Shown one piece after another: positions 1-64,000 of a stretch of 64,000 nucleotides of DNA. Both the position numbers and the translations under genes were made by a program. The DNA comes from Cyanodermella asteris. Taxonomy: Eukaryota > Ascomycota > Lecanoromycetes > Ostropales > Stictidaceae. Numbering within the stretch: the first letter of the stretch is position 1; every line of letters starts with the position of its first letter. The notes under the pieces are model-generated. The model ran no database searches, was not told the origin of the DNA, and saw only the letters and a program-made list of their open reading frames with translations. The stretch is taken from positions 772,980-836,979 of the forward strand of contig UYJD01000010.1 in NCBI GenBank assembly GCA_900618795.1, given 5' to 3'.

Positions 1-128
1 AGTCTGTCTCTCCAGATAATCTCGGGAGCACGAACAAAACTACCAAACACAACCGATCAGCCAACGGGACCTCAAGCGGCTCTTCTCATTTACGCTCTGA
101 GCTACGCAAACCTACCCCCCCCTTCAAT

Positions 129-438
129 ATGTCTTCGAATAACACCACAGCCTCTACAGTACGTTGTTGTCCCGCTTCGTTATAAGAACACTCTTTCCTG
201 ACCAATGACGCAGAAGACACCCGCGGCAAGCTCAGCAAGTACGCCTGCCACGACGGCCACTTCGGGCAGCCAAAGTCAGAATGCAACCGGGAATGGCTCT
301 TCGAATTACGTGAGTCACCCTGTGGCTGTCATGTTCGTTGTCCCCGGCATTGAACATCGCCAGAACATGCAACGATGGATGACCGAGAAGAAAGCTGGCG
401 AACCATGGAACAGCTTGAATCTCAAGAAGGGCCGGTAG
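129..438 (+). CDS. Small Ser/Thr-rich protein, three exons
   Basis: A 66-residue protein of unknown function is assembled from three exons (129-158, 214-309, 364-438). Both introns (159-213, 55 nt; 310-363, 54 nt) start GTACGT or GTGAGT, end in CAG and are phase 0; the first has a CTGAC branch-like site shortly before its end. The ATG at 129 opens MSSNNTTAST. The middle exon is almost entirely Ser, Thr, Ala, Gly and Asn. The last exon is charged and may be the conserved part (NMQRWMTEKKAGEPW, ending NLKKGR). There is no signal peptide or membrane segment. I do not recognise the family. The two clean introns are the main reason to call it real. Confidence 0.6.
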
Positions 439-1040
439 TGCCTCTGGACCGAGCTTGTGGGCTGAGTCGGAGTGCTATGCGCGCACTGCAGTTATGACAC
501 CTCAACCCACGTCAGTTCTCTACAAGCTCAATTCTGTATACATGGCGGAGAGTTGTCTTTTTTCTCACTATCCGTCACGACTCTCTCTGACGCGAAGCTA
601 CTGCTGTGGAAACGCGATATCCTTTACGTTCGTTGTGCCACAAATTAAAAACTTTTTCGAGCTCGTTATCGTATGAAAGCACTCGTACCCATGTCATCTA
701 AAGCATCTCATGTCGCTTTCACGCGGTCCTGTCACCGATGGCGGCGCTCCCGCTTCGGGAGTGTGCAGCCTTTGTGATGCCAACATGCGCTCCGCTTCTC
801 AACCACCAAGATTCGTTCATAACATTGATAGTCAAGCCTCTGTTCAGGTTCCCCACACTTACGCATATTTCACAAGTTCGCCCACGGTTCCCATAAATGT
901 CCTACCCCAGACTCCAAACCAACTAGGCCCTGACGTTGCTAGCTCTTCGTGCCTTACAGTAGCGTGAAAGCATAGAAGTCTAGGCCAACCTCCAGCTTCC
1001 CTCGAACAAATGGCGGCGTCATGCACGCATTCGAGCTCAT
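439..1040. other. Intergenic, no supported gene
   Basis: Presumed 3' flank of the small gene, followed by short open frames with no recognisable domain. An 85-codon frame at 710-967 has one CSLC motif and could be an upstream exon of the Cys/His-rich frame that follows. I could not find a convincing splice pair joining them. Confidence 0.4.
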
Positions 1041-1319
1041 ATGCCACCAACATTCGTCATCAATTTTACGACGTTTCCGCCGAATGGAACTCATCACCAC
1101 AGACTTCAGGAGCTCAAGCTCAAACCGTTGTCACACCCAACTTGCGGCGACTTTTCAAGTCTGCATGGCGCTAACGGGATAGTGGAATGTCTCGATTGCT
1201 TACCACCATCCCACCTTCGGACGTACTGTGAGCTCTGCGGCTTTAATTTCCATGATGTATGTACCCCATGCAGTTGCATCGATTATGCACGCGTGCATCG
1301 CGAGTTCTCGAGCGGGTAA
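1041..1319 (+). CDS. Possible C1-like (DC1-like) zinc-finger ORF
   Basis: A 92-codon ATG frame with Cys and His spacing like the second half of a C1/DC1 treble clef: C50-x2-C53, then C63-x2-C66-x4-H71-x2-C74, followed by C77 and C79. The core reads YCELCGFNFHDVC, close to the DC1 pattern of Cys-pair, aromatic, His, Cys. An HHH-x-L-x-x-L-x-L stretch at 18-27 could supply the first ligand. C1-like domains bind zinc and sometimes lipid or protein partners, but no role can be assigned here. No introns were defined. It may be one exon of a longer gene or a chance frame, so confidence is modest. Confidence 0.3.
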   Translation: MPPTFVINFTTFPPNGTHHHRLQELKLKPLSHPTCGDFSSLHGANGIVECLDCLPPSHLRTYCELCGFNFHDVCTPCSCIDYARVHREFSSG

Positions 1320-3188
1320 AGCGTTCCTTCAATAGCCGTTCGTATGGCCATCATCGAATGCGGCGAGACGCCACAATCCACATCGTGTCCCTGTGACAGT
1401 ACGACGGAATATACTTTATCTGTCCTCGACGTCCGGCCGTCCCTTCTTTTGGGTTCCTGAACACATCATCCATGAACCCTGTAAGGCTCCCCCGCGATCA
1501 TCGTCCCCCCACCCTCACTTGACAGTTTTTTCCGATGACATTTCCTAGGTACCAACGAAGTGGTCTCCATTTGCCTGCAAACGTCATTATACGTTAGCCG
1601 AATGACGTTCTCCGAACACAACATGTCACAAACAACTTCGGCCTTGGTTCGCGCTGTCGTTTAGATATTATCAGAAACACGGAGGTGCACGCTGGCCATG
1701 CATATTGCAGTAATAAAGACCGCGCGGAGCCGAGTATCGCCGTGAGAAGGTACCCTTGCCTAGACTTACTCCATTCGGAGCGCACCATTCGCACCTCTGA
1801 CATCTGATTTGCTATAAGTTGCTAGGGACTGCTCAGATATACTTTTGCCTATTTTGCTGGCGCCCAACAAGCTTGTTCTCACGACGTACTTGTGTGCCGG
1901 AGGCGTTTTTCGGCTCTTGAAACGACCTTCCTGTTGGGATATTGCCGACAGAAATGCAGGTGCATCTGAAGAAGGATCATGTGGGGCGCGTAGGGCAGGT
2001 CAGGTGAGTTACACGAAGCAGCGACATTCGGAATAGCTGCATGCCATCGTCTCACGAGAGTTAGAATGCGCAGTGGGTTTGAGACGTGGTTTTCGCCTTG
2101 TGCACGTTTACTCACGTGAACGACCAAGACGTCAGCTTGAGGCCCTGATTTGTTTTCCCGATAGTGGTCATTCTTCCATCGGGAATTCCAGGTACATGTT
2201 GGACCAGGACACAATAAGATGCATCCAATTTCCTCGATGTTACACCAGAAGTAGTGGGGTCGCGGGGTGGACCGAAGGTGAAGATGATGAAATGGGGTGC
2301 ACGCGCTGGTTCAGCGTCAACAGCAGTGTTGATGTAGGGTCTACAAACCCTCAAAAAGCAAACACAAGCCAATTCTGGGCTCAACCAACATGACAGTGGA
2401 GAAACAGTCCTCTTTTTCATATGACACCTTTCGCCCTCTGTTCCGTCCACGAGAGTCTTGTCATTCCTCACCATGCGTCGCGACCAAAGTGAAGACGTCG
2501 TGGTGCGAAAGGGGCTATCCAGCTACATGCTTGACCGACCACTCAGTTCGAAACCGAATGAACGTCGTTGTCAGGCTCTCACAATTAAGCCTTCATCATC
2601 TGCTCACAGCCTTTTGCAACATGGGACGATATTCAGTGTCTCGAAAGACAAATTCTGGTCTGTGGTTGTCGGAGTCTTCCACCGCAGAGCTAGACAACTT
2701 TAGACCTCGGCCCATTTGCAACGTTGACTCAAGACAGATCGTAAGCAAATAGGGCACACCAGTACAGACTTCCAGAAGCTCAAGATAGTGAAACAGAGAT
2801 CGACTGCGCGGGTCTTCTTTCCATTGGCTTTGATGATATAAGAGATTTCTACATAGCATGGGCCCAGGGAATCATAAACAATGATTCGCTTTGAGGAAAC
2901 CATCTCGAGAGCCTCAAACGGAGTCGTTCACCGAACGTAGTGGTCAATGCTTGCTAGATACAGAAGTACATGGTGGGATTCTGCGGGGAGTTGCGGAGAA
3001 GTACACTTTGCGCGAGTCAAGCTACACAGCTCCAAGCCGAGAGCCGACGACTCACGATCGCGTAACAGCGTCCCACAACTCTAGCTTCTACAGCTACATC
3101 TACACCGAGTCTCTCTTTTGTTTTTCCGTGTAACGTCTCTCCGTGTCAATTGTGCTCCTGCTATTCAAGTCTCCTCTCTACCTTCGTC
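1320..3188. other. Intergenic region upstream of the transhydrogenase gene
   Basis: About 1.9 kb with only short overlapping frames on both strands, none with a recognisable domain. The last 150 bases (from about 3040) are pyrimidine-rich and are probably the promoter and 5' UTR of the next gene. Confidence 0.4.
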
Positions 3189-4777
3189 ATGGCTGCCATT
3201 CGCGTCGCGCCCACCAGGGCCGCCCGCGCGTTCAATCTACTCCGCACCGTGGGCCACTCGCCGAATTGCCCATGCCACAGCAATCCAGGCCACCATCACA
3301 ATCATCCTGCGATCATGAAGCAGGCTACGAGACACTTGGCAACGCCAATCGACATGAGCAGGCAGAAGGACTACGCATTTGAGATGGCTGCGTCGGCCAT
3401 CCGTTTCGGACCTGGTGTCACGAAAGAGGTGGGCATGGACTTTGCGAACATGAAGGCCAAGAGGGTGGCGTTGGTCACGGACGGGAACGTCAAAAAGCTG
3501 GACGCCTTCAAGCAGGCTGTCGAGGGCCTCACAAGAGAAGGAATCTCGTTCGAGGTGTTTGACAAGGTTCGCGTGGAGCCGAAGGATTACTCGTAAGCTA
3601 GGCGCCTGGGGAAGAGATTGGAGGCGATTGAGTTCGAGAGATACTAAGACTGTTCGTGTAGGATCAAGGAGGCTATCGCTTGGAGTCGACCGTATGCGCC
3701 GGACGCATTTCTCGCTGTCGGAGGAGGCAGCGTCATCGATACCGCGAAGCTCATGAACCTATATACCTGCTACCCGGACGCCGATTTCCTTGACTTTGTC
3801 CAGGTTCCCCTAGGAAAGGGTCTCCCAATCACCAAGCAGCTACTGCCGCTCGTTGCCGTTCCCACGACCGCAGGTACGGGAAGTGAGACAACAGGCACGG
3901 CCATTTTCGACCTGGTTGACAAGAAGGCGAAGAATGGTATTGCCCACCGTGCACTCAAGCCCACGCTCGGGATAGTCGACCCGTTGAACACATACACTAT
4001 GCCCTCTGCGGTCAAAGCCGCATCTGGACTTGATGTCCTCTGCCACAGTCTCGAGTCCTGGACCGCTATCCCCTACAATGAGCGGATTCCCCGACCTTCC
4101 AACCCCGTTCTCCGACCCGCATATCAAGGAGGTACGTAGCTCTCGAAGCCATGAAACATGCAGTTACTGATGCTCGTCTAGCAAACCCCATCTCCGACAT
4201 CTTCTCCCTCCAAGCCTTGAAAGACACTGCCAAGTACCTTCCCCGCGCCGTCAAGGACCCGGAAGACTTCGAAGCTCAATCCAAGATGCTCCTCGCCGCA
4301 ACCCTCGCCGGCGTCGGTTTCGGTAACGCAGGCGTCCATCTCTGCCACGGCATGAGCTACCCCATTTCCAGCCAAAACGTCTCCTACAAACACCCCGGCT
4401 ACGTCACCGAAGACAAGATCATCCCGCACGGAGTCAGCGTTGCCGTCACCGCTCCCGCCGTCTTCAAGTTCACCGCCGCCAGCAACCCCGAACGCCATCT
4501 GGCTGCCGCGGAGGCCTTTGGTGCCGATATCACCAACGCTAAGAAGGAGAGCGCTGGTGAGATACTGAGTGAGGCCCTTGCTGGGTTCTTGGCGAGCTTG
4601 GGAGACCAACCGAGAGGATTGAAGCAGCTTGGGTTTACAGAGCAGCATTTGGATACGTTGGTTGAGGGGACGTTACCGCAGAGCCGGGTATTGGCCTTGG
4701 CGCCGAACTTGCCGAAGGAGATGGAGGCGGAGAGGGAACAGCTGAGGGAGCTTTTCACGGATGCATTGGAGTACTAG
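3189..4777 (+). CDS. Hydroxyacid-oxoacid transhydrogenase, mitochondrial (ADHFE1-like, iron-type ADH)
   Basis: Three exons (3189-3592, 3662-4131, 4182-4777) give 489 residues, with introns of 69 and 50 nt and consistent phases. The family couples oxidation of 4-hydroxybutyrate to reduction of 2-oxoglutarate in mitochondria. The Arg-rich N-terminus (MAAIRVAPTRAARAF) fits a matrix-targeting peptide and is followed by a Cys/His-rich stretch (CPCHSNPGHHHNH). Group III ADH motifs are in order: GGGSVIDTAK (nucleotide site), TTAGTGSETT, and metal-ligand regions SGLDVLCHSLES, GVHLCHGMSYP and YKHPGY. Length matches fungal and animal homologues. The gene ends in TAG after DALEY, showing that TAG is a true stop here. 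It looks intact. Confidence 0.93.
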
Positions 4778-5002
4778 GGTGAGTTTTGCTTCTTGAACAT
4801 ACATTCATCATCAATTGCTCCTATTGCTTGCCAATTTCATCCTGTCCTGCTTGTGGTAAAACTGTGGGCTGCTTTTCGTGTCAGGCGTTTGCTATCAGCC
4901 GTGCTACTTCGTCTCGCTGGCCAGGACCGATGAAACCCAATCATGGACGCCGAGCCGCCAGGAATAGCAACAATCTGTGTGCTTGTTCCGCGTCCGTCGT
5001 TA

Positions 5003-6052
5003 TCAAGATTCATCATCCGAGGACTCATCATCGTTATCACTCTGTTCGTCCTCCACGCCACACCATCGACGATACTCAATGCGATCTTGACCTTCCCATG
5101 CCGGAAATTTGTTGAAGTCTTTCGACGGTGGCTTCGGATCGTTGATGGCCCGTTTGATGAAATGGATCTGACACTCCGGATCGCCACAGTTGACATCTTT
5201 GCCACCGGATCGGGGATTGTTCTCCGTAATGAGTCTATGTTCGTGGAAATAGAGCTGGTGTTACTTCCAGCCCCAGAAAGCGTCAAGGAAATGCTGATAG
5301 TCATTGCGGAAATCCGCCTTGAATATAAGTCCAGTCTCAGCCTCAAGATCCGCGATGATTCGCTTTAATTCATCACGTTCATTCATGATCGCGCCGACCC
5401 CGCAGTACTTTCACCACGATCAATGCCACGAAGAACAAAAATTGGAGTGGCGACTTTGCGCCGCACTCTGTGTTGACTGCTGCCCGGTAGCCGGCGATCA
5501 GCAATCGTTCACCAACACCAACGCCCTTGGCCAAGTCGCAGCGATCCCAGAGAAAGGCATACAATTCCCTTTCGAGGCGATGAAATTTGATGCGGCGGGC
5601 GAAGAATAGCAAGTCGATATATTCGGCGATGTTATCCGGGGTGACGTTCGTCGACACGCCGCGCATAGGCCATTTCTTGAACATTTTCAACGTCTGCGCT
5701 CTCAGCTCAGGATAGTTGAACACAACATCTCTGAGATCGTGTGTTGCGTGAAGGCTCCGATGTCCATGCGCGGTGCAATGGCAAGATGAGCCTGCTTCGA
5801 ATGAGGGGAATTTGGATCGCATTATCGAAACTCGTCGTCCAACAGACCCGGTCCGGGGCGCCCTCCGGGCGGCTCACTAGGACCAAAATGGGGGCCCTGT
5901 TGTCCTTCTGGGTGACACATGAAACGCCTGTCGATGCCTTCCGGGTGGCTTTCCCCGGCAGTTGAGAACGTAAGTTCGCGATCGTTGTTGAAGTTCCTGC
6001 ACGCGTCAATTTTCCGCTCAAATTGCAGCTTTGAATGTGGATCTGGAGGCAC
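5003..6052 (-). pseudogene. Decayed minus-strand gene, possibly BTB-related
   Basis: Coding-like stretches occur in different minus frames. One (5379-5822) contains AEYIDLLFFARRIKFHRLE and ELYAFLWDRCD, reminiscent of the helical part after a BTB fold. It then shifts frame near 5380-5400 to MNERDELKRIIADLEAETG and continues FRNDYQHFLDAFWGWK. A TAA (5262-5264) interrupts, after which the same frame resumes with LYFHEHRLI and ends in an acidic tail (EDEQSDNDDESSDDES) at 5003. The TAA fits CAA changed to TAA. The 5' part (5822-6052, Gly/Pro-rich) is in yet another frame, and no clean introns join the parts. Family assignment is weak; the evidence that it once coded is better. Confidence 0.45.
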
Positions 6053-7328
6053 TTACTTCATTCTGAGTTCACGATTGTCATGCCCACGGCGGATGTCACG
6101 GCGGATGTCTAGTGCATGCAGCATTGTGTCTGGACGTGTTCTAGGAAAAGGGCCAAGAGGATTGATGCTTCTTATGAGTAGCAGTGGGAAGACAGATGAC
6201 TTTCAAGGGAATATGGAGACCAAGTGCGTCGTACCGTTTGTATCGTAATCGCTTTGACTGATGGAGCAATCTTTTACAGCCATGCAGGAGTGAGGATATG
6301 AACATCAAAACAAATCGCTCATCATGTGCGCATCTGCCATGTCCACGTTTCTTGGCCGTTGCATGGGGACCCCTCGGCAAGCGCTCAGGTTCGGCAAAGC
6401 GTGGCTGTTGCGTCGATCTCTTTTGTATTGCTTTTAAATTTTGCAAACTTGTCATGTACTCAAGTGGGTACTCATATGATTTCAACTGCCAAAGCCCTCA
6501 TCAATCAGGACGCGGAGGTTCCTAGGCCAGTTGGACCAGTGGTTCAGTCGGTTGAAGATCAGTTGTCATCCTGGTTGATATCATTTTTTTTCCTTCGTGT
6601 TGTCTGGGAGGTCGCGCGTTCGATACCAGCTGCGCCTGTTACTTTTCGCCCTTTTTTGTGATTTGACTCTTGCGATTGCTATGCGAGTGGCGGGCCGCTC
6701 CAGCAGAGGTGAAGTGAACAAGCTGGACCATTTCGGTCTAGTAGCAGCATCAGGCGCTCTGCACACGACAGTTATAGCAGTCTTGGGGTTTGAATGTCCA
6801 CGCTGACCGCAATGCACAATTTGGTCCAAGTCCATCTCCTGGAGCTGATATCACGAGAGTTGTCCTGCGGTACTTTGTTGAGTTCTTTGATGCCCTTTCA
6901 TGGTCCTCTTGGATGCGCCGAAGCTGCTTGAATGAGCCCTTCTTCTTTTCACGGTCGCCTGGGCACACTCAATAGGGTGTTCGAGATGGAAGCTTGCTCA
7001 GGAGCTCGACGGATCAGCGCCATTGGCCAAGTTGCATTTCGGCTACGGTACTCTTTCTGGGTCATACAATTCTGCCCGGTGGCACTCTACGTGAGATGCC
7101 TGCGCTTGGATATCCTTAGGAGAAGATAGTATGTCAATGACTGCAAAATCGATGATGCAAGGATAAATTCGACAAAGACGCTTTCTGCGAACCTCAGCTT
7201 TGGTATAAACCAGATCCGGGTCAGCGGGGCCTCTTTCGCACCTGCCGCCAGCCTTTCCACCTCTAATATCATTGTTGTCGGCCCGCAAAAGCTGACATGA
7301 TTTTTGGCGTGCGGTTGAATCAGCCACA
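6053..7328. other. Intergenic, no supported gene
   Basis: About 1.3 kb without a convincing gene. Around 6535-6640 there are sequences like RNA polymerase III A and B boxes (TGGTTCAGTCGG and GCGTTCGATACC), but the arms do not fold as a tRNA and a T8 run lies between them. Confidence 0.4.
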
Positions 7329-8591
7329 TCAATGCGCGGAAACTCCAGTCCAATTACGCAGCGGGAAATCAAAGTCGTCATAATCCTGCTCCTCCTTCAA
7401 AGCGCCCGAATCCTCAAGCTCCTTTCCGATACTGTTCGTCATCTCCTCCACCATCTCATACACGACCCGGAGTCCCAACGGCATGTCTTTTCTCACTCTA
7501 GCCAAAGGCTTTCGATGGTTATCTTGTCTCAAGAGATCTGCTAATTCAGACGCTCGGCCATCCTATGTCAGATAATCGCGACAAAGTCCCTCGCGATCCG
7601 GTGTCAAAATCTGCTTCCACTCCCACATTCCGCACGCAACGTTGTCGAAGACGACATGTGTAAACATATTTCGAAGCTTGTTGTCTTGGATGTACTTGTT
7701 CTGAAGGACAGCGCCGTGGGCAGCGAGGAGACGGAACCACCCATTGTGTGGTCCGTCGACATCTGCGCAGTCCCAAAGCAACCTGCAAACCATCCCCGCG
7801 TAACTGTAACGATTTCATAAAAAAAAGAGGACGATGTGTAGATGCTGATAGGAACCGATACTCATGAGATGTGAGGATGCAATGATGCTCTCTTTGTCAA
7901 ATCACTGGTGGAAGTGCTCTGCGAGCTCCGATTTTCTTCCTCATTCTCTATCTTTCACAGCTCCTCAGTCTCAATGCCTTTGGCCAAATCTTGACGAGAC
8001 CTTCATCGGTCCTATAGCCCTCTGTCTGGAACAGGGAGGCATTAAGCTCTTCGGACCGTAATTGCTGGCCACTTGTCGCTTGTCGCAAAAGTCGATACGA
8101 CCGACTGTAATGTCCGAAGGGAGTAGCCAAGGAGCGAGTTCCGAGCGACTGCTCAGTCGCCACAACACAACCACGATGCGCGAATACAAGAACTGCTGCA
8201 GCCATAAAATTCAATCGTCCGTTCCTCGGCCTCCCTCCGACTGTCTTCGGGCAGTGGTGATTGGCAAGATCGCGCCCTCGGAGATCGTGGGCGAGTATTG
8301 TGGTCAGCGTGGATCCGGTTTGTTGCGGTCCCTTCGCCGTTATCGGATTCGCTGCGACTTGGTGTTGCCTGGTTGTCCATGATGGGGCCGACTCCGAACA
8401 AGGTTGCAGCTGCTGAGAAGGTCTACGGACCGCAGGTACTGATGTCGACAGTTGGGCTTGCCCTTGAGGCAGTCGATGCAGAGACCGCCGTTCGTCTTCA
8501 TCTGCCTGTGCAGATCGGTCATTCTCTGCTTCAGATCCGTTCTCGCTTTTCTACAAGCGGGACACGGTGCTGGCACAATCGTTGGAACCAA
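7329..8591 (-). pseudogene. Decayed minus-strand gene of unknown function
   Basis: The clearest part is one minus frame at 7329-7793. It reads NKYIQDNKLRNMFTHVVFDN and GMWEWKQILTPDREGLCRDY, reaches a TAG (7563-7565), and continues in the same frame through LADLLRQDNHRKPLARVRKD and VVYEMVEEMTNSIGKELED to a stop at 7329. The unbroken character on both sides suggests CAG or TGG changed to TAG. Upstream coding-like pieces lie in other frames: RTDLKQRMTDLHRQMKTNGG with a Cys-rich CIDCLKGKPNC motif near 8400-8591, and SEELNASLFQTEGYR near 8000. I do not recognise the family. It could be a relative of the decayed gene at 5-6 kb or of the BTB-like genes at 20-27 kb. Confidence 0.4.
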
Positions 8592-8939
8592 TGTTCCCTG
8601 CCTTGATGCTGGACAGCGAGTTGGTGGAAAGGACGCGAGAGGACGGAGGTCAAATCTGGTTGATGAAGGAACAAGCAGCAGAGCTCATATATCTATAATT
8701 GTCGGGGTTGAATTGTGCCATCTCGGACACTCCTCTTCTCGTCTGGCAAAGAGTGGAGATGAAAAGCATTGAAAGAGATAATCTGCATTATGAACCTTTT
8801 AGCTCGACAAAATGATGACGCAGAAGCGGAGGCATGGCAAACTTGTGGTATCAAACCTAAACAATCCAGTCCTCGGGCCCACAGACAAATATTCTCCCCG
8901 CTGATTTCTAACGAGCCTCCGTAACACGAGTATTCTGCC

Positions 8940-9980
8940 TCAAACCCTCGCTTCGTCCTTCATATCATCCGGCAGTTTGCCAATCACGCTCTCAAACAAC
9001 TTCGGCACCAACACGCTCGCATCACCCTGAAAGAACCAACCCCCATCCGCCAACCCACCCCCATCATCAGTCCGATCCGTGTTGAAGATCGCAACCCTCG
9101 CGCCCTCCGTCCTCGCAATGCCCACGTACGCCGCCGCAGGAAAGACTTTCGCACTGGTCCCGATGACAATCATCAGATCAATCGGACGGCCATCTGAGAT
9201 GAACTTGTCGACGCTCGACAACTCCTTTTCGGGCAGAGCTTCTCCGAACTATACCACGCCGGGACGGAGGAGGTTGCGTTTACAAGTCGGACACAGCGGG
9301 AGCTGGGAGGGGGTCACGGCTGGGAGGGGTACGGCTGAGTTTGAGATGTCGGCTTCTTTTGCCGCGAGGGTGGTTTTGGAGTAGCGGACTGCGTCCATTA
9401 GGGAGGAGGTCGCGTTGCCTATGGAGGGCCCGGGTTGCGGGCCTTCGGTTGGAACGGCGAGGGCTGGGACGATGGGATCGGTATAGTTATTATGTTCGAG
9501 GTGTTTGCAGCCGAAGCCGGAGCATTTGATGTCGAAAAGGGAGCCGTGGAGAAGGAGAAGTTGGTCTTCGGGGTGGCCTGCTCGGGGACTTAGGCCGTCG
9601 ACGTTTTGGGAGAGGGTGAGGAATTCGGGTTTCTTCTTTGCTAGTTCGGCGAGGGCGAAGTGAGCGGGATTTGGCTTTGCGTTCAGGGCCATGTGTCTGC
9701 AGGACGGTCAATGCGGATCTCGAAGATTGAGACGAAACATAGGGTTCATATACCTTCTGTAGCTGTAGAATTGCCAGACTAGCCCAGGATCAGCTTCAAA
9801 GGCTTCTGGCGTCGCCAAAGAGACCGCTTCCTGGTCCCGCCATAGTCCGCCCGCTCCTCTGAACGTCGGCAGACCAGACGCCGCAGAAAGCCCTGCACCA
9901 AGCAGAGCTAGGATTCTCTGGCTCTTGACAAGGTGTTGCTGGAAGTCCTTGAGCTCTTCTTGGGGGATTTGGTCGGCCAT
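8940..9980 (-). pseudogene. SIRT5-type sirtuin (NAD-dependent protein deacylase), interrupted by a stop
   Basis: Two exons on the minus strand (9980-9754 and 9696-8940; intron 57 nt) make a 327-codon frame with one internal TAG. Class III sirtuin features are present: LLGAGLSAASGLPTFRG (NAD site), FYSYRR (the YxxR acyl-lysine pocket of SIRT5-like enzymes, completed across the splice), TLSQNVDGLSPRAG, LHGSLFDIKC with GCKH and LCPTCKR (zinc cysteines), and VIGTSAKVFPAA. The invariant VVWFGE motif reads VV-stop-FGE: the Trp codon TGG is TAG at 9249-9251. The remaining 102 codons are open and conserved. A truncated product would lack part of the Rossmann fold, so it is probably inactive unless the stop is read through or is an error. 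Confidence 0.88.
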
Positions 9981-12515
9981 GGTGATGAATGACGCCACCC
10001 GATCACGTTGAGGATACAAACACGGTGCGCAGCTACTTGCAGTAAGTCTTTTTCGGAGATAGCAGACAAGCAATACGACTGTATTGCAGCGGCGGCGGCA
10101 TGAAAATGAGTTATCATTGCTACACAAGGCGTACTGCGTGAGTGCCTGATGCTGACAATTGTGTAGCGGCTAGCTGGCGGCTGATTCGCGCCTGAGTCTG
10201 GCGCCAGACGTCACCGCCAGGGTTCACTCTCCCCAACATCCTTTGACGACACCTTTACTTAGACAGGCATGTATCCTTACAACAAAAGTGCAAATGTTGC
10301 GAACCAAGACAGCGCGTTTCTCATAAATATATACACACGCGACAAAGCGCGCCGTCTCCAGTCCGATACTTGTGTGAATACTTTGCTGACTGTTTGCACT
10401 ACGATTATTGGCTGTAATGGCGCTGAACCTGCTCAATTTCAATTTCTAGCTGAGACTGAGTGCTCCGAATCTCATTGGCAGATGCTGAGCATGGTTCATC
10501 AGAGTCCTCAGTTCCACTTCCGCCTCATCTTGTGGCTTGACAGGGGTTTACTGGTTGTTTGATTTTCAATTATCAAACCAGACGAATTATTCCCGCGTGC
10601 ATGTTTATTCGCCAATATTTGCACGATTTTGGTCTCTGATGTGCCTGCGTTATCGCCGTTACAGAGTCGTTCTGGTCGGAAAATGGTCGACAGGCTATGA
10701 TCCAGGAGCAAGACTGCACCAACGGCTGAAGTCGGTTTCACCGCCAAAAGCCAACACTCGTTTTCACTAGCGTTGAAAAATTCGTCAAATTATTGCTTGC
10801 TCGTGCAAACAGTCTTCGTTCCTGACATCAGATTTGTTACGAAGATGCAACGCGGCCTAATACCTCACGATTGTGAGTGGCACGGCCTCTGAATGGTCTA
10901 AATCGATCCCGGATTGCGACGTGCAGTGTTTAAAGTTGACTCTGCGCCAACTTGTTGCCACATTGGGCTTGTTTGAGGCATTTTTCAGGATTCACGAGAT
11001 GGTCTGCGATGAAAATCTTATCACACATATGCCGGCTCGGAGTTTTAGCCGAAGTATAATCGCGGGAAAGCTGAAGCAGATCCGACATGTTCCGATGCCT
11101 GCAATCCAGGCCGGCGCCCAAGCAACAGCCACATGTGTCTGGCCGTGCCTGTCAGCTGGGACCTGGACAAAGACAGATGTCTTTCCGACATCGAACGGAG
11201 CACACTGTTACAATAGACTTACGTTCACAAGCCAGGGTGGGTGGCTCAGCAGGAAATGTCGAAGGCTCCCTCCACGTGGAGAGTGTGTATCCGGGCTTTG
11301 AGGGCGCCAAGGCGAAACCATGGGTGAGCAGATCAAGCGCCGATAGGGAGGTATGGAGAGTGTGTCCATCATCTTGCCCGGATGAATTAGCCAGTGACTG
11401 AGATGTGTTTACATCGGACATCAGGAGCAGTCTGCGGCAAGGAGTTTCCGAGATGAGGACGGTCCCGGGTCGGCTTGGGCCTCGGCGGTTCCCCAGCCAT
11501 GGATCCCATAATGCAAGTGCAGCGGACACCAAGCCGCTTTGCCCCGCTGTTTCCAGCTCGTCGGAGGAGTCAGCAGGAAGACCTCGAGCTACACTGCTTA
11601 GCATCACGCTGCCCAGACTGTTAGTGACCGACGTGCGTCATGCCAGATGAGATGCTTCAACGACGCTCGGCAGGTTGTCACAATTCACGGCGATGGCTCG
11701 TCAGCATTGGCACCGAGGAGTGACGGTCATACGGAGGGGCAGTCGAGCAATAGATTCGTGAATCGTGCAATGTCAATTTATTGCAGGATTCACGATAGTG
11801 GGTCTTGGTGTGGCGCGAGGGGGTGGGCAACGGCATCGAAGGAACAGCTCGACGCGTAAATCTCGATGCGAGGCATCATGGTACCCGGTAAATCAGGCTT
11901 GACCTGGGCAACGCCTGGACTCGATTGACGCTGGTGCGGAGTGGCCCTTTCGTCATTGTCTGTTCCGGAAAAGACTCGTGCCGGCGGAGAGGAGAAGTCG
12001 AGGGGTCGAGCGGCAAGCAAAGGCCTCGACGCGGATGAAGACGGCTTCGAAAATGCACATAAGAGCCCTTCACCCGCCGATACTCGAGTTGGCGAATCCC
12101 CAAGATAATAATATAATCGCAACCAACAAGCGGCTAACCTTCCGTGTGAGTGTAACTCCTTGCAGACTGTCGACGTGAAAGATGTCGGGTGGTGTCGGAA
12201 GGAAGCCCACACAGCCCGTTTTCCCCATATTAGCTCCAGTCTTGCGGCACATCCAGGAAGGCAATCACTGTCTGCGAATTATCGCGCAGTGATAGCTGTT
12301 CCGTGCGCCAACATGCCTGGCGCTGACGTGTGGAAAGCTCCGACATGGCCCGCATCGAGCCTTCACGTCTGCGGACTGCCTGCCCGATGCATCAATGGCA
12401 CCGCCAGCCGCCTTCACCTACCGAGGACTGAGGCTGAGTGGATTCCGGAGTACATGTGCTAACCTTGGACAAGTTCTCTGTCAGCTCTCCACTCCGATAG
12501 ATAGATAAAGCAGTC
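9981..12515. other. Divergent intergenic region between sirtuin and PEPCK
   Basis: About 2.5 kb between two divergently transcribed genes. Open frames up to 151 codons on both strands show no recognisable domain. The right end is presumably the PEPCK promoter and contains a CGG-N7-CGG element. Confidence 0.5.
12186..12198 (+). promoter_or_regulatory. Candidate AcuK/AcuM site (CGG-N7-CGG) upstream of PEPCK
   Basis: Two CGG triplets in direct orientation separated by seven bases, about 320 bp before the PEPCK start codon. From memory, the Zn-cluster pair AcuK/AcuM that activates gluconeogenic genes in Aspergillus recognises CCGN7CCG, the reverse complement of this. The motif alone is short enough to occur by chance. 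Confidence 0.4.
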
Positions 12516-14435
12516 ATGTCCGCCCCTGTCAAGTCGGAACCCGACAACGCCCCGGGAGTCGTCAACAGTGATTTTGCTCGCCAGACCACCCTGTTGAAAG
12601 ACAAGATCGATCAGACTCCTGGTCTCAACCAAGCCCAAGCTCCTGCCAAACGCAAAGAAAGCATGTCGGGCGAACAGGTCAACCGCACAAACCTCCACCC
12701 GTAAGTCGCTCACGTGCCCCCAGGTACAGGACGTTGCTGACAGCCACAGGCATGGTGTGACCAGCCATGTCGAGCACACCGAGCTCGAGGAGGAGCTCCA
12801 CGAGACTGCCCACATCGACTACGACCGTGTTGCCATCATTGCCAACCCCTCCGTCGCCGCCCTCTACGAAGATGCCCTCGTCTACGAGCGTGGTTCCGCC
12901 ATCACCTCCGCCGGCGCCCTGACTGCCTACTCCGGAGCCAAGACTGGCCGTTCGCCCTCAGATAAGCGTATTGTTCAGGAGGCTGGATCCGAGAACGACA
13001 TCTGGTGGGGTCCCGTCAACAAGCCCATGACCCCGGAGGTCTGGAAGATCAACCGTGAGCGTGCCGTCGACTACCTCAACACCCGATCCAGAATCTACAT
13101 CATCGAGGGATATGCCGGCTGGGACGAGAAGTACCGTATCAAGGTCCGAGTCGTTGCTGCCAGAGCTTACCACGCCCTGTTTATGCGCAACATGCTCATC
13201 AGGCCCAAGAGGGAAGAGTTGGAGCACTTCCACCCTGACTACACAATCTACAATGCCGGTTCTTTCCCTGCCAACAGATATACTACTGGTATGACTTCGG
13301 CTACATCCGTTGCCCTGAACTTTAAGGAGAAGGAGATGGTCATTCTCGGTACAGAGTACGCGGGAGAAATGAAGAAAGTATGGGATTTTCAAACGATTAC
13401 GAAACATTTGATCATATTTGCTGACTGAAATAGGGAATCTTCACCGTCCTTTTCTACGAGATGCCGGTCAAGCACAATGTTTTGACCCTGCACTCCTCTG
13501 CCAACGAGGGCACCAACGGCGACGTCACCGTTTTCTTCGGCCTGTCTGGCACTGGCAAGACGACCCTCTCTGCAGACCCCAAGCGTGCTCTGATTGGTGA
13601 TGACGAGCACTGCTGGAGTGACAACGGTATCTTCAATATCGAGGGTGGTTGCTACGCCAAGTGCATTGGCCTGTCCGCCGAGAAGGAGCCCGATATCTTC
13701 AACGCCATCAAGTTCGGTTCCGTCCTCGAGAACGTCGTCTTCTCCCCTGAGACCCGCGAGGTTGACTACGACGACACCACCTTGACCGAGAACACCCGCT
13801 GCGCTTACCCTATCGAGTACATCTCGAACGCCAAGATCCCCTGCTTGAGCACAAACCACCCCACGAACATTGTCCTCCTTACCTGCGACGCCCGCGGTGT
13901 CCTGCCTCCTATCTCGAAGCTCACCACCGAACAGACCATGTTCCACTTTATCTCCGGTTATACCTCCAAGATGGCCGGTACCGAGGATGGCGTCACCGAG
14001 CCCCAGGCTACCTTCTCCTCTTGCTTCGCCCAGCCCTTCCTTGCCCTGCACCCGATGCGTTACGCCAAAATGCTGGCAGAAAAGATCTCTCAGCACAAGG
14101 CCAACGCCTGGCTGCTCAACACCGGCTGGACCGGTGCTGGAGCCACCACTGGTGGCAAGCGTTGCCCTCTCAAGTACACTCGTGCCATCCTCGACGCCAT
14201 CCACAGCGGCGAGCTCGCCAACGTCGAGTACGAGACTTACGAGACATTCAACCTGCACGTCCCCAAGACCTGCCCCAACGTACCTGACGAGATCCTCAAC
14301 CCGGCCAAGAACTGGACCGGAACCGCCTCCTTCAAGGACGAGGTCACCAAGCTTGGCCAGATGTTCAACGAGAACTTCAAGAAGTACGCTGATGAAGCTA
14401 CTGAGGAGGTCATCAAGGCTGGACCTCAGGTCTAA
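12516..14435 (+). CDS. acuF: Phosphoenolpyruvate carboxykinase (ATP)
   Basis: Three exons (12516-12700, 12750-13377, 13434-14435) give 604 residues, the usual fungal length; introns are 49 and 56 nt with matching phases. The enzyme converts oxaloacetate and ATP to PEP and CO2, the committed cytosolic step of gluconeogenesis. Visible motifs: [18 protein letters not shown], the kinase-1 P-loop [16 protein letters not shown], the metal site [20 protein letters not shown], and [21 protein letters not shown] Ser/Gln/Lys-rich N-terminal extension of about 75 residues precedes the core, as in other fungal enzymes. The gene looks intact. Expression is expected on acetate, ethanol or amino acids; a CGG-N7-CGG element lies upstream. 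Confidence 0.97.
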
Positions 14436-14901
14436 GCTAGACATGCAACTTTGCGTGATGCAACGTTAGCAACCCTGCAAAGCATTCTTATGCATTTCTA
14501 GTCCCGCTTTTTGCGCACAGGCATCGTTCTGTGTCGCGGAATGCATTTCGGAGCGCTGTTTTCTTTCCTTTGTTCAGACGCATCATGAGGATACGATCTG
14601 GTCAAAACAAACCATGCCTGGGCACATACGCGTGCCTCGTAAGAGCATGCTGGACAACTATGCAAAACATGCCTGGGTACATACGCGTTCCACGTAAGAG
14701 CATGTTCTTCGGTTTGAGTTAAAGGAATACCAACCTGTTCGGCGGGTCTTTACTATATAGTATAATGCCTAGTCAATGCCAAAACATTTGAAAACAACCC
14801 CAAATTGCATGCTATGTGATTGTAACAGACACGAGGCTGAATTGTCATGATGGGTCCTTGGAGATTGTATTCTGCAGACGTGTCGTGCACGATATAGCTG
14901 A
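14436..14901. other. PEPCK 3' flank
   Basis: Non-coding by inspection. It carries one 37-bp direct repeat, described separately, and AT-rich sequence around 14740-14830. Confidence 0.5.
14613..14704. repeat. Direct repeat, two 37-bp copies
   Basis: Copies at 14613-14649 and 14668-14704, 55 bases apart start to start. Both begin CATGCCTGGG and end GTAAGAGCATG. They differ at a few positions around the central ACATACGCG. There is no coding potential; it resembles a local duplication in the 3' flank. Confidence 0.75.
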
Positions 14902-15260
14902 GAGTATCGCTGACAGTACCTAGCTGAGTGCTTATCCCACCACCCAGTTCAGTACGCGGGCAAGTCCCGGACTAGGTACCCAGTCAAGTACCCAGTCAAG
15001 TACCTAATCTAGTACCTAGTTTAGTACCGGGTGAGGTACTAACACAAGTACTTGGTCAAGTACACAGCTGGTTACCTGGTCATATACATAGCGAAGTAGT
15101 CAGCAAAGCCCCCGGCGGAGTGTTCTACCGAGTGCCTCGCGAAGTACTTGTGCGGGTACCTTCCTAGGGACCTAGCAGAACACATAGCAGCTAATCGCCA
15201 GCCAGGTACATGATAGTATCGCTGAGAGTATAGACAAGAGTAGTACGAAGAGATTTGTTC
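14902..15260. repeat. Degenerate 12-bp minisatellite
   Basis: Roughly 25-30 head-to-tail units of 12 bp, best preserved near 14974-15100, with consensus AAGTACCCAGTC. The phase holds across almost the whole tract, and units diverge towards both ends. A second unit type (GTATCGCTGAGA-like) follows at about 15215-15260, and weak 12-bp periodicity continues towards 15340. Read in one forward frame the units encode Val-Pro-x-x tetrapeptides (VPSQVPSQVPNLVPSLVPGE), but the frame has stops at its edges and no start codon, so I treat it as non-coding. Confidence 0.8.
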
Positions 15261-15699
15261 TGATGCTGGAAGAAAATAGCGCGGAGAGTGTCGAAAAAGA
15301 TACTTTAAAGAGCGCCGTAAGAGGAAGTGATACCACCAGAAGCAAGTCTTGAGGACATTAGCTAGGCTCGTTAGCGATAGCTACCAAGTAGCACCGCTGG
15401 AAGTATCTACTAAGCTTAGTACTTTCACTGGGACTGTTTCGCTTTTGTTAGTGGCGTGCACGGTCCGTCTGCGAACCCGAAACTCTCGTCCCACAGCGCG
15501 TCAGCCCAGATCCGGAAACGAAACAGACAGCCGCAACCACCGTCCGCCATGTCCCGCAGCAATTGCAAGAATGTCCAAATGACTGAGCTGCAGCTGCAGT
15601 GTTGCTTTCTCCGAACACCTGGGCAGATCCGTGACCCTCGCTGGCCCAAATGCATCGATTTGAATCCGGCTCATTTTTCACAATCTCCGCCTCCGCGCC
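15261..15699. other. Spacer and PAN2 5' flank
   Basis: The left half still shows faint 12-bp periodicity. The right half, from about 15450, is GC-richer and probably holds the PAN2 promoter and 5' UTR. No separate gene is supported. Confidence 0.4.
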
Positions 15700-18600
15700 A
15701 TGGAGGCCGACTGGGACGAGGTGAGCACCGATCACTTCTAATAGCTTGTTTGAAGCCTCATCTCGCTTCGAAGTCGCAGATGATGACATCTACAGAGCGT
15801 GACTGACCGCATCCATAGGTAACGAGGATCAATGATTCTGGCGACCCCAACAACATTGCGACACCGGCTTCGACTTTCGCTTTCGACTCGACGCAAGAGC
15901 TGCTATGGGTCGGCGACGAGACGGGGAAGCTGGCCAGCTACTATGGTCCCATTCTTAAAATATACACATCCGTCATAGCGCACCCCGAAGAATATGGACC
16001 CATCAAGCAGATCCTCTTCACCGACCGTGGCGTGCTGTCCATCGCGCCTGGCAGCATTAACTATGTTATGCGACGTGGGCTGCCCATATGGCATATTTGG
16101 GAACAAGAGGGCATGAGGGATCTACAATGCATGGCTTTTATGGGTCGGGATATCAGTGGGAACTCTGCGCCGCCGAGTCTGGCTTCAAGGATGCTGGTCG
16201 CGGGCGGGTGTCAGGATGAGCTTCTGAAGGTGGATGTCAACAAGGGGGAGATTGTCGAGCGATTTCCTGCGGCGGCGAAATATACCATGATGAGGAGGAC
16301 TGCGGCTTGGATCTTGGCGGCAACGACGACGGGCCAAATACATGTGCTAGATCCGGAGACGCTGAGGGTAGCGCATATCCTCACGAGCAATAACGCATTC
16401 TTTAACGACATGGACGCTCGCAACAACTACCTCGTCACGTGTGGGTGGGTGAATAGACCTCAGGGCACCCCGATGTTGAGTGGCCTTGCAAATGTCTACG
16501 ATCTGAGGAACATGGTACAGCTACCGCCGATATCATTCCATGCTGGTGCCGCCCATGTTCAGATGCACCCGAAGATGAGTACTACGTGCATACTCGCGAG
16601 CCAGAACGGTCAAATCCAGGAGGTGGACCTGATGAACCCGAGTGCGGTGAACGTGAGGCAGGCGAGTATCCGATTGGCAATGTCAGGCTTGACGATGGCG
16701 TCTTCTGGCGATGCGTTTGCCATTGCAGACGCTAGTGGTGCCATCTTGCTGTGGGGATCGCAATCGAGGCAGAGCTTTGTGGAACTGGCGAATCCCACCG
16801 AGTTCGCCGACTTCAAGCCCACCGTTTCTGGCGTCGGTGTCGATGCTCCGGTCCAGCTTAGCCAGCTCGTGCCATTCCCGCCGATCCGCGATCCCCTTCT
16901 CTCGATTTGGCCGGACGATGAGATCTACACAGTGGGTCAGCCGCCGCCCAAGATGCCTGCTGAGATCGCGAGCACGTTGAAGAGCAACAATGGCGTCGGC
17001 ATGTGGACACAGAACCCATTCGAGAAGCAGTTACCCCGCAACTTGATCAGAGGTGCACAGCAAGGCAATCCCATGATCGCACCCAAGTTCCTCAGTGAGA
17101 AAGGGAAAGCCAAGGACACATATCAGAAGGCAGAGCGACGCATCAGTAATCTCCAGGACTTGGCCGACAGCATGGCCGCTGGAATGGGAATCACCAAGGA
17201 CGAGGTTCCGATAATATATCGTAATGTTGAGATCAAGTATAGTAAATTTGGCGTCGACGACTTCGACTTCGAGTACTACAATAAGACAAAGTACTCTGGG
17301 CTCGAGACACACATTGCGAACTCCTACGTCAATCCCCTTCTTCAGCTCTTCAGGTTTACGCCATATGTGCGGAATCTTGCACTCAATCACACTGCGACAG
17401 CTTGCTTACGGGATCTATGCTTGCTGTGCGAACTTGGTTTTCTGTTCGACACTCTGGAAAAAGCGGAAGGTCAGAATTGTCAGGCGACTAACTTCTTGAA
17501 AGCATTTGGCAGTTTGCCGGAAGCAGCCAGGCTCAATTTGCTGGAGGAGTACTCCCATATCGCCACGCTTGCCGACTTGATGCAGAGCGCGGGCAGATTC
17601 CTGTTAGGCCAGATATCCAGCGATTTTCGGCGCACGGCCAATAACACGACAGCTTTCGACCAAGCGTTGACAGTCGATGCACTCCAGACGATGAAATGCA
17701 ATCACTGCCATAATGAGATGGTCAAGCCCGGATCAAGCTGGTCGACTGATCTCTCCTACGGCCCGCCACCTGGAACTCGACCCCCCCGAAACCAGGTTCC
17801 CACCTTTTCACAGGTTCTCAAACAGAGCATCGACTACAGTTCTCAGACCAGAGGTTGGTGTGACAGATGCAAGCGCTACCAAAACTTGCATACAAAGCGC
17901 CATCTGAAAGTCATGCCCGAAGTTCTCCTGCTGAATGCGGTTGCCAAAAGCGCCGAGGCGAAGAGGTTCTGGTCACAGCCAGGCTGGCTTCCAGAGCAAA
18001 TTGGTGTCGCAATCGATGGCGACAAGTTCGTCTGTTTCGAGGGCGAGGACTTGAGACTTCATCTGGAGAAGAAGATGTATGACATCAAGACATACGACTT
18101 GGTCGGTCTTGTTGCAGACGTCCACAGTACCGAACAGCAAAAGTCGCATCTTGTCGCTGTCGTCAATGTTGGGATTACAGACAAGGAGCCCCACGATGGC
18201 CACGATTGGCACCTGTTCAACGACTTTCTGGTTAGGAAGCTGCAGAAACAAGAGGCGCTCGATTTCCCCGCTTGGAAGATCCCCGCCATCATAGCCTTCC
18301 AGGCAGTCAGTGGACGACACGCAGTGGACGATTCTTGGAAACAGAACCTGGACACCTCTCTGCTGTTCTCTGATTGGACCAAAAATGATGTACCCCCAGA
18401 AAGGTGTCGACCGCTGGATAGGAACTCCGAAATGCCGAAGAAAGGCGACTATATTGCCATCGATACAGAATTCGTGGCACTCCACAACGAGGAAATCGAG
18501 ATCAAAGCTGACGGCGAGCGCGTAGTCATCAGACCCACACGCCTTGGCCTCGCACGAGTATCTGTCCTACGAGGTCGCGGCGAGTACGAAGGTGAGCCTT

Positions 18601-19259
18601 TCCTGAACGACTGGATCACCGTCACCGATGACATCGTCGATTACCTGACACGCTATTCCGGCGTGAGCGACGGCGATCTCGATCCCGCGAAATCCACGCA
18701 CCCGCTCGTCCCCCTCAAAGTCGCTTTCAAAAAGCTTTGGCTCCTCGTCAACCTCGGCGTAATCTTCATCGGCCACGGTCTCTCCAAGGACTTCCGCACC
18801 ATCAACATCTACGTCCCCAAGAAGCAAGTCCTCGACACCGTCGACCTCTTCTTCATCAAATCCCGCCAACGCAAGCTCTCCCTCCGCTTCCTCGCCTGGT
18901 ATTTCCTTAAGGAAGACATCCAGCAGAACAACCACGACAGTATAGAGGATGCGGCAACGGCGCTCCGGTTGTGGCGCAAGTACGAAGAGTTCAAGGATGC
19001 GGGGATTGTGGAGCAGATGGTCGAGGAGGTTTATCGCGAGGGCAGGCAATGGAACTTCAAGCCGCCGGGAGAGGTGCAGGGGGTGTTGAAGGCGAGGCCG
19101 GAGGGCAGTGAGGGGGGCAGTTTGATGGCGGATGGGGGTATGACAGGGAGAGAGACGCCGGATATCATGGGCGGTGGTGGGGTTAGTGGTCAGGGGACGC
19201 CGGCGATGAGTGGTAGGATACGCATTCGGTCGGCGGAGTTTGATAGTCCGGGGAGGTAG
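15700..19259 (+). CDS. PAN2: PAN2, catalytic subunit of the PAN2-PAN3 deadenylase
   Basis: A seven-codon first exon (15700-15720, MEADWDE) is joined over a 98-nt intron to one long exon (15819-19259), giving 1153 residues, the normal length. PAN2-PAN3 trims mRNA poly(A) tails in the cytoplasm. The first ~300 residues are a WD40-type propeller (WVGDETGKLASYYGP, LLWGSQ). Then come the PAN3-binding linker, a catalytically dead ubiquitin-hydrolase-like domain with zinc-type CNHCHNEM and WCDRCKRYQ pairs, and the RNase D-type exonuclease. DEDD residues are visible: AIDTEFV (D, E), GHGLSKDFRTIN (D) and HDSIEDAATAL (D). The C-terminus is a Gly-rich tail. It looks intact. Confidence 0.95.
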
Positions 19260-19761
19260 GCAATTGAATGACTTTGAAGTTCTTGGTGTGTTCTCCTTTC
19301 TGTCTGTCTGTTCATGTTGCTCATTCGGAGATACATCTGCGACTAAGATGTGCACGCGTGACTTGCGGTCGAGTGCTCTGGCATGAATTTCTTGCACTGA
19401 ACTGAAACTGAAGACGACGTCGAAGAAGGCTCGGCCTGCATGCTTGTTCGATGCCCAGTCTAGGAGCACGTGCTCTGCTGGCGCTCAATCCACGGCAGGT
19501 GAGCGCAGTGTGAGCGTCATCCGAATCGCCATCACTTTTATAACAATTCATTGAGCCAGGTCCATGTCAGAGCGCCCACGAAGGCGGACCGATGCTACCT
19601 TCATGACAAGCTTGCCACAGACATTTCATGGGCTGAATCTTCATCTTCGGTACAGTCCGATCCTGTCAAGACACTCTCCATCACCCAGGTCCGCCGCATT
19701 TCTGGTCTGATGTGCTAAAGTGAATTCTCACATCGATCCAAAACTGTTGGGAGTGACGGAT
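19260..19761. other. Intergenic between PAN2 and the first BTB-like gene
   Basis: PAN2 3' flank followed by the presumed promoter of the next gene. An upstream exon of that gene could lie here, because its relative at 21.6 kb has a separate first exon, but I could not fix one. Confidence 0.35.
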
Positions 19762-21018
19762 ATGGAACGCCAACGGAAGCTTCGGCAAAAGCCACGCGCA
19801 AGGCTTCTTAGCTTTCTTTTCGGATTATCAGACGTTAATTATCAAGTTGACGTCCTGAACGAGTCAGACTTGGCCCGTGTTCGAGCTCAATGGCCTGGCG
19901 GGATTGGTTTTGTTCGTATGGGTTGTCGAGGTTTGCACTGCAGACCAGGAAGACCTTACAGAATGGAGGCGGGAAAGAGGGTTTTCCTCCAGGTTCGACC
20001 AAAAATCACGCCTGCGCCACAGAGCACAGCTGGAGAGTCGCCGCCTGGATGCAATGGCTACGTACCTGAGAGCTGGATTGAAGCTGACCCCGAGCCTCAC
20101 ATCGATCCAGAAGCCGCATACGTGCCGGAACCGGAAGAATCGTCCGAGGATGAGAGCGGCTCAGAAGAGGAGGATGGTGAGCCGAAGGAGTGGCGCTTCT
20201 GCAGCCCATGGCCTCATGCCTTTGACGGCAAAAGCATTCTGAAGCCAGAACAGAAGATGGCTGGCTGGAAGTCTGCACAAGTGACGTTTGTGGCTGGCCA
20301 CGAGAAGAAGAGGTCCACCATTCCCGAATCGTGGCTTCGGGCGGTCGGCTACTTCCAGGATCCGTTCACCTTGCACGCAGCCTCCGTATCTACTGGGACC
20401 GTTCGCCTTCGCGACTATTATAGCAAGGCTATCAAGGATTTCTCGACATGGATTGCCCGTGGGTTTGACGGTCTTGGTGACGTGGAACACTGCCGTGTGA
20501 CACCTAGTCAGAGATGCCTAACCGATCTCGTACTTCTTACCAGGAAGTGGGACATCCATCTTCTCAAGGAGCAGTGCTACCACCGCATCGTCGAGCGATG
20601 TTGGCATAACGTGCAAGAACCCATCAACACGAAGACCATCATTCAATTCTACCGGTCGTTTCAGTTGGGCCGGGAACGCTATCTGCCGATGCATGCTGTC
20701 GTCACCGCTACCCGCGATCCAGATCATCAGCAATCCGTGAAGAAATGCCTGGAATCTTGGGTGGGGAAACGCGATGACTTTTGGTCGGATTATGATAGTT
20801 ACAAATACGTTCATGGGCTTGTCACCAACTGCTCAGTCATGGATGAACTCGAGGGCGAAGAGTTCAGTGCAGAGGACCAGTCGCATGATCTCATCCGACT
20901 GGTCTTGGCTGGAAAGGAGGATCAGGTCAGGATTCCGCGAGCTCAGTTTGTGGCTGGTGGCAGTACTCCGAGGCTTCAGGACACCGGCCTTTGGATTCGC
21001 AGAGCTCTCGATTTGTGA
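19762..21018 (+). CDS. BTB-like protein, copy 1 of a tandem family
   Basis: A single-exon frame of 418 residues from the first in-frame ATG. The N-terminal ~200 residues are poorly conserved, with an acidic run (EESSEDESGSEEEDGE) and a WRFCSPWPHAFDG motif shared with copy 2 (WQLCSPWANAAHG). The C-terminal half is the family core: a divergent BTB fold (VTFVAGHEKKR... WIARGFDG), LTRKWDIHLLKEQCYHRI, RYLPMHAVVTATRDPD and a Trp-rich FWSDYDSYKYVHGL block. Such proteins often act in protein interaction, some as Cullin-3 adaptors, but no partner is suggested here. The true start may lie in an upstream exon. It appears intact. Confidence 0.65.
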   Translation: MERQRKLRQKPRARLLSFLFGLSDVNYQVDVLNESDLARVRAQWPGGIGFVRMGCRGLHCRPGRPYRMEAGKRVFLQVRPKITPAPQSTAGESPPGCNGYVPESWIEADPEPHIDPEAAYVPEPEESSEDESGSEEEDGEPKEWRFCSPWPHAFDGKSILKPEQKMAGWKSAQVTFVAGHEKKRSTIPESWLRAVGYFQDPFTLHAASVSTGTVRLRDYYSKAIKDFSTWIARGFDGLGDVEHCRVTPSQRCLTDLVLLTRKWDIHLLKEQCYHRIVERCWHNVQEPINTKTIIQFYRSFQLGRERYLPMHAVVTATRDPDHQQSVKKCLESWVGKRDDFWSDYDSYKYVHGLVTNCSVMDELEGEEFSAEDQSHDLIRLVLAGKEDQVRIPRAQFVAGGSTPRLQDTGLWIRRALDL

Positions 21019-21617
21019 CTCGGGATCAGAAGCAAGGAGTGTGAAGTGAAACGACAGGGACTCATCTGGACGACTACTCTGCGATTTCATCTAGGGAAAG
21101 CTTAAAAGCGGAATCGAAATTTGCTGATCGGATCAGATCGAAGAACACATTTCAAGGACGATTGGTCTTTCAGCTGTTTGAGAATGCAAGAGAAAATGAT
21201 TGATGCTTGCTGAGGGATCTGGACAAGGCGATTTGACTACGTGAGGGCTCCTCTGAAATGTTAAAAGGGGCCTAGGTTGCCACAGGTCGGTCTACGATTG
21301 AGAAATAATTTGACAGAAGAGTTCAGACACATGATGACTTATCCGAATAGATATCAGTTTGTGGTTCTGACTTGGTCGTAGCTTGACAAGCGGCTACCCG
21401 ATTACCGAGAAGTGGTGAGGACAAGTGAGCGTCCGATGAAATAGTCAATGTCCCCAGCCTCTGCTCAATGCCGCGGCCTTCATTGTTGACGCGGCAACCC
21501 GTCTCGTCCCCTAATTTGCTGCCCGCCAGAGCTTCTCACATTTCACCTTTCACCAACTGCGAGGCATCTGACCTTCGCCACCCGGATTCACGAATTCTTC
21601 CCTCGCGAGAGCCCAGC
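21019..21617. other. Intergenic between BTB-like copies 1 and 2
   Basis: AT-richer than the flanking genes and without a supported gene. It presumably holds the promoter of copy 2. Confidence 0.4.
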
Positions 21618-22962
21618 ATGGTCTCGTTCAAGGATCTGGCCTCTCGTCAGACGCCAGGCATCCAACCCAAGAGCTCCAAGCCAGCCCCAGCTCGCTACGT
21701 GCCACCAAACCTCCGCCGAATTCACGGGCCCAACGCGTTTGATGAATTCAGCAATGTCCCAGAGAAGACTGAGTCTGTTGCTTCCAAGGTCTGATGTTCC
21801 CTTTTGCATACCACAGGCACAAACACTGACGACTCATGTACAGAACGCTGATGCGGATTTGTGGTGCGCTGACTGGGGTCACCCTCGTGCTGCTGGAGCG
21901 TTCTCTGAATGTGACAACAACTCTGGTTATTCTCGTTCACCTGAGCACGTGAACACGCCTGAAACTTCGGACTGTCACAAATCTGGTACAGACCTGGCCG
22001 TTGCCTCTGACGCCGACGTGGTCGGAGATGATCCATTTGAGGGTCCCTCAAGCTCGTGCGAAAAGAACCTGCAAGGCTTGCAGCTCCACTGGCAGCTTTG
22101 CTCCCCTTGGGCGAACGCGGCTCATGGATCATCTCCTCTCACCCAGGAAAAGCTGACCGAGGGCTGGCACTCGAAGAAGATGAGGCTGTTGAGCGAAAGC
22201 TGCGGCACCACTGACATCCCGCTGGCAAGGCTGAATGACCTTGGTTGTTTCGAGGAAAGCCTCGGTAAATCGGAAGGTTGGTCCCGAGACTTCATTATTG
22301 AAATCGACCACAAGCGTCCCTACATGAAATCAACTATCGTCACCTTCTTGAACTGGCTGGTGCGCGGCTTTCAACCAAGTGACGGCGGTATCCTCTGGTG
22401 GAAAGACTTGGCCCCATTGGTCACCATCGAGCTCCTACATCTAGCTGAGACCTAGAATGTGAAGCAGCTCGCCGATCAGTGCTACCACCGACTGTTCATG
22501 TTCTGCACGAAAACTTGGATGGAGCACTGTTCCTCCGAGAACATTCTCACTCTGTACTTCCACTACAAGAATAGTGCCATTCGCTTCCTGCCGATCCACG
22601 TCGCGGTCCTTTGCGCCAAGGACCGCCGTTTCCAGCATGCCTTGGTACCGGACCTTCTGTTGCGGACCGACGACAAATTGTTTTGGACTGACTACGCCAA
22701 TTACAAGATGATTTTCGAGCTGTACACCAACGACACTCCGGATGACAATCCCGAAACGATTGAGCAGGATAAGAAACTCAGTTCGAATAACCTTATCCGC
22801 GCCATCGTTTCTGGAAACCCGAACCATCTGTGGTTGCCGCGCTCAGTCCCACCATCACCAGTCTTTGGACCTCTTTCGGCGAAGCAACCTATCCGAAAGT
22901 TGATCAGCCGCCTGCTGGACATTGAGCATACAGCCAAAGCCGCGACCGATCTCGATTGGTAG
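21618..22962 (+). pseudogene. BTB-like protein, copy 2, with a stop at a conserved Trp
   Basis: Exon 1 (21618-21788, MVSFKDLASRQTPG) and exon 2 (21844-22962) make a 429-position frame, close to copy 1 in length. The donor GTCTGA is weak; the acceptor is TACAG. The frame is interrupted only by TAG at 22453-22455. Aligning LAET-stop-NVKQLADQCYHRL with copy 1 (LTRKWDIHLLKEQCYHRI) puts the stop at a Trp that is also present in copies 3 (GDRW) and 4 (GDKW). The cause is therefore most simply TGG to TAG. The region after the stop keeps the family blocks (RFLPIHVAVLCAKDRR, FWTDYANYKMIFEL), arguing for a recent lesion. Confidence 0.75.
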
Positions 22963-24686
22963 GAATGGCTTGTCTATGGCTGCGTCGGAGGCGCGGTGAC
23001 TGTGACGTTTCACAAAGTGTAAGCAGAAACTGCGCGGTTCAGAAGAGCCCTTTACAGCCCTGTCAGGAGCAAGCTTGTCTATCAGAGGCAAGTCTTCATC
23101 TTTGAAGAATTGAGCATAGACGTTTTACCAAGGAAACTTGAATGAAGCTATGATGATGCACCATATTGTAGCTCTCGACCGGATCTAAACAAGTCTGTTC
23201 ATCAATAGCGGAGCTCAATGACTTTGACAAGTGCGAGGCTTGATATCAACATTATGTATTTTGCCCGCTTGATCTCTCTTGGTGGGATACTTGGAACCGC
23301 CGGCGATGAAATCAATCTCAAATACGCATCCAATGTTCTCGAAGGCTCGACGACTCTCGGGGGTGGTTGCTGAGGCCCTCACTGGGATACCCACTGAGGT
23401 CGCTCGCCAAGTGACCGCTCAGCAAGGGGCGTTCTGGTTGACTTGATTCGAGGCTAGAGTAGGCAGACTTGCAAGCTTCTGGAAGTATGAGAAGCGCATT
23501 TGAAATTGAAATTGTCCTTGTCGCTTGTGTTTTCAAGGCCTTCCTATCTCATGCACCTGGAACGAGTGAGCGGCGCGCTGTGGCAGATATGCGGAAAGCT
23601 TGGGCGCCAGCCTCCAAACTGAGAGACATCAATTTACTGGCCAGTGTGTCAGAGTATCTTTGATTTGCTGTTGCGTTGCATTGGATTGTCTACCCTCCCG
23701 GCTTATATGACCGAACGACGGCAGCTTCTGGGTGAAACCGTGCAATCAGGGGACCCAGTGCCAAAGCTCGTGAGCTGCAACAACCCAAAAGAACACTAGC
23801 TCTGGCATCCGGTAGCGTTATTTGAGATTGATTGAGCTCTCCGCAAGAGACTGTGCAGAATGGGAGGCATGAACCAAAGCGTCTAGGGATGTGCTTTGAG
23901 GTCACGCGCGGAGGATTCTTTGTTCAGGCCTTGTCGACAGTTCAAATCGCCTGATACACGTGTACTTTGCCGGTTATGCTCTTTATACGCTGACAGTACA
24001 GCATGCGTGATCTTGTCAGAACAGATCCGGGCAGCTCGGAAGATGAGGCCGAGATTCGAGTTCACCTACATATTGCCCGATTTGGCAGGAACCGGCTTCG
24101 CAGGTCCACTGCCGGTCCACGTCCATGCTACCGCATTACCAGAGAAGCAACACTGGGTGACAAGTTCCTAGCACCTACACGGTCTGAAGGTCCGGCTGTT
24201 GTGTGTGATTTGTGCATGCTCACATTCCCGTGCGCTCCGTCTTGATCAAGCAGCTTGCAAATTTCCATTGAGCCTGCTCCATTTTCGCGTGCCGTCATGC
24301 GACGCTTGTGTCGGATGAAGTTTGCTTATCTGCGCTTAATTTATCAATAAATGCCGCCCAAACGGCATTTCCAGCCATCTCACTCAGCAACTTGCTTTGC
24401 TAACCTGAACGTACATTGGCTCCGGCATTGGCGATACAAAGATCACATCTCTATATCGCACAACTCGAGTTCTGTGCTCAGAATCTGTAATCACTCGCGT
24501 TTTTGTGGAGGTCACAGATATGTCGTGAGCATTTCTGGATTCCGCGACATGCCACAGCTCGGCTGGTTGTGACATCAGAAGCAAATCTTTCATCATTCAC
24601 AACCCTTGGTGCTCGGCCCGTTCCAGACCAAAAATATTAGCTCCGTGCTTGAAGACAAGGCACTCCTGGCAGGTATACAGTCTACT
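22963..24686. other. Intergenic between BTB-like copies 2 and 3
   Basis: About 1.7 kb with only short frames and nothing recognisable. The right end is presumably the promoter of copy 3. An upstream exon of copy 3 is possible, because its frame stays open back to about 24606 without an ATG. Confidence 0.35.
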
Positions 24687-25463
24687 ATGATCACTTTGCT
24701 CGTCGGCCCAGACGAGAAGGCCATCCGAGCACCCAAAGACCACCTTTGTGCGATCGGCTATTTCAGGGGCGCCCTCGAATCTGGGTTCAAAGAGGGCGAG
24801 GAGAACGTTATTAGGCTGCCCGAGGACGACTTCACAGCGATTGAAGATGCCGTAATCTGGTTAACACGGGACCAGAAGTACTTGGAGTTCCGAGGATTGC
24901 GCATAAGTGGTGGCGCCCCCTGCGATGAACAATCGCTGGTACGAGGGGTGCAGTTGATGGCTCTGGGAGACAGGTGGCGTTGCATTCCCCTAATACACTA
25001 CGGGTGCCGGTTCTTCTGGAGCAATGCTGTGTCCGAAGGGGACGTTGATCTCGTCAAGCACATGGTTGACAGTTGGAAAGCTCTCAAGCCGATCAGGACC
25101 AGATTTGTGCCAATCCATTTTTTACTATTGGCGATGAAATTCGATGAGGATTTTGAAGGGGGTCCCGACGACATATCAGGCTCACTTTGGTGCACACGCG
25201 ATCCGGACTTCTGGAGTGACTTCAGCATGCACAAACTCATCCTTGACGCCATCTGGAACGACTGGCCACCGGAGCAGGAGGAGGCTGAACGACTCGAAAC
25301 CTCTCGGAATCTGATGAGAGCAGTGGTGCAGGGAAGTATGAAGATCGAGGATCATCCGTTTCTATTGGACATGGTAAATGTGGAGCGAAGTACAGTGGAA
25401 GAGGCGAGCAAGTGGCTGAACAACATATACAGCTCAACTCATCTTGAGGAGTGCGGACTCTGA
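24687..25463 (+). CDS. BTB-like protein, copy 3
   Basis: 258 residues from the first in-frame ATG. This copy has the clearest BTB character: MITLLVGPDEKAIRAPKDHL, GYFRGALESGFKEGEE (the usual fungal 'SPFFRAAL...F.E' block), then VIRLPEDDFTAIEDAVIWLT. The family C-terminal half follows: LMALGDRWRCIPL, RFVPIHFLLLAMKFDED, FWSDFSMHKLILDA and NLMRAVVQGSM. It lacks the long variable N-terminus of copies 1 and 2. It is in the same orientation as the other copies, consistent with tandem duplication and divergence. It appears intact, though an upstream exon cannot be excluded. Confidence 0.7.
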   Translation: MITLLVGPDEKAIRAPKDHLCAIGYFRGALESGFKEGEENVIRLPEDDFTAIEDAVIWLTRDQKYLEFRGLRISGGAPCDEQSLVRGVQLMALGDRWRCIPLIHYGCRFFWSNAVSEGDVDLVKHMVDSWKALKPIRTRFVPIHFLLLAMKFDEDFEGGPDDISGSLWCTRDPDFWSDFSMHKLILDAIWNDWPPEQEEAERLETSRNLMRAVVQGSMKIEDHPFLLDMVNVERSTVEEASKWLNNIYSSTHLEECGL

Positions 25464-26110
25464 CGTCGTAAGACGGAGGACCCCAACAATGATTGTTCAG
25501 AAATGAACTTGCTTCTCAGCTCAGAAAGCTTGTAGATTGCGACTTTAGATTTCTGTCATTCGCGGAACAAAGTCAATAGTTCTCCTATGGAATCTGCGTC
25601 TCCAAACATGAAGGTTACGACTGTGAACCAGTCAGTTGTAGCAGGTAAGGAGGTTGCAGGGAAGCCCCTGCCGGTCCGTGATCCGTCCCAAAGTGCATCT
25701 AGAAACGCCGACAGACACTTGTCGCAATGTTGATGTCGACATTCACCGACTTACTGAGCTTGGTGATTGGCTGGATGCTTGTCTGACCGAAAGCTTGCAG
25801 CGAAAAGGTTGTGAAAAACGGCGCGAGAAATCAGTCAACTCATTTGCACTTCGCTTTCCGCAGTAAGGGGTCCGCTCACTTTTAGCAAGCGACGGTCCAG
25901 GGATCTCACGCACTTCACCTCTCCACCCTGTCAGTATCGGACATCCCGCAGCCACTTTGTCCGTCAATTGACACCAATCACGTGATCATCGTGATCAGCA
26001 ATTGATCCTGTCATATCCCGGAGTTGTGAACGTCTGGAGTTCGCGTCCAGGTCAGCTCCAATCCTGAATCGATGAAGACATTTCGAATTTGAGACCTTTC
26101 AGCGCTTATC
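25464..26110. other. Intergenic between BTB-like copies 3 and 4
   Basis: No gene supported. The palindromic tract CACGTGATCATCGTGATCA at about 25979-25997 is noticeable but its role is unknown. Confidence 0.4.
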
Positions 26111-27014
26111 ATGGACCATCCGAATCCATGGAGCACCGGAACGCAACGCACTTTTCACTTTTCGCTCAGATCGGTGCCAAATGATTTGGAGCATCCACTG
26201 AGTCCAGTGGCAGGAGTGAAAGGGATGTCATCGCGCCTCATCAAGCTTCGGGTTGGACCGGAACATAAAGAATCGGTCGCTCACGAAGATCATCTGCGAT
26301 GCATTCCATTCTTCGCTGGCGCACTGAATGGATCATTTAAAGAGTCAAAGACTGGGATCATAGATCTACCAGCGGAGACGGAAGACACGGTGTTAAATCT
26401 CCTAGCTTGGTTAACACGCGGTCGGGAAATGTGGGAATCAATGGAAATGGATTCGGTCGCAAGGGAGTATTGGAACAATGTGGTCGATCAGATGATCCTC
26501 GGAGACAAATGGGCGATGCCGACCTTGACTAAGCAAGCCTATGAGAAGTTTTACAAATCAGCATTCGAGCACGGGGGACTGTGATGATGACAACAACTGG
26601 TTAGGTCTGCAAGAAGCTCACTCTCGGCTGGCAGGTTTGAAAGCACGATACTTGCCAATACACATTTCCTGCCTCATGCTGGACAACGGCGAATGGCATC
26701 TTGATTCCATTCTGGATGACGCATTGGAGCTTGGTTCCAAGCTGACTCATGGACCGTTCTGGCGCGACCTCTGTGCATACAAGGAGGTTCTCCGCCTCTG
26801 GAAAGCCACAATGTCCCGTTACTCAGTGCAGACAGCATCGAGGCGTTCGACATCACCGGCGCAAAAAGCGCTGGCAGGTTCTCTTTTCATCAGATGCATC
26901 TTGGAGGGCCCTGGGTTGTTGATAATTGGTTGGGCAAGCATGAAGGAGAGACACTGAGCGACGACCAGAAGAAGAACTTTTGGAACTGGGTGAAGGTGAT
27001 CCTCGACATTTGAG
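26111..27014 (+). pseudogene. BTB-like protein, copy 4, frameshifted
   Basis: The ATG at 26111 opens a frame with the family BTB core (IKLRVGPEHKESVAHEDHL, FFAGALNGSFKES, LLAWLTRGREMW, MILGDKWAMPTLTKQAYEKF). It leaves frame at a G5 run near 26573-26577. The next frame carries ARYLPIHISCLML and PFWRDLCAYKEVL, matching the later family blocks. A second shift near a GGG at about 26916 passes to a third frame ending in NFWNWVKVILDI at 27014. One extra G and one missing G would explain both, so homopolymer sequencing error is a real alternative to decay. No GT-AG introns fit these junctions. Confidence 0.7.
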
Positions 27015-27798
27015 ACGAAGCTGTCTGTCTGGGATGCACTCTTGTGCATAGCTCTCCCGAATTCATTGTGGAAACGTCACGACCGATCCCGTCAAACTCG
27101 TGAAGGGTGCATCAAAGCGGAGCAGGCCGGGTTCACAACAGCTGACAAGATTCAACAAAGAACGCAATACTGCCTTCACGGTCGGGTACATCCAAGTTTC
27201 AGGCAGTATCTTGCCAAGTAGGTATAAAATCCTAGAAGAAAGCTCCAGCAGACCGTGCTAGCATCTTGTTCGCAATCCAACAAAGACGATGACAGAACAC
27301 GATTCAGGGCTCGTCGACTGATGGACATGGACGCTGCGGATGTACCAGATGACAATCCGAATGAAGACGCAAGCGATGAGGAATCTGATTGGGGAAGGTG
27401 AACAGCGCGATGAGAAGTGGCATAGCTATTCCTCCGAACGGTGATCATCGCGAATGGTACCAGAAAAGAAAGCAGTGATAGCCTGCCGAATGCGCTGCAC
27501 CCTCGAGAGATGCGAGGGCAATATTTCATGAGCGCTTCTTGAATACGTCTTGGAAGCTGGCATTATGTGTCGTCGGGTATGAGCAGGTTCCAGGGCCGAT
27601 CGTGGATAGCTAGCGCCAAATAAAATTTGAGGCAGTGGTCAAAAACTCAGATCCATGGACTAGCCGAGCTGAACCAGATCTCCGTGAATTATAAACGTAG
27701 AGTTTGATGTAGAAGTACATTGACCGCTGTTCATTGCCAGTCTTCCAGAACCATAGTACACGATACCGTCTTTTCAGGAAATCGTCGAGCAAACACTC
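27015..27798. other. Intergenic, end of the BTB-like array
   Basis: No gene supported. Short frames on both strands have no recognisable motif. The aminopeptidase 3' end lies to the right. Confidence 0.4.
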
Positions 27799-29331
27799 CT
27801 AGCTTCCCGGGATCGCAGGCCATCCTTCTCCGGTACCCAAGATCGCTTCGAGGTCTTCAATCTCTTTCACAGCTTCCGTTGTGAGGACCATGGGCGTCTC
27901 TTCCTGGATGGCAATAGTGTCTTCAATTCGAACGGCAAGCCCACGGAAGTGCTCCGGCCAGCGGTCGTCATCCGGGACATACACGCCAGGCTCTACAGTA
28001 ATGACATGACCGGTCTTCAGTCGCTCTGACCTCTTCAAACCGGGCGTATCGTGTAAGTCAAGGCCTATATAATGGCCAAGATGGTGCGGGAAAAGCTTTG
28101 AGATTGCCTTGTAACCGGACAGGTCAAATCCAAGATCTTTCAAATTTGCTTTCAAGCCCGATTCGGCCGTCTCGTGCAAGCCGTCGAGGGTTATCGCGGC
28201 GTTCTCCCTGCACATTGAAATGCAGGCTCTCTGAACATCCAACACTGCTTTGTAAAGGTCCTTCTGGGCCGGTGAGAAGCGCTTTCCGACTGGCCATGTG
28301 CGGCTGATGTCTGTTGCGTAGTGTCCATACTGCCCACCTGCATCGACCAAAACCATCTCGTCGTCGTCTAACAGCGCGTTATTAAACGTATAGTGTATGC
28401 CAAGACCATTCCGACCACCTGCGACGACTGGTATGTACGCGTCGTTGTCACAGCCTCTTTGTATGAAGTTGTATGACAGGAACGCAGACAGTTCCTTCTC
28501 GGTCCTCCACCTCCTTTTCATGGCCTCGGTGATGGCTCGGGCAGACATCTGGCCTGTCTTTCGCATTACTGCAATCTCGTTGGGGCTCTTGATGGCACGA
28601 ATCCCGTTCATGATCGATTTGAGAGGCTTGGTTTTTCGGTCGGCTAGGACGGATGCCGTAATCTGTGCCGGTGGTGGCTGTTTTCCGAACCAGCTCGAGA
28701 AGAAACTGCCCGAAGTGTTGCTTGGCTTGGTGGGTATGTCTGCGTAGATTTCCGTCGCATTATTGAGTATTCCTGACAGAATGCGCTTCGCATCATACAC
28801 ATCGTGCTGTTCATCCGCGTTGAAGACGTCCCTAGCAGCCAGCAACCCCGACCTCGAACCCTCCCATGCCTCTTTGTTCGCGTCCTTAGGTCTAGCAAAG
28901 AGATGGAAGGTGTAGTCGTTGCCATCTGCATTTCTACCGATGACCGCGATAGCATCAGGCTCATCAAAGCCGGTGAGGTAGAAGAAATTCGCTTCTTGCT
29001 GAAACTGGTAGAAGACGGCTCCCGAACGGTATTTCACGTCGGCTCCAGCGAAAACGGCCACGGCACCGGGTGGCAGCGCCTGGGAGAGCTTCTCGCGTCG
29101 CTGAGCATATTCCAAGGCTGTGATGCCTGGAGTCAACTCCCCAGGCGCAAGAAGATGAGGGTGTGTTTCGTGGATAGGTTGGCCAAACTGAAGCTCTGAA
29201 GCTGCGACATAGGTACGGCACAGAGCAACCGGTCGTGGCAGGAGATAAGAGCGCTGCGAAGCTCGCAATGCAGAGCCTCGTGTGCTAAGGCGGCTGCATG
29301 CTCTTGATGCAGCAGAACGACATGGTATCAT
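27799..29331 (-). CDS. ICP55: Mitochondrial Xaa-Pro aminopeptidase (ICP55/XPNPEP3-type)
   Basis: A single-exon minus-strand frame of 510 residues from MIPCRSAASRACSRLSTRG. The frame is open further upstream, but this ATG gives an Arg/Ser-rich mitochondrial presequence. Icp55 removes one N-terminal residue from proteins already cleaved by the matrix processing peptidase, stabilising them. The N-terminal aminopeptidase-P domain (VFAGADVKYRSGAVFYQFQQ, NFFYLTGFDEPDA) is followed by the pita-bread metallopeptidase. Metal ligands are visible: VDAGGQYGHYATDISRTW (two D), PHHLGHYIGLDLHD (H), VITVEPGVYVP (E) and VRIEDTI (E). Divergent from hexokinase, start codons about 0.9 kb apart. It looks intact. 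Confidence 0.92.
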   Translation of the reverse strand: MIPCRSAASRACSRLSTRGSALRASQRSYLLPRPVALCRTYVAASELQFGQPIHETHPHLLAPGELTPGITALEYAQRREKLSQALPPGAVAVFAGADVKYRSGAVFYQFQQEANFFYLTGFDEPDAIAVIGRNADGNDYTFHLFARPKDANKEAWEGSRSGLLAARDVFNADEQHDVYDAKRILSGILNNATEIYADIPTKPSNTSGSFFSSWFGKQPPPAQITASVLADRKTKPLKSIMNGIRAIKSPNEIAVMRKTGQMSARAITEAMKRRWRTEKELSAFLSYNFIQRGCDNDAYIPVVAGGRNGLGIHYTFNNALLDDDEMVLVDAGGQYGHYATDISRTWPVGKRFSPAQKDLYKAVLDVQRACISMCRENAAITLDGLHETAESGLKANLKDLGFDLSGYKAISKLFPHHLGHYIGLDLHDTPGLKRSERLKTGHVITVEPGVYVPDDDRWPEHFRGLAVRIEDTIAIQEETPMVLTTEAVKEIEDLEAILGTGEGWPAIPGS

Positions 29332-30227
29332 GCCGACTTTGGAGCAGTGGTGAGGGTGGTGATGAAGCGATATGGATAGCTCTACGAGAATCGAATTTTC
29401 CCGATCGGGATACGCGCGCCTCAATTTCCGCGAGTCTACCTAGGCATCAAATGTTTGACATTGCTGATCAATATCCTACCATGTCTCGACAGCCAGATGA
29501 ATCGTCAGAATCGTTTTCGATCATGAGTCTATATTTTCAACGATGCTGTTATTGATAGCCACCAAGTCGGTAGATATGTAACGCGCAAGTAAAGTAAGCA
29601 TTCGAGTCGAAGATCTCCAAGTCATGACTCCTAGTTGGCATGCTCGAATTTTCGCATCTGCAAATGTTTATCAATTCGACACAACATCATCTATACTATC
29701 TTGACCGTTAGAAAGAGTTGATGAAGAAGCTTTCCAAAAACTTCCCCAAGCTCGTTGATTTGCGATAGCGGGGCTCGCCGATCCACCGCGCGACTTGGCC
29801 GGAGGGGCAGTAGAACATGAACAATTTTAGACAGAGAAGTCGTTCATCTGCTACCTGCCCTGGATAGTGCGTTATTCAAATAGCGTAGAGCAAGCACGAT
29901 TGTGACTGAGACATAAGAATCCAAAGTCTAGGACCATCATATATCCTGCTGAGATTGAGTCTCGAGGCGGAAAATACCCAGCCTGGTAGCTGGTAGAGGA
30001 GCCAGTAGGTAAGCATTACTCTAGCCTGGATGAGCGAAAGCTTCGCTACAGGCCTGACATGCAGTGCGCTGACTTTATATCCTTTGCGTAGAGCTTCAGG
30101 TGCTTTCTGTTGACTGCCCCTCCATCTGAAATCCTCCCCGACGTCCGTACAGTCGCATTGCATACAGAGCATTGAACGTGCGGTATCTGTCTATCTTCGA
30201 AGCTTGATTTTCGTTGCCGCTGCCACA
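29332..30227. other. Shared 5' region of the aminopeptidase and hexokinase genes
   Basis: About 0.9 kb between two divergent starts, with no gene supported. It must contain both promoters; I could not name any site with confidence. Confidence 0.5.
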
Positions 30228-31786
30228 ATGCCTCCAAGAAGGACCCCGTCTCGCCGAGGTACGTCAATGGCTCACCAATCAGCATTTCTAAGCACCCCAG
30301 CTGATAGGCTTCAGGTTCTCTCCAGGACATCCCCAAGAATCTGCTCGAGCAGATCAAAGACCTCGAGCGCATATTCACCGTTGACGGCGAAAAACTGAAA
30401 GAAATTACCAACCACTGGGTCAGTGAGCTGGAGAAAGGTCTCGAGAAAGATGAGGGCCCGATTCCCATGAACCCGTCGTGGGTCATGGCTTTCCCCGACG
30501 GCAATGAGACTGGCACATACTTGGCACTCGACATGGGAGGAACGAATCTGCGTGTCTGCGAGGTCACGCTGGTCGAAGAGAAGGGCGAGTTCGATATCAT
30601 TCAGAGCAAGTACAGGATGCCGGAGGAACTCAAGACGACTGATGACCAGAGTGAGCTTTGGGACTACATTGCGGACTGTGTTCAACAATTTATCGGGTAC
30701 CACCACGCTGGTGAGGAGATTGAGCCTCTCCCGCTAGGCTTCACTTTCAGTTACCCGGCCACGCAGAATGCCATCGATCATGGTATTCTGCAACGATGGA
30801 CGAAGGGCTTCGACATTGCTGGCGTTGAAGGCACAGACGTCGTCATCCCGTTCGAGGCTGCGCTCAAGAAGCGCAACTTGCCGGTCGAGCTTACCTGCAT
30901 CGTCAATGACACCGTCGGCACCATGATCGCTACCGCATACACAGATCCCAGTGTGCGAATCGGTCATATCTTCGGCACAGGTTGCAACGCAGCATACATT
31001 GACAATGTCGGTCACATCCCCAAGCTGAAGCACATGGGTCTCGCCGATGATGTACCAATGGCCGTCAACTGCGAGTACGGCTCATTCGACAACGCCCACA
31101 AAGTCCTTCCCATCACACCCTACGACCGAATTGTCGACAAAGAGAGTCCGCGACCTGGTCAGCAAGCCATGGAGAAGATGACCGCAGGTCTTTACCTCGG
31201 CGAGATCTTCAGATTGGTACTCTGCGACCTGTCAGCCCCCAACTCAGATCTCGGCCTGTTCAAGGACCAGGATCTGAAGAAGCTTCAGATCCAGTACAGT
31301 CTCGATTCCTCCTTCCTGTCTCTGATTGAGGAAGACCCCTTCGAGAACTTGTCAGAAACACAAGAGCTCTTCCGGAAACAGCTTGGAATCGAGACCACCA
31401 AGCCCGAGCTCGAGCTGATCAGACGTCTAGCAGAACTCATCGGTACCCGCGCCGCCCGCATCTCTCACTGCGGTGTCGCAGCCCTCTGCAAGATGAAGGG
31501 CTGGGAGGAGTGTCACGTCGGCGCCGACGGTTCAGTCTTCACCAGATATCCGCACTTCAAGCAGCGCGGCGCCCAGGCTCTGCGCGAGATCTTTGGCTGG
31601 ACGGGCCGAAAAGACCCCATCGAGGTCATTCCATCTGAGGATGGCAGCGGTGTTGGTGCCGCACTTATTGCCGCCTTGACACAGAAGCGTACCGAGGACG
31701 GTATCTGGGCGGGGATCAACGACCACAGCCGCTTCAAGAAGAAGAAGGCGCAGAAGGTGGCCGAAGATGGTAGCATCGCAGCATAG
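30228..31786 (+). CDS. hxkA: Hexokinase
   Basis: Exon 1 (30228-30258, MPPRRTPSRRG) joins over a 56-nt intron to exon 2 (30315-31786), giving 500 residues. It phosphorylates glucose and other hexoses with ATP at the entry to glycolysis. Motifs in order: LALDMGGTNLRVCEV (phosphate 1), LGFTFSYPATQNAIDHG with LQRWTKGFDI (hexokinase signature), CIVNDTVGTMIATAY (catalytic Asp), IGHIFGTGCNAAYI (phosphate 2) and GADGSVFTRYPHF. The short basic first exon is typical of fungal hexokinases. The C-terminus has a Lys-rich tail (RFKKKKAQKVAEDGSIAA). Hexokinase rather than glucokinase is favoured by overall similarity, not tested. The gene symbol follows Aspergillus usage. Confidence 0.95.
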
Positions 31787-34187
31787 AAAATCTGATATGA
31801 CGAGATAGATCGGATGACATTATAGTATGACTTGCTCTCTCGGGACACAAAGGGTACCTGGTTTCCAAACATGATAGAGTAAATGCAGCCAACCGCCAGT
31901 TGCGATTGAAAGACCATGTCTCGCCCACTGTTTGGGATCCATTTCGGCCAGCCGTGGATAGCATCAACATCTTGTGCGAGGGCATCTGTCTTCCTGAACT
32001 GCGAGTTGCAGCCGTAAGCAGTCTTGCTTGAGCCCTGCAGGTGGGAAGACAGGCCTGCCAAGCACACGATTCCTCCTTGTGAACAAAAATGAAATCTTAC
32101 CGCAACAACTCCATGACACGACACGACACGACATGCCAGGCTGTCTCATTTAGGAGCGGTTTGCATTGATTTATCAGCTTCCGTATAATGAAAAGCCGAA
32201 TTCCGAATGCTGAATGAATAGCATCCGAGTGGCGCAAAGCGACGCAAGCGAGCCACCGCGACAAGAAAAGCTAAAAGGACAAGAAAAGAAACCAGATGGA
32301 AAAGCTGCAGCTACACCGGAAAGACGAAGCAGCTTTTGCCGGCCCAAGCGAGTTCCTCCGACTGTCATTGCAATGCGATGATAGCGTAATGGTTGTTTCT
32401 ACACAAATTTATTCAATCGATCGTACGATCGAAGACGCATGTTTCAAGCGTGTATCAGCTGTATCAGGCTATCGAACGCACGCCAATGGGTCTCCACAAG
32501 ACAGCACACCAAAATGGTGATGTGAGAACTGATACGTTCGGGTCGACTGTATGTACCTACCTATTCTCTTGTCGACAAAATCACTCTGTTGACATCCGTT
32601 TCGACATCCGCGTCTCGTTTGCGTGCAGCAGCCCCGAAAGAGCTTTGAGCTTTTGTGTATGCAGCTGGGCTCGGACTTGCTGCAGGTGCATCATCATTTA
32701 TGCTTGCAGCGAGCATCTCAATCAATTCAATGCATCATCACCAGGAGCGGATGGAAAGCTCTTCCGCTGCGGCCGCATAGTGGAAAAGAGCACAGGGTTG
32801 TCGCCATGCTCGCTTCGAGTGCACAAAGTATCCAAGCCGCCAACAGCGCCTCAAACCGGCATGGATATTGAAGTTGGCTAGCGGGCTCCACTCTGGCGGA
32901 CCGGCCCCAACTTGTCGACGGCTTCGTGGAGCAAAGCAGTTGACCGTCTGCCAAGTTCAAGCTTACCGCTTGGAATTACTGCACAAACACCTTCCACGGC
33001 ACTTCATATTTGTCATAGGAGCAAATGAGACCCGTGGTGCCCGACCCAGCTTCTTATAAATGGGACCGTTCTCCATGCTTGATGGGGATCGCCACATTCT
33101 TGATGCTTAAAAAGACGTGTCGATGGAAGCGCCAGCACCTGACTAGGTCGTTAGTCTATCAGTATGAGGAGTAGCGGGTAACAAGTGCAAGGGGCAGTTA
33201 CCGGAAAGGGAGAGTGAAAAGCGCCCACCAAGAGCAAGATCGGCGAAGCTTGATCCTCCGGATTCGAGCCGGCGCCGGTTCGTCCCAAGGCCTCGAACCC
33301 GGTCAACCCCAAATCACCGGTACTCCCACTTGCAACTTGTGCTGCTTTGGCGACTCCGGTGCCTCTCGTTCGCTTGACACTCTCATCGCGTCGCTCTTTC
33401 TGGGGGCCTCTTAGCGCTCTTTGTTGATACTTTTTCGTTAGCGGTGATTTGGTAAGGGCACTCGTCCATGGCGCTTGGCCATATTCCTCGTGAAATTTTG
33501 CCATACTGTTGGAGCCCTGGAGGCCTGTGTCCCAATCGCGCGCTTCCAGATGGTCGATCCGAAAGCGAGACCAGGTTATGACGGGGTTAAGCAGCGCGTT
33601 TATACCATCCGTACCGCAATCAACCCTCGCTGCGAAAGCAGAAGCAAGCCTGGCCGTCTCCGCCGCTCCCGCTGAAGGGTGCAAATCCCTCAGGTTGGCC
33701 GAGAGGGCGGGAAGCCGTACGATTTCTGCCGTTCGTTCTGTTACTTGACCTTTTCTTAAATCGGTCACGCAGGATGCCGTACCGCAAATGCAAAGCTTCG
33801 TTGCTGCTGAAACTTGCGTAAGGATCGAGAAACCTGCGTGATCCGCTTCCATTGGCAACTCTAGGAGAGTCTCGTCCTGCATTTTCGCTCCCATACGTAC
33901 TGAGCCCTTGCTCTCCTCTATCCTACTTCTTGCGCCTTTTGTCTTTCTTCCTGCCTGATCCTTTGACCCAGACCCGTCGATTGAGCGCAGTACTTACATG
34001 TGATCCGAGAGCCGTGCTCTATCGACTACCCGCTCTATTACATCGGTCCCTTGCCCACGGACGTGGATATATTGGCCTTTCCCCGCGCTCATCCCTGCAG
34101 ATCGTTTCTTCACAACAGCCAAGCCGATGATTGGAAGGACGAGGAGGTAGCAAGAGCGATATTGTGGGCGGGGATATCAGGGACACG
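31787..34187. other. Long intergenic region
   Basis: About 2.4 kb without a supported gene. It includes a short ACGAC/ACACG repeat near 32112-32131. Pyrimidine-rich sequence from about 33890 onward is the likely 5' region of the next gene. Open frames up to 247 codons on the minus strand (33151-33894) have no recognisable domain. Confidence 0.4.
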
Positions 34188-35512
34188 ATGGTGGGCCTGC
34201 TATACGGATGCAACGATGGCATGAACACCACTGCTCTCGCAGTTGGAATCCCGTTGATGAACGTGGTGGCTATCGGACTCAGATTCTACACACGACGAAG
34301 ACAACATGTCAAGCTTGGGGCTGACGATTGGTGGGCACTGGCGGCCTTGGTCTTGTTGTTGGGAATGGGAGGAGATCTTCTGGTTGCTGCCGTCAATCAG
34401 GTTTTGTCGTGTCCCCAGCCTGAGAATGAGGTTTTGATCTTGGCAGAGCTTGGACCTTTGGTATCACGGGTATGTGTCGATATCTCACTGTGAGCTTGGA
34501 TATGTATTGACGCTTCCAGGCTGCTTGGACGTTTTATCTCTTGGGTGTGGTCAATGTCGGTGTTGTCAAGATGTCCTTCTTGTACTGCATACGACGGGTC
34601 TTCGCCACCGGCGAGAAAGGCACCTTCTTCAGTAAGGTCACCTATACCGTCATGGGAGTTGTGATCACTTGGACAGTTGGGTTTTTTGTGACGATGGTAG
34701 TCATTAACGTCAACTGGGGTCAACCAGACCGAGGCAACCCCGACCGATGGGGCAATGCACCAGCAACGTATACTACCGACATGATGTTCTTCGCCTTGGC
34801 CGTCAGCGACGTCATTCTGGACGGCATCATCATGATCCTTCCCATCTTGGTGGTCTGGCAACTACATCTGTCACTTGGTCGAAAATTCGTCGTCAGCAGT
34901 ATCTTTCTACTACGGCTCCTCGCTTTGGCAGCCAGCATTACACGCATGTCATATACTATCATGTTCGCCAAGTGGATGAACGAACTACTGTATGCGGATC
35001 CGACCCTTGCCGATCCAAACCATCTCCTAGTCGGTCAAAATCTCAACACTCAGATGATCTGGTGGACGATGTTCGAGGTCGGCTTCGGCTTGTTCGCCAG
35101 CAGCATCACCACGATTCAGTCCCTCCTCAGACGTCACCACATCGAGCATGCCATCGACAAGATGAGATATGTATTCGGTCTTCCCCCTGTGGATCGTCGA
35201 CGGCCTTCACTGACACCCGACAATTCGGAAGCGCGGAGCCCTTGCCACGGCTGCCGCAGCAGCAAGCACGGAATTCTATATCCGGGAGAAAGCGACAACC
35301 GATCAGTTCTGTCCGCAGAATACACAGTGGGCTCAATCCGAACCTCACCCGGGATGGAACTCGGCAAAATATCAAATGGCGAGACGACGGTCGAGACCCG
35401 GCACATCGTCGTCCGCCAAAACTCCGAAGCCTCGATAATATTCGTGCCTGAGCAGTTCCGCCATTCGGATTCGTTCGGAGTTGAAACCGCAAGGGCCAGA
35501 CATGAGTTCTGA
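34188..35512 (+). CDS. Rhodopsin-domain integral membrane protein (PTH11-like)
   Basis: Exons 34188-34469 and 34520-35512 (intron 50 nt, phase 0) encode 424 residues. The first ~280 residues hold seven likely membrane segments. The hallmark HVKLGADDWWALAAL follows the first segment, and later ones include FYLLGVVNVGVVKMSFLYCI, VMGVVITWTVGFFVTMVVI, MMFFALAVSDVILDGIIMIL and SIFLLRLLALAASITRMSY. This is the large fungal rhodopsin-like family that includes putative PTH11-type receptors; ligands are unknown for nearly all. There is no N-terminal CFEM domain. The ~140-residue cytoplasmic tail is Ser/Arg-rich and could be phosphorylated. It appears intact. Confidence 0.85.
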
Positions 35513-36794
35513 AGAACAGGCTGAGCCTGTTGTTTCCGCCTTTGAGAGGCGGAAAGGAATGCAAGGGACAAATGGCTTGAAGATCACGAAACATCATCAC
35601 ATAAGATACCCCCACCGCACACGGCCAGTTCACACGAATGACAAAACAAGAAGCATATTCCGATCTGCATTTACATTACAGCACGGCGTTGGAGGTAGCT
35701 TTGCAGCGAGCGAAAGGCTTTCCCTTTTCGCAATCACGGCCACAAACAATTTCTTTGCCAAATCACGACGCGTATATACACGGGACGCTCCCGCGGGAAT
35801 ACCACGGTGATCATATGTACGAGTAAGGATCCTTATGGACACACAATGAGAAGGCTGTGTCAAGCAAGAATCTAAACACTTTCCAAAACCGAAACGTCCT
35901 TTCTTGGTGCTGCGTCGAGATCGTAGATTGTGATACGGTCGTGAGGTCGTAAGTCGAACGCGCTCTTCCATCCTTGTTTCGTAAACCGAGGCAGCCCAGC
36001 CGAGCTACCCCAGGATCTGACGCCACTACCCAAGTTAATCAGGATACGTTCTTGCTAGTAGTAGTAACAGGTTTGCAAGTGTCCATGAACTCGGGTTTGT
36101 AGCAAGAGGGCAGCGCTTCAAGCACGAACGACATCCACACTCAAAACACGATGACTCCCAAACCACGACCATAGTACAAGACTCGCAAACATTGCATCCA
36201 GATCAAGTTCATCATGCGTCCCCCAAGTCTGTGGAAAATGAATGCCTCTGACCTCGGCTCCCCAGAGCTTGAACCCTGCCAGGGGCGATCGCCTCACGAC
36301 TCAGCGAGCCGTGTCTTGGCCTGGATCTCTGAATCATGTTCCTCGATTCCCCTCATGCTTTGCTCGCCACTCCAACGCCCTTGAAGAAATGACCCCACAC
36401 TTCCTTGATTGTTCGGCTTCTGCCGAAAGTCACCTACCCGATGTGGTAGCTCGGCAGCTTTCTCCAGCGCTAAATGCCATGTTCTAGAATCGAAGCTGGC
36501 CTTCGCATCTCTCTTTTGTACACATTCGCGCAATCGTTTGTCTGTGACTACTACGTCGAGCCCAAATTTGTACTGCGGACGCTGACGCACTTTGCTGAGA
36601 TCGGTTTGTGGTGCGACAGCGTGATAAAGCTTGGATCTGCCAGTCAGGTTATTGTCTATTGACAAAAGTCGCGGCCTAGGAAGGAGGAAGGCAGAGCTTC
36701 GGGGCGAAAGTTTGTGATTGCTCCTCGAGCTTCTTCCATCACCACCTCAGTAGAGACATTCCACCGTTTCACGAGATATTACAGGTCTAGGACG
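35513..36794. other. Intergenic, no supported gene
   Basis: About 1.3 kb with short frames only. I see no repeat or RNA gene. Confidence 0.4.
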
Positions 36795-38658
36795 ATGGCG
36801 CAACAACGCAAGAGCTGGTTGCCGCGAGAAGGTGAGTAACTCATCAATGCCACACCGGTCGTGCCTCTCCTCGCAAAGATCGGCCTCAAATGCGATCGAG
36901 AGCTCCTGAACAACGACGCTACCAATTGGCAGGGGACCAGAATCTATCGACCCCAACGACGGCATCACATCGCCTCCAACTGTCCGCCCTCCGGCAACGA
37001 GTCCATTTAGCTAACCCCTCCCAGGCCTCCACCTCTCCATCCTCACCACCCTCCTCAAACAAACCCTCCTGAACCCAACCCTCACCATCCCCCTCTACCT
37101 CTTCGCCAAATTCCACGACTACGGCCGCGGCCTGGCTCTCGACCACCCGACCGCCCTCCGTAATCTCAAACTCCTGCTCGCGCTCGGCACGGTGCGATAT
37201 GTCAATGGAGTGCTGAGCAAGGGCGTGCAGAACAAGTGGTCGAGCGATAAGCCGCTTTGGGGCAAGGAATTGGTGGTGATTACGGGTGGGAGTGATGGGA
37301 TGGGGAGATTGTTGGTGGGCAAGTTCGCGGAACGCGGGGTCAAGGTTGTGATTTTGGATGTACAGGAGCCGGTTGGGGGGTTGCGTAAGTGACGTCTATT
37401 TGGTGTTATTTTGCGGGTTGATGGGCTGTTGAGCTCTGCGAGTGAAAGCTTTTGGAGACCATGGTCAAGCGCGGAAGTCCTTATCGTCGGGATTGGGTGA
37501 AGGATGTGAGCAAGAGATGAATACTGCCAAGGCACTGTGGACAGTCACCACGGAAGCCAGTCAGAAGATCAGACCAAGCGGCTGTCTGCAGTGCTCTTTG
37601 AGCTCATCCCTGTGCTTCGTTCTCTTGGTTGGTACTGGCAGGTTGTGATACTGGGGCCGAACTGTCATGCATGATGCGGATGTTGTGCATGTGCTTTGTA
37701 CCACACTCGCACAAATTTCGTCCGTTATCTGTCATGACAGATACCCTCTCCAAAGCACGAGCTGGAACTGTGAAGAGAACTTTCGAAATTGATGACAGAA
37801 GCGCGCCTTAGTCGCGCAAACTTTCTGGGCCCTGTTGTTCGAAAATTCCGTTCTGTCGTACGACGCTAATGACAATCTACAGCAAACTCCAGATGTCACT
37901 ACATCAAATGTGACCTCACCAAACTCGAAGACATCCAATCCGCAGCCGCCCAACTCAAGTCCCAGCACGGCAATCCCAGCGTCCTCGTCCTCAACGCCGG
38001 CGTCATAAACCGCCACAGCATCCTCAACACACCCGACCACCTCCTCAAGCGCGTCTTCGACATCAACACGCTCTCTCACTACCGTCTGCTCAAAGAATTC
38101 CTCCCTGCAATGATCGCGGCCGACCACGGCTTGATCTCCACCACAGCCTCGCTCGCCGGCTTCGTCACCTGCCCCGGCATGGTCGACTACGCCGGCACCA
38201 AAGCCGCCGTCGTCGCTCTACACGAAGGGCTGACCACGGAACTCAGCGTGCGGTACAATGCGCCAAACATCCGCACGCTGTGCGTCTGTCCGAATTTCGT
38301 GCATACGAAGCTCGCAGAGGGGTTCAAGAACGATTCTTCGTTTATCAATCCGACGCTGTATCCGGAGACTGTGGTCGAGGCTCAGTTTGAGAGGATTTGG
38401 AATTGGGATGGGGGATTACTGGCGGTGCCGAGTGTGCAGAGTGGGATTGCGATGAATGTGAGGGGCTGGCCGCATTGGTTACAGAACGGAACTAGGGAGA
38501 AGTTGAGGAATGTTATGTTGGGCGAGGAAAACCTTGAGATTGAGAGGGCCAAGAGGTTGGGTGAGGCGGCGGAGAGGGAGAAGGCTATTCAGGATGCGTC
38601 AAGGAGTGTGGTTGAGATTGAGAAGGGAGAGGGTAGCCAGCCTGAGATGTTTGGATGA
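36795..38658 (+). CDS. Short-chain dehydrogenase/reductase (SDR16C/RDH10-like)
   Basis: Three exons (36795-36831, 37025-37384, 37883-38658) give 390 residues with consistent phases. A hydrophobic N-terminal stretch (LHLSILTTLLKQTLL, LTIPLYLF) suggests membrane or lipid-droplet anchoring, as in the SDR16C group of retinol and lipid dehydrogenases. Catalytic features: VVITGGSDGMGRLL (dinucleotide site), VLVLNAGV (NAG motif), LISTTASLAG (catalytic Ser) and YAGTKAAVVALHEGL (YxxxK). The substrate is unknown, probably a long-chain or isoprenoid alcohol or ketone. Introns of 193 and 498 nt are long for this window; the second ends with a good branch site (GCTAATGAC) and CTACAG. The gene looks intact. 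Confidence 0.85.
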
Positions 38659-40008
38659 TATAGTGATCCGATGGACTTGTTCTGATGGGTCGTTACGATC
38701 GATAGGGCACATGTGCTCCAATTGATGTCATGAGATTGACCAGGGATAGATTTGTGACAAAAGAGTGCCGAGTGAGCTGTCGGCCATGAAAAGAATGCAA
38801 GCAGAGAAACATACAAGCATCTATTGTTCTACCACGCACTAGACTGCTTATCTCCCTCGAGTAGATCTGAAAATCAAACACAATTCTGCAATTGTAGAAG
38901 TGGGCGTACTGTATGTGCTGAGCACGGACCAACGCAGTCTGCAAGACTTTTCGGTCTGAACTCACTTGGCCACCTTCCTGTAACATGCTGCGAGCGAGAA
39001 CCCTTTCATCTCGGCCCCTACAGCATCTTCAATTGCTGAATAGCTGTCCCTCTATGCACGCTGCCACCGATTTCCTTTGTCGAGGTACATTTCCATGGTT
39101 TCTCCGTCATCTTTGTGATGGGTAGCACAGTTCTGCCGAACCTGACCGGGACGCTTAAAAGCTACGGTCGTGCAACAAGCCAAACGGTCTGTGTCACGAC
39201 CTAGTTATTGGTTCGATCCGATTACACACCGTCCTCCGAAAGATAGACGCTTCGGGATTAATTGACATCGTTGTGGGAGTCACGAGGCGAATGATAGGAA
39301 TGTTTGGTCGTGTTTTCGACGGCTCGGCTGGCAATTGTTTTTCGTTTTCTTTTTCGCATGTGCGTTATTGTGGATACGTACTCGTTTTCTCGACGCAAGA
39401 TTCCGGACTGCGCTTGGTTGCTTCGAAGTGACTGCAATCCCGCAATCGTCCTATATTTTTGTCGGCTTCCACCAGCCTGTTATCGACTCGTTACAAATCG
39501 GTCCAGTGTTCCAGATCTGGGCTACACATCTGTACTCGTGAATGAACAAGCTTTCCAATTGTGTAATGCACGAAGTATGTACAAGCCAGACGTCAAGCTG
39601 TCAGTTCTGTTCGTCGGCACTCATGCAACAAAGCTCACTTGCAGCCATCCAACCGAATGTCGACAGCGCGATCCACAGAAGGAGAGCCAACCATTTGGAC
39701 CAATGCTGTGGTCATGCTGACAAGGACGCACAACTTGACAGTCCGAGCCGTAGGGAGCGATTCTTTCAGCGGCAAGTTGCCGTGCCAGAGGCCACGGAAC
39801 TAGCATGGAACACAGGTCCTTTCTTCAGCTAATGTGCCGTCGAGCGTGGTGAGGATATAGAGCTTATTGGCGGCAATGACCTGGAGCATAAATCCTGGTC
39901 CATGCCCCCTCTTCAGCTCTAATAGCTAAGAGACGAGGCTAATCTCGTCTGGTCGATCGCGGCTCTATCACATCTCAGCGATCCGATCAGACTCAACAAG
40001 GTTGCAAG
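38659..40008. other. Intergenic, no supported gene
   Basis: About 1.35 kb. Overlapping frames at 39304-39832 have no recognisable domain. The last 150 bases are the likely 5' region of the secreted protein gene. Confidence 0.4.
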
Positions 40009-41640
40009 ATGAAGTTCTTGACACTTGTGCCCCTCTTCGTGGCTGGCGGCGCCTTTGCTCATGAGATATATGGCGTGGAGCGTCAAGTTGGAAGTAAGAT
40101 GAGACGCCTACCGAATGTTGCATCCAATCATTACGAAGTCAACGCCAAGGTAGATCTCTGCTAACTTGAAGTAGGCGCTATCAAGCCGCGCTGCGACAAC
40201 CATACTGAGTCAGCCCTTCGTGGCACTGGGACCGCTTCAATCTCACGACCAACCTCCAGTGTCCCTTTTCCTGCTTCCAACAGAACTACTGCAGCTGGCA
40301 CGGCAGCAAGCACGGGTCGATCCCTGACTCTCAGCTCTTCCTCCGCTACGTTTCAAAACATCTCCCCCGCGGCCGGGGCTCACAGACCGACATCTCATCA
40401 TGCGGGAGCTGGCACTGCTCCGGTTGACACTGGCAGGTTTCCTCCGCCTCCAGAGTACACCACCCATGCTGTTGGCAATACCACGTCTTCAAGCAGAGTC
40501 CCTCGACCCCTTTCGACTGGCAGTAGTGTTGCGGGCACAGGAACTGCCCATCCGGTATCTACTGCGGGAAGCTCAGGCTCATTTTCAAATTCTTCTACCG
40601 CCGCTGCTACAGCAGGATATTCGTCTTTTCGACTGTCTACCGGAGCGACGGGAACAGAGACAGGATTTCCCTCGTCTTCGCTCGCAACTTCAGCACCGTT
40701 CCTGAATGCCACGACTGCTGGTGAAGTTAGTAGTATTCTCTCAACAACTGGTGGGACCGCAGCAAGTATCGTGTCCCAAATCTCGTCTTCAGCAGGCTCT
40801 ACATCTCCATTCTTCAACTCGACGACCGCCGGCGTAGGAAGCACTGCCAAACACCTTTCTACCAGAAGCGCCGGAACTGCACCGTTGGGAACGGGCGTCA
40901 CGGCGAGCTCAGAAGCAGCAGCACGAGGTCAGACGTCTACAGCACTCAAGAGCACAACTTCTTCGCAGGTAACTTTATTCTCAGCGCCTTGGTACGGACC
41001 AACTGCTAGCTCCGCTGTCCCGATAACCACAGTCCATCCGACTCAGACCCTAGATAGCACAGTCTTCATTGCGCCGCCTACTTCTCAAGTGCCGCTGAGC
41101 ACCGGTCCGGTCATCTCCTCTGGTGCCGACCCTCTCTCCCAGTCCTCGCTTCCTTCAAGCAATTCCACCTCGCCAGCAACACCGACCACAAGCAGCACTG
41201 TCTCGAGCTCCGACCCCCAAACACCCACCCATCGAATTTCGAACACAAAGTCCCCCATTATACTCCAAACCACCTTGGCAGGAAGCAAAAGCAGCCCGAC
41301 CCCAAACCAAAGCTCCCGGCGACCAAAGTCGGCTCCAGGTACCACTAGCCTGAGCGTGAGTACAAACGCGAGCGTAACCAGCAGTGCAAACACGAACACA
41401 AATCTGCTGACAACAGCCTCGGCGAACGCCTCGAAGGCGGGATCCTTGAGCACGTCAGTCCTTTCTGCAACTTCAAGTTCTTCTACCGATGAGCCGAGCT
41501 CGACGATAGTATTTCCGACTTACCCGCCTCCGCCCCCCTATCCGACCTCGCTCGTGCGTAGGGACGCCGTCGTCGACTCGTCCCTCCCCTACCATGACCC
41601 CGTGAGTAACCATTTTGCCAAAGTCTTTCCGTTGCATTAA
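40009..41640 (+). CDS. Secreted Ser/Thr-rich protein with a dibasic C-terminal cleavage motif
   Basis: Exon 1 (40009-40093) and exon 2 (40175-41640) give 516 residues. The N-terminus is a clear signal peptide (MKFLTLVPLFVAGGAFA). The rest is overwhelmingly Ser, Thr, Ala, Gly and Pro, without exact repeats, so heavy O-mannosylation and a cell-wall or extracellular place are likely. There is no hydrophobic C-terminus, so a GPI anchor is not supported. Near the end a Pro-rich run (PTYPPPPPYP) is followed by SLVRRDAVVDSSLPYHDP; the RR pair could be a Kex2 site releasing a short C-terminal peptide. It converges on the small coiled-coil gene, whose stop is 68 bp away. I do not recognise a family. 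Confidence 0.7.
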
Positions 41641-41707
41641 GATCTGGTTTGAGATGTGTTCCAACCACCCTTTCTCCGGACTGTTGGTCCTCGATGTTGG
41701 TTCAGCA

Positions 41708-41950
41708 CTAATAGCCGTCCTCTTCGTGATCCACGTAGTGGTTGATTGTTATCCTTGCCTCTTCAAGTTCTTCCTTCTGCTCATCGATCTTTGTCTCGTG
41801 GTCGGCAATTATTTCCTTCAACTCCGCGATCTTGTCTTGTTGGTCTTCAATGATAGCTTCCAATCGTTTGACTTCGCGTCGATACGACGCAATGTCACGT
41901 TGCTGATTGTTGTTCAGGTCATCCCCGTTGGAAGGCCCGTTGGAAGACAT
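41708..41950 (-). CDS. Small coiled-coil protein
   Basis: An 80-residue minus-strand ATG frame starting MSSNGPSNGDDLNNNQQRD, followed by an uninterrupted heptad-rich helix (VKRLEAIIEDQQDKIAELKE and IIADHETKIDEQKEELEE). The composition is strongly coiled-coil and not what a random frame gives. There is no basic DNA-binding region before the zipper-like part, so it is not a bZIP factor. It may dimerise or act as an adaptor; function unknown. It ends HYVDHEEDGY. A further exon is possible but not needed. Confidence 0.55.
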   Translation of the reverse strand: MSSNGPSNGDDLNNNQQRDIASYRREVKRLEAIIEDQQDKIAELKEIIADHETKIDEQKEELEEARITINHYVDHEEDGY

Positions 41951-42578
41951 GTAGGTGGTCCGGGTTTCTCGGGGCTGAGGAAGCTGTCGGATCGCAGCAA
42001 AGAGAAGCAGACTACCAAGTCACGTAGGCCTGGGTGGAAAGTATGGGGCTGGTGACTTCGTGAGTATGAGCTCCTGGGATCGTGATGTGGTGTATGATGC
42101 ACGATTTCCGATGAGACGAGATTGAGGGGGAACGGAACCGCTAGATAGACATGTGATGCATTTATAGAATTTAGGATCGCATGAGCTGGTGTTGGTTCTT
42201 TGATCTCAAGTGGAAGCCTGCTGGACCAAACAGTTTCAGATTTTGTGAAAGCGAGATGTGGCTATCCGAGACAGCAGCGCCATTCGTGTTTGCCATGAAG
42301 TTCTTCGCTTTGCCACCAGAATAGACGCAAGACATTGAGTTTGCAAGCTGCAGATATTTGCCAGGCTGCGCAATGTTGTCCGCGGACCAGAACGTCTAGA
42401 CGCCGCATGTTCGAAGATGGCTTTCCTACCGAACAGAGCTTCTGATATGGACCAGGGGGTCTGAGCTGCGTCCAGGGTACTTCGCATATATGAATTAGGC
42501 CACAAATGTGAGCATGCCGATATTGGGTGCGATACCGCGAAGAAGTATCAACCTTGAGGCCGGAACGAACTGGATGTC
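41951..42578. other. Intergenic, no supported gene
   Basis: Presumed promoter of the small coiled-coil gene on the left and 3' flank of the dioxygenase-like locus on the right. Confidence 0.4.
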
Positions 42579-44080
42579 TACAATTTCGTCTGCTTCTCCT
42601 TGGCCCCATGATTAATAGCCGCCTCCTTCACTGCCCACTCCGTCAAGTACAACGGCATCTCCGTCTCAAACAAGAAAATACTAGCCCCCTTCATCCATAA
42701 CCTTCCTCGGCGTCAAATCTTGCGTGCTGGCCCTCTCCAACTCCTCCTCCCCCACCCCATGCGTCTTTCATCGGCCCATTCATCCCCGCCACAAACAGCG
42801 CAAAAGTCCCCACCTCGTTCAGCGGAAACGCGGGGTCTTGCGAGTTGATAATCGGCCCATAAAACTCCTTCGTGGTGTTGCGGTGATGGTACGGAATCCA
42901 CAACGTGCCTTCGGAGACGTTTCCAAGCGCGGAGGCACGATCGGCAAAGTCCACGACCGCGCGCAGCCCGGGTTCGCGGTGCGATGGGACCGTGAGGACG
43001 ACGTACAAGCTGGGGTCGTGCTCGTCGAGGAGCGTGTTGCCCATGACGCAGAAGCGGCCGAGGTCGTATTTGTAGGGGGATGATTTGTGCCATGCCAGGG
43101 CCGCGACGTGGAAGGGCGTGTGATTCTGGGTGCAGCGCCAGAGCCGTCCGCTCTGACTACTGAACAGGGTCCATGTCGAGTTGTTGTTGGCGACGGGGCT
43201 GCCGTCTAGGAGGCTCCCGTCGAAGGACGCAGTTGGGATCTGGAAGTCGCGGACGTTGGCTAGGCCCGTGGACCCGATGGCGCCCAGTTCCGGGAGCTGG
43301 AAGTGGCCCCTGGTAGATTTCGCAGATGTCGCCGCGAGTTGGACCGGCAGGGAGGGTTATGTGGTAGCGGATGCCGCGGGGGATGACGGCGAATTCGTTC
43401 TGGCGGACCATGAGGTGGCCGAGTTCGGTTTGGTTGTCGAGGGCGCCGGCTTGGGGGAGGATCAGCTGGTCGCCGTCGAGGGATGAGAAGGCCGTGTTCT
43501 CGTCCATGCTTTCGGTGATGTCGAAGAGCCATGTTGGTAGCCCGGTTTTGGTCATTGGATCGCCGTTTTTTGCAAGTAGCCTGTGGGAGAGCCAGTTGCG
43601 GTTGGGCCGTTTTGATAGCTTCGGCCGCACTTTGCTTGGTGAGTCTTATCGAGGAGTGTGATACTTGATTTTCGGTTGTAAGATGCTCGGATGCACTTAC
43701 TGTATGAATTCGGAGTGTGTAGGTCTTGGCTTCCTCGGCATATTCACTCTAGGGTTCCAAAGTGATCTGCTCAAAGGAAGCAGTCGTACGGTACATCCAT
43801 GTCTGGTAATTGAGGTGTGTTGGAGCTGTGAACGAGCTTCCTGAAATCCTTTTGGTAACCTGCCCAAGCGGAGGCCTCTTTGGACTGTTGTTGGATATGG
43901 AATTGGCACCTGCAAGAGCTTCTGAGCTATAGTGAGACTCAGTATCTTGAACCAAGGCAGCCTTGGCATGACAATATGATGAGACGAGCTCACCTATGAT
44001 AAGAACCAAGACCCTCGAGGTACTTGTACGGGCCTTCGACCTGAAAGTCGTTCTTTGCTACAGCGATGATTGCACAGTAC
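42579..44080 (-). pseudogene. Homogentisate 1,2-dioxygenase-like gene, multiply broken
   Basis: Minus-strand pieces follow the HGD fold from end to end. The N-terminus has FQVEGPYKYLEGLGSYH, an intron, then SEALAGANSISNNSPKRPP and GSSFTAPTHLNYQTWMYR. A TAG (43749-43751) splits EP-stop-SEYAEEAKTYTLRIHT. After a second intron come TAFSSLDGDQLILPQAG and EFAVIPRGIRYHI; a +1 shift at a G4 run near 43308 precedes FQLPELGAIGSTGLANVRDF. SPYKYDLGRFCVMGNTLLDE and YHHRNTTKEFYG follow (His and Glu iron ligands kept). Two more +1 shifts lie in G5 runs near 42754 and 42690, before IFLFETEMPLYLTEWAVKEA. The third ligand region HGPD reads NGPM. No upstream start was found. Family HGDs cleave homogentisate in Tyr/Phe catabolism; this divergent copy may have had another role. 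Confidence 0.75.
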
Positions 44081-44632
44081 TTGCTTCAGACTATTGAGGG
44101 ATTGGATCCATGAACGTCCCGGAGGCTTAAATTCCTCTCAGCTTCAAGACAACTCGTATACGCAATGCCCGAGTTCGTGCATTTCGAGATGGGCTGACAT
44201 TGGGGTCCAAACATACAGGTCAAGATAGAGTTCGGCTATTCAGACCGAAAGATGATCAGTTTGTCTCGCGGGTCATGCATGCTTGTATCGCAAGTCTGAT
44301 CGGCCTTCGAACGTCTTCGCTCTCTTCGATGTCAGCGAAGGCAGCCAGCATCGGTCTCACTCTATCCTTAAGAAGACATCGAGTGTTGGGGCATTGGTAC
44401 GCAAGCCGCCCTCGGTTTCGCACGAGCTTGAGGCGTTCAGGGCGTTCAGGGCATCCGTGGACAAGACCCGTAAGAGAAGATACGCGTAAGATCACCTGTA
44501 GAATCTCCTCCTCCGAGCGTGCATTCAAAGAAGAGAGTCTCACTCGATTGAAGAATCCTAAGACGAGTGTGGAACGCGAGCTTACTGGCCAAGGTTCGGA
44601 GGGATCCCGACCCCGATCAACATTACCCTGCG
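44081..44632. other. Intergenic with a weak open frame
   Basis: A 68-codon frame at 44283-44489 reads SILKKTSSVGALVRKPPSVS and ends KTRKRRYA. It looks somewhat protein-like but has no family I recognise. The rest is probably the promoter of the barrel gene. Confidence 0.3.
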
Positions 44633-45301
44633 ATGCCGACCATTCTCCCAACTCAGATCCTGACGTTTCAGGTCGCCAAAGCGCCCAAGTTGGTCGACCC
44701 AGAGTCTGAAGAAAGTCGTCTGTGGCAAGATGCTCTCAAAATCATCGAGAGGTCGAAGGGCGTCGAGCAAATTCGATGGGGCCTCGGTGTCGAGCGTTAT
44801 TGGGAAGCCTCGATGCACGTCGTGAGAAAGTCTTATGCCGATCATCAGGAATATCTTACGAGCAACGCACACTCAGAAGTAGTCGACATTCTCTCCGGTG
44901 TGAGCCACAGACCTCCCACGGTATGACACGTTGAGATGCAGCTCTTCACAGAAGACAAGTCGCCATTCAAAGCTCCGGTGACTGGTACGGCCATCTACCT
45001 GGAATGCAAACCAGGTTTGTGGGATGCAGCTTGGAACCTATGGACGCACATCATGCCAGATATAAACGGCTGTCATGGTCTTGCTGGCGGTTACGTCCAG
45101 GAAGACGTCGAGAGCAAGAGCTCTGGCTTCCTAGTCTATGTCGGATGGGAATCAACCTTGAAGCATGATCACTTTCACCATACCAGCTTCTTCGAGTCAT
45201 ATCGAGTCATTTTGACCACCGGAAACACAGGTTGGGCCGAATATGGCCATGTCCATTTTCTCGAGGACAAAGTGGTAAAACACGATCAATCGAAAATGTG
45301 A
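44633..45301 (+). pseudogene. Two-domain dimeric alpha/beta-barrel protein with an internal stop
   Basis: The ATG at 44633 opens MPTILPTQILTFQVAKAP. The frame runs to 45301 (222 positions) with a single TGA at 44924-44926. Both halves look like ABM or stress-responsive alpha/beta-barrel repeats: half one has GVEQIRWGLGVERYWEAS and SYADHQEYLTSNAH; half two has GCHGLAGGYVQEDVE, FLVYVGWES and HFHHTSFFESYR. The break reads RPPTV-stop-HVEMQLFTED, most simply CGA (Arg) to TGA. Such proteins act in polyketide cyclisation, ring cleavage or stress; none can be chosen here. TGA followed by C is a relatively leaky context, so low-level read-through is possible. Confidence 0.65.
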
Positions 45302-45829
45302 AACCCATCGCCGTTGACATTAATTACACCAAAGCAACGGCGGGTGGGCAAAACTCATAGCGTAAGTACTACAGCTTCTACGTCCTCTGCTATATACGGA
45401 TCTACCTTCAGAGATAGTAGCTTAGGTATCTATGGAAACTGACGCTTGTGTACTTTGTGCGGCATCATAATGAGTCGGTATATAAGTCGTTGAACAAGGA
45501 CCTAGGGCTGAAAGCCGCTGCCTGTATCCTTCGTAATCAAATTGTCACGCTTGGTCGCATGACAACGACGATTTTTCCTGCGAAACAACTCCCTGCCCAA
45601 CTTCAAGTCGATTCTAGACACATACAGAGCTCTGGACCAATGCTCTGATTGCATTAATGCTTGATATCTGGTGCGATAATATTGGTGCATGAAATTCCTC
45701 CGTACGCTGCTGACGTGCCTGTCACATGTCACCCCGCATTTGACTTGCTTCCCTGAATTGTCCTATCTGCTCTCTAAGCACCCAAGTCTTTTGCTCAATG
45801 TTCAAACTCACGAATCTTGATCGGATGTC
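45302..45829. other. Intergenic, no supported gene
   Basis: Short frames only. The last bases before the beta-trefoil gene include a two-codon upstream ORF. Confidence 0.4.
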
Positions 45830-45833
45830 ATGA
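45825..45833 (+). promoter_or_regulatory. Minimal uORF overlapping the main start
   Basis: ATG TCA TGA at 45825-45833, whose stop overlaps the start codon of the beta-trefoil gene (ATG at 45830). If the first ATG is used, ribosomes would terminate right at the main start, a layout suited to termination-reinitiation. Confidence 0.4.
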
Positions 45834-46582
45834 GCCAAGCATCGCCTTCAGTATCCGGAACATCAGAATACCTCTCCATCGAAGCAGAAATGGCTCTTTT
45901 CACCGATGACGCCACCTCAACGTTCACCTCCGACGACCTCACATCCGATATTGGGACATCGGACGCAACACCATCCATCTCATCCATGGCTCCGACAACC
46001 ACCGCATCTTCTTCCTCCACTGGCATTCCAACACCCTCCGCCACGCTCGCCGAAATCAGCCCCCATCCTGCGACCCGTTCTGGCAACCTATACCCGGATC
46101 CATCCGCCTCGACTTTGGTGCACTCCCATCCACATTTACGTCCCTCGCCTCTCCTGCCTGGTCATACCTATCTGATCAAATCCCGCACGTATTCCCGCTT
46201 CCTGACTCTCTCAACTTCACACTCGCTATCTCTGTCCCGCGATCCCGAAGATGCGTTCGATCGATGGGAGTGCACCGATCGTAATGCGGATGGATTTCTG
46301 GGGCTGCGCAACGCGGCGACCGGGACGCATTTTGGGCACGATCTGCTCGGTAGCGTGGTTTGCAAGGAAGCACATCACAAGGGGTGGGAGAGCATTGTCG
46401 CAGAAGTCAAGGCTGGGAGAGGTAATGAAGGGGAAGTTGGGCAGGATGGGTATGCAATCCGAATGCCTCACTGGGGAACGTTGTGTCCGGTCGGGGTGAG
46501 GAGGGGTGGTGACGGGTTCGAAATTACTTGGGAGAGCAGCGGTTCTGAGGGGGAGACGTGGGACTTTCTGAGGATCGATTAG
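45830..46582 (+). CDS. Beta-trefoil (fascin/actin-crosslinking-like) protein
   Basis: A single-exon frame of 250 residues. The first ~100 are Ser/Thr/Pro-rich and probably disordered. The rest resembles one beta-trefoil: LLPGHTYLIKSRTYSRFLTL, DAFDRWECTDRNADGFLGLR, ATGTHFGHDLLGSVVCKEA, GWESIVAEVK and GETWDFLRID. This pattern (Arg/Lys-x-Tyr-x-Arg-Phe-Leu-Thr, 'W.C.....GF.GLRN') is common in small fungal fascin-like proteins of unknown role. There is no signal peptide. It appears intact. Confidence 0.7.
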   Translation: MSQASPSVSGTSEYLSIEAEMALFTDDATSTFTSDDLTSDIGTSDATPSISSMAPTTTASSSSTGIPTPSATLAEISPHPATRSGNLYPDPSASTLVHSHPHLRPSPLLPGHTYLIKSRTYSRFLTLSTSHSLSLSRDPEDAFDRWECTDRNADGFLGLRNAATGTHFGHDLLGSVVCKEAHHKGWESIVAEVKAGRGNEGEVGQDGYAIRMPHWGTLCPVGVRRGGDGFEITWESSGSEGETWDFLRID

Positions 46583-46960
46583 GAGATGCAGCTTCCTGGA
46601 GATTGGTAACGAATTCTATGCTTGCGCCTCGTGGTCCAGTCGAGATGAGATATCATGAGCCACGGGGTGAGCGGAAACAACACACGCGGTCTGTCAGATC
46701 GGCAGACCCTCAATTGCCAATCGACATGAAAGCTCGGACAGACGCCAACATCCGACAGATTCTCCTAGGTATTCGGAGTATCTTCGGACATGGCTAACTA
46801 CTCTTGAACCAGCTATAATACGCTGCCGTACGCCGTCCTCGGAAGCAAAATTCAGACAGCTCAAGATCAGGGCTCCACTGGCAGGCATGACAGGCATCGA
46901 AATTGGTCCATTGATCGTCACCACCTCCCTCGTCTCCCTGGGTATTTCAAGCCAGTCACT
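46583..46960. other. Intergenic and possible first exon of the next gene
   Basis: No clear gene. The barrel domain of the following ORF seems to begin before its first ATG (PGYFKPVTMLNLYRF), so an upstream exon may lie here; I could not fix one. Confidence 0.35.
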
Positions 46961-47323
46961 ATGCTCAACCTGTACCGCTTCCACGATAGGCCCCACCACC
47001 CCTCCTCTCATGAATCTTCCAATGTATCGTCCGAGACCGCCAAAATCTCTGGCCAAGAAGCTTGCATGACACGCTACATCCCTGCGTGGCAGGAATGCGT
47101 CAACAAACACGGCGGCGCCGCGCTCAAGTCCATGAGTACCAATGTCAGAGGTTTAGTCGACGAAGGCACAACCGGCCCGGAGCACTGGGATGCAATCGCG
47201 TTGGTCGAGCACAGGAGTGGTCAAGACTTCTTGGACTTGCTGGCGGATGAGCCATACGTGCGAAAAGTGCCGCCGCATCGGCTGGCGGCGGTGAAGGAGT
47301 GGAAGCTGATTACTTGTGTTTGA
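46961..47323 (+). CDS. DUF1330-like dimeric alpha/beta-barrel protein, 5' end uncertain
   Basis: 120 residues from the first in-frame ATG, MLNLYRFHDRPHHP. The C-terminal part is recognisable: YIPAWQECVNKHGG, HWDAIALVEHRSGQDFLDLL and RLAAVKEWKLITCV match the DUF1330/EthD-like barrel pattern ('W D ... V.. RS ...F ....... R.A...W.L'). The motif KPVTMLNLYRF normally starts just before the Met used here, so the annotated start is probably internal and an upstream exon missing. It is the second barrel-fold protein within 2.5 kb. Substrate unknown. Confidence 0.5.
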   Translation: MLNLYRFHDRPHHPSSHESSNVSSETAKISGQEACMTRYIPAWQECVNKHGGAALKSMSTNVRGLVDEGTTGPEHWDAIALVEHRSGQDFLDLLADEPYVRKVPPHRLAAVKEWKLITCV

Positions 47324-50300
47324 AAGGGCGCCAATTGACGAACCTGTGAAACTGAGATGCTGTCACTGAAGGGTCGCATTCATGGTGGTATGGATTCACA
47401 TGTGAGCATGTATTTGAAGCAATGGTTCGAATTGAATGTTGCTGTACAGCGTGACGTTTTTCTGTAGGAGGCTGAGCGGAATGCATCGTGATATCGTCGC
47501 CCAAGCTGGCTGAGATCAGGTGCAAAGCGCTCGCCTCGACTTTGATGTCAGTGAATGGGAACAATATGTGCATGCCTCGCGCGTCTCGCTAGAATCGCTT
47601 CCGGGCGGACGCAGCGTATTGCCGCGCGGCTCGAGCGCACTCTAGGTAATCCTCTTTGTACCTGCGCTTGTACCTAGCAACGGACTTATCACTCACCCTC
47701 TCACTCTGTCCGGCACTCATTTACTTCTTTTCTCCGTTCGAATCCACTATCGACTCCAAAATCGAGATTGCCAAGCGATCTAATCGATCATCGCATGCAA
47801 GACACGCCCTAAATCATGCAAGATGACGGCGACTGATAAGGATTAAGCTCTACGAACCTCAGCAGCCTGACTGACCGGTGCTGATCGGTGTGATGTGATA
47901 AGAGAAAAGCATGCATGGACATCGCAAAGCCGCCATCGAATTTTGACTTTTGCGGTATCGAGAGTCGCTAACCAGGCTATGGCTGAAACAGTTTGTGATG
48001 TTGCTTTGCTTGTCCTTGCTGTGAGCTCTCTCCTGTATGTGCATGTCGCTGATGTGGATGGTTCATTAGCCAAGTACCGACCACACACGTTCGTATGTGT
48101 TTAGTGCCGGCACTTGCGTGTTCCCGGAAGCGAATCGGTCATTTCGTGAGCAAGCTCAATATTTGTCAGAAAATTCAAAGCAAACATTCATGAGTTCTCC
48201 CGAAAGCTGGTATCGCAGCATCACCGCCTCGACTCCATCATATCCTTAACCTTTGCCGTCGGAATGAGTCGCCAAGAACGGCACATTGCATGGCCAGAGA
48301 TCAAGTCGCGTCCTCTCCTCGCCTGCACACCACTTGAAATTCCAGGAGGTTCAGAACAGGGGCCTCATCCTCAGGCAGGACGCTGGCCAAGCGGAAGCCC
48401 CAGACCCAGAACCACAGTCGATAAGCAGCCACAGTAAGCTTCGCGACGTGCGAAAGATCAGCCCAGTATTGGTGGCACACTTTGGGCCGGTCATCGACAT
48501 CCTGCGTGCTTCCACAGCATTGAACTCTTCTGCTTTCAAGCACAAGTGGGCCATCACACTGGGTGGATCGAGCTCGCTGGCCGTTAGCGGCACGAAGATC
48601 TTTGATCGAGCATGACGTCTGCTTCAGAAGAGCTTTTGCTACGCCGAAGCACCTCAAAGACGATCGCTCGTTACAGTCAGGAGTGACCTCGCCGCCCCTA
48701 GATGGATCTGCTGTCGCAACACACAAGTGCTGAGGTGCGGCTTATTGAAGCTGACGTCGAGTCATGTGCAGGAAGACGCGCATGCCAAGCCTGCAATCCC
48801 GGCCTCGCACGCCTCACACGATCCATTGCTTCTCTATGACAGGTAGGTCGGAACGCGGGCAGTCTACTTACAGCAACTGCTCGTGCCGTGCTGGGCGGAC
48901 GCGAAGATGACACAGGACGTATAGGGATCGGCCAAGGATTCCTTATCTAGACTTCCCTCAAATCCGAGACCATAAATTGGCACGCGGCTGAGTCGACGCT
49001 GGATGAGGAGATGCTTCCCACAAGGACGACAGGCTCAAAAGCATGGCAGTCCAGTATACGATGCCCAAGAGCTCACCAAACTGGTCTACAAGCGGAGGAC
49101 TATTCTCAGCACCAAAGCCACATGGGGATTTATCCGTGGAGGTCTGTCATCCGGAGGCTGTCATTGGCTCAAGTCGCCCACGTTTATGTAAGTGGTATGT
49201 AGCAACGAATCACAGCAGCGGAAGTCCATTCCAAGCAAATGTCTCTGGCATCTTAACCCATTTGGTGTCAAAAGCCATGCAGCGAAATCGGACTTTCTCC
49301 AACCACGGCAGCACTTCTCGGAGGCGTTGAGCGCCGGGTCGCCATGGTCTGGGCGCCCGCCCCAGGAGACACTGCGTTTGCCCGGGTGACAAAATGTGGT
49401 TGATGGTGGCTCAGGGCACCTGAAGACACGATTTTGACGGGCGACACGGGCGGTCGAGATTCGCGGAAATAGCAGTCCGCCCTTTTCGTCGGATTGGCCC
49501 GGCGCAATAATGAGGTCGACTTGCCGGGATGCTGCGGAGCGAGTCGTGTAATGAGATACAGATAACAACTGGTCTGAGCACGTACGAAGACAGACATGGT
49601 AGGTCATACTCTTCTTGATGGTGGCAATTATCGTTCCTGCGAGTTGAGATCGTCTACTGTCAAAGTGCCAGTTCGAATATTCCTTGTTTCTACTGTTCTG
49701 CAGGTCTGCGGGCTAAATCGAAGCAGCGGCAGAAGAAGACTGCGGCTGGTCCAAGGTTCATCTCACATGGCAACGGTCAGATCGCATGGTCCGATGCACG
49801 ACGGACGGATGAGACGATAGAGTGTGAGCTACTGTACAGATCGTACGCAGTTGGCCCAGCTGGCTGGTTTCTGCTGACTATAACGCGATGGGAGGCAGCG
49901 GATGTAAGTTTCAGACTGGTAGGATGACAGAAGCTGCTGCTTATTCCGACAGCCTCTCGAGCTCGGGCCTGGGCAAAGATAAGGCTTCGCTGTGCAACTG
50001 GCTGCTCGTCACACAACTGACACATCTGCCGCTGGTCGAGTCCAGGGTCGCGGCCTACACTGCGATAAGTTATGCTGCACCCAGATTCGCCAGAGCGATC
50101 AATCGACAGGAGCAACGTCGTGCCCATCGGCAGCTCAAGGGAATCCGAAAATCGCCTGCATCATTGTTGGATTTGTAGATATACGTTGTAGTGCCGTCCT
50201 CGTTCTGCTTCACGGCGTCGTTTCTCTCTTTCTCGTCACCTCTTTTCGCTTTCGTTGGACCCTTTCTATCTCCTCCGCTTCCTCACCCTCCACCCACCCA

Positions 50301-50753
50301 ATCCTGCGGCTCTCCAACGGCCGCTCGCACACACGCTTCGTCCCGCACAGCCGATACTTCAGCATCCGCACCAAATCAGCTTCCATCGCTCGACTTGCGT
50401 GCCGGCCGCCTCTCCTCGTCCGGGCTATTCGTTGATCGGGAGCGCCTCGAATCGAATACCTGCAAATCACGAGCGGCGAAAAGAGAGCGTCGAAGTTACC
50501 CCGATTCCGAGACATTCAACTCGCCGAGGTTCTCGCCCAAACAGCTGCTGTGACGCGGCATTTTTGTCAACCAGCGAAGCGATCGCCCACGCCTCTCGTT
50601 GAGCCGCCCAGGTCATCCGCAAAGGTGGTACCTTTCGGCATCTCGTGAAGAGACAAGAAAGTTGAGGGTTCTCCCCTTGGCGGTGCAAGAAAACAAGCGC
50701 CGGCCCATCACACGTCTGCGCCCGCAGCATCCTGGTCGTTGTTTGCAGCCACC
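47324..50753. other. Long gene-poor region upstream of the ammonium permease
   Basis: About 3.4 kb with many short overlapping frames and no recognisable domain on either strand. The last ~550 bases are pyrimidine-rich and are probably promoter and 5' UTR. Confidence 0.4.
49977..50069. promoter_or_regulatory. Two GATA-factor (AreA-type) motifs upstream of the permease
   Basis: AGATAAG at 49977-49983 and CGATAAG at 50063-50069 both fit HGATAR, the site of nitrogen-regulatory GATA factors such as AreA. They lie about 690-780 bp before the permease start codon. The motif is short and common, so function is only plausible. Confidence 0.25.
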
Positions 50754-53085
50754 ATGTCGTACGCCCCATCGTATGCCTGGTAAGTGCGCCATCGGCCCGC
50801 CTTTTCAATCACAGCAAAGGATTCGGCCAAGAGTGAAGGAACATTGTGTGCATTCGATTGCGATCTGAATGCGGGCCAAGAGGCTTGGAAGAATGTTTTG
50901 TGATGGTTGTGTCTGTCAGAAGAAAGCTTGGTGTTTGCTTGCGATGCAGGGCATATCGTATAGGCGTGCACCCAGTGCGCTCGCGGGCGGGCTTTTCGGA
51001 TGACGGATGACAACTGCATCGCATGCATCTTTGTAAAAGATGACATTTACACTCTTGGCTGATATTGGCCTTCTTGATCAGACTGCAAGTGTAACGGAAT
51101 GCTAACTTCATAACAGGATAGGCGCACCAACGCCATTCAATGGCACTGATCCGGCCACCGGAGGCGATTCTGGTGAGTGCAAAGTCCAAGCCATCTGCTG
51201 AAGGCTGCGATAGAGCGGGCTGTATTTCCGACGACAAGATGGGACGATTCACAAGCTTGTGCGCTACCATCTGATGTCGACCTTGTTCCTTGGAGTCATC
51301 GCATCTGCGGTGTCAAGGGCAAGATCTCATCGGAGTCCACATCCTACACCGCAGTCTTCAACACTGGCTCTCAATACAAGCACGAACATGAACTAACATC
51401 TCTCAGCCACTGAAAACTTGAATCAATGGTACTCCCCCGGTGACCAGGCATTCATCCTCGTGGCTTCGGCCATGGTGTTGCTTATGCCTGCTGGTCTCGG
51501 TTTCCTCTACAGTGGTCTCGCCCGAAGAAAGTCAGCCCTCAGCATGATCTGGGCTTGCATGGCTAGTTTCAGTGTCATCACCTTCCAGTGGTATTTTTGG
51601 GGGTATTCTCTCGGCTTCAGCTCCAGTGCTACCAACGGCTTTATCGGCAACCTCGAGCACTTCGGTCTCATGAACACTCTCGGTGCCCCGTCCCCCGGCT
51701 CGCCTCTCATTCCCGAGCTCCTGTACAGTTTCTACCAGATGATGTTCTGCGCCACCACCGCTGCTATCGTTGTCGGTGCCGTCGCTGAGCGTGGTCGTCT
51801 AATTCCCATGATGGTCTTCATCTTCTTGTGGGCCACCATCGTCTACGCTCCTCTCGCTCACTGGGCCTGGGGTCTCGGCGGCTGGGGCTACAACTACGGT
51901 GTCTACGACTACGCCGGCGGCGGACCCGTCGAGATCGGTTCCGGTATGTCTGCGCTCGCCTACTCGTGGGCTCTCGGCAAGCGTCAGGAGCGCATGATGA
52001 TCAACTTCCGTCCCCACAACGTCAGCTTGATCGTTCTAGGCACCGTTCTCCTGTGGTTCGGCTGGCTCGGCTTCAACGGCGGCTCTGCTTTCGGTGCCAA
52101 CTTGCGTGCTGTCATGGCCATGTGGAACTCAAACTTGACTGCCATGTTCGCTGCTGCTGCTTGGACCATTCTCGACTTCAGACTGGCGAAGAAGTGGTCC
52201 ATGGTCGGTTGGTGCTCCGGTGCCATCTCTGGTCTTGTCGCTGCTACTCCCGCTTCTGGTTACATCACCCCCTGGGGATCCGTCATTCTCGGTGTCGTCA
52301 CCGGCATCGCTTGCAACTACGCCACCAAGAGTGAGTAAAATCTCGAATCATGGCACCAGATCTTTGCTGACAATTTGACAGTCAAGTACTGGATTCGCAT
52401 CGATGACTCCCTCGATGTTTTCGCCGAGCACGGCGTCGCCGGCATGATCGGTCTCATCTTCAATGCCCTCTTCGGCGCCGACTACATCATCGGCCTCGAC
52501 GGCGTCAACACCGGCGTCTACCCCGGCGGCTGGCTCAACCACAACTACAAGCAACTCTACATCCAAGTTGCCTACATTGTCGCGTGCACGGGTTACGCCT
52601 TTGTCGTCTCCGCCATCCTCGCCTTCGGCATCAACCTGATCCCCGGCCTGAAGCTGCGCGCCTCGGAAGAAGCCGAGCTCCTCGGCATGGACGATGACCA
52701 ACTCGGCGAGTTCGCCTACGATTACGTCGAGGTGCGCCGTGACTACCTCGCCTGGACCCCACCACAGGAGGACCAGCGCACCGAGGAGGAGGGTGCTGCT
52801 ATCAGCCCGAGAGATCGGTATGGTATTCCGGAGCACGGTGATCTGATTGAGGGGAAGGATCCGGAGAAGACGAGTAGCCAGGGCTCGCGTGATGGTCATG
52901 CGCACAACATGATCGGTGGTGACAGGCATGGTGTCAAGGCTGAAGAGGCTAAGCGCGGTGGCAACATTGAGCGTGATGGTACTGGTGCCCAGGGCATTGT
53001 CCTGGGCCATGGCCAGCACGCATCGCCGGCGGCTGAAACCAGCGCCCAGCATCAGCTGTCGACGAATGCTGAGAAGCAGGATTAG
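50754..53085 (+). CDS. meaA: Ammonium permease, Mep1/3 (MeaA) type
   Basis: Four exons (50754-50779, 51117-51172, 51407-52330, 52382-53085) give 569 residues with consistent phases. It moves ammonium across the plasma membrane. The core has the Amt/Mep segments: FILVASAMVLLMPAGLGFLY, MFCATTAAIVVGAVAERGRL, DYAGGGPVEIGSGMSALAYS and DVFAEHGVAGMIGLIFNALF. The first twin-His position is Glu (VEIGSG), as in yeast Mep1/Mep3 and unlike Mep2; the second (EHGVAG) is kept. This favours a higher-capacity transporter over a Mep2-type sensor. The tail after residue ~430 is long and hydrophilic, starting with the usual regulatory segment (LGMDDDQLGEFAYDYVE). The first two introns are unusually long (337 and 234 nt). 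Confidence 0.93.
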
Positions 53086-54117
53086 GGGACGGATACGGTG
53101 GTTGTTTTGTGGAATGCATAATTGTTACATGGATGATACCAGGGAGCACTTGTTGCAAGTGTTTCCCACCAGTTTTGACGTACACAAACTGTGATTGAGC
53201 GAGAAAGAGCAGCGCAGTTCGTCAGTGCATTGTACGAGTATTTGCTGCATAACTTCGATATAAAAAATCAATTCAATCAAAATATACTACCGTGCCCATC
53301 ATCTCTCAGGCCATTCTGCATCTCGCACAGTCAAAGTGAAGTCCTTCTAGCTGAATTGAACATGTGTCCGATGCGAGCCTGTTTCCCTCGACCCTGTAGT
53401 CTGATATGACTTTGAGGCTTCATTACCTGCCGACGTTAAATCAAGCTCAGATCGGGACCAACATCCACGCCCCACGATCTCACCAAGAGCCTCATGTCCA
53501 ACACGACCATGCCGCCGCCACATCTACAGCCTTACGTAGCTCAGAACCAGGGCACGAAAGATAAGGCACCCGGGCGTGGCGTCAGCGGACAAGGGTGTCC
53601 GATAAGACACATCAGCCAGATACAGAACTACCAGATCCGCGCCTGAGAGGGGTGACACAGTCATACTAACAGACAAGGCCTCTTACACAAGCTCTTGCAT
53701 GTAGAAGCTACCAATGAGAAGTGGCGAGCCGGAAGAGGTGGCTCATAATAATTGCCTTGGCCTGAGTGTATATAGTACAGTAATTTCGCGAGGAGAGAAG
53801 ATGGACACTGTGGTCAGACATATTTTATCCCGACCTATGAGTCAGAATCGTGCCCGAAAACGTGGCCATGCAAGTAAGACACAGAACGACAAACGAGCGA
53901 AGCCCGCAATTAGTCAAGAAGCATCAGGCAGGAGTACGCAGCCGCATCAGGCAAATCCCGCTTACGGCAACAGGCCATAGCGACAGCTGACAAACTACAT
54001 CATAACCCGCAGCCAAACAAGGCTGAGTTGACGTGACACAATAAAGCCAGAACAAAGACTCGCCGTTCACCCAAACCATGTGATACGACGCTACCATAAG
54101 AACATATTTCACATCCC
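53086..54117. other. Intergenic, no supported gene
   Basis: Permease 3' flank, then short frames only. AT-rich sequence at about 53255-53290. Confidence 0.4.
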
Positions 54118-54399
54118 ATGGACCGTACCCGCTCCACCGTTCGAGAGATCCTTCTCAGATACCACGGATTCATCGCCGCTGCCGGAACGTACTATCCTCT
54201 TCGCCGCATCTGGTACTTTGACGGCCCGCTGATTGTTCATTTGGCTGCCGTCTGTCTTTGGCTGTTCGTGTGGCGGCAGGCGGGACTTTGGCTGGCAGAC
54301 TGGTTGCAACCTGAAGTGCAAGCGGAGAGACGGCGCCGGCTGGATATTCGGCGGCGAGCGCAGCGACCGATGGAAGAAGTGGGAGTAGCTGGATTGTAA
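54118..54399 (+). CDS. Possible small single-pass membrane protein
   Basis: A 93-codon ATG frame starting MDRTRSTVREILLRYHG. It has one hydrophobic stretch (PLIVHLAAVCLWLFVW) followed by a strongly basic tail (AERRRRLDIRRRAQR), a plausible one-pass inner-basic topology. No family is recognised and no intron or promoter supports it. It lies about 380 bp before the HET gene start, so it could also be chance sequence in that gene's leader. Confidence 0.25.
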   Translation: MDRTRSTVREILLRYHGFIAAAGTYYPLRRIWYFDGPLIVHLAAVCLWLFVWRQAGLWLADWLQPEVQAERRRRLDIRRRAQRPMEEVGVAGL

Positions 54400-54606
54400 A
54401 CCTGGGGGTTTTCCCCGATCGCGTGGTCGGCCACGTGCTGGTGCGAGGCAAGGCTGGGTGAGGTTGTGCCTGGGGCTCATCGCCTTACACAGGATTCTGG
54501 TACACGACGCACCAGATCTGGTTCTCCGAGACGCTCTTCCCCGATCGTATCTTCTTGAGTCTCCGGATTCATTTGCCACATCGCCTCTTGCCTGTTTCGT
54601 CTATCC

Positions 54607-54633
54607 ATGAGTATATATACCCCACATCAATAG
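54607..54633 (+). promoter_or_regulatory. Short uORF in the HET-gene leader, overlapping a TATATATA
   Basis: ATG AGT ATA TAT and so on to TAG, eight codons, 143 bases before the HET start codon. TATATATA at 54611-54618 could instead be a TATA box, in which case the uORF would not be transcribed. Confidence 0.25.
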
Positions 54634-54776
54634 CCTCCGCCAAACCTATCCATACCATCCCTTTACAACCCGACCGTGATCCAGCATCGAAACCACAAAC
54701 TCACGAATCCACACCGCACATAACACGAAACACAAACCTCACTGGTTCAAAGAAGATCAATTCCGAATTGCCCAAA

Positions 54777-57551
54777 ATGGGTCCCCCGACACTGAAACGA
54801 AATCAAAGCACCCGGAGCATCCGCTATGATCCCCCCGCCACCTTCCCCCAAGCCCTCTCCTACATCCCTCCCTCGGCCGCCCGTTCCCCAACCCGACACC
54901 CCGATCCCTACCGACGCCTCCTCCGTGGACCCGGCCGTCGCGGCTCCTTCGAACGACACATGCTAGAGGGCCTCTTCATCAAAGCATTCTGCATCTCCGC
55001 GTTCGCGGACCACCATCACAAGCACCACGACAACGAACCTGAGCAGGCGCAGCCCGAACAAGCACAGGCTCCGTCCCGACCGTCTACGGCCACATTATCC
55101 AGGTCAACAACGACCACGACCACGACGAGCGGATCGGACACGGCAATCTACTTCCCAGACAGCCGAAACGAGATCGTACGTCAGATCCGAAAACCGCGGT
55201 TCCGCGGCGGCGTGCCCAGGGAGCATCTGGAGATCGTCACCGAAACCGACAAGCAACGGCTCTTTGACGGGACGATCCCGGTCTCGGAGGCGAAATTGGA
55301 GGAAGCGGCGGATCTCATGGGCCGTCTGGGCAAGCTGAGTCCGCGGGTCAGGGAGCGGTTCGCGATGAAAGCGTACAGCCGCGAGACGCTGGTGTTTCGG
55401 CTACTGTTCCCGGAGAAGAGGGTGCGGAGAGGGAGCAGGACTGCAAATGCGAAGAAGGCGAATGGAGTCAATGGTGGGATGGAGACGGAGGAGGGAGACG
55501 GAGGAGGAGGAGGAGGAGGAGGAAAGGAGAGGGAGAATGGAGATGGGGGCGGACACGGCGTCGTCGACGGCTACTATGCCCTGAGCTACCGCTGGCAATC
55601 GCACGCCTCGGGGCCCAACCCGCGGGTCACGAACTGCAAAAAATACGCCGCGGGGATCCCGCCGGAAAAGTTCATCGCGAACCCCGTCTCGGACGAAATG
55701 TTCGAGGCCATTATGGAAGAACTCCCGGAAGCAGACGAAGGGCGGTACGGACTCTGGTGCGACCAAGTGTGCATCGACGAATCAAACGACGACGAACGGA
55801 ACACGGCGATCGGTATGATGGACAGCATCTACCGCGCAGCAACGAAGGTGATCATCGCGCTGGACGACGTGGAGATCACGGTCGAGGAGATTACGGCGAC
55901 GATGGAGTTTAGCGAATGGCATGATTATCATACGGAGAACGGACGGGTTCCGGAGGATGAGGACTTGTATTATATGCGGGATAAACCGAGGCTGCGGTCG
56001 TGTGTGGAGAAGATTATCTACTCGGACTATTTTGATCGGGCGTGGTGCGCGCATGAGTTTGAGCTTGCGCGGGATAGGGTTGTTTTGGTGAGGACGCAGG
56101 AGATCAGGGAGAATGGTCAGGTCAAGGTCATTCGGATTGAGGATGATAAGCTGCATTCGTTGATGCTTCTGTTGACTTTGCTTGACAGACAGGTCACCAC
56201 CGCGGAGCAGGCGACTCGTCGGGTTAATGTTGAGCTTCTCGCGTCACGGGACGCTCGCGATGATCCTGGTGTTCACTCGCAGCGTGTCCATGATATGCAG
56301 ACGCTTGCTTTGATTGTGAACATGAAAGCTGGTGGCGACCCGCAGCTTCCGGAAGATCGTAGGCCTTACTCGGCGATACGAGACAAGATGTCCATCATGC
56401 TCAACGCGAGCGATGTGGCACTCGTCCCCGCTGCAGATCTTGACATCGACCACGTCAGCATCAAGATTGCCGAAGCCAGGATCTATCAATACATCTCTCT
56501 CCTCATGCTCGCCGCTGGAAATCCCCTCGTGCTGACAACAACAGCCCCCTCAATACCAGCAGACGAAGAGCACGACTCGTGGCTTCGGAAGTTCTGGCTG
56601 CTGGACGCCGGCATCGATGCAGATCTGCCGCCCCTGCAACGGCCACTACCAATCAGAGTCGACCCAGACCCAGGATGTCGCTGGATAGAGCTCGACATGA
56701 TGCTTCCCAACTCCGCCTCTGGAGGAATCCTGCACACGGCTTCCGACAAGTTCGTCAAGCACGCCAGCAAATTCGTAACCGACTTCCGCACCAAGAACCC
56801 CGAGGTCATTGAGCCCGAAGGCAGTGACATTGCACAGGGAGTGCTGGAAGCGAGGCGCGAGTACATCACCCATCTCATCGCCTGCATCCTCGAATGCCGT
56901 TGGACTTGGGGCTATGGTCCGCTTCCTGCAGGAATGACCACGCCTAGTCCGACCAGTCCGACGATGGCGAGGAAGATGATCAACAAGCCGAAGATGAAGA
57001 TGAAATACAGCAGCGACGAACCCTGGGAGTACTTCTTTGGTGAAGGTCTGGATCGAATACCGGAAAGTATCGTCTGGGACCGCAGCGACAAGGATGAGAA
57101 CGAGCAAAAGACCGCCAAGGACATGGCCGGCGAGCTGATGAGTGGCCTGCTCATGACTGCACCCCTGCCGGAGACAAGAGGTGACACTGCGGCGTGGCGG
57201 CCAGCCTGGTTTGAGGTCGATGGACAGGACCAAGACATGTGCCAATCGGAGGACGGGATGAGGGAACTCTCGAGGTGTCGTTATATTGCCATGGTTCCTA
57301 GAGATGGTGGAACGTATCGGGCAGCGATACCCGACGTTTTGAAAAGCGACGAATATGTGAGCCTGGCCAGATGTTGGGTCTTGGAGGAGGGCGGCGAGGA
57401 AGGTAATTGGATCGTCAGGAACCGAAGCAAGCTGATTATGGAGACTCAATCGTTGGAGAAGCAATGCGAGGACGGATTGTGGGATATCCGGCCAAAGCAG
57501 AAGGTCTGGGGCCGAACCCGCGAGGTGTTGTCTGATGGTGAGGACATCTGA
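54777..57551 (+). CDS. HET-domain (heterokaryon incompatibility) protein
   Basis: A single-exon frame; the first in-frame ATG gives 924 residues. The HET domain is recognisable: GYYALSYRWQ at about 263, GLWCDQVCIDESNDDERNTA at about 325, then MMDSIYRAATKVIIALDDVE. HET proteins trigger cell death or growth arrest on non-self fusion; most are uncharacterised. The N-terminal ~250 residues are low-complexity, with Pro- and Thr-rich tracts (STTTTTTTSGS), a His/Gln-rich part and a poly-Gly run (GDGGGGGGGGKE) just before the domain. The ~500-residue C-terminal part is unassigned; no NACHT or repeat domain is evident. It converges on HEM14 with only 79 bp between stops. The frame is intact. Confidence 0.82.
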   Translation: MGPPTLKRNQSTRSIRYDPPATFPQALSYIPPSAARSPTRHPDPYRRLLRGPGRRGSFERHMLEGLFIKAFCISAFADHHHKHHDNEPEQAQPEQAQAPSRPSTATLSRSTTTTTTTSGSDTAIYFPDSRNEIVRQIRKPRFRGGVPREHLEIVTETDKQRLFDGTIPVSEAKLEEAADLMGRLGKLSPRVRERFAMKAYSRETLVFRLLFPEKRVRRGSRTANAKKANGVNGGMETEEGDGGGGGGGGKERENGDGGGHGVVDGYYALSYRWQSHASGPNPRVTNCKKYAAGIPPEKFIANPVSDEMFEAIMEELPEADEGRYGLWCDQVCIDESNDDERNTAIGMMDSIYRAATKVIIALDDVEITVEEITATMEFSEWHDYHTENGRVPEDEDLYYMRDKPRLRSCVEKIIYSDYFDRAWCAHEFELARDRVVLVRTQEIRENGQVKVIRIEDDKLHSLMLLLTLLDRQVTTAEQATRRVNVELLASRDARDDPGVHSQRVHDMQTLALIVNMKAGGDPQLPEDRRPYSAIRDKMSIMLNASDVALVPAADLDIDHVSIKIAEARIYQYISLLMLAAGNPLVLTTTAPSIPADEEHDSWLRKFWLLDAGIDADLPPLQRPLPIRVDPDPGCRWIELDMMLPNSASGGILHTASDKFVKHASKFVTDFRTKNPEVIEPEGSDIAQGVLEARREYITHLIACILECRWTWGYGPLPAGMTTPSPTSPTMARKMINKPKMKMKYSSDEPWEYFFGEGLDRIPESIVWDRSDKDENEQKTAKDMAGELMSGLLMTAPLPETRGDTAAWRPAWFEVDGQDQDMCQSEDGMRELSRCRYIAMVPRDGGTYRAAIPDVLKSDEYVSLARCWVLEEGGEEGNWIVRNRSKLIMETQSLEKQCEDGLWDIRPKQKVWGRTREVLSDGEDI

Positions 57552-57630
57552 GGGCTCATTGTTCGCAACCATGCGCCTGTAGACGAGAAGGCGAATGAAC
57601 ATGTTCATAATCTCTCAACAGAATCGATCA

Positions 57631-59448
57631 TCAACGCTTGATCTTGACCTTATGGCTTACTTCCCCACCTAGTCCCGTTGGGTAGGGTCCGGAGTAACTG
57701 GACATTGCCTTCCCCAAACCTGGATTATCTTTATCAACACCCATCGCGGCATTGCGTCCACTGCGAACACAGTCATTCACGCCGACGCCCTCGTAGCTGG
57801 CCCCAGCCAAAATAAGTCTGTTGTCCCAATAAGAACCCAAACCCAAATACGCAGACAATTTGCCAGTACTCGCGAGATGGGCAATTGGGTACTGCGGGAT
57901 GCAGTCCCTCTGCAAGGTGGCTCTGGAAATGAACGGCTCGTCTGTGATGCCCAAATGGCGAGCCACCAGACTTTTAGCGTTCGCGATGCCCTCCGCTTCC
58001 GAGGGCAGATAGCGCGGATCCAGATCATTCCAATAGTGTCCGCCGAGCATGACTGTGAGTTTCGTGCCCGGGACGGTGTCCTGGCCCTGGATGGCCTCGG
58101 AATCGAAAACGACCCCGAGACCCAGTTCGGGGTTTTGTTCGGCGGGGACGTGTCTTGGGATTAGGTATCCGAATCCTTTCACCGGAAGGAGGTCGGGCGC
58201 CGGATACCAGAGATTGACGACCATGACAGAAACGGATCCGGTCCGAGTCAGTTCCTCTTGGATTTCGGGGACATGAGCGTTGGAGTCTTGAGGGGATCTA
58301 CCGAGTATGGCGCTAAGACTAGAACCCGGAAGAGCAGAAATGACATGAGTAAATCCATATCCTTTCGTGTTTTTGGCGGTCTTGACAAGCATTCGCTCGG
58401 GGTTGTTGGGTCGAACATCGAGGGACGAGATGGACTGACTGGTCTGGATGGTTACTCGAGCGTTTTTCCGTAGCACGTCGACGAGCTTATCTGAAAATTG
58501 CTGGACACCGTTCTTGAAACTGAAAACGCTTGAGGCTTCTATGCTCTTCATCGCTGCCAATGATTGTTCGTCTGGCTCGACGCTTTCCCGGTATTTGTCC
58601 TCGTGTTTGCGGTACTTTGTTTGCCAGAGGGAATCGTCAAGTGGTATTCTGCTTTTTCCCTCGCCTTCTGGACCCCATCGGTTAATAAACGACTCGATCA
58701 GAGCACCTCGTGTGATGCTCCCATACCTCCGCAGATGTCCCCACGCCGACGGGAACAGCGCTCCGAATCCGAGGAAGCTTACGTTCCCGGCATATATGCC
58801 GTGCAAGACTGCAGACGCCAAGTTGGCCGTCTCCGGGCCAAACCGACGCGACAGCACAGCCTCCACCGAAGCGTCCCGATAAGCGAAACCATCAGCAGCA
58901 CGACCTTCAAACTCCCGGTCATAAGTCAGCAAGTCGTGAATGACGCCTCGGACCAACCCCTCCGCCAACGGCTCCTGCAGAAACCTCGGAATGTCGCTCA
59001 GCGCACTCGGCATGCGCACAAGGTGGTCCGGATAGTACACAAACCGATTCTTCGCCGCGGGCGAGTCTTTGGAGCAGACTAGTGCTTCCCTCTCTAGACC
59101 CAACTCCCGGATCGTCATTAGCGTCGCGAGGCCACTCGCCCCGGCCGGCCGGAGCGTGCGAACGGCTTTTTCGAGCAGCACCTTGCCACCGGGGACGTCC
59201 ACGAACTCGGATTGGACCCAGCCGCCGAGTTGCGGTTTGCTGTCGAAGATTGTTATCTTGTGGGGCGTATTCTGGAGGAGCTCGAAGGCTGCGGCGAGGC
59301 CTGTGATGCCGCCGCCGAGGATGGCGACGTTTTGGGGCTTGGTATGTGCCGTTGCATAGTTGCGGACTTTATGCTCGATTGAGCGTTGGACGGTGCGGAA
59401 TTGATACGATGTGGTGATACGAGGCAGCTGAAGGACTCGCAGTGACAT
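57631..59448 (-). CDS. HEM14: Protoporphyrinogen oxidase, mitochondrial
   Basis: A single-exon minus-strand frame, 605 residues from MSLRVLQLPRITTSYQF. The N-terminus is Arg/Ser/Tyr-rich and without acidic residues, fitting a mitochondrial presequence. The enzyme oxidises protoporphyrinogen IX to protoporphyrin IX with FAD and oxygen at the inner membrane, the penultimate haem step. Visible motifs: VAILGGGITGLAAAFELLQ (FAD Rossmann), KAVRTLRPAGASGLAT (substrate-side loop), GFTHVISALPGSSL, and the C-terminal FAD motif GASYEGVGVNDCVRSGRNAA. Length is normal for fungi, and the frame is intact. Confidence 0.94.
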   Translation of the reverse strand: MSLRVLQLPRITTSYQFRTVQRSIEHKVRNYATAHTKPQNVAILGGGITGLAAAFELLQNTPHKITIFDSKPQLGGWVQSEFVDVPGGKVLLEKAVRTLRPAGASGLATLMTIRELGLEREALVCSKDSPAAKNRFVYYPDHLVRMPSALSDIPRFLQEPLAEGLVRGVIHDLLTYDREFEGRAADGFAYRDASVEAVLSRRFGPETANLASAVLHGIYAGNVSFLGFGALFPSAWGHLRRYGSITRGALIESFINRWGPEGEGKSRIPLDDSLWQTKYRKHEDKYRESVEPDEQSLAAMKSIEASSVFSFKNGVQQFSDKLVDVLRKNARVTIQTSQSISSLDVRPNNPERMLVKTAKNTKGYGFTHVISALPGSSLSAILGRSPQDSNAHVPEIQEELTRTGSVSVMVVNLWYPAPDLLPVKGFGYLIPRHVPAEQNPELGLGVVFDSEAIQGQDTVPGTKLTVMLGGHYWNDLDPRYLPSEAEGIANAKSLVARHLGITDEPFISRATLQRDCIPQYPIAHLASTGKLSAYLGLGSYWDNRLILAGASYEGVGVNDCVRSGRNAAMGVDKDNPGLGKAMSSYSGPYPTGLGGEVSHKVKIKR

Positions 59449-59961
59449 GGTCGTCAAAATGAGCGTGTGAAATGAAGGACTGGTAGGACAGAAGCTCAGT
59501 CAGATTCGGATATGACGGGTGAACGCAAAAGCGTGCCAAGCTAGCACCGAGATTTCTGCTCGAGCTGCGGAAAGTCAGTGCATTACCGATCAACTTTGGC
59601 ACGAATATGCGTGGTAGAGAGGCCACAGCCCGGATACATAGTATTTACTTTCAGATACTTGTAGCATATAGGTGGCTGGCTTTTCGATGCGCGTCACACT
59701 AGCTACGCCTATGCCTACGTGTTGTAGAGTCGCCCCAATCCCAGGACCCACAACGAGCCCATGTGGCCTACACGCTAGAATGGCGAATTTTAATGTTAGT
59801 CCAAACTTGGACTCTACTCTTATTAGATACATCCGAGGTTCTTCCCGCGTCTCAGCCATGGGAGAACTTAGTACAGGAGGAACCGCTTCTGAATTTGGTA
59901 TTATCGTATTAGTCTACTCTATTAAAGATATTTATCTATTTACTATATTAGATACTAAGCT
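59449..59961. other. Intergenic grading into AT-rich DNA before the gap
   Basis: No gene supported. From about 59885 the sequence is almost purely A/T with many TA steps (for example TATTTATCTATTTACTATAT), the look of a RIP-mutated repeat. The element itself is not visible because of the gap. Confidence 0.5.
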
Positions 59962-60199
59962 NNNNNNNNNNNNNNNNNNNNNNNNNNNNNNNNNNNNNNN
60001 NNNNNNNNNNNNNNNNNNNNNNNNNNNNNNNNNNNNNNNNNNNNNNNNNNNNNNNNNNNNNNNNNNNNNNNNNNNNNNNNNNNNNNNNNNNNNNNNNNNN
60101 NNNNNNNNNNNNNNNNNNNNNNNNNNNNNNNNNNNNNNNNNNNNNNNNNNNNNNNNNNNNNNNNNNNNNNNNNNNNNNNNNNNNNNNNNNNNNNNNNNN
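59962..60199. other. Assembly gap (238 N)
   Basis: 238 undetermined bases. Any frame reading across it is meaningless. The true length may differ. Confidence 0.99.
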
Positions 60200-61057
60200 A
60201 CCTAAATTAGGTGAGGCGCCGCCGTTTAATGACTTGGGCAAAGAAAAAAGTCAGTGATCACACAGCTACAGTAACTGTTGGAGACTGAAGTAGTCAATCG
60301 TCAGCCTTACATCCGCTATAAGGTGAGGGCACTATTTCGAAGGGAAAAGAAAGCGTGTCACGGATCGGGGGGTCTGAACAGCCGCGGCAAGCGGCGGGTC
60401 GTGTCCGCGCAAGGCGGGTGGACAGAAGTCGTGGCGCACGTACGGGTAAGAACACCTCTGAACGTCCTTGTTTCACGACTTGCGAACCGACTCGCGATAG
60501 TACCTTTTAAAAAGACGCGAGCATCAATTTCTACAGGTACTTATATTACTATCCCTGAAGGCAGAGGTATATGTGATGGAGCAAGTAGAAGCTGTAGTAC
60601 TAACGCCACGACATCTGCCCACCCGCCTTGCGCGCCGGATCGAGGGTGTTTGTTTGAGCCAGCATTATTATTATCTTGTCGGCGTCGTCGAGGCCAGCCA
60701 GTCGGAGATGGTGTAGGAGAAACCTGTTGGTATGCAAAGCTTATGCGATGCAATATTGTATGGGCCTAATTCTTGAGGCCTCCCGGCCAGGCGCTTATGG
60801 CCCACAGCATGCAGGCATTTATTATTTCCCTCAGCCCTCGAAAGACGATCCGGATGAAGCGGCGTCTGGAGGGGCGATCAACAGGGTGAGCTGGCAAAAT
60901 GATTGGGGTACTCGTGCTCCGCCTGTACGAGAGAGCATTCGTCAGTCTATAAGAACATGCGTTTCCCAGCCCTCTCCAACAGCAGTCCCTCAAGCCCCAT
61001 CACGCACGCTCACATCTCTTCTTTTCCTTCCCCGTCCCAACGACATTCCAACCTAAC
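60200..61057. other. Repeat-like region between the gap and the hydrolase
   Basis: No gene supported. It contains the inverted-repeat element at 60406-60634. The last ~150 bases are pyrimidine-rich and are likely the hydrolase 5' region. Confidence 0.45.
60406..60634. mobile_element. MITE-like element with 31-bp terminal inverted repeats
   Basis: The left arm (60406-60436, starting CGCGCAAGGCGGGTGG) and the right arm (60604-60634) are inverted copies matching at 29 of 31 bases. They bound a 167-bp AT-richer core without coding capacity. The total of 229 bp suits a non-autonomous DNA transposon (MITE). I found no clear target-site duplication, so the family is not assigned, and a simple inverted duplication remains possible. 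Confidence 0.5.
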
Positions 61058-61837
61058 ATGTCCCCCAAGCCCGATATTGTGCTGGTCCACGGCGGCTGGC
61101 ACACGCCCGCCAGCTACGCCAAACTCACAAAGGCCCTGGAGACCGAGGGCTTCAAGGTGCACATCCCAGCCATGCCCACCATGAGCGGCAAGCGACCCCC
61201 GACGGCAGACCTCTATACCGATACGGACTTTATCCGCGACTACGTGTCAAAGCTGTCCGACCAGGGCACCCGGTCCATTGCCGTTATGCACTCGTACGGC
61301 GGCCAGGTCGGGACCAACGCGCTGCTGGGGCTGGGTACGAGCAAGCGCGCGAGCGAGGGCAAGGCCGGCGGCGTGCTCGAGCTCGTGTACATGGCCGGCT
61401 TCGCCATGACCGAGGGTACGTCCATGACCGGGTGGGTGGATTCACAGGGCCACAGCGACCTGATGCCGCTGGCGTTTGACTTTCAGGACGACGGGATCGT
61501 GCTGAGCCGCGACCCGAAGACGTTGGTGGTGGGCGCAGACCTGCTAAGCGCCGAGGAGATGGAGGCCTACCTCGCCACGTTTACGACGTGGGCGAGCAAG
61601 TCGTGGACGGATGAGCTGAAGCAGTCGGCCTGGCGCGAGATTCCCGTCACGTATATCCAGACGACGCAGGACATGACCGTCTTGCCGGACTACCAGGAGA
61701 AGTTTTAGGAGCTCATCCGTGCGGCAGGCACACCCTGCACCAAGGCTGTCATCGAGACAGGCCACTGTCCCAATGTCACAGCCACGGACAAGGTTGTAGA
61801 TGTGCTCAAGGATGTCGCAGCGAGAGCTACTGCTTGA
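61058..61837 (+). pseudogene. Alpha/beta hydrolase with an internal stop near the C-terminus
   Basis: A single-exon frame of 259 positions with one TAG at 61706-61708. The N-terminus DIVLVHGGWHTPASYAKLT has the oxyanion HGGW-type motif. MHSYGGQVG holds the nucleophile-elbow Ser, LVYMAGFAMTEGTSM follows, and after the stop VIETGHCPNVTATDKVVDVL supplies the catalytic His. The break reads YQEKF-stop-ELIRAAG, so CAG to TAG is simplest. Truncation would remove the His and inactivate the enzyme. These small fungal hydrolases resemble plant methyl-esterases; the substrate is unknown. Strong GC preference at third positions suggests recent function. Confidence 0.7.
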
Positions 61838-61973
61838 AAGCCGTGCCAAGCACCTGTCGGATTCGTACTTGAATATACATACTTGTTGCTTCGGGCAGAA
61901 CACAAAATGATTGACATGATTTCTCCTTTGACCCAAAAACATCAGTTCCCAATTCCATGTCTCTGAACACTCA

Positions 61974-62510
61974 TCAGATGCTCGCCCTCTTCTTCATGAC
62001 AAGTTCCAAAGCTCCAGGCGTGGTCGTGAAGAAATCCAAGGCATCATCAAACATGGCTTGTCCTGTTTCTCCAGGTGCGAGTTCAAAATCAAGCTTGTCG
62101 ACTAGCATCGCAGCAGCAACCCGAATCTCTATCATGCTCCGGTTTCTGCCCAAAACACGACATCTTACCTGGCGCTCCATGGCATAAAAGCAGTCTTGTC
62201 GAGGATGAGTTCGGGCTTGGGACGTGAATCGCTCATGGATCCACTCGGTGGGCTGAGCGAAAATAGCGACCATCTGTAGCAGCGTTAGCCAACTCAAGTC
62301 CCGGCTCGTAACGCTGGTTCGGAAAACTTACCCTTGGAGAAGACTGTATCGGGAAGCCACGCCAGTGGTGCTCTGGGGAATGTAGACTCCGGCATGCACG
62401 AGGCCTCCTCGAGGAGCCATATGAAGCCCCAGAGGTCGGTACTGCGGGATTCAATCTCAGCATGTCTAGGGAATCACGGTACGCTCTAGGTCCTACCATC
62501 ATAAGTGGGG
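61974..62510 (-). pseudogene. Cytochrome P450 C-terminal relic
   Basis: Minus-strand pieces match the last quarter of a P450 in several frames. RDSLDMLRLNPAVPTSG (the ExxR-proximal 'LRLxPAVPT' block) is followed, after a frame change, by LHMAPRGGLVHAGVYIP. Then RPKPELILDKTAFMPWSA (the segment before the haem loop) and MIEIRVAAAMLVDKLDFELA (the helix after the haem Cys) lead to a stop at 61974. The haem loop itself is scrambled, and no upstream two-thirds of the gene was seen. Several frame changes and perhaps one intron (GTAAGT...CTACAG) are present. It is a host-gene fragment, not a working enzyme. Confidence 0.6.
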
Positions 62511-62591
62511 GATCAAGGTCTCTGCGGGTCAGTCACCATAAACAAAGGAAAAAGGGCCAAGCAATGGCTGACAAAAGAGTCAATTCATGTC

Positions 62592-62614
62592 TGTGTGTGT
62601 GTGTGTGTGTGTGT
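62592..62614. repeat. (TG)n microsatellite
   Basis: About 11.5 uninterrupted TG units. Confidence 0.9.
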
Positions 62615-63185
62615 AACTATCACGCTATACCCCTGGAGGTGAGAGAGAAGAGAAGAGTAAGAAGTCCATGCCAGGTGAGCCAGCACGCCAAGCTAGAATC
62701 TACCCAAAAAGGGCAATATGCTAGTGAAGGCCCGCGATCACCACGACAATATGCGCTGAGGCCTTGTTGACGGTATTTGGAACATAACTCTGACATTGCG
62801 ACATAGCCTATTGGCCGCCCAGCCCATGAACTGTCGGTAGTATTTCACGCGCTCGATTCCAAGGGATGCCCATCACGAGAAACTTGAGCCAAGGCACCGC
62901 CGCGAGGGGACCCAAGTCGGCAGTTGTACCATAATCGTGTAGAGTGAGAATCAGATGTGGTTTTGCCGGGTCGGCATTGAGTGTTTGAAAGTCAAATGGT
63001 CAAACCCGAGCTTCCCCCCCACCCTTCACGACTTTCACAAAACTGGCGAAATAAGCTCGTGAGCGTGGCTGTATATTATTGCTTTCGTGTTTTTTTTTGT
63101 TTTTTTTTTGTTTTTTCCAAGGCCAAGAGCAGCGTGTCAACTACCGCACGCACAAACACTGGCCAATCTTTTGCGTGCCTCGAAA

Positions 63186-63216
63186 GCTGAATGCTGAATG
63201 CTGAATGCCGAATGCC
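63186..63216. repeat. Heptamer tandem repeat GCTGAAT
   Basis: Four units in a row, the last with one change (GCCGAAT), followed by a partial GCC. A similar short motif (GCCGAATTCCGAATGCTGAAT) occurs near 32194-32214. Confidence 0.7.
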
Positions 63217-64000
63217 TTGCTCCCACGCCCTACGCTTTTATGCATGCACAGCTGGACCTCGCGCTATATCGAGCGACGACCATGGGATGAAGTAAAATCA
63301 TAGTACCACGCCTCGGCGACACCGAGACTCCGGTCCGTATAGCCTATAGGATGCATCGTTGGCAAAAAGAGAGTCACTTCGTTGAAACTATTATTATAAC
63401 GAAACCGATGAAGTCGTCCCCCGATGCGGTTAGTTCTGAGCGACCGCGCTCTGGAGCAGCGACAGTTACTTTCCACCCCTCCGAAACACTGACCTAAAAT
63501 TTGAGCAAGATCGGCCACGAGAGGCATCGTGTTGCTTTGCAATGTGGTATGGCAGGTATATCGTGGGAACGTGGCTGGTTCGACATTGACAGGGGCCAAA
63601 AAAAAAAAAAAAGTAAAAAAAGTTTGGCGCAGAGAGTCACACCTTTTTCTCGACACGAATGTTCATCGCCATGAGATAATGTCCAATATCACCCATGACT
63701 GATCAAGAAAACGAAACGCGCAACCGTCGCATTATCTATTCCTCGCACAGCAGATATAGTTACGCTTCAACCGTTTGGGCACAATCATTCATTGCTTGTA
63801 GCAAGCTCTACTGGTTCATGTTCGTGGTGCTTCGTCCATATGTGAACATTCACATGCATTGCCACTCAAGCAGGTCACTCAAGTACGGCAACAACAAATC
63901 ACGATCATATGGACTCAGGTTTATTTGAATGTTTTGAATTGTTTTCCCTTCTGGTTTCTTCAGTGGCAATTGCCAATCTACAAAACACCACGTGAAAGCA

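What the first reader, a model, noticed from the sequence alone, without database searches (positions are those of the whole stretch)
5003..61837. Seven accessory genes each carry an in-frame stop inside conserved or open coding sequence
In-frame stops interrupt otherwise continuous protein at 5262 (TAA), 7563 (TAG), 9249 (TAG, sirtuin), 22453 (TAG, BTB-like), 43749 (TAG, HGD-like), 44924 (TGA, barrel protein) and 61706 (TAG, hydrolase). Six fit C-to-T at CpA on one strand, the preferred context of fungal RIP; the seventh fits CGA to TGA. Housekeeping genes in the same 64 kb are clean. This suggests recent loss of accessory functions, possibly through RIP-like leakage into low-copy genes. CpA is forced for CAA/CAG nonsense changes, so only the TGG-to-TAG cases carry extra weight.
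Basis: partly seen in the sequence, partly recalled or inferred. Interest (0 to 1): 0.75.

Follow-up and report, generated by a model that had tools for sequence, protein, structure and literature searches.

The report
Ordinary decaying accessory genes in fungus
In this stretch of fungal DNA, several non-essential genes carry stop signals that cut their proteins short, which most likely means they are recently or long-dead genes; nothing here shows that the fungal repeat-mutating defence (RIP) caused it.

Summary
All seven stop codons are in the sequence, but they are not one phenomenon. Four (sirtuin 9249, 'BTB-like' 22453, small protein 44924, alpha/beta hydrolase 61706) are single exonic stops in otherwise intact frames. 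5261 and the HGD-like 43749 lie in genes that also change frame: older pseudogenes. 7563 is ambiguous. The sirtuin and hydrolase stops remove conserved C-terminal segments, so those products should be null.

The RIP argument fails. Every TAA or TAG can be written as C-to-T at CpA, TGG-to-TAG included, so the context is forced; six or more of seven being TAA/TAG has P=0.24 under context-free C-to-T. RIP indices of broken and intact genes agree (mean composite -0.68 vs -0.69). No broken gene is repeated DNA in the window. Intact genes lie about as near RIP-like patches (4 of 9 within 300 bp) as broken ones (3 of 7 within 310 bp). TAG ends five intact conserved genes, so the code is standard. A-to-I stop correction is unlikely but not excluded. 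Best reading: ordinary pseudogenization of accessory genes; assembly error at single sites cannot be tested here.

The parts
5006..5850 (-). unknown accessory gene; in-frame TAA at 5261-5263 plus a frame change near 5.42 kb
   Evidence: coding signal in one frame to about 5440 and in another from about 5410; no 42-140 nt intron joins them; no Pfam match
7332..7814 (-). unknown accessory gene fragment; in-frame TAG at 7563-7565, exonic status ambiguous
   Evidence: local coding signal +0.05 / -0.21; a 90-nt intron with poor donor would remove it; further upstream the frame breaks up
8940..9980 (-). SIRT5-like sirtuin, exons 9980-9754 and 9696-8940, single in-frame TAG at 9249-9251 (codon 225; final stop is codon 328)
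   Evidence: SIR2 Pfam E 1.8e-21, SIRT5 structures E 1.5e-46; the 3 alignments shown, all SIRT5, have Trp at this column
   Evidence: three related in-window frames have Trp at this column; no Pfam support for the name BTB in any of the four
42600..44057 (-). homogentisate 1,2-dioxygenase-like pseudogene, TAG at 43749-43751 and three or four frame changes
   Evidence: HgmA_N 4.2e-12; HGD structures E 1.5e-59 for pieces taken from several frames by eye; intron tests of two of the frame changes
44633..45301 (+). intronless gene, possible alpha-beta barrel protein, single in-frame TGA at 44924-44926 (codon 98; final stop is codon 223)
   Evidence: only a sub-threshold Dabb match (E 0.06, 14.5 bits against a cut-off of 25)
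61058..61837 (+). alpha/beta hydrolase, intronless, single in-frame TAG at 61706-61708 (codon 217; final stop is codon 260)
   Evidence: Abhydrolase_6 3.3e-22; 7 of 7 aligned bacterial relatives continue past the stop to a conserved His

Best explanation
A set of ordinary unitary pseudogenes among the dispensable genes of a filamentous ascomycete. Four genes carry a single nonsense change in an otherwise intact frame: recent null alleles, fixed or segregating in the sequenced isolate. Two others (5261, HGD-like) are older and also change frame. 7563 is undecided. Mechanism: independent nonsense and indel mutations that persist because loss of these genes is tolerated. Shown: the stops, the open frames on either side, and the loss of conserved C-terminal segments in the sirtuin and hydrolase. 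Inferred: that no functional product is made, that selection is relaxed, and that the changes are real in the organism.
For: Gene models with one internal stop each and consensus introns where needed. Over 60 codons the stop's own frame is the best of six on both sides at 5 of 7 sites; at the sirtuin it is positive on both sides but an antisense frame scores slightly higher upstream (0.104 vs 0.076); at HGD it is nil. No plausible intron spans 5261, 22453, 43749, 44924 or 61706; the sirtuin candidates would delete sequence conserved in SIRT5. Conserved sequence lies downstream of the stop: sirtuin, hydrolase in 7 of 7 relatives. Frame changes in 5261 and HGD. Lesions in 0 of 7 conserved genes vs 7 of 13 others (Fisher P=0.044; single-stop genes alone 0 of 7 vs 4 of 10, P=0.10; gene classes and rounded lengths are mine, and genes I could not identify are left out).
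Against: No reads, transcripts, other isolates or outgroup could be examined, so single-stop sites could be assembly errors. The conserved-versus-accessory contrast is weak, defined after the fact, and counts the ambiguous 7563. Just upstream of 44924 the local coding signal is slightly negative. Four single-stop genes in 64 kb seems a lot for a healthy genome (my impression, not measured).
Confidence: 0.75

Rival explanations
1. Assembly or sequencing error: some single stops and the frame changes are base-call errors in a draft assembly.
For: The window has a 238-base N gap at 59962-60199, so it is a draft scaffold; one HGD frame change lies at a short G run.
Against: No unexplained lesion in about 13 kb of conserved coding sequence; P that all 4 single stops miss it by chance is 0.08, that all 7 do is 0.013 (rounded gene lengths). 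The stops are substitutions rather than indels.
Confidence: 0.13
2. RIP or RIP leakage from neighbouring repeats made the nonsense changes.
For: RIP leakage into single-copy genes is documented in other fungi (passages of PMC6152946, and PMC9453070). Nine RIP-like 300-nt patches were found; one touches the 44633 gene, one lies inside the sirtuin, one is 308 bp from the hydrolase. The highest 300-nt composite index of any gene tested is in the sirtuin (0.40). The two copies of the only dispersed repeat differ by 23 transitions and 10 transversions within the repeat (one search gave 28 and 23 because it took in flanks), so RIP may act on repeats here.
Against: Stop types carry no CpA information. 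Broken and intact genes have the same mean index. 4 of 9 intact genes lie within 300 bp of a patch, against 3 of 7 broken ones within 310 bp. The stop whose gene touches a patch (44924) is TGA, which is not a CpA type. The sirtuin peak rests on 11 TA against 9 AT, and an intact gene reaches 0.26. Only 11 of the 23 repeat transitions are CpA/TpG-compatible.
Confidence: 0.08
3. Premature stop correction by sexual-stage A-to-I mRNA editing: UAG read as UGG.
For: Five of seven stops are TAG. At two of the three TAGs where relatives could be aligned the column is Trp. In F. graminearum another 70 genes besides PUK1 need such editing (passages of PMC11156358).
Against: At the hydrolase TAG 7 of 7 bacterial relatives have Ala or Ser and the one structure matched has Ile. 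The TAA and TGA sites and the frame-changed genes are not explained. The A of the stop lies in a predicted hairpin loop at 3 of 7 sites (2 of the 5 TAGs) vs 259 of 600 control TAGs. Editing is reported in Sordariomycetes and one Pezizomycete and was not found in Aspergillus nidulans or Botrytis cinerea; the class of this fungus is unknown.
Confidence: 0.03
4. TAG (or every stop) is reassigned or routinely read through in this organism.
For: Five in-frame TAG codons.
Against: Fe-ADH, PAN2, aminopeptidase P, hexokinase and the ammonium transporter all end at TAG.
Confidence: 0.01

Closest known systems
Unitary pseudogenes of accessory genes in filamentous ascomycetes
   Same: Single nonsense changes or multiple lesions in dispensable genes while conserved genes stay intact
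   Different: Nothing that sets these apart, except possibly the density (six or seven in 64 kb), which could not be compared with the rest of the genome
RIP-leakage alleles (e.g. Leptosphaeria maculans avirulence genes, as told in passages of PMC6152946)
   Same: Nonsense changes in genes that are single-copy in the window; some lie near RIP-like patches
   Different: No RIP signature in the genes on average, no CpA information in the stops, frame changes present
Fusarium graminearum genes with UAG premature stops corrected by A-to-I editing (PUK1, AMD1; passages of PMC11156358)
   Same: Internal TAG, at a Trp column in two of three alignable cases
   Different: TAA and TGA sites, non-Trp column in the hydrolase, other lesions, no evidence of editing

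Membership tests
Pseudogene (unitary) | Disabling lesion inside conserved coding sequence | tested here: met
   Sirtuin and hydrolase by homology, 22453 gene by in-window relatives, HGD by homology and frame changes; 44924 and 5261 by coding signal only; 7563 ambiguous
Pseudogene (unitary) | No functional product, relaxed selection | not testable with these tools
   No transcripts, isolates or close relatives held; no genome held for the window
RIP or RIP leakage | Raised TpA/ApT and lowered (CpA+TpG)/(ApC+GpT) in the affected gene | tested here: not met
   Broken genes mean composite -0.68, intact -0.69; a single 300-nt peak of 0.40 in the sirtuin; per-gene values
RIP or RIP leakage | Target is repeated DNA, or flanks a RIPped repeat | tested here: inconclusive
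   No broken gene is itself a DNA repeat in the window; 3 of 7 lie within 310 bp of or over a RIP-like patch, as do 4 of 9 intact genes within 300 bp; copies elsewhere in the genome could not be sought
RIP or RIP leakage | C-to-T/CpA excess against unmutated relatives | not testable with these tools
   No close relative available; stop-codon types are uninformative
A-to-I premature stop correction | UAG stop at a position that is Trp in relatives | tested here: inconclusive
   Met at 9249 and 22453, not met at 61706; the other sites have no alignment or are not TAG
A-to-I premature stop correction | A/G mismatch in sexual-stage RNA | not testable with these tools
   No RNA data
Alternative genetic code | The codon no longer ends genes | tested here: not met
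   TAG ends five intact conserved genes

The most novel reading that the evidence does not exclude
At least the sirtuin and the 22453 gene are not dead: their TAG codons sit at Trp columns and are changed in mRNA to UGG by A-to-I editing in one life stage, so this region holds stage-conditional genes, possibly in a fungal class where such editing is not yet known.
Probability: 0.04. Interest if true: 0.65.

Novelty: new member of a known kind. Interest (0 to 1): 0.2.

Why it matters
It corrects a tempting inference: nonsense codons alone can never show RIP's CpA preference, because the context is built into the TAA and TAG codons. It also separates single-stop genes, where read and RNA checks are worthwhile, from genes already decayed. 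If the single stops prove real and segregate, they are useful markers of gene loss in this lineage.

Tried and rejected
Introns spanning the stops: none found for 5261, 22453, 43749, 44924 and 61706; candidates for 9249 rejected by homology; 7563 left open. Genetic-code change: rejected. An apparent eighth stop at 52336 is intronic. Stops at 41346 (another frame of a Ser/Thr-rich gene) and 56244 (antisense to the HET gene) judged spurious; 47589 left open. An apparent N-terminal truncation of the SDR gene at 37873 is explained by an upstream exon in 37015-37389 and a 498-nt candidate intron. Hairpin-loop test for editing: no signal. A genome-contig scan with the hydrolase gave one distant relative; a plasmid tblastn gave 69 records. 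Taxonomic placement: not achieved; PAN2 is only moderately similar to solved PAN2 chains. tRNA and Rfam searches were empty. A paper search for fungal pseudogene surveys returned 1 paper; broader ones were mostly off topic by their listings.

The repeat-pair counts raised my odds for RIP from 0.07 to 0.08; no other odds were changed.

Full report
What was checked. The window looks like a draft scaffold of a filamentous ascomycete (inferred from short GT-AG introns, PAN2, and the HET and fungal-rhodopsin domains; one N gap at 59962-60199). No genome is held for it and none of the collections offered is fungal, so there was no outgroup, no reads and no RNA.

The stops. All seven are present. A codon-usage score was trained on ten stretches of open frames with a Pfam match (4,794 codons; matches). 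Over 60 codons the stop's own frame is the best of six on both sides at five of seven sites. At the sirtuin it is positive on both sides, but an antisense frame scores slightly higher upstream. At the HGD-like site there is no signal. A search for introns that could remove each stop found the correct 51-nt intron for the control stop 52336. It found none for 5261, 22453, 43749, 44924 or 61706, and for 9249 only candidates that would delete conserved sequence. For 7563 it found a 90-nt candidate with a poor donor that ends at the TAG itself, where local coding signal is weak or negative. I therefore count 7563 as ambiguous.

Four clean single-stop genes. The sirtuin (minus strand, exons 9980-9754 and 9696-8940) is complete except for codon 225. 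Its best matches are SIRT5 structures (E 1.5e-46); the three alignments shown, all of SIRT5, have Trp at that column and continue with similar sequence after it. The gene at 21618-21788 and 21844-22962 has one stop at codon 261; the related frames at 19711, 24573 and 26093 all have Trp at that column. The gene at 44633-45301 has one stop at codon 98; its family is unknown, with only a sub-threshold Dabb match. The hydrolase at 61058-61837 has one stop at codon 217. All seven aligned bacterial relatives run on past it to a conserved His, and have Ala (6) or Ser (1) at the stop column. The one structure matched has Ile there. That this His is the catalytic one is recalled knowledge of the fold; on that basis the truncated hydrolase, and likewise the sirtuin without its C-terminal third, should be inactive (inference).

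Older wrecks. The 5261 gene changes frame near 5.42 kb and no intron of 42-140 nt joins the two frames. The HGD-like gene is recognisable against HGD structures only when pieces from several frames are put side by side. Three frame changes were read by eye. For the one tested, only weak intron candidates exist, the best of which would delete sequence conserved in HGD. A fourth, just after the stop, has a GTAAGT donor, but no frame-keeping YAG intron was found.

Conserved genes. In Fe-ADH and PEPCK the frame changes are met by introns of 69, 50 and 56 nt (the 69-nt one lacks a consensus branch site). The ammonium transporter has its 51-nt intron. PAN2, aminopeptidase P, hexokinase and the amine-oxidase-like gene are open over their Pfam domains.

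Is RIP shown? No. TAA arises by C-to-T from CAA, TAG from CAG or TGG, TGA from CGA or TGG. CAA, CAG and TGG-to-TAG all place the mutated C before an A, so six of the seven stops are CpA-compatible by construction, whatever caused them. With this fungus's codon use (CAA 50, CAG 105, TGG 89, CGA 39), context-free C-to-T gives 6 or more of 7 as TAA/TAG with P=0.24, and all single-base changes with equal weight P=0.55. The RIP composite index averages -0.68 in 165 windows of the 7 broken genes and -0.69 in 505 windows of 9 intact genes.

What speaks for RIP. RIP-like patches exist, among them 45271-45630, 59611-59970 and 60181-60750. Three of seven broken genes lie over or within 310 bp of one. 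The sirtuin holds the highest single 300-nt value (0.40). The only dispersed repeat pair differs by 23 transitions and 10 transversions. But four of nine intact genes also lie within 300 bp of a patch. The sirtuin value rests on 11 versus 9 dinucleotides, and an intact gene reaches 0.26. Only 11 of the 23 repeat transitions are CpA/TpG-compatible.

Other readings. TAG ends Fe-ADH, PAN2, aminopeptidase P, hexokinase and the ammonium transporter, so the code is standard. A-to-I editing of UAG is known from Sordariomycetes and Pyronema and was not found in Aspergillus nidulans and Botrytis cinerea, according to the passages seen of PMC11156358. Two Trp columns fit it. The hydrolase, the TAA and TGA sites and the loop test (3 of 7 sites in hairpins, 259 of 600 controls) do not help it. 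Assembly error cannot be excluded site by site. The absence of unexplained lesions in seven conserved genes makes it less likely as the general cause (P=0.08 for the four single stops, 0.013 for all seven, with gene lengths rounded by me).

Verdict. Several accessory genes are indeed interrupted; this is ordinary gene decay, partly recent, partly old. The RIP link is not supported by the genes themselves. RIP leakage is documented elsewhere (passages of PMC6152946 and PMC9453070), so it remains a possibility that only an outgroup can test.

Noticed in passing
45334-45456 and 60511-60631: Inverted pair of a short dispersed repeat, about 76% identical, in TA-rich surroundings, differing by 23 transitions and 10 transversions; one copy starts 33 bp after the end of the 44633 gene, the other lies near the N gap.
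   Followed up: partly
59700-60600: Sequence with RIP-like dinucleotide indices on both sides of the 238-base assembly gap; probably a degraded repeat.
   Followed up: partly
14600-15420: RIP-like index and many degenerate GTAC-containing short repeats between PEPCK and PAN2.
   Followed up: no
19711-26581: Cluster of four diverged related frames (22-37% protein identity, no Pfam family), one of them broken at 22453; the last (26093) ends early in a row of three stop codons, TGATGATGA, and may be broken too.
   Followed up: partly
37385-37882: A short-chain dehydrogenase gene seems to have a 498-nt intron (GTAAGT donor), far longer than the 50-69 nt introns measured nearby.
   Followed up: partly
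47589: Minus-strand TAG flanked by coding-like sequence on both sides; no gene identified, possibly spurious.
   Followed up: no
40009-41640: Long Ser/Thr-rich frame starting with a signal-like hydrophobic stretch, with an in-frame stop near 40.16 kb that I presume to be intronic: probable mucin-like secreted or surface protein.
   Followed up: no
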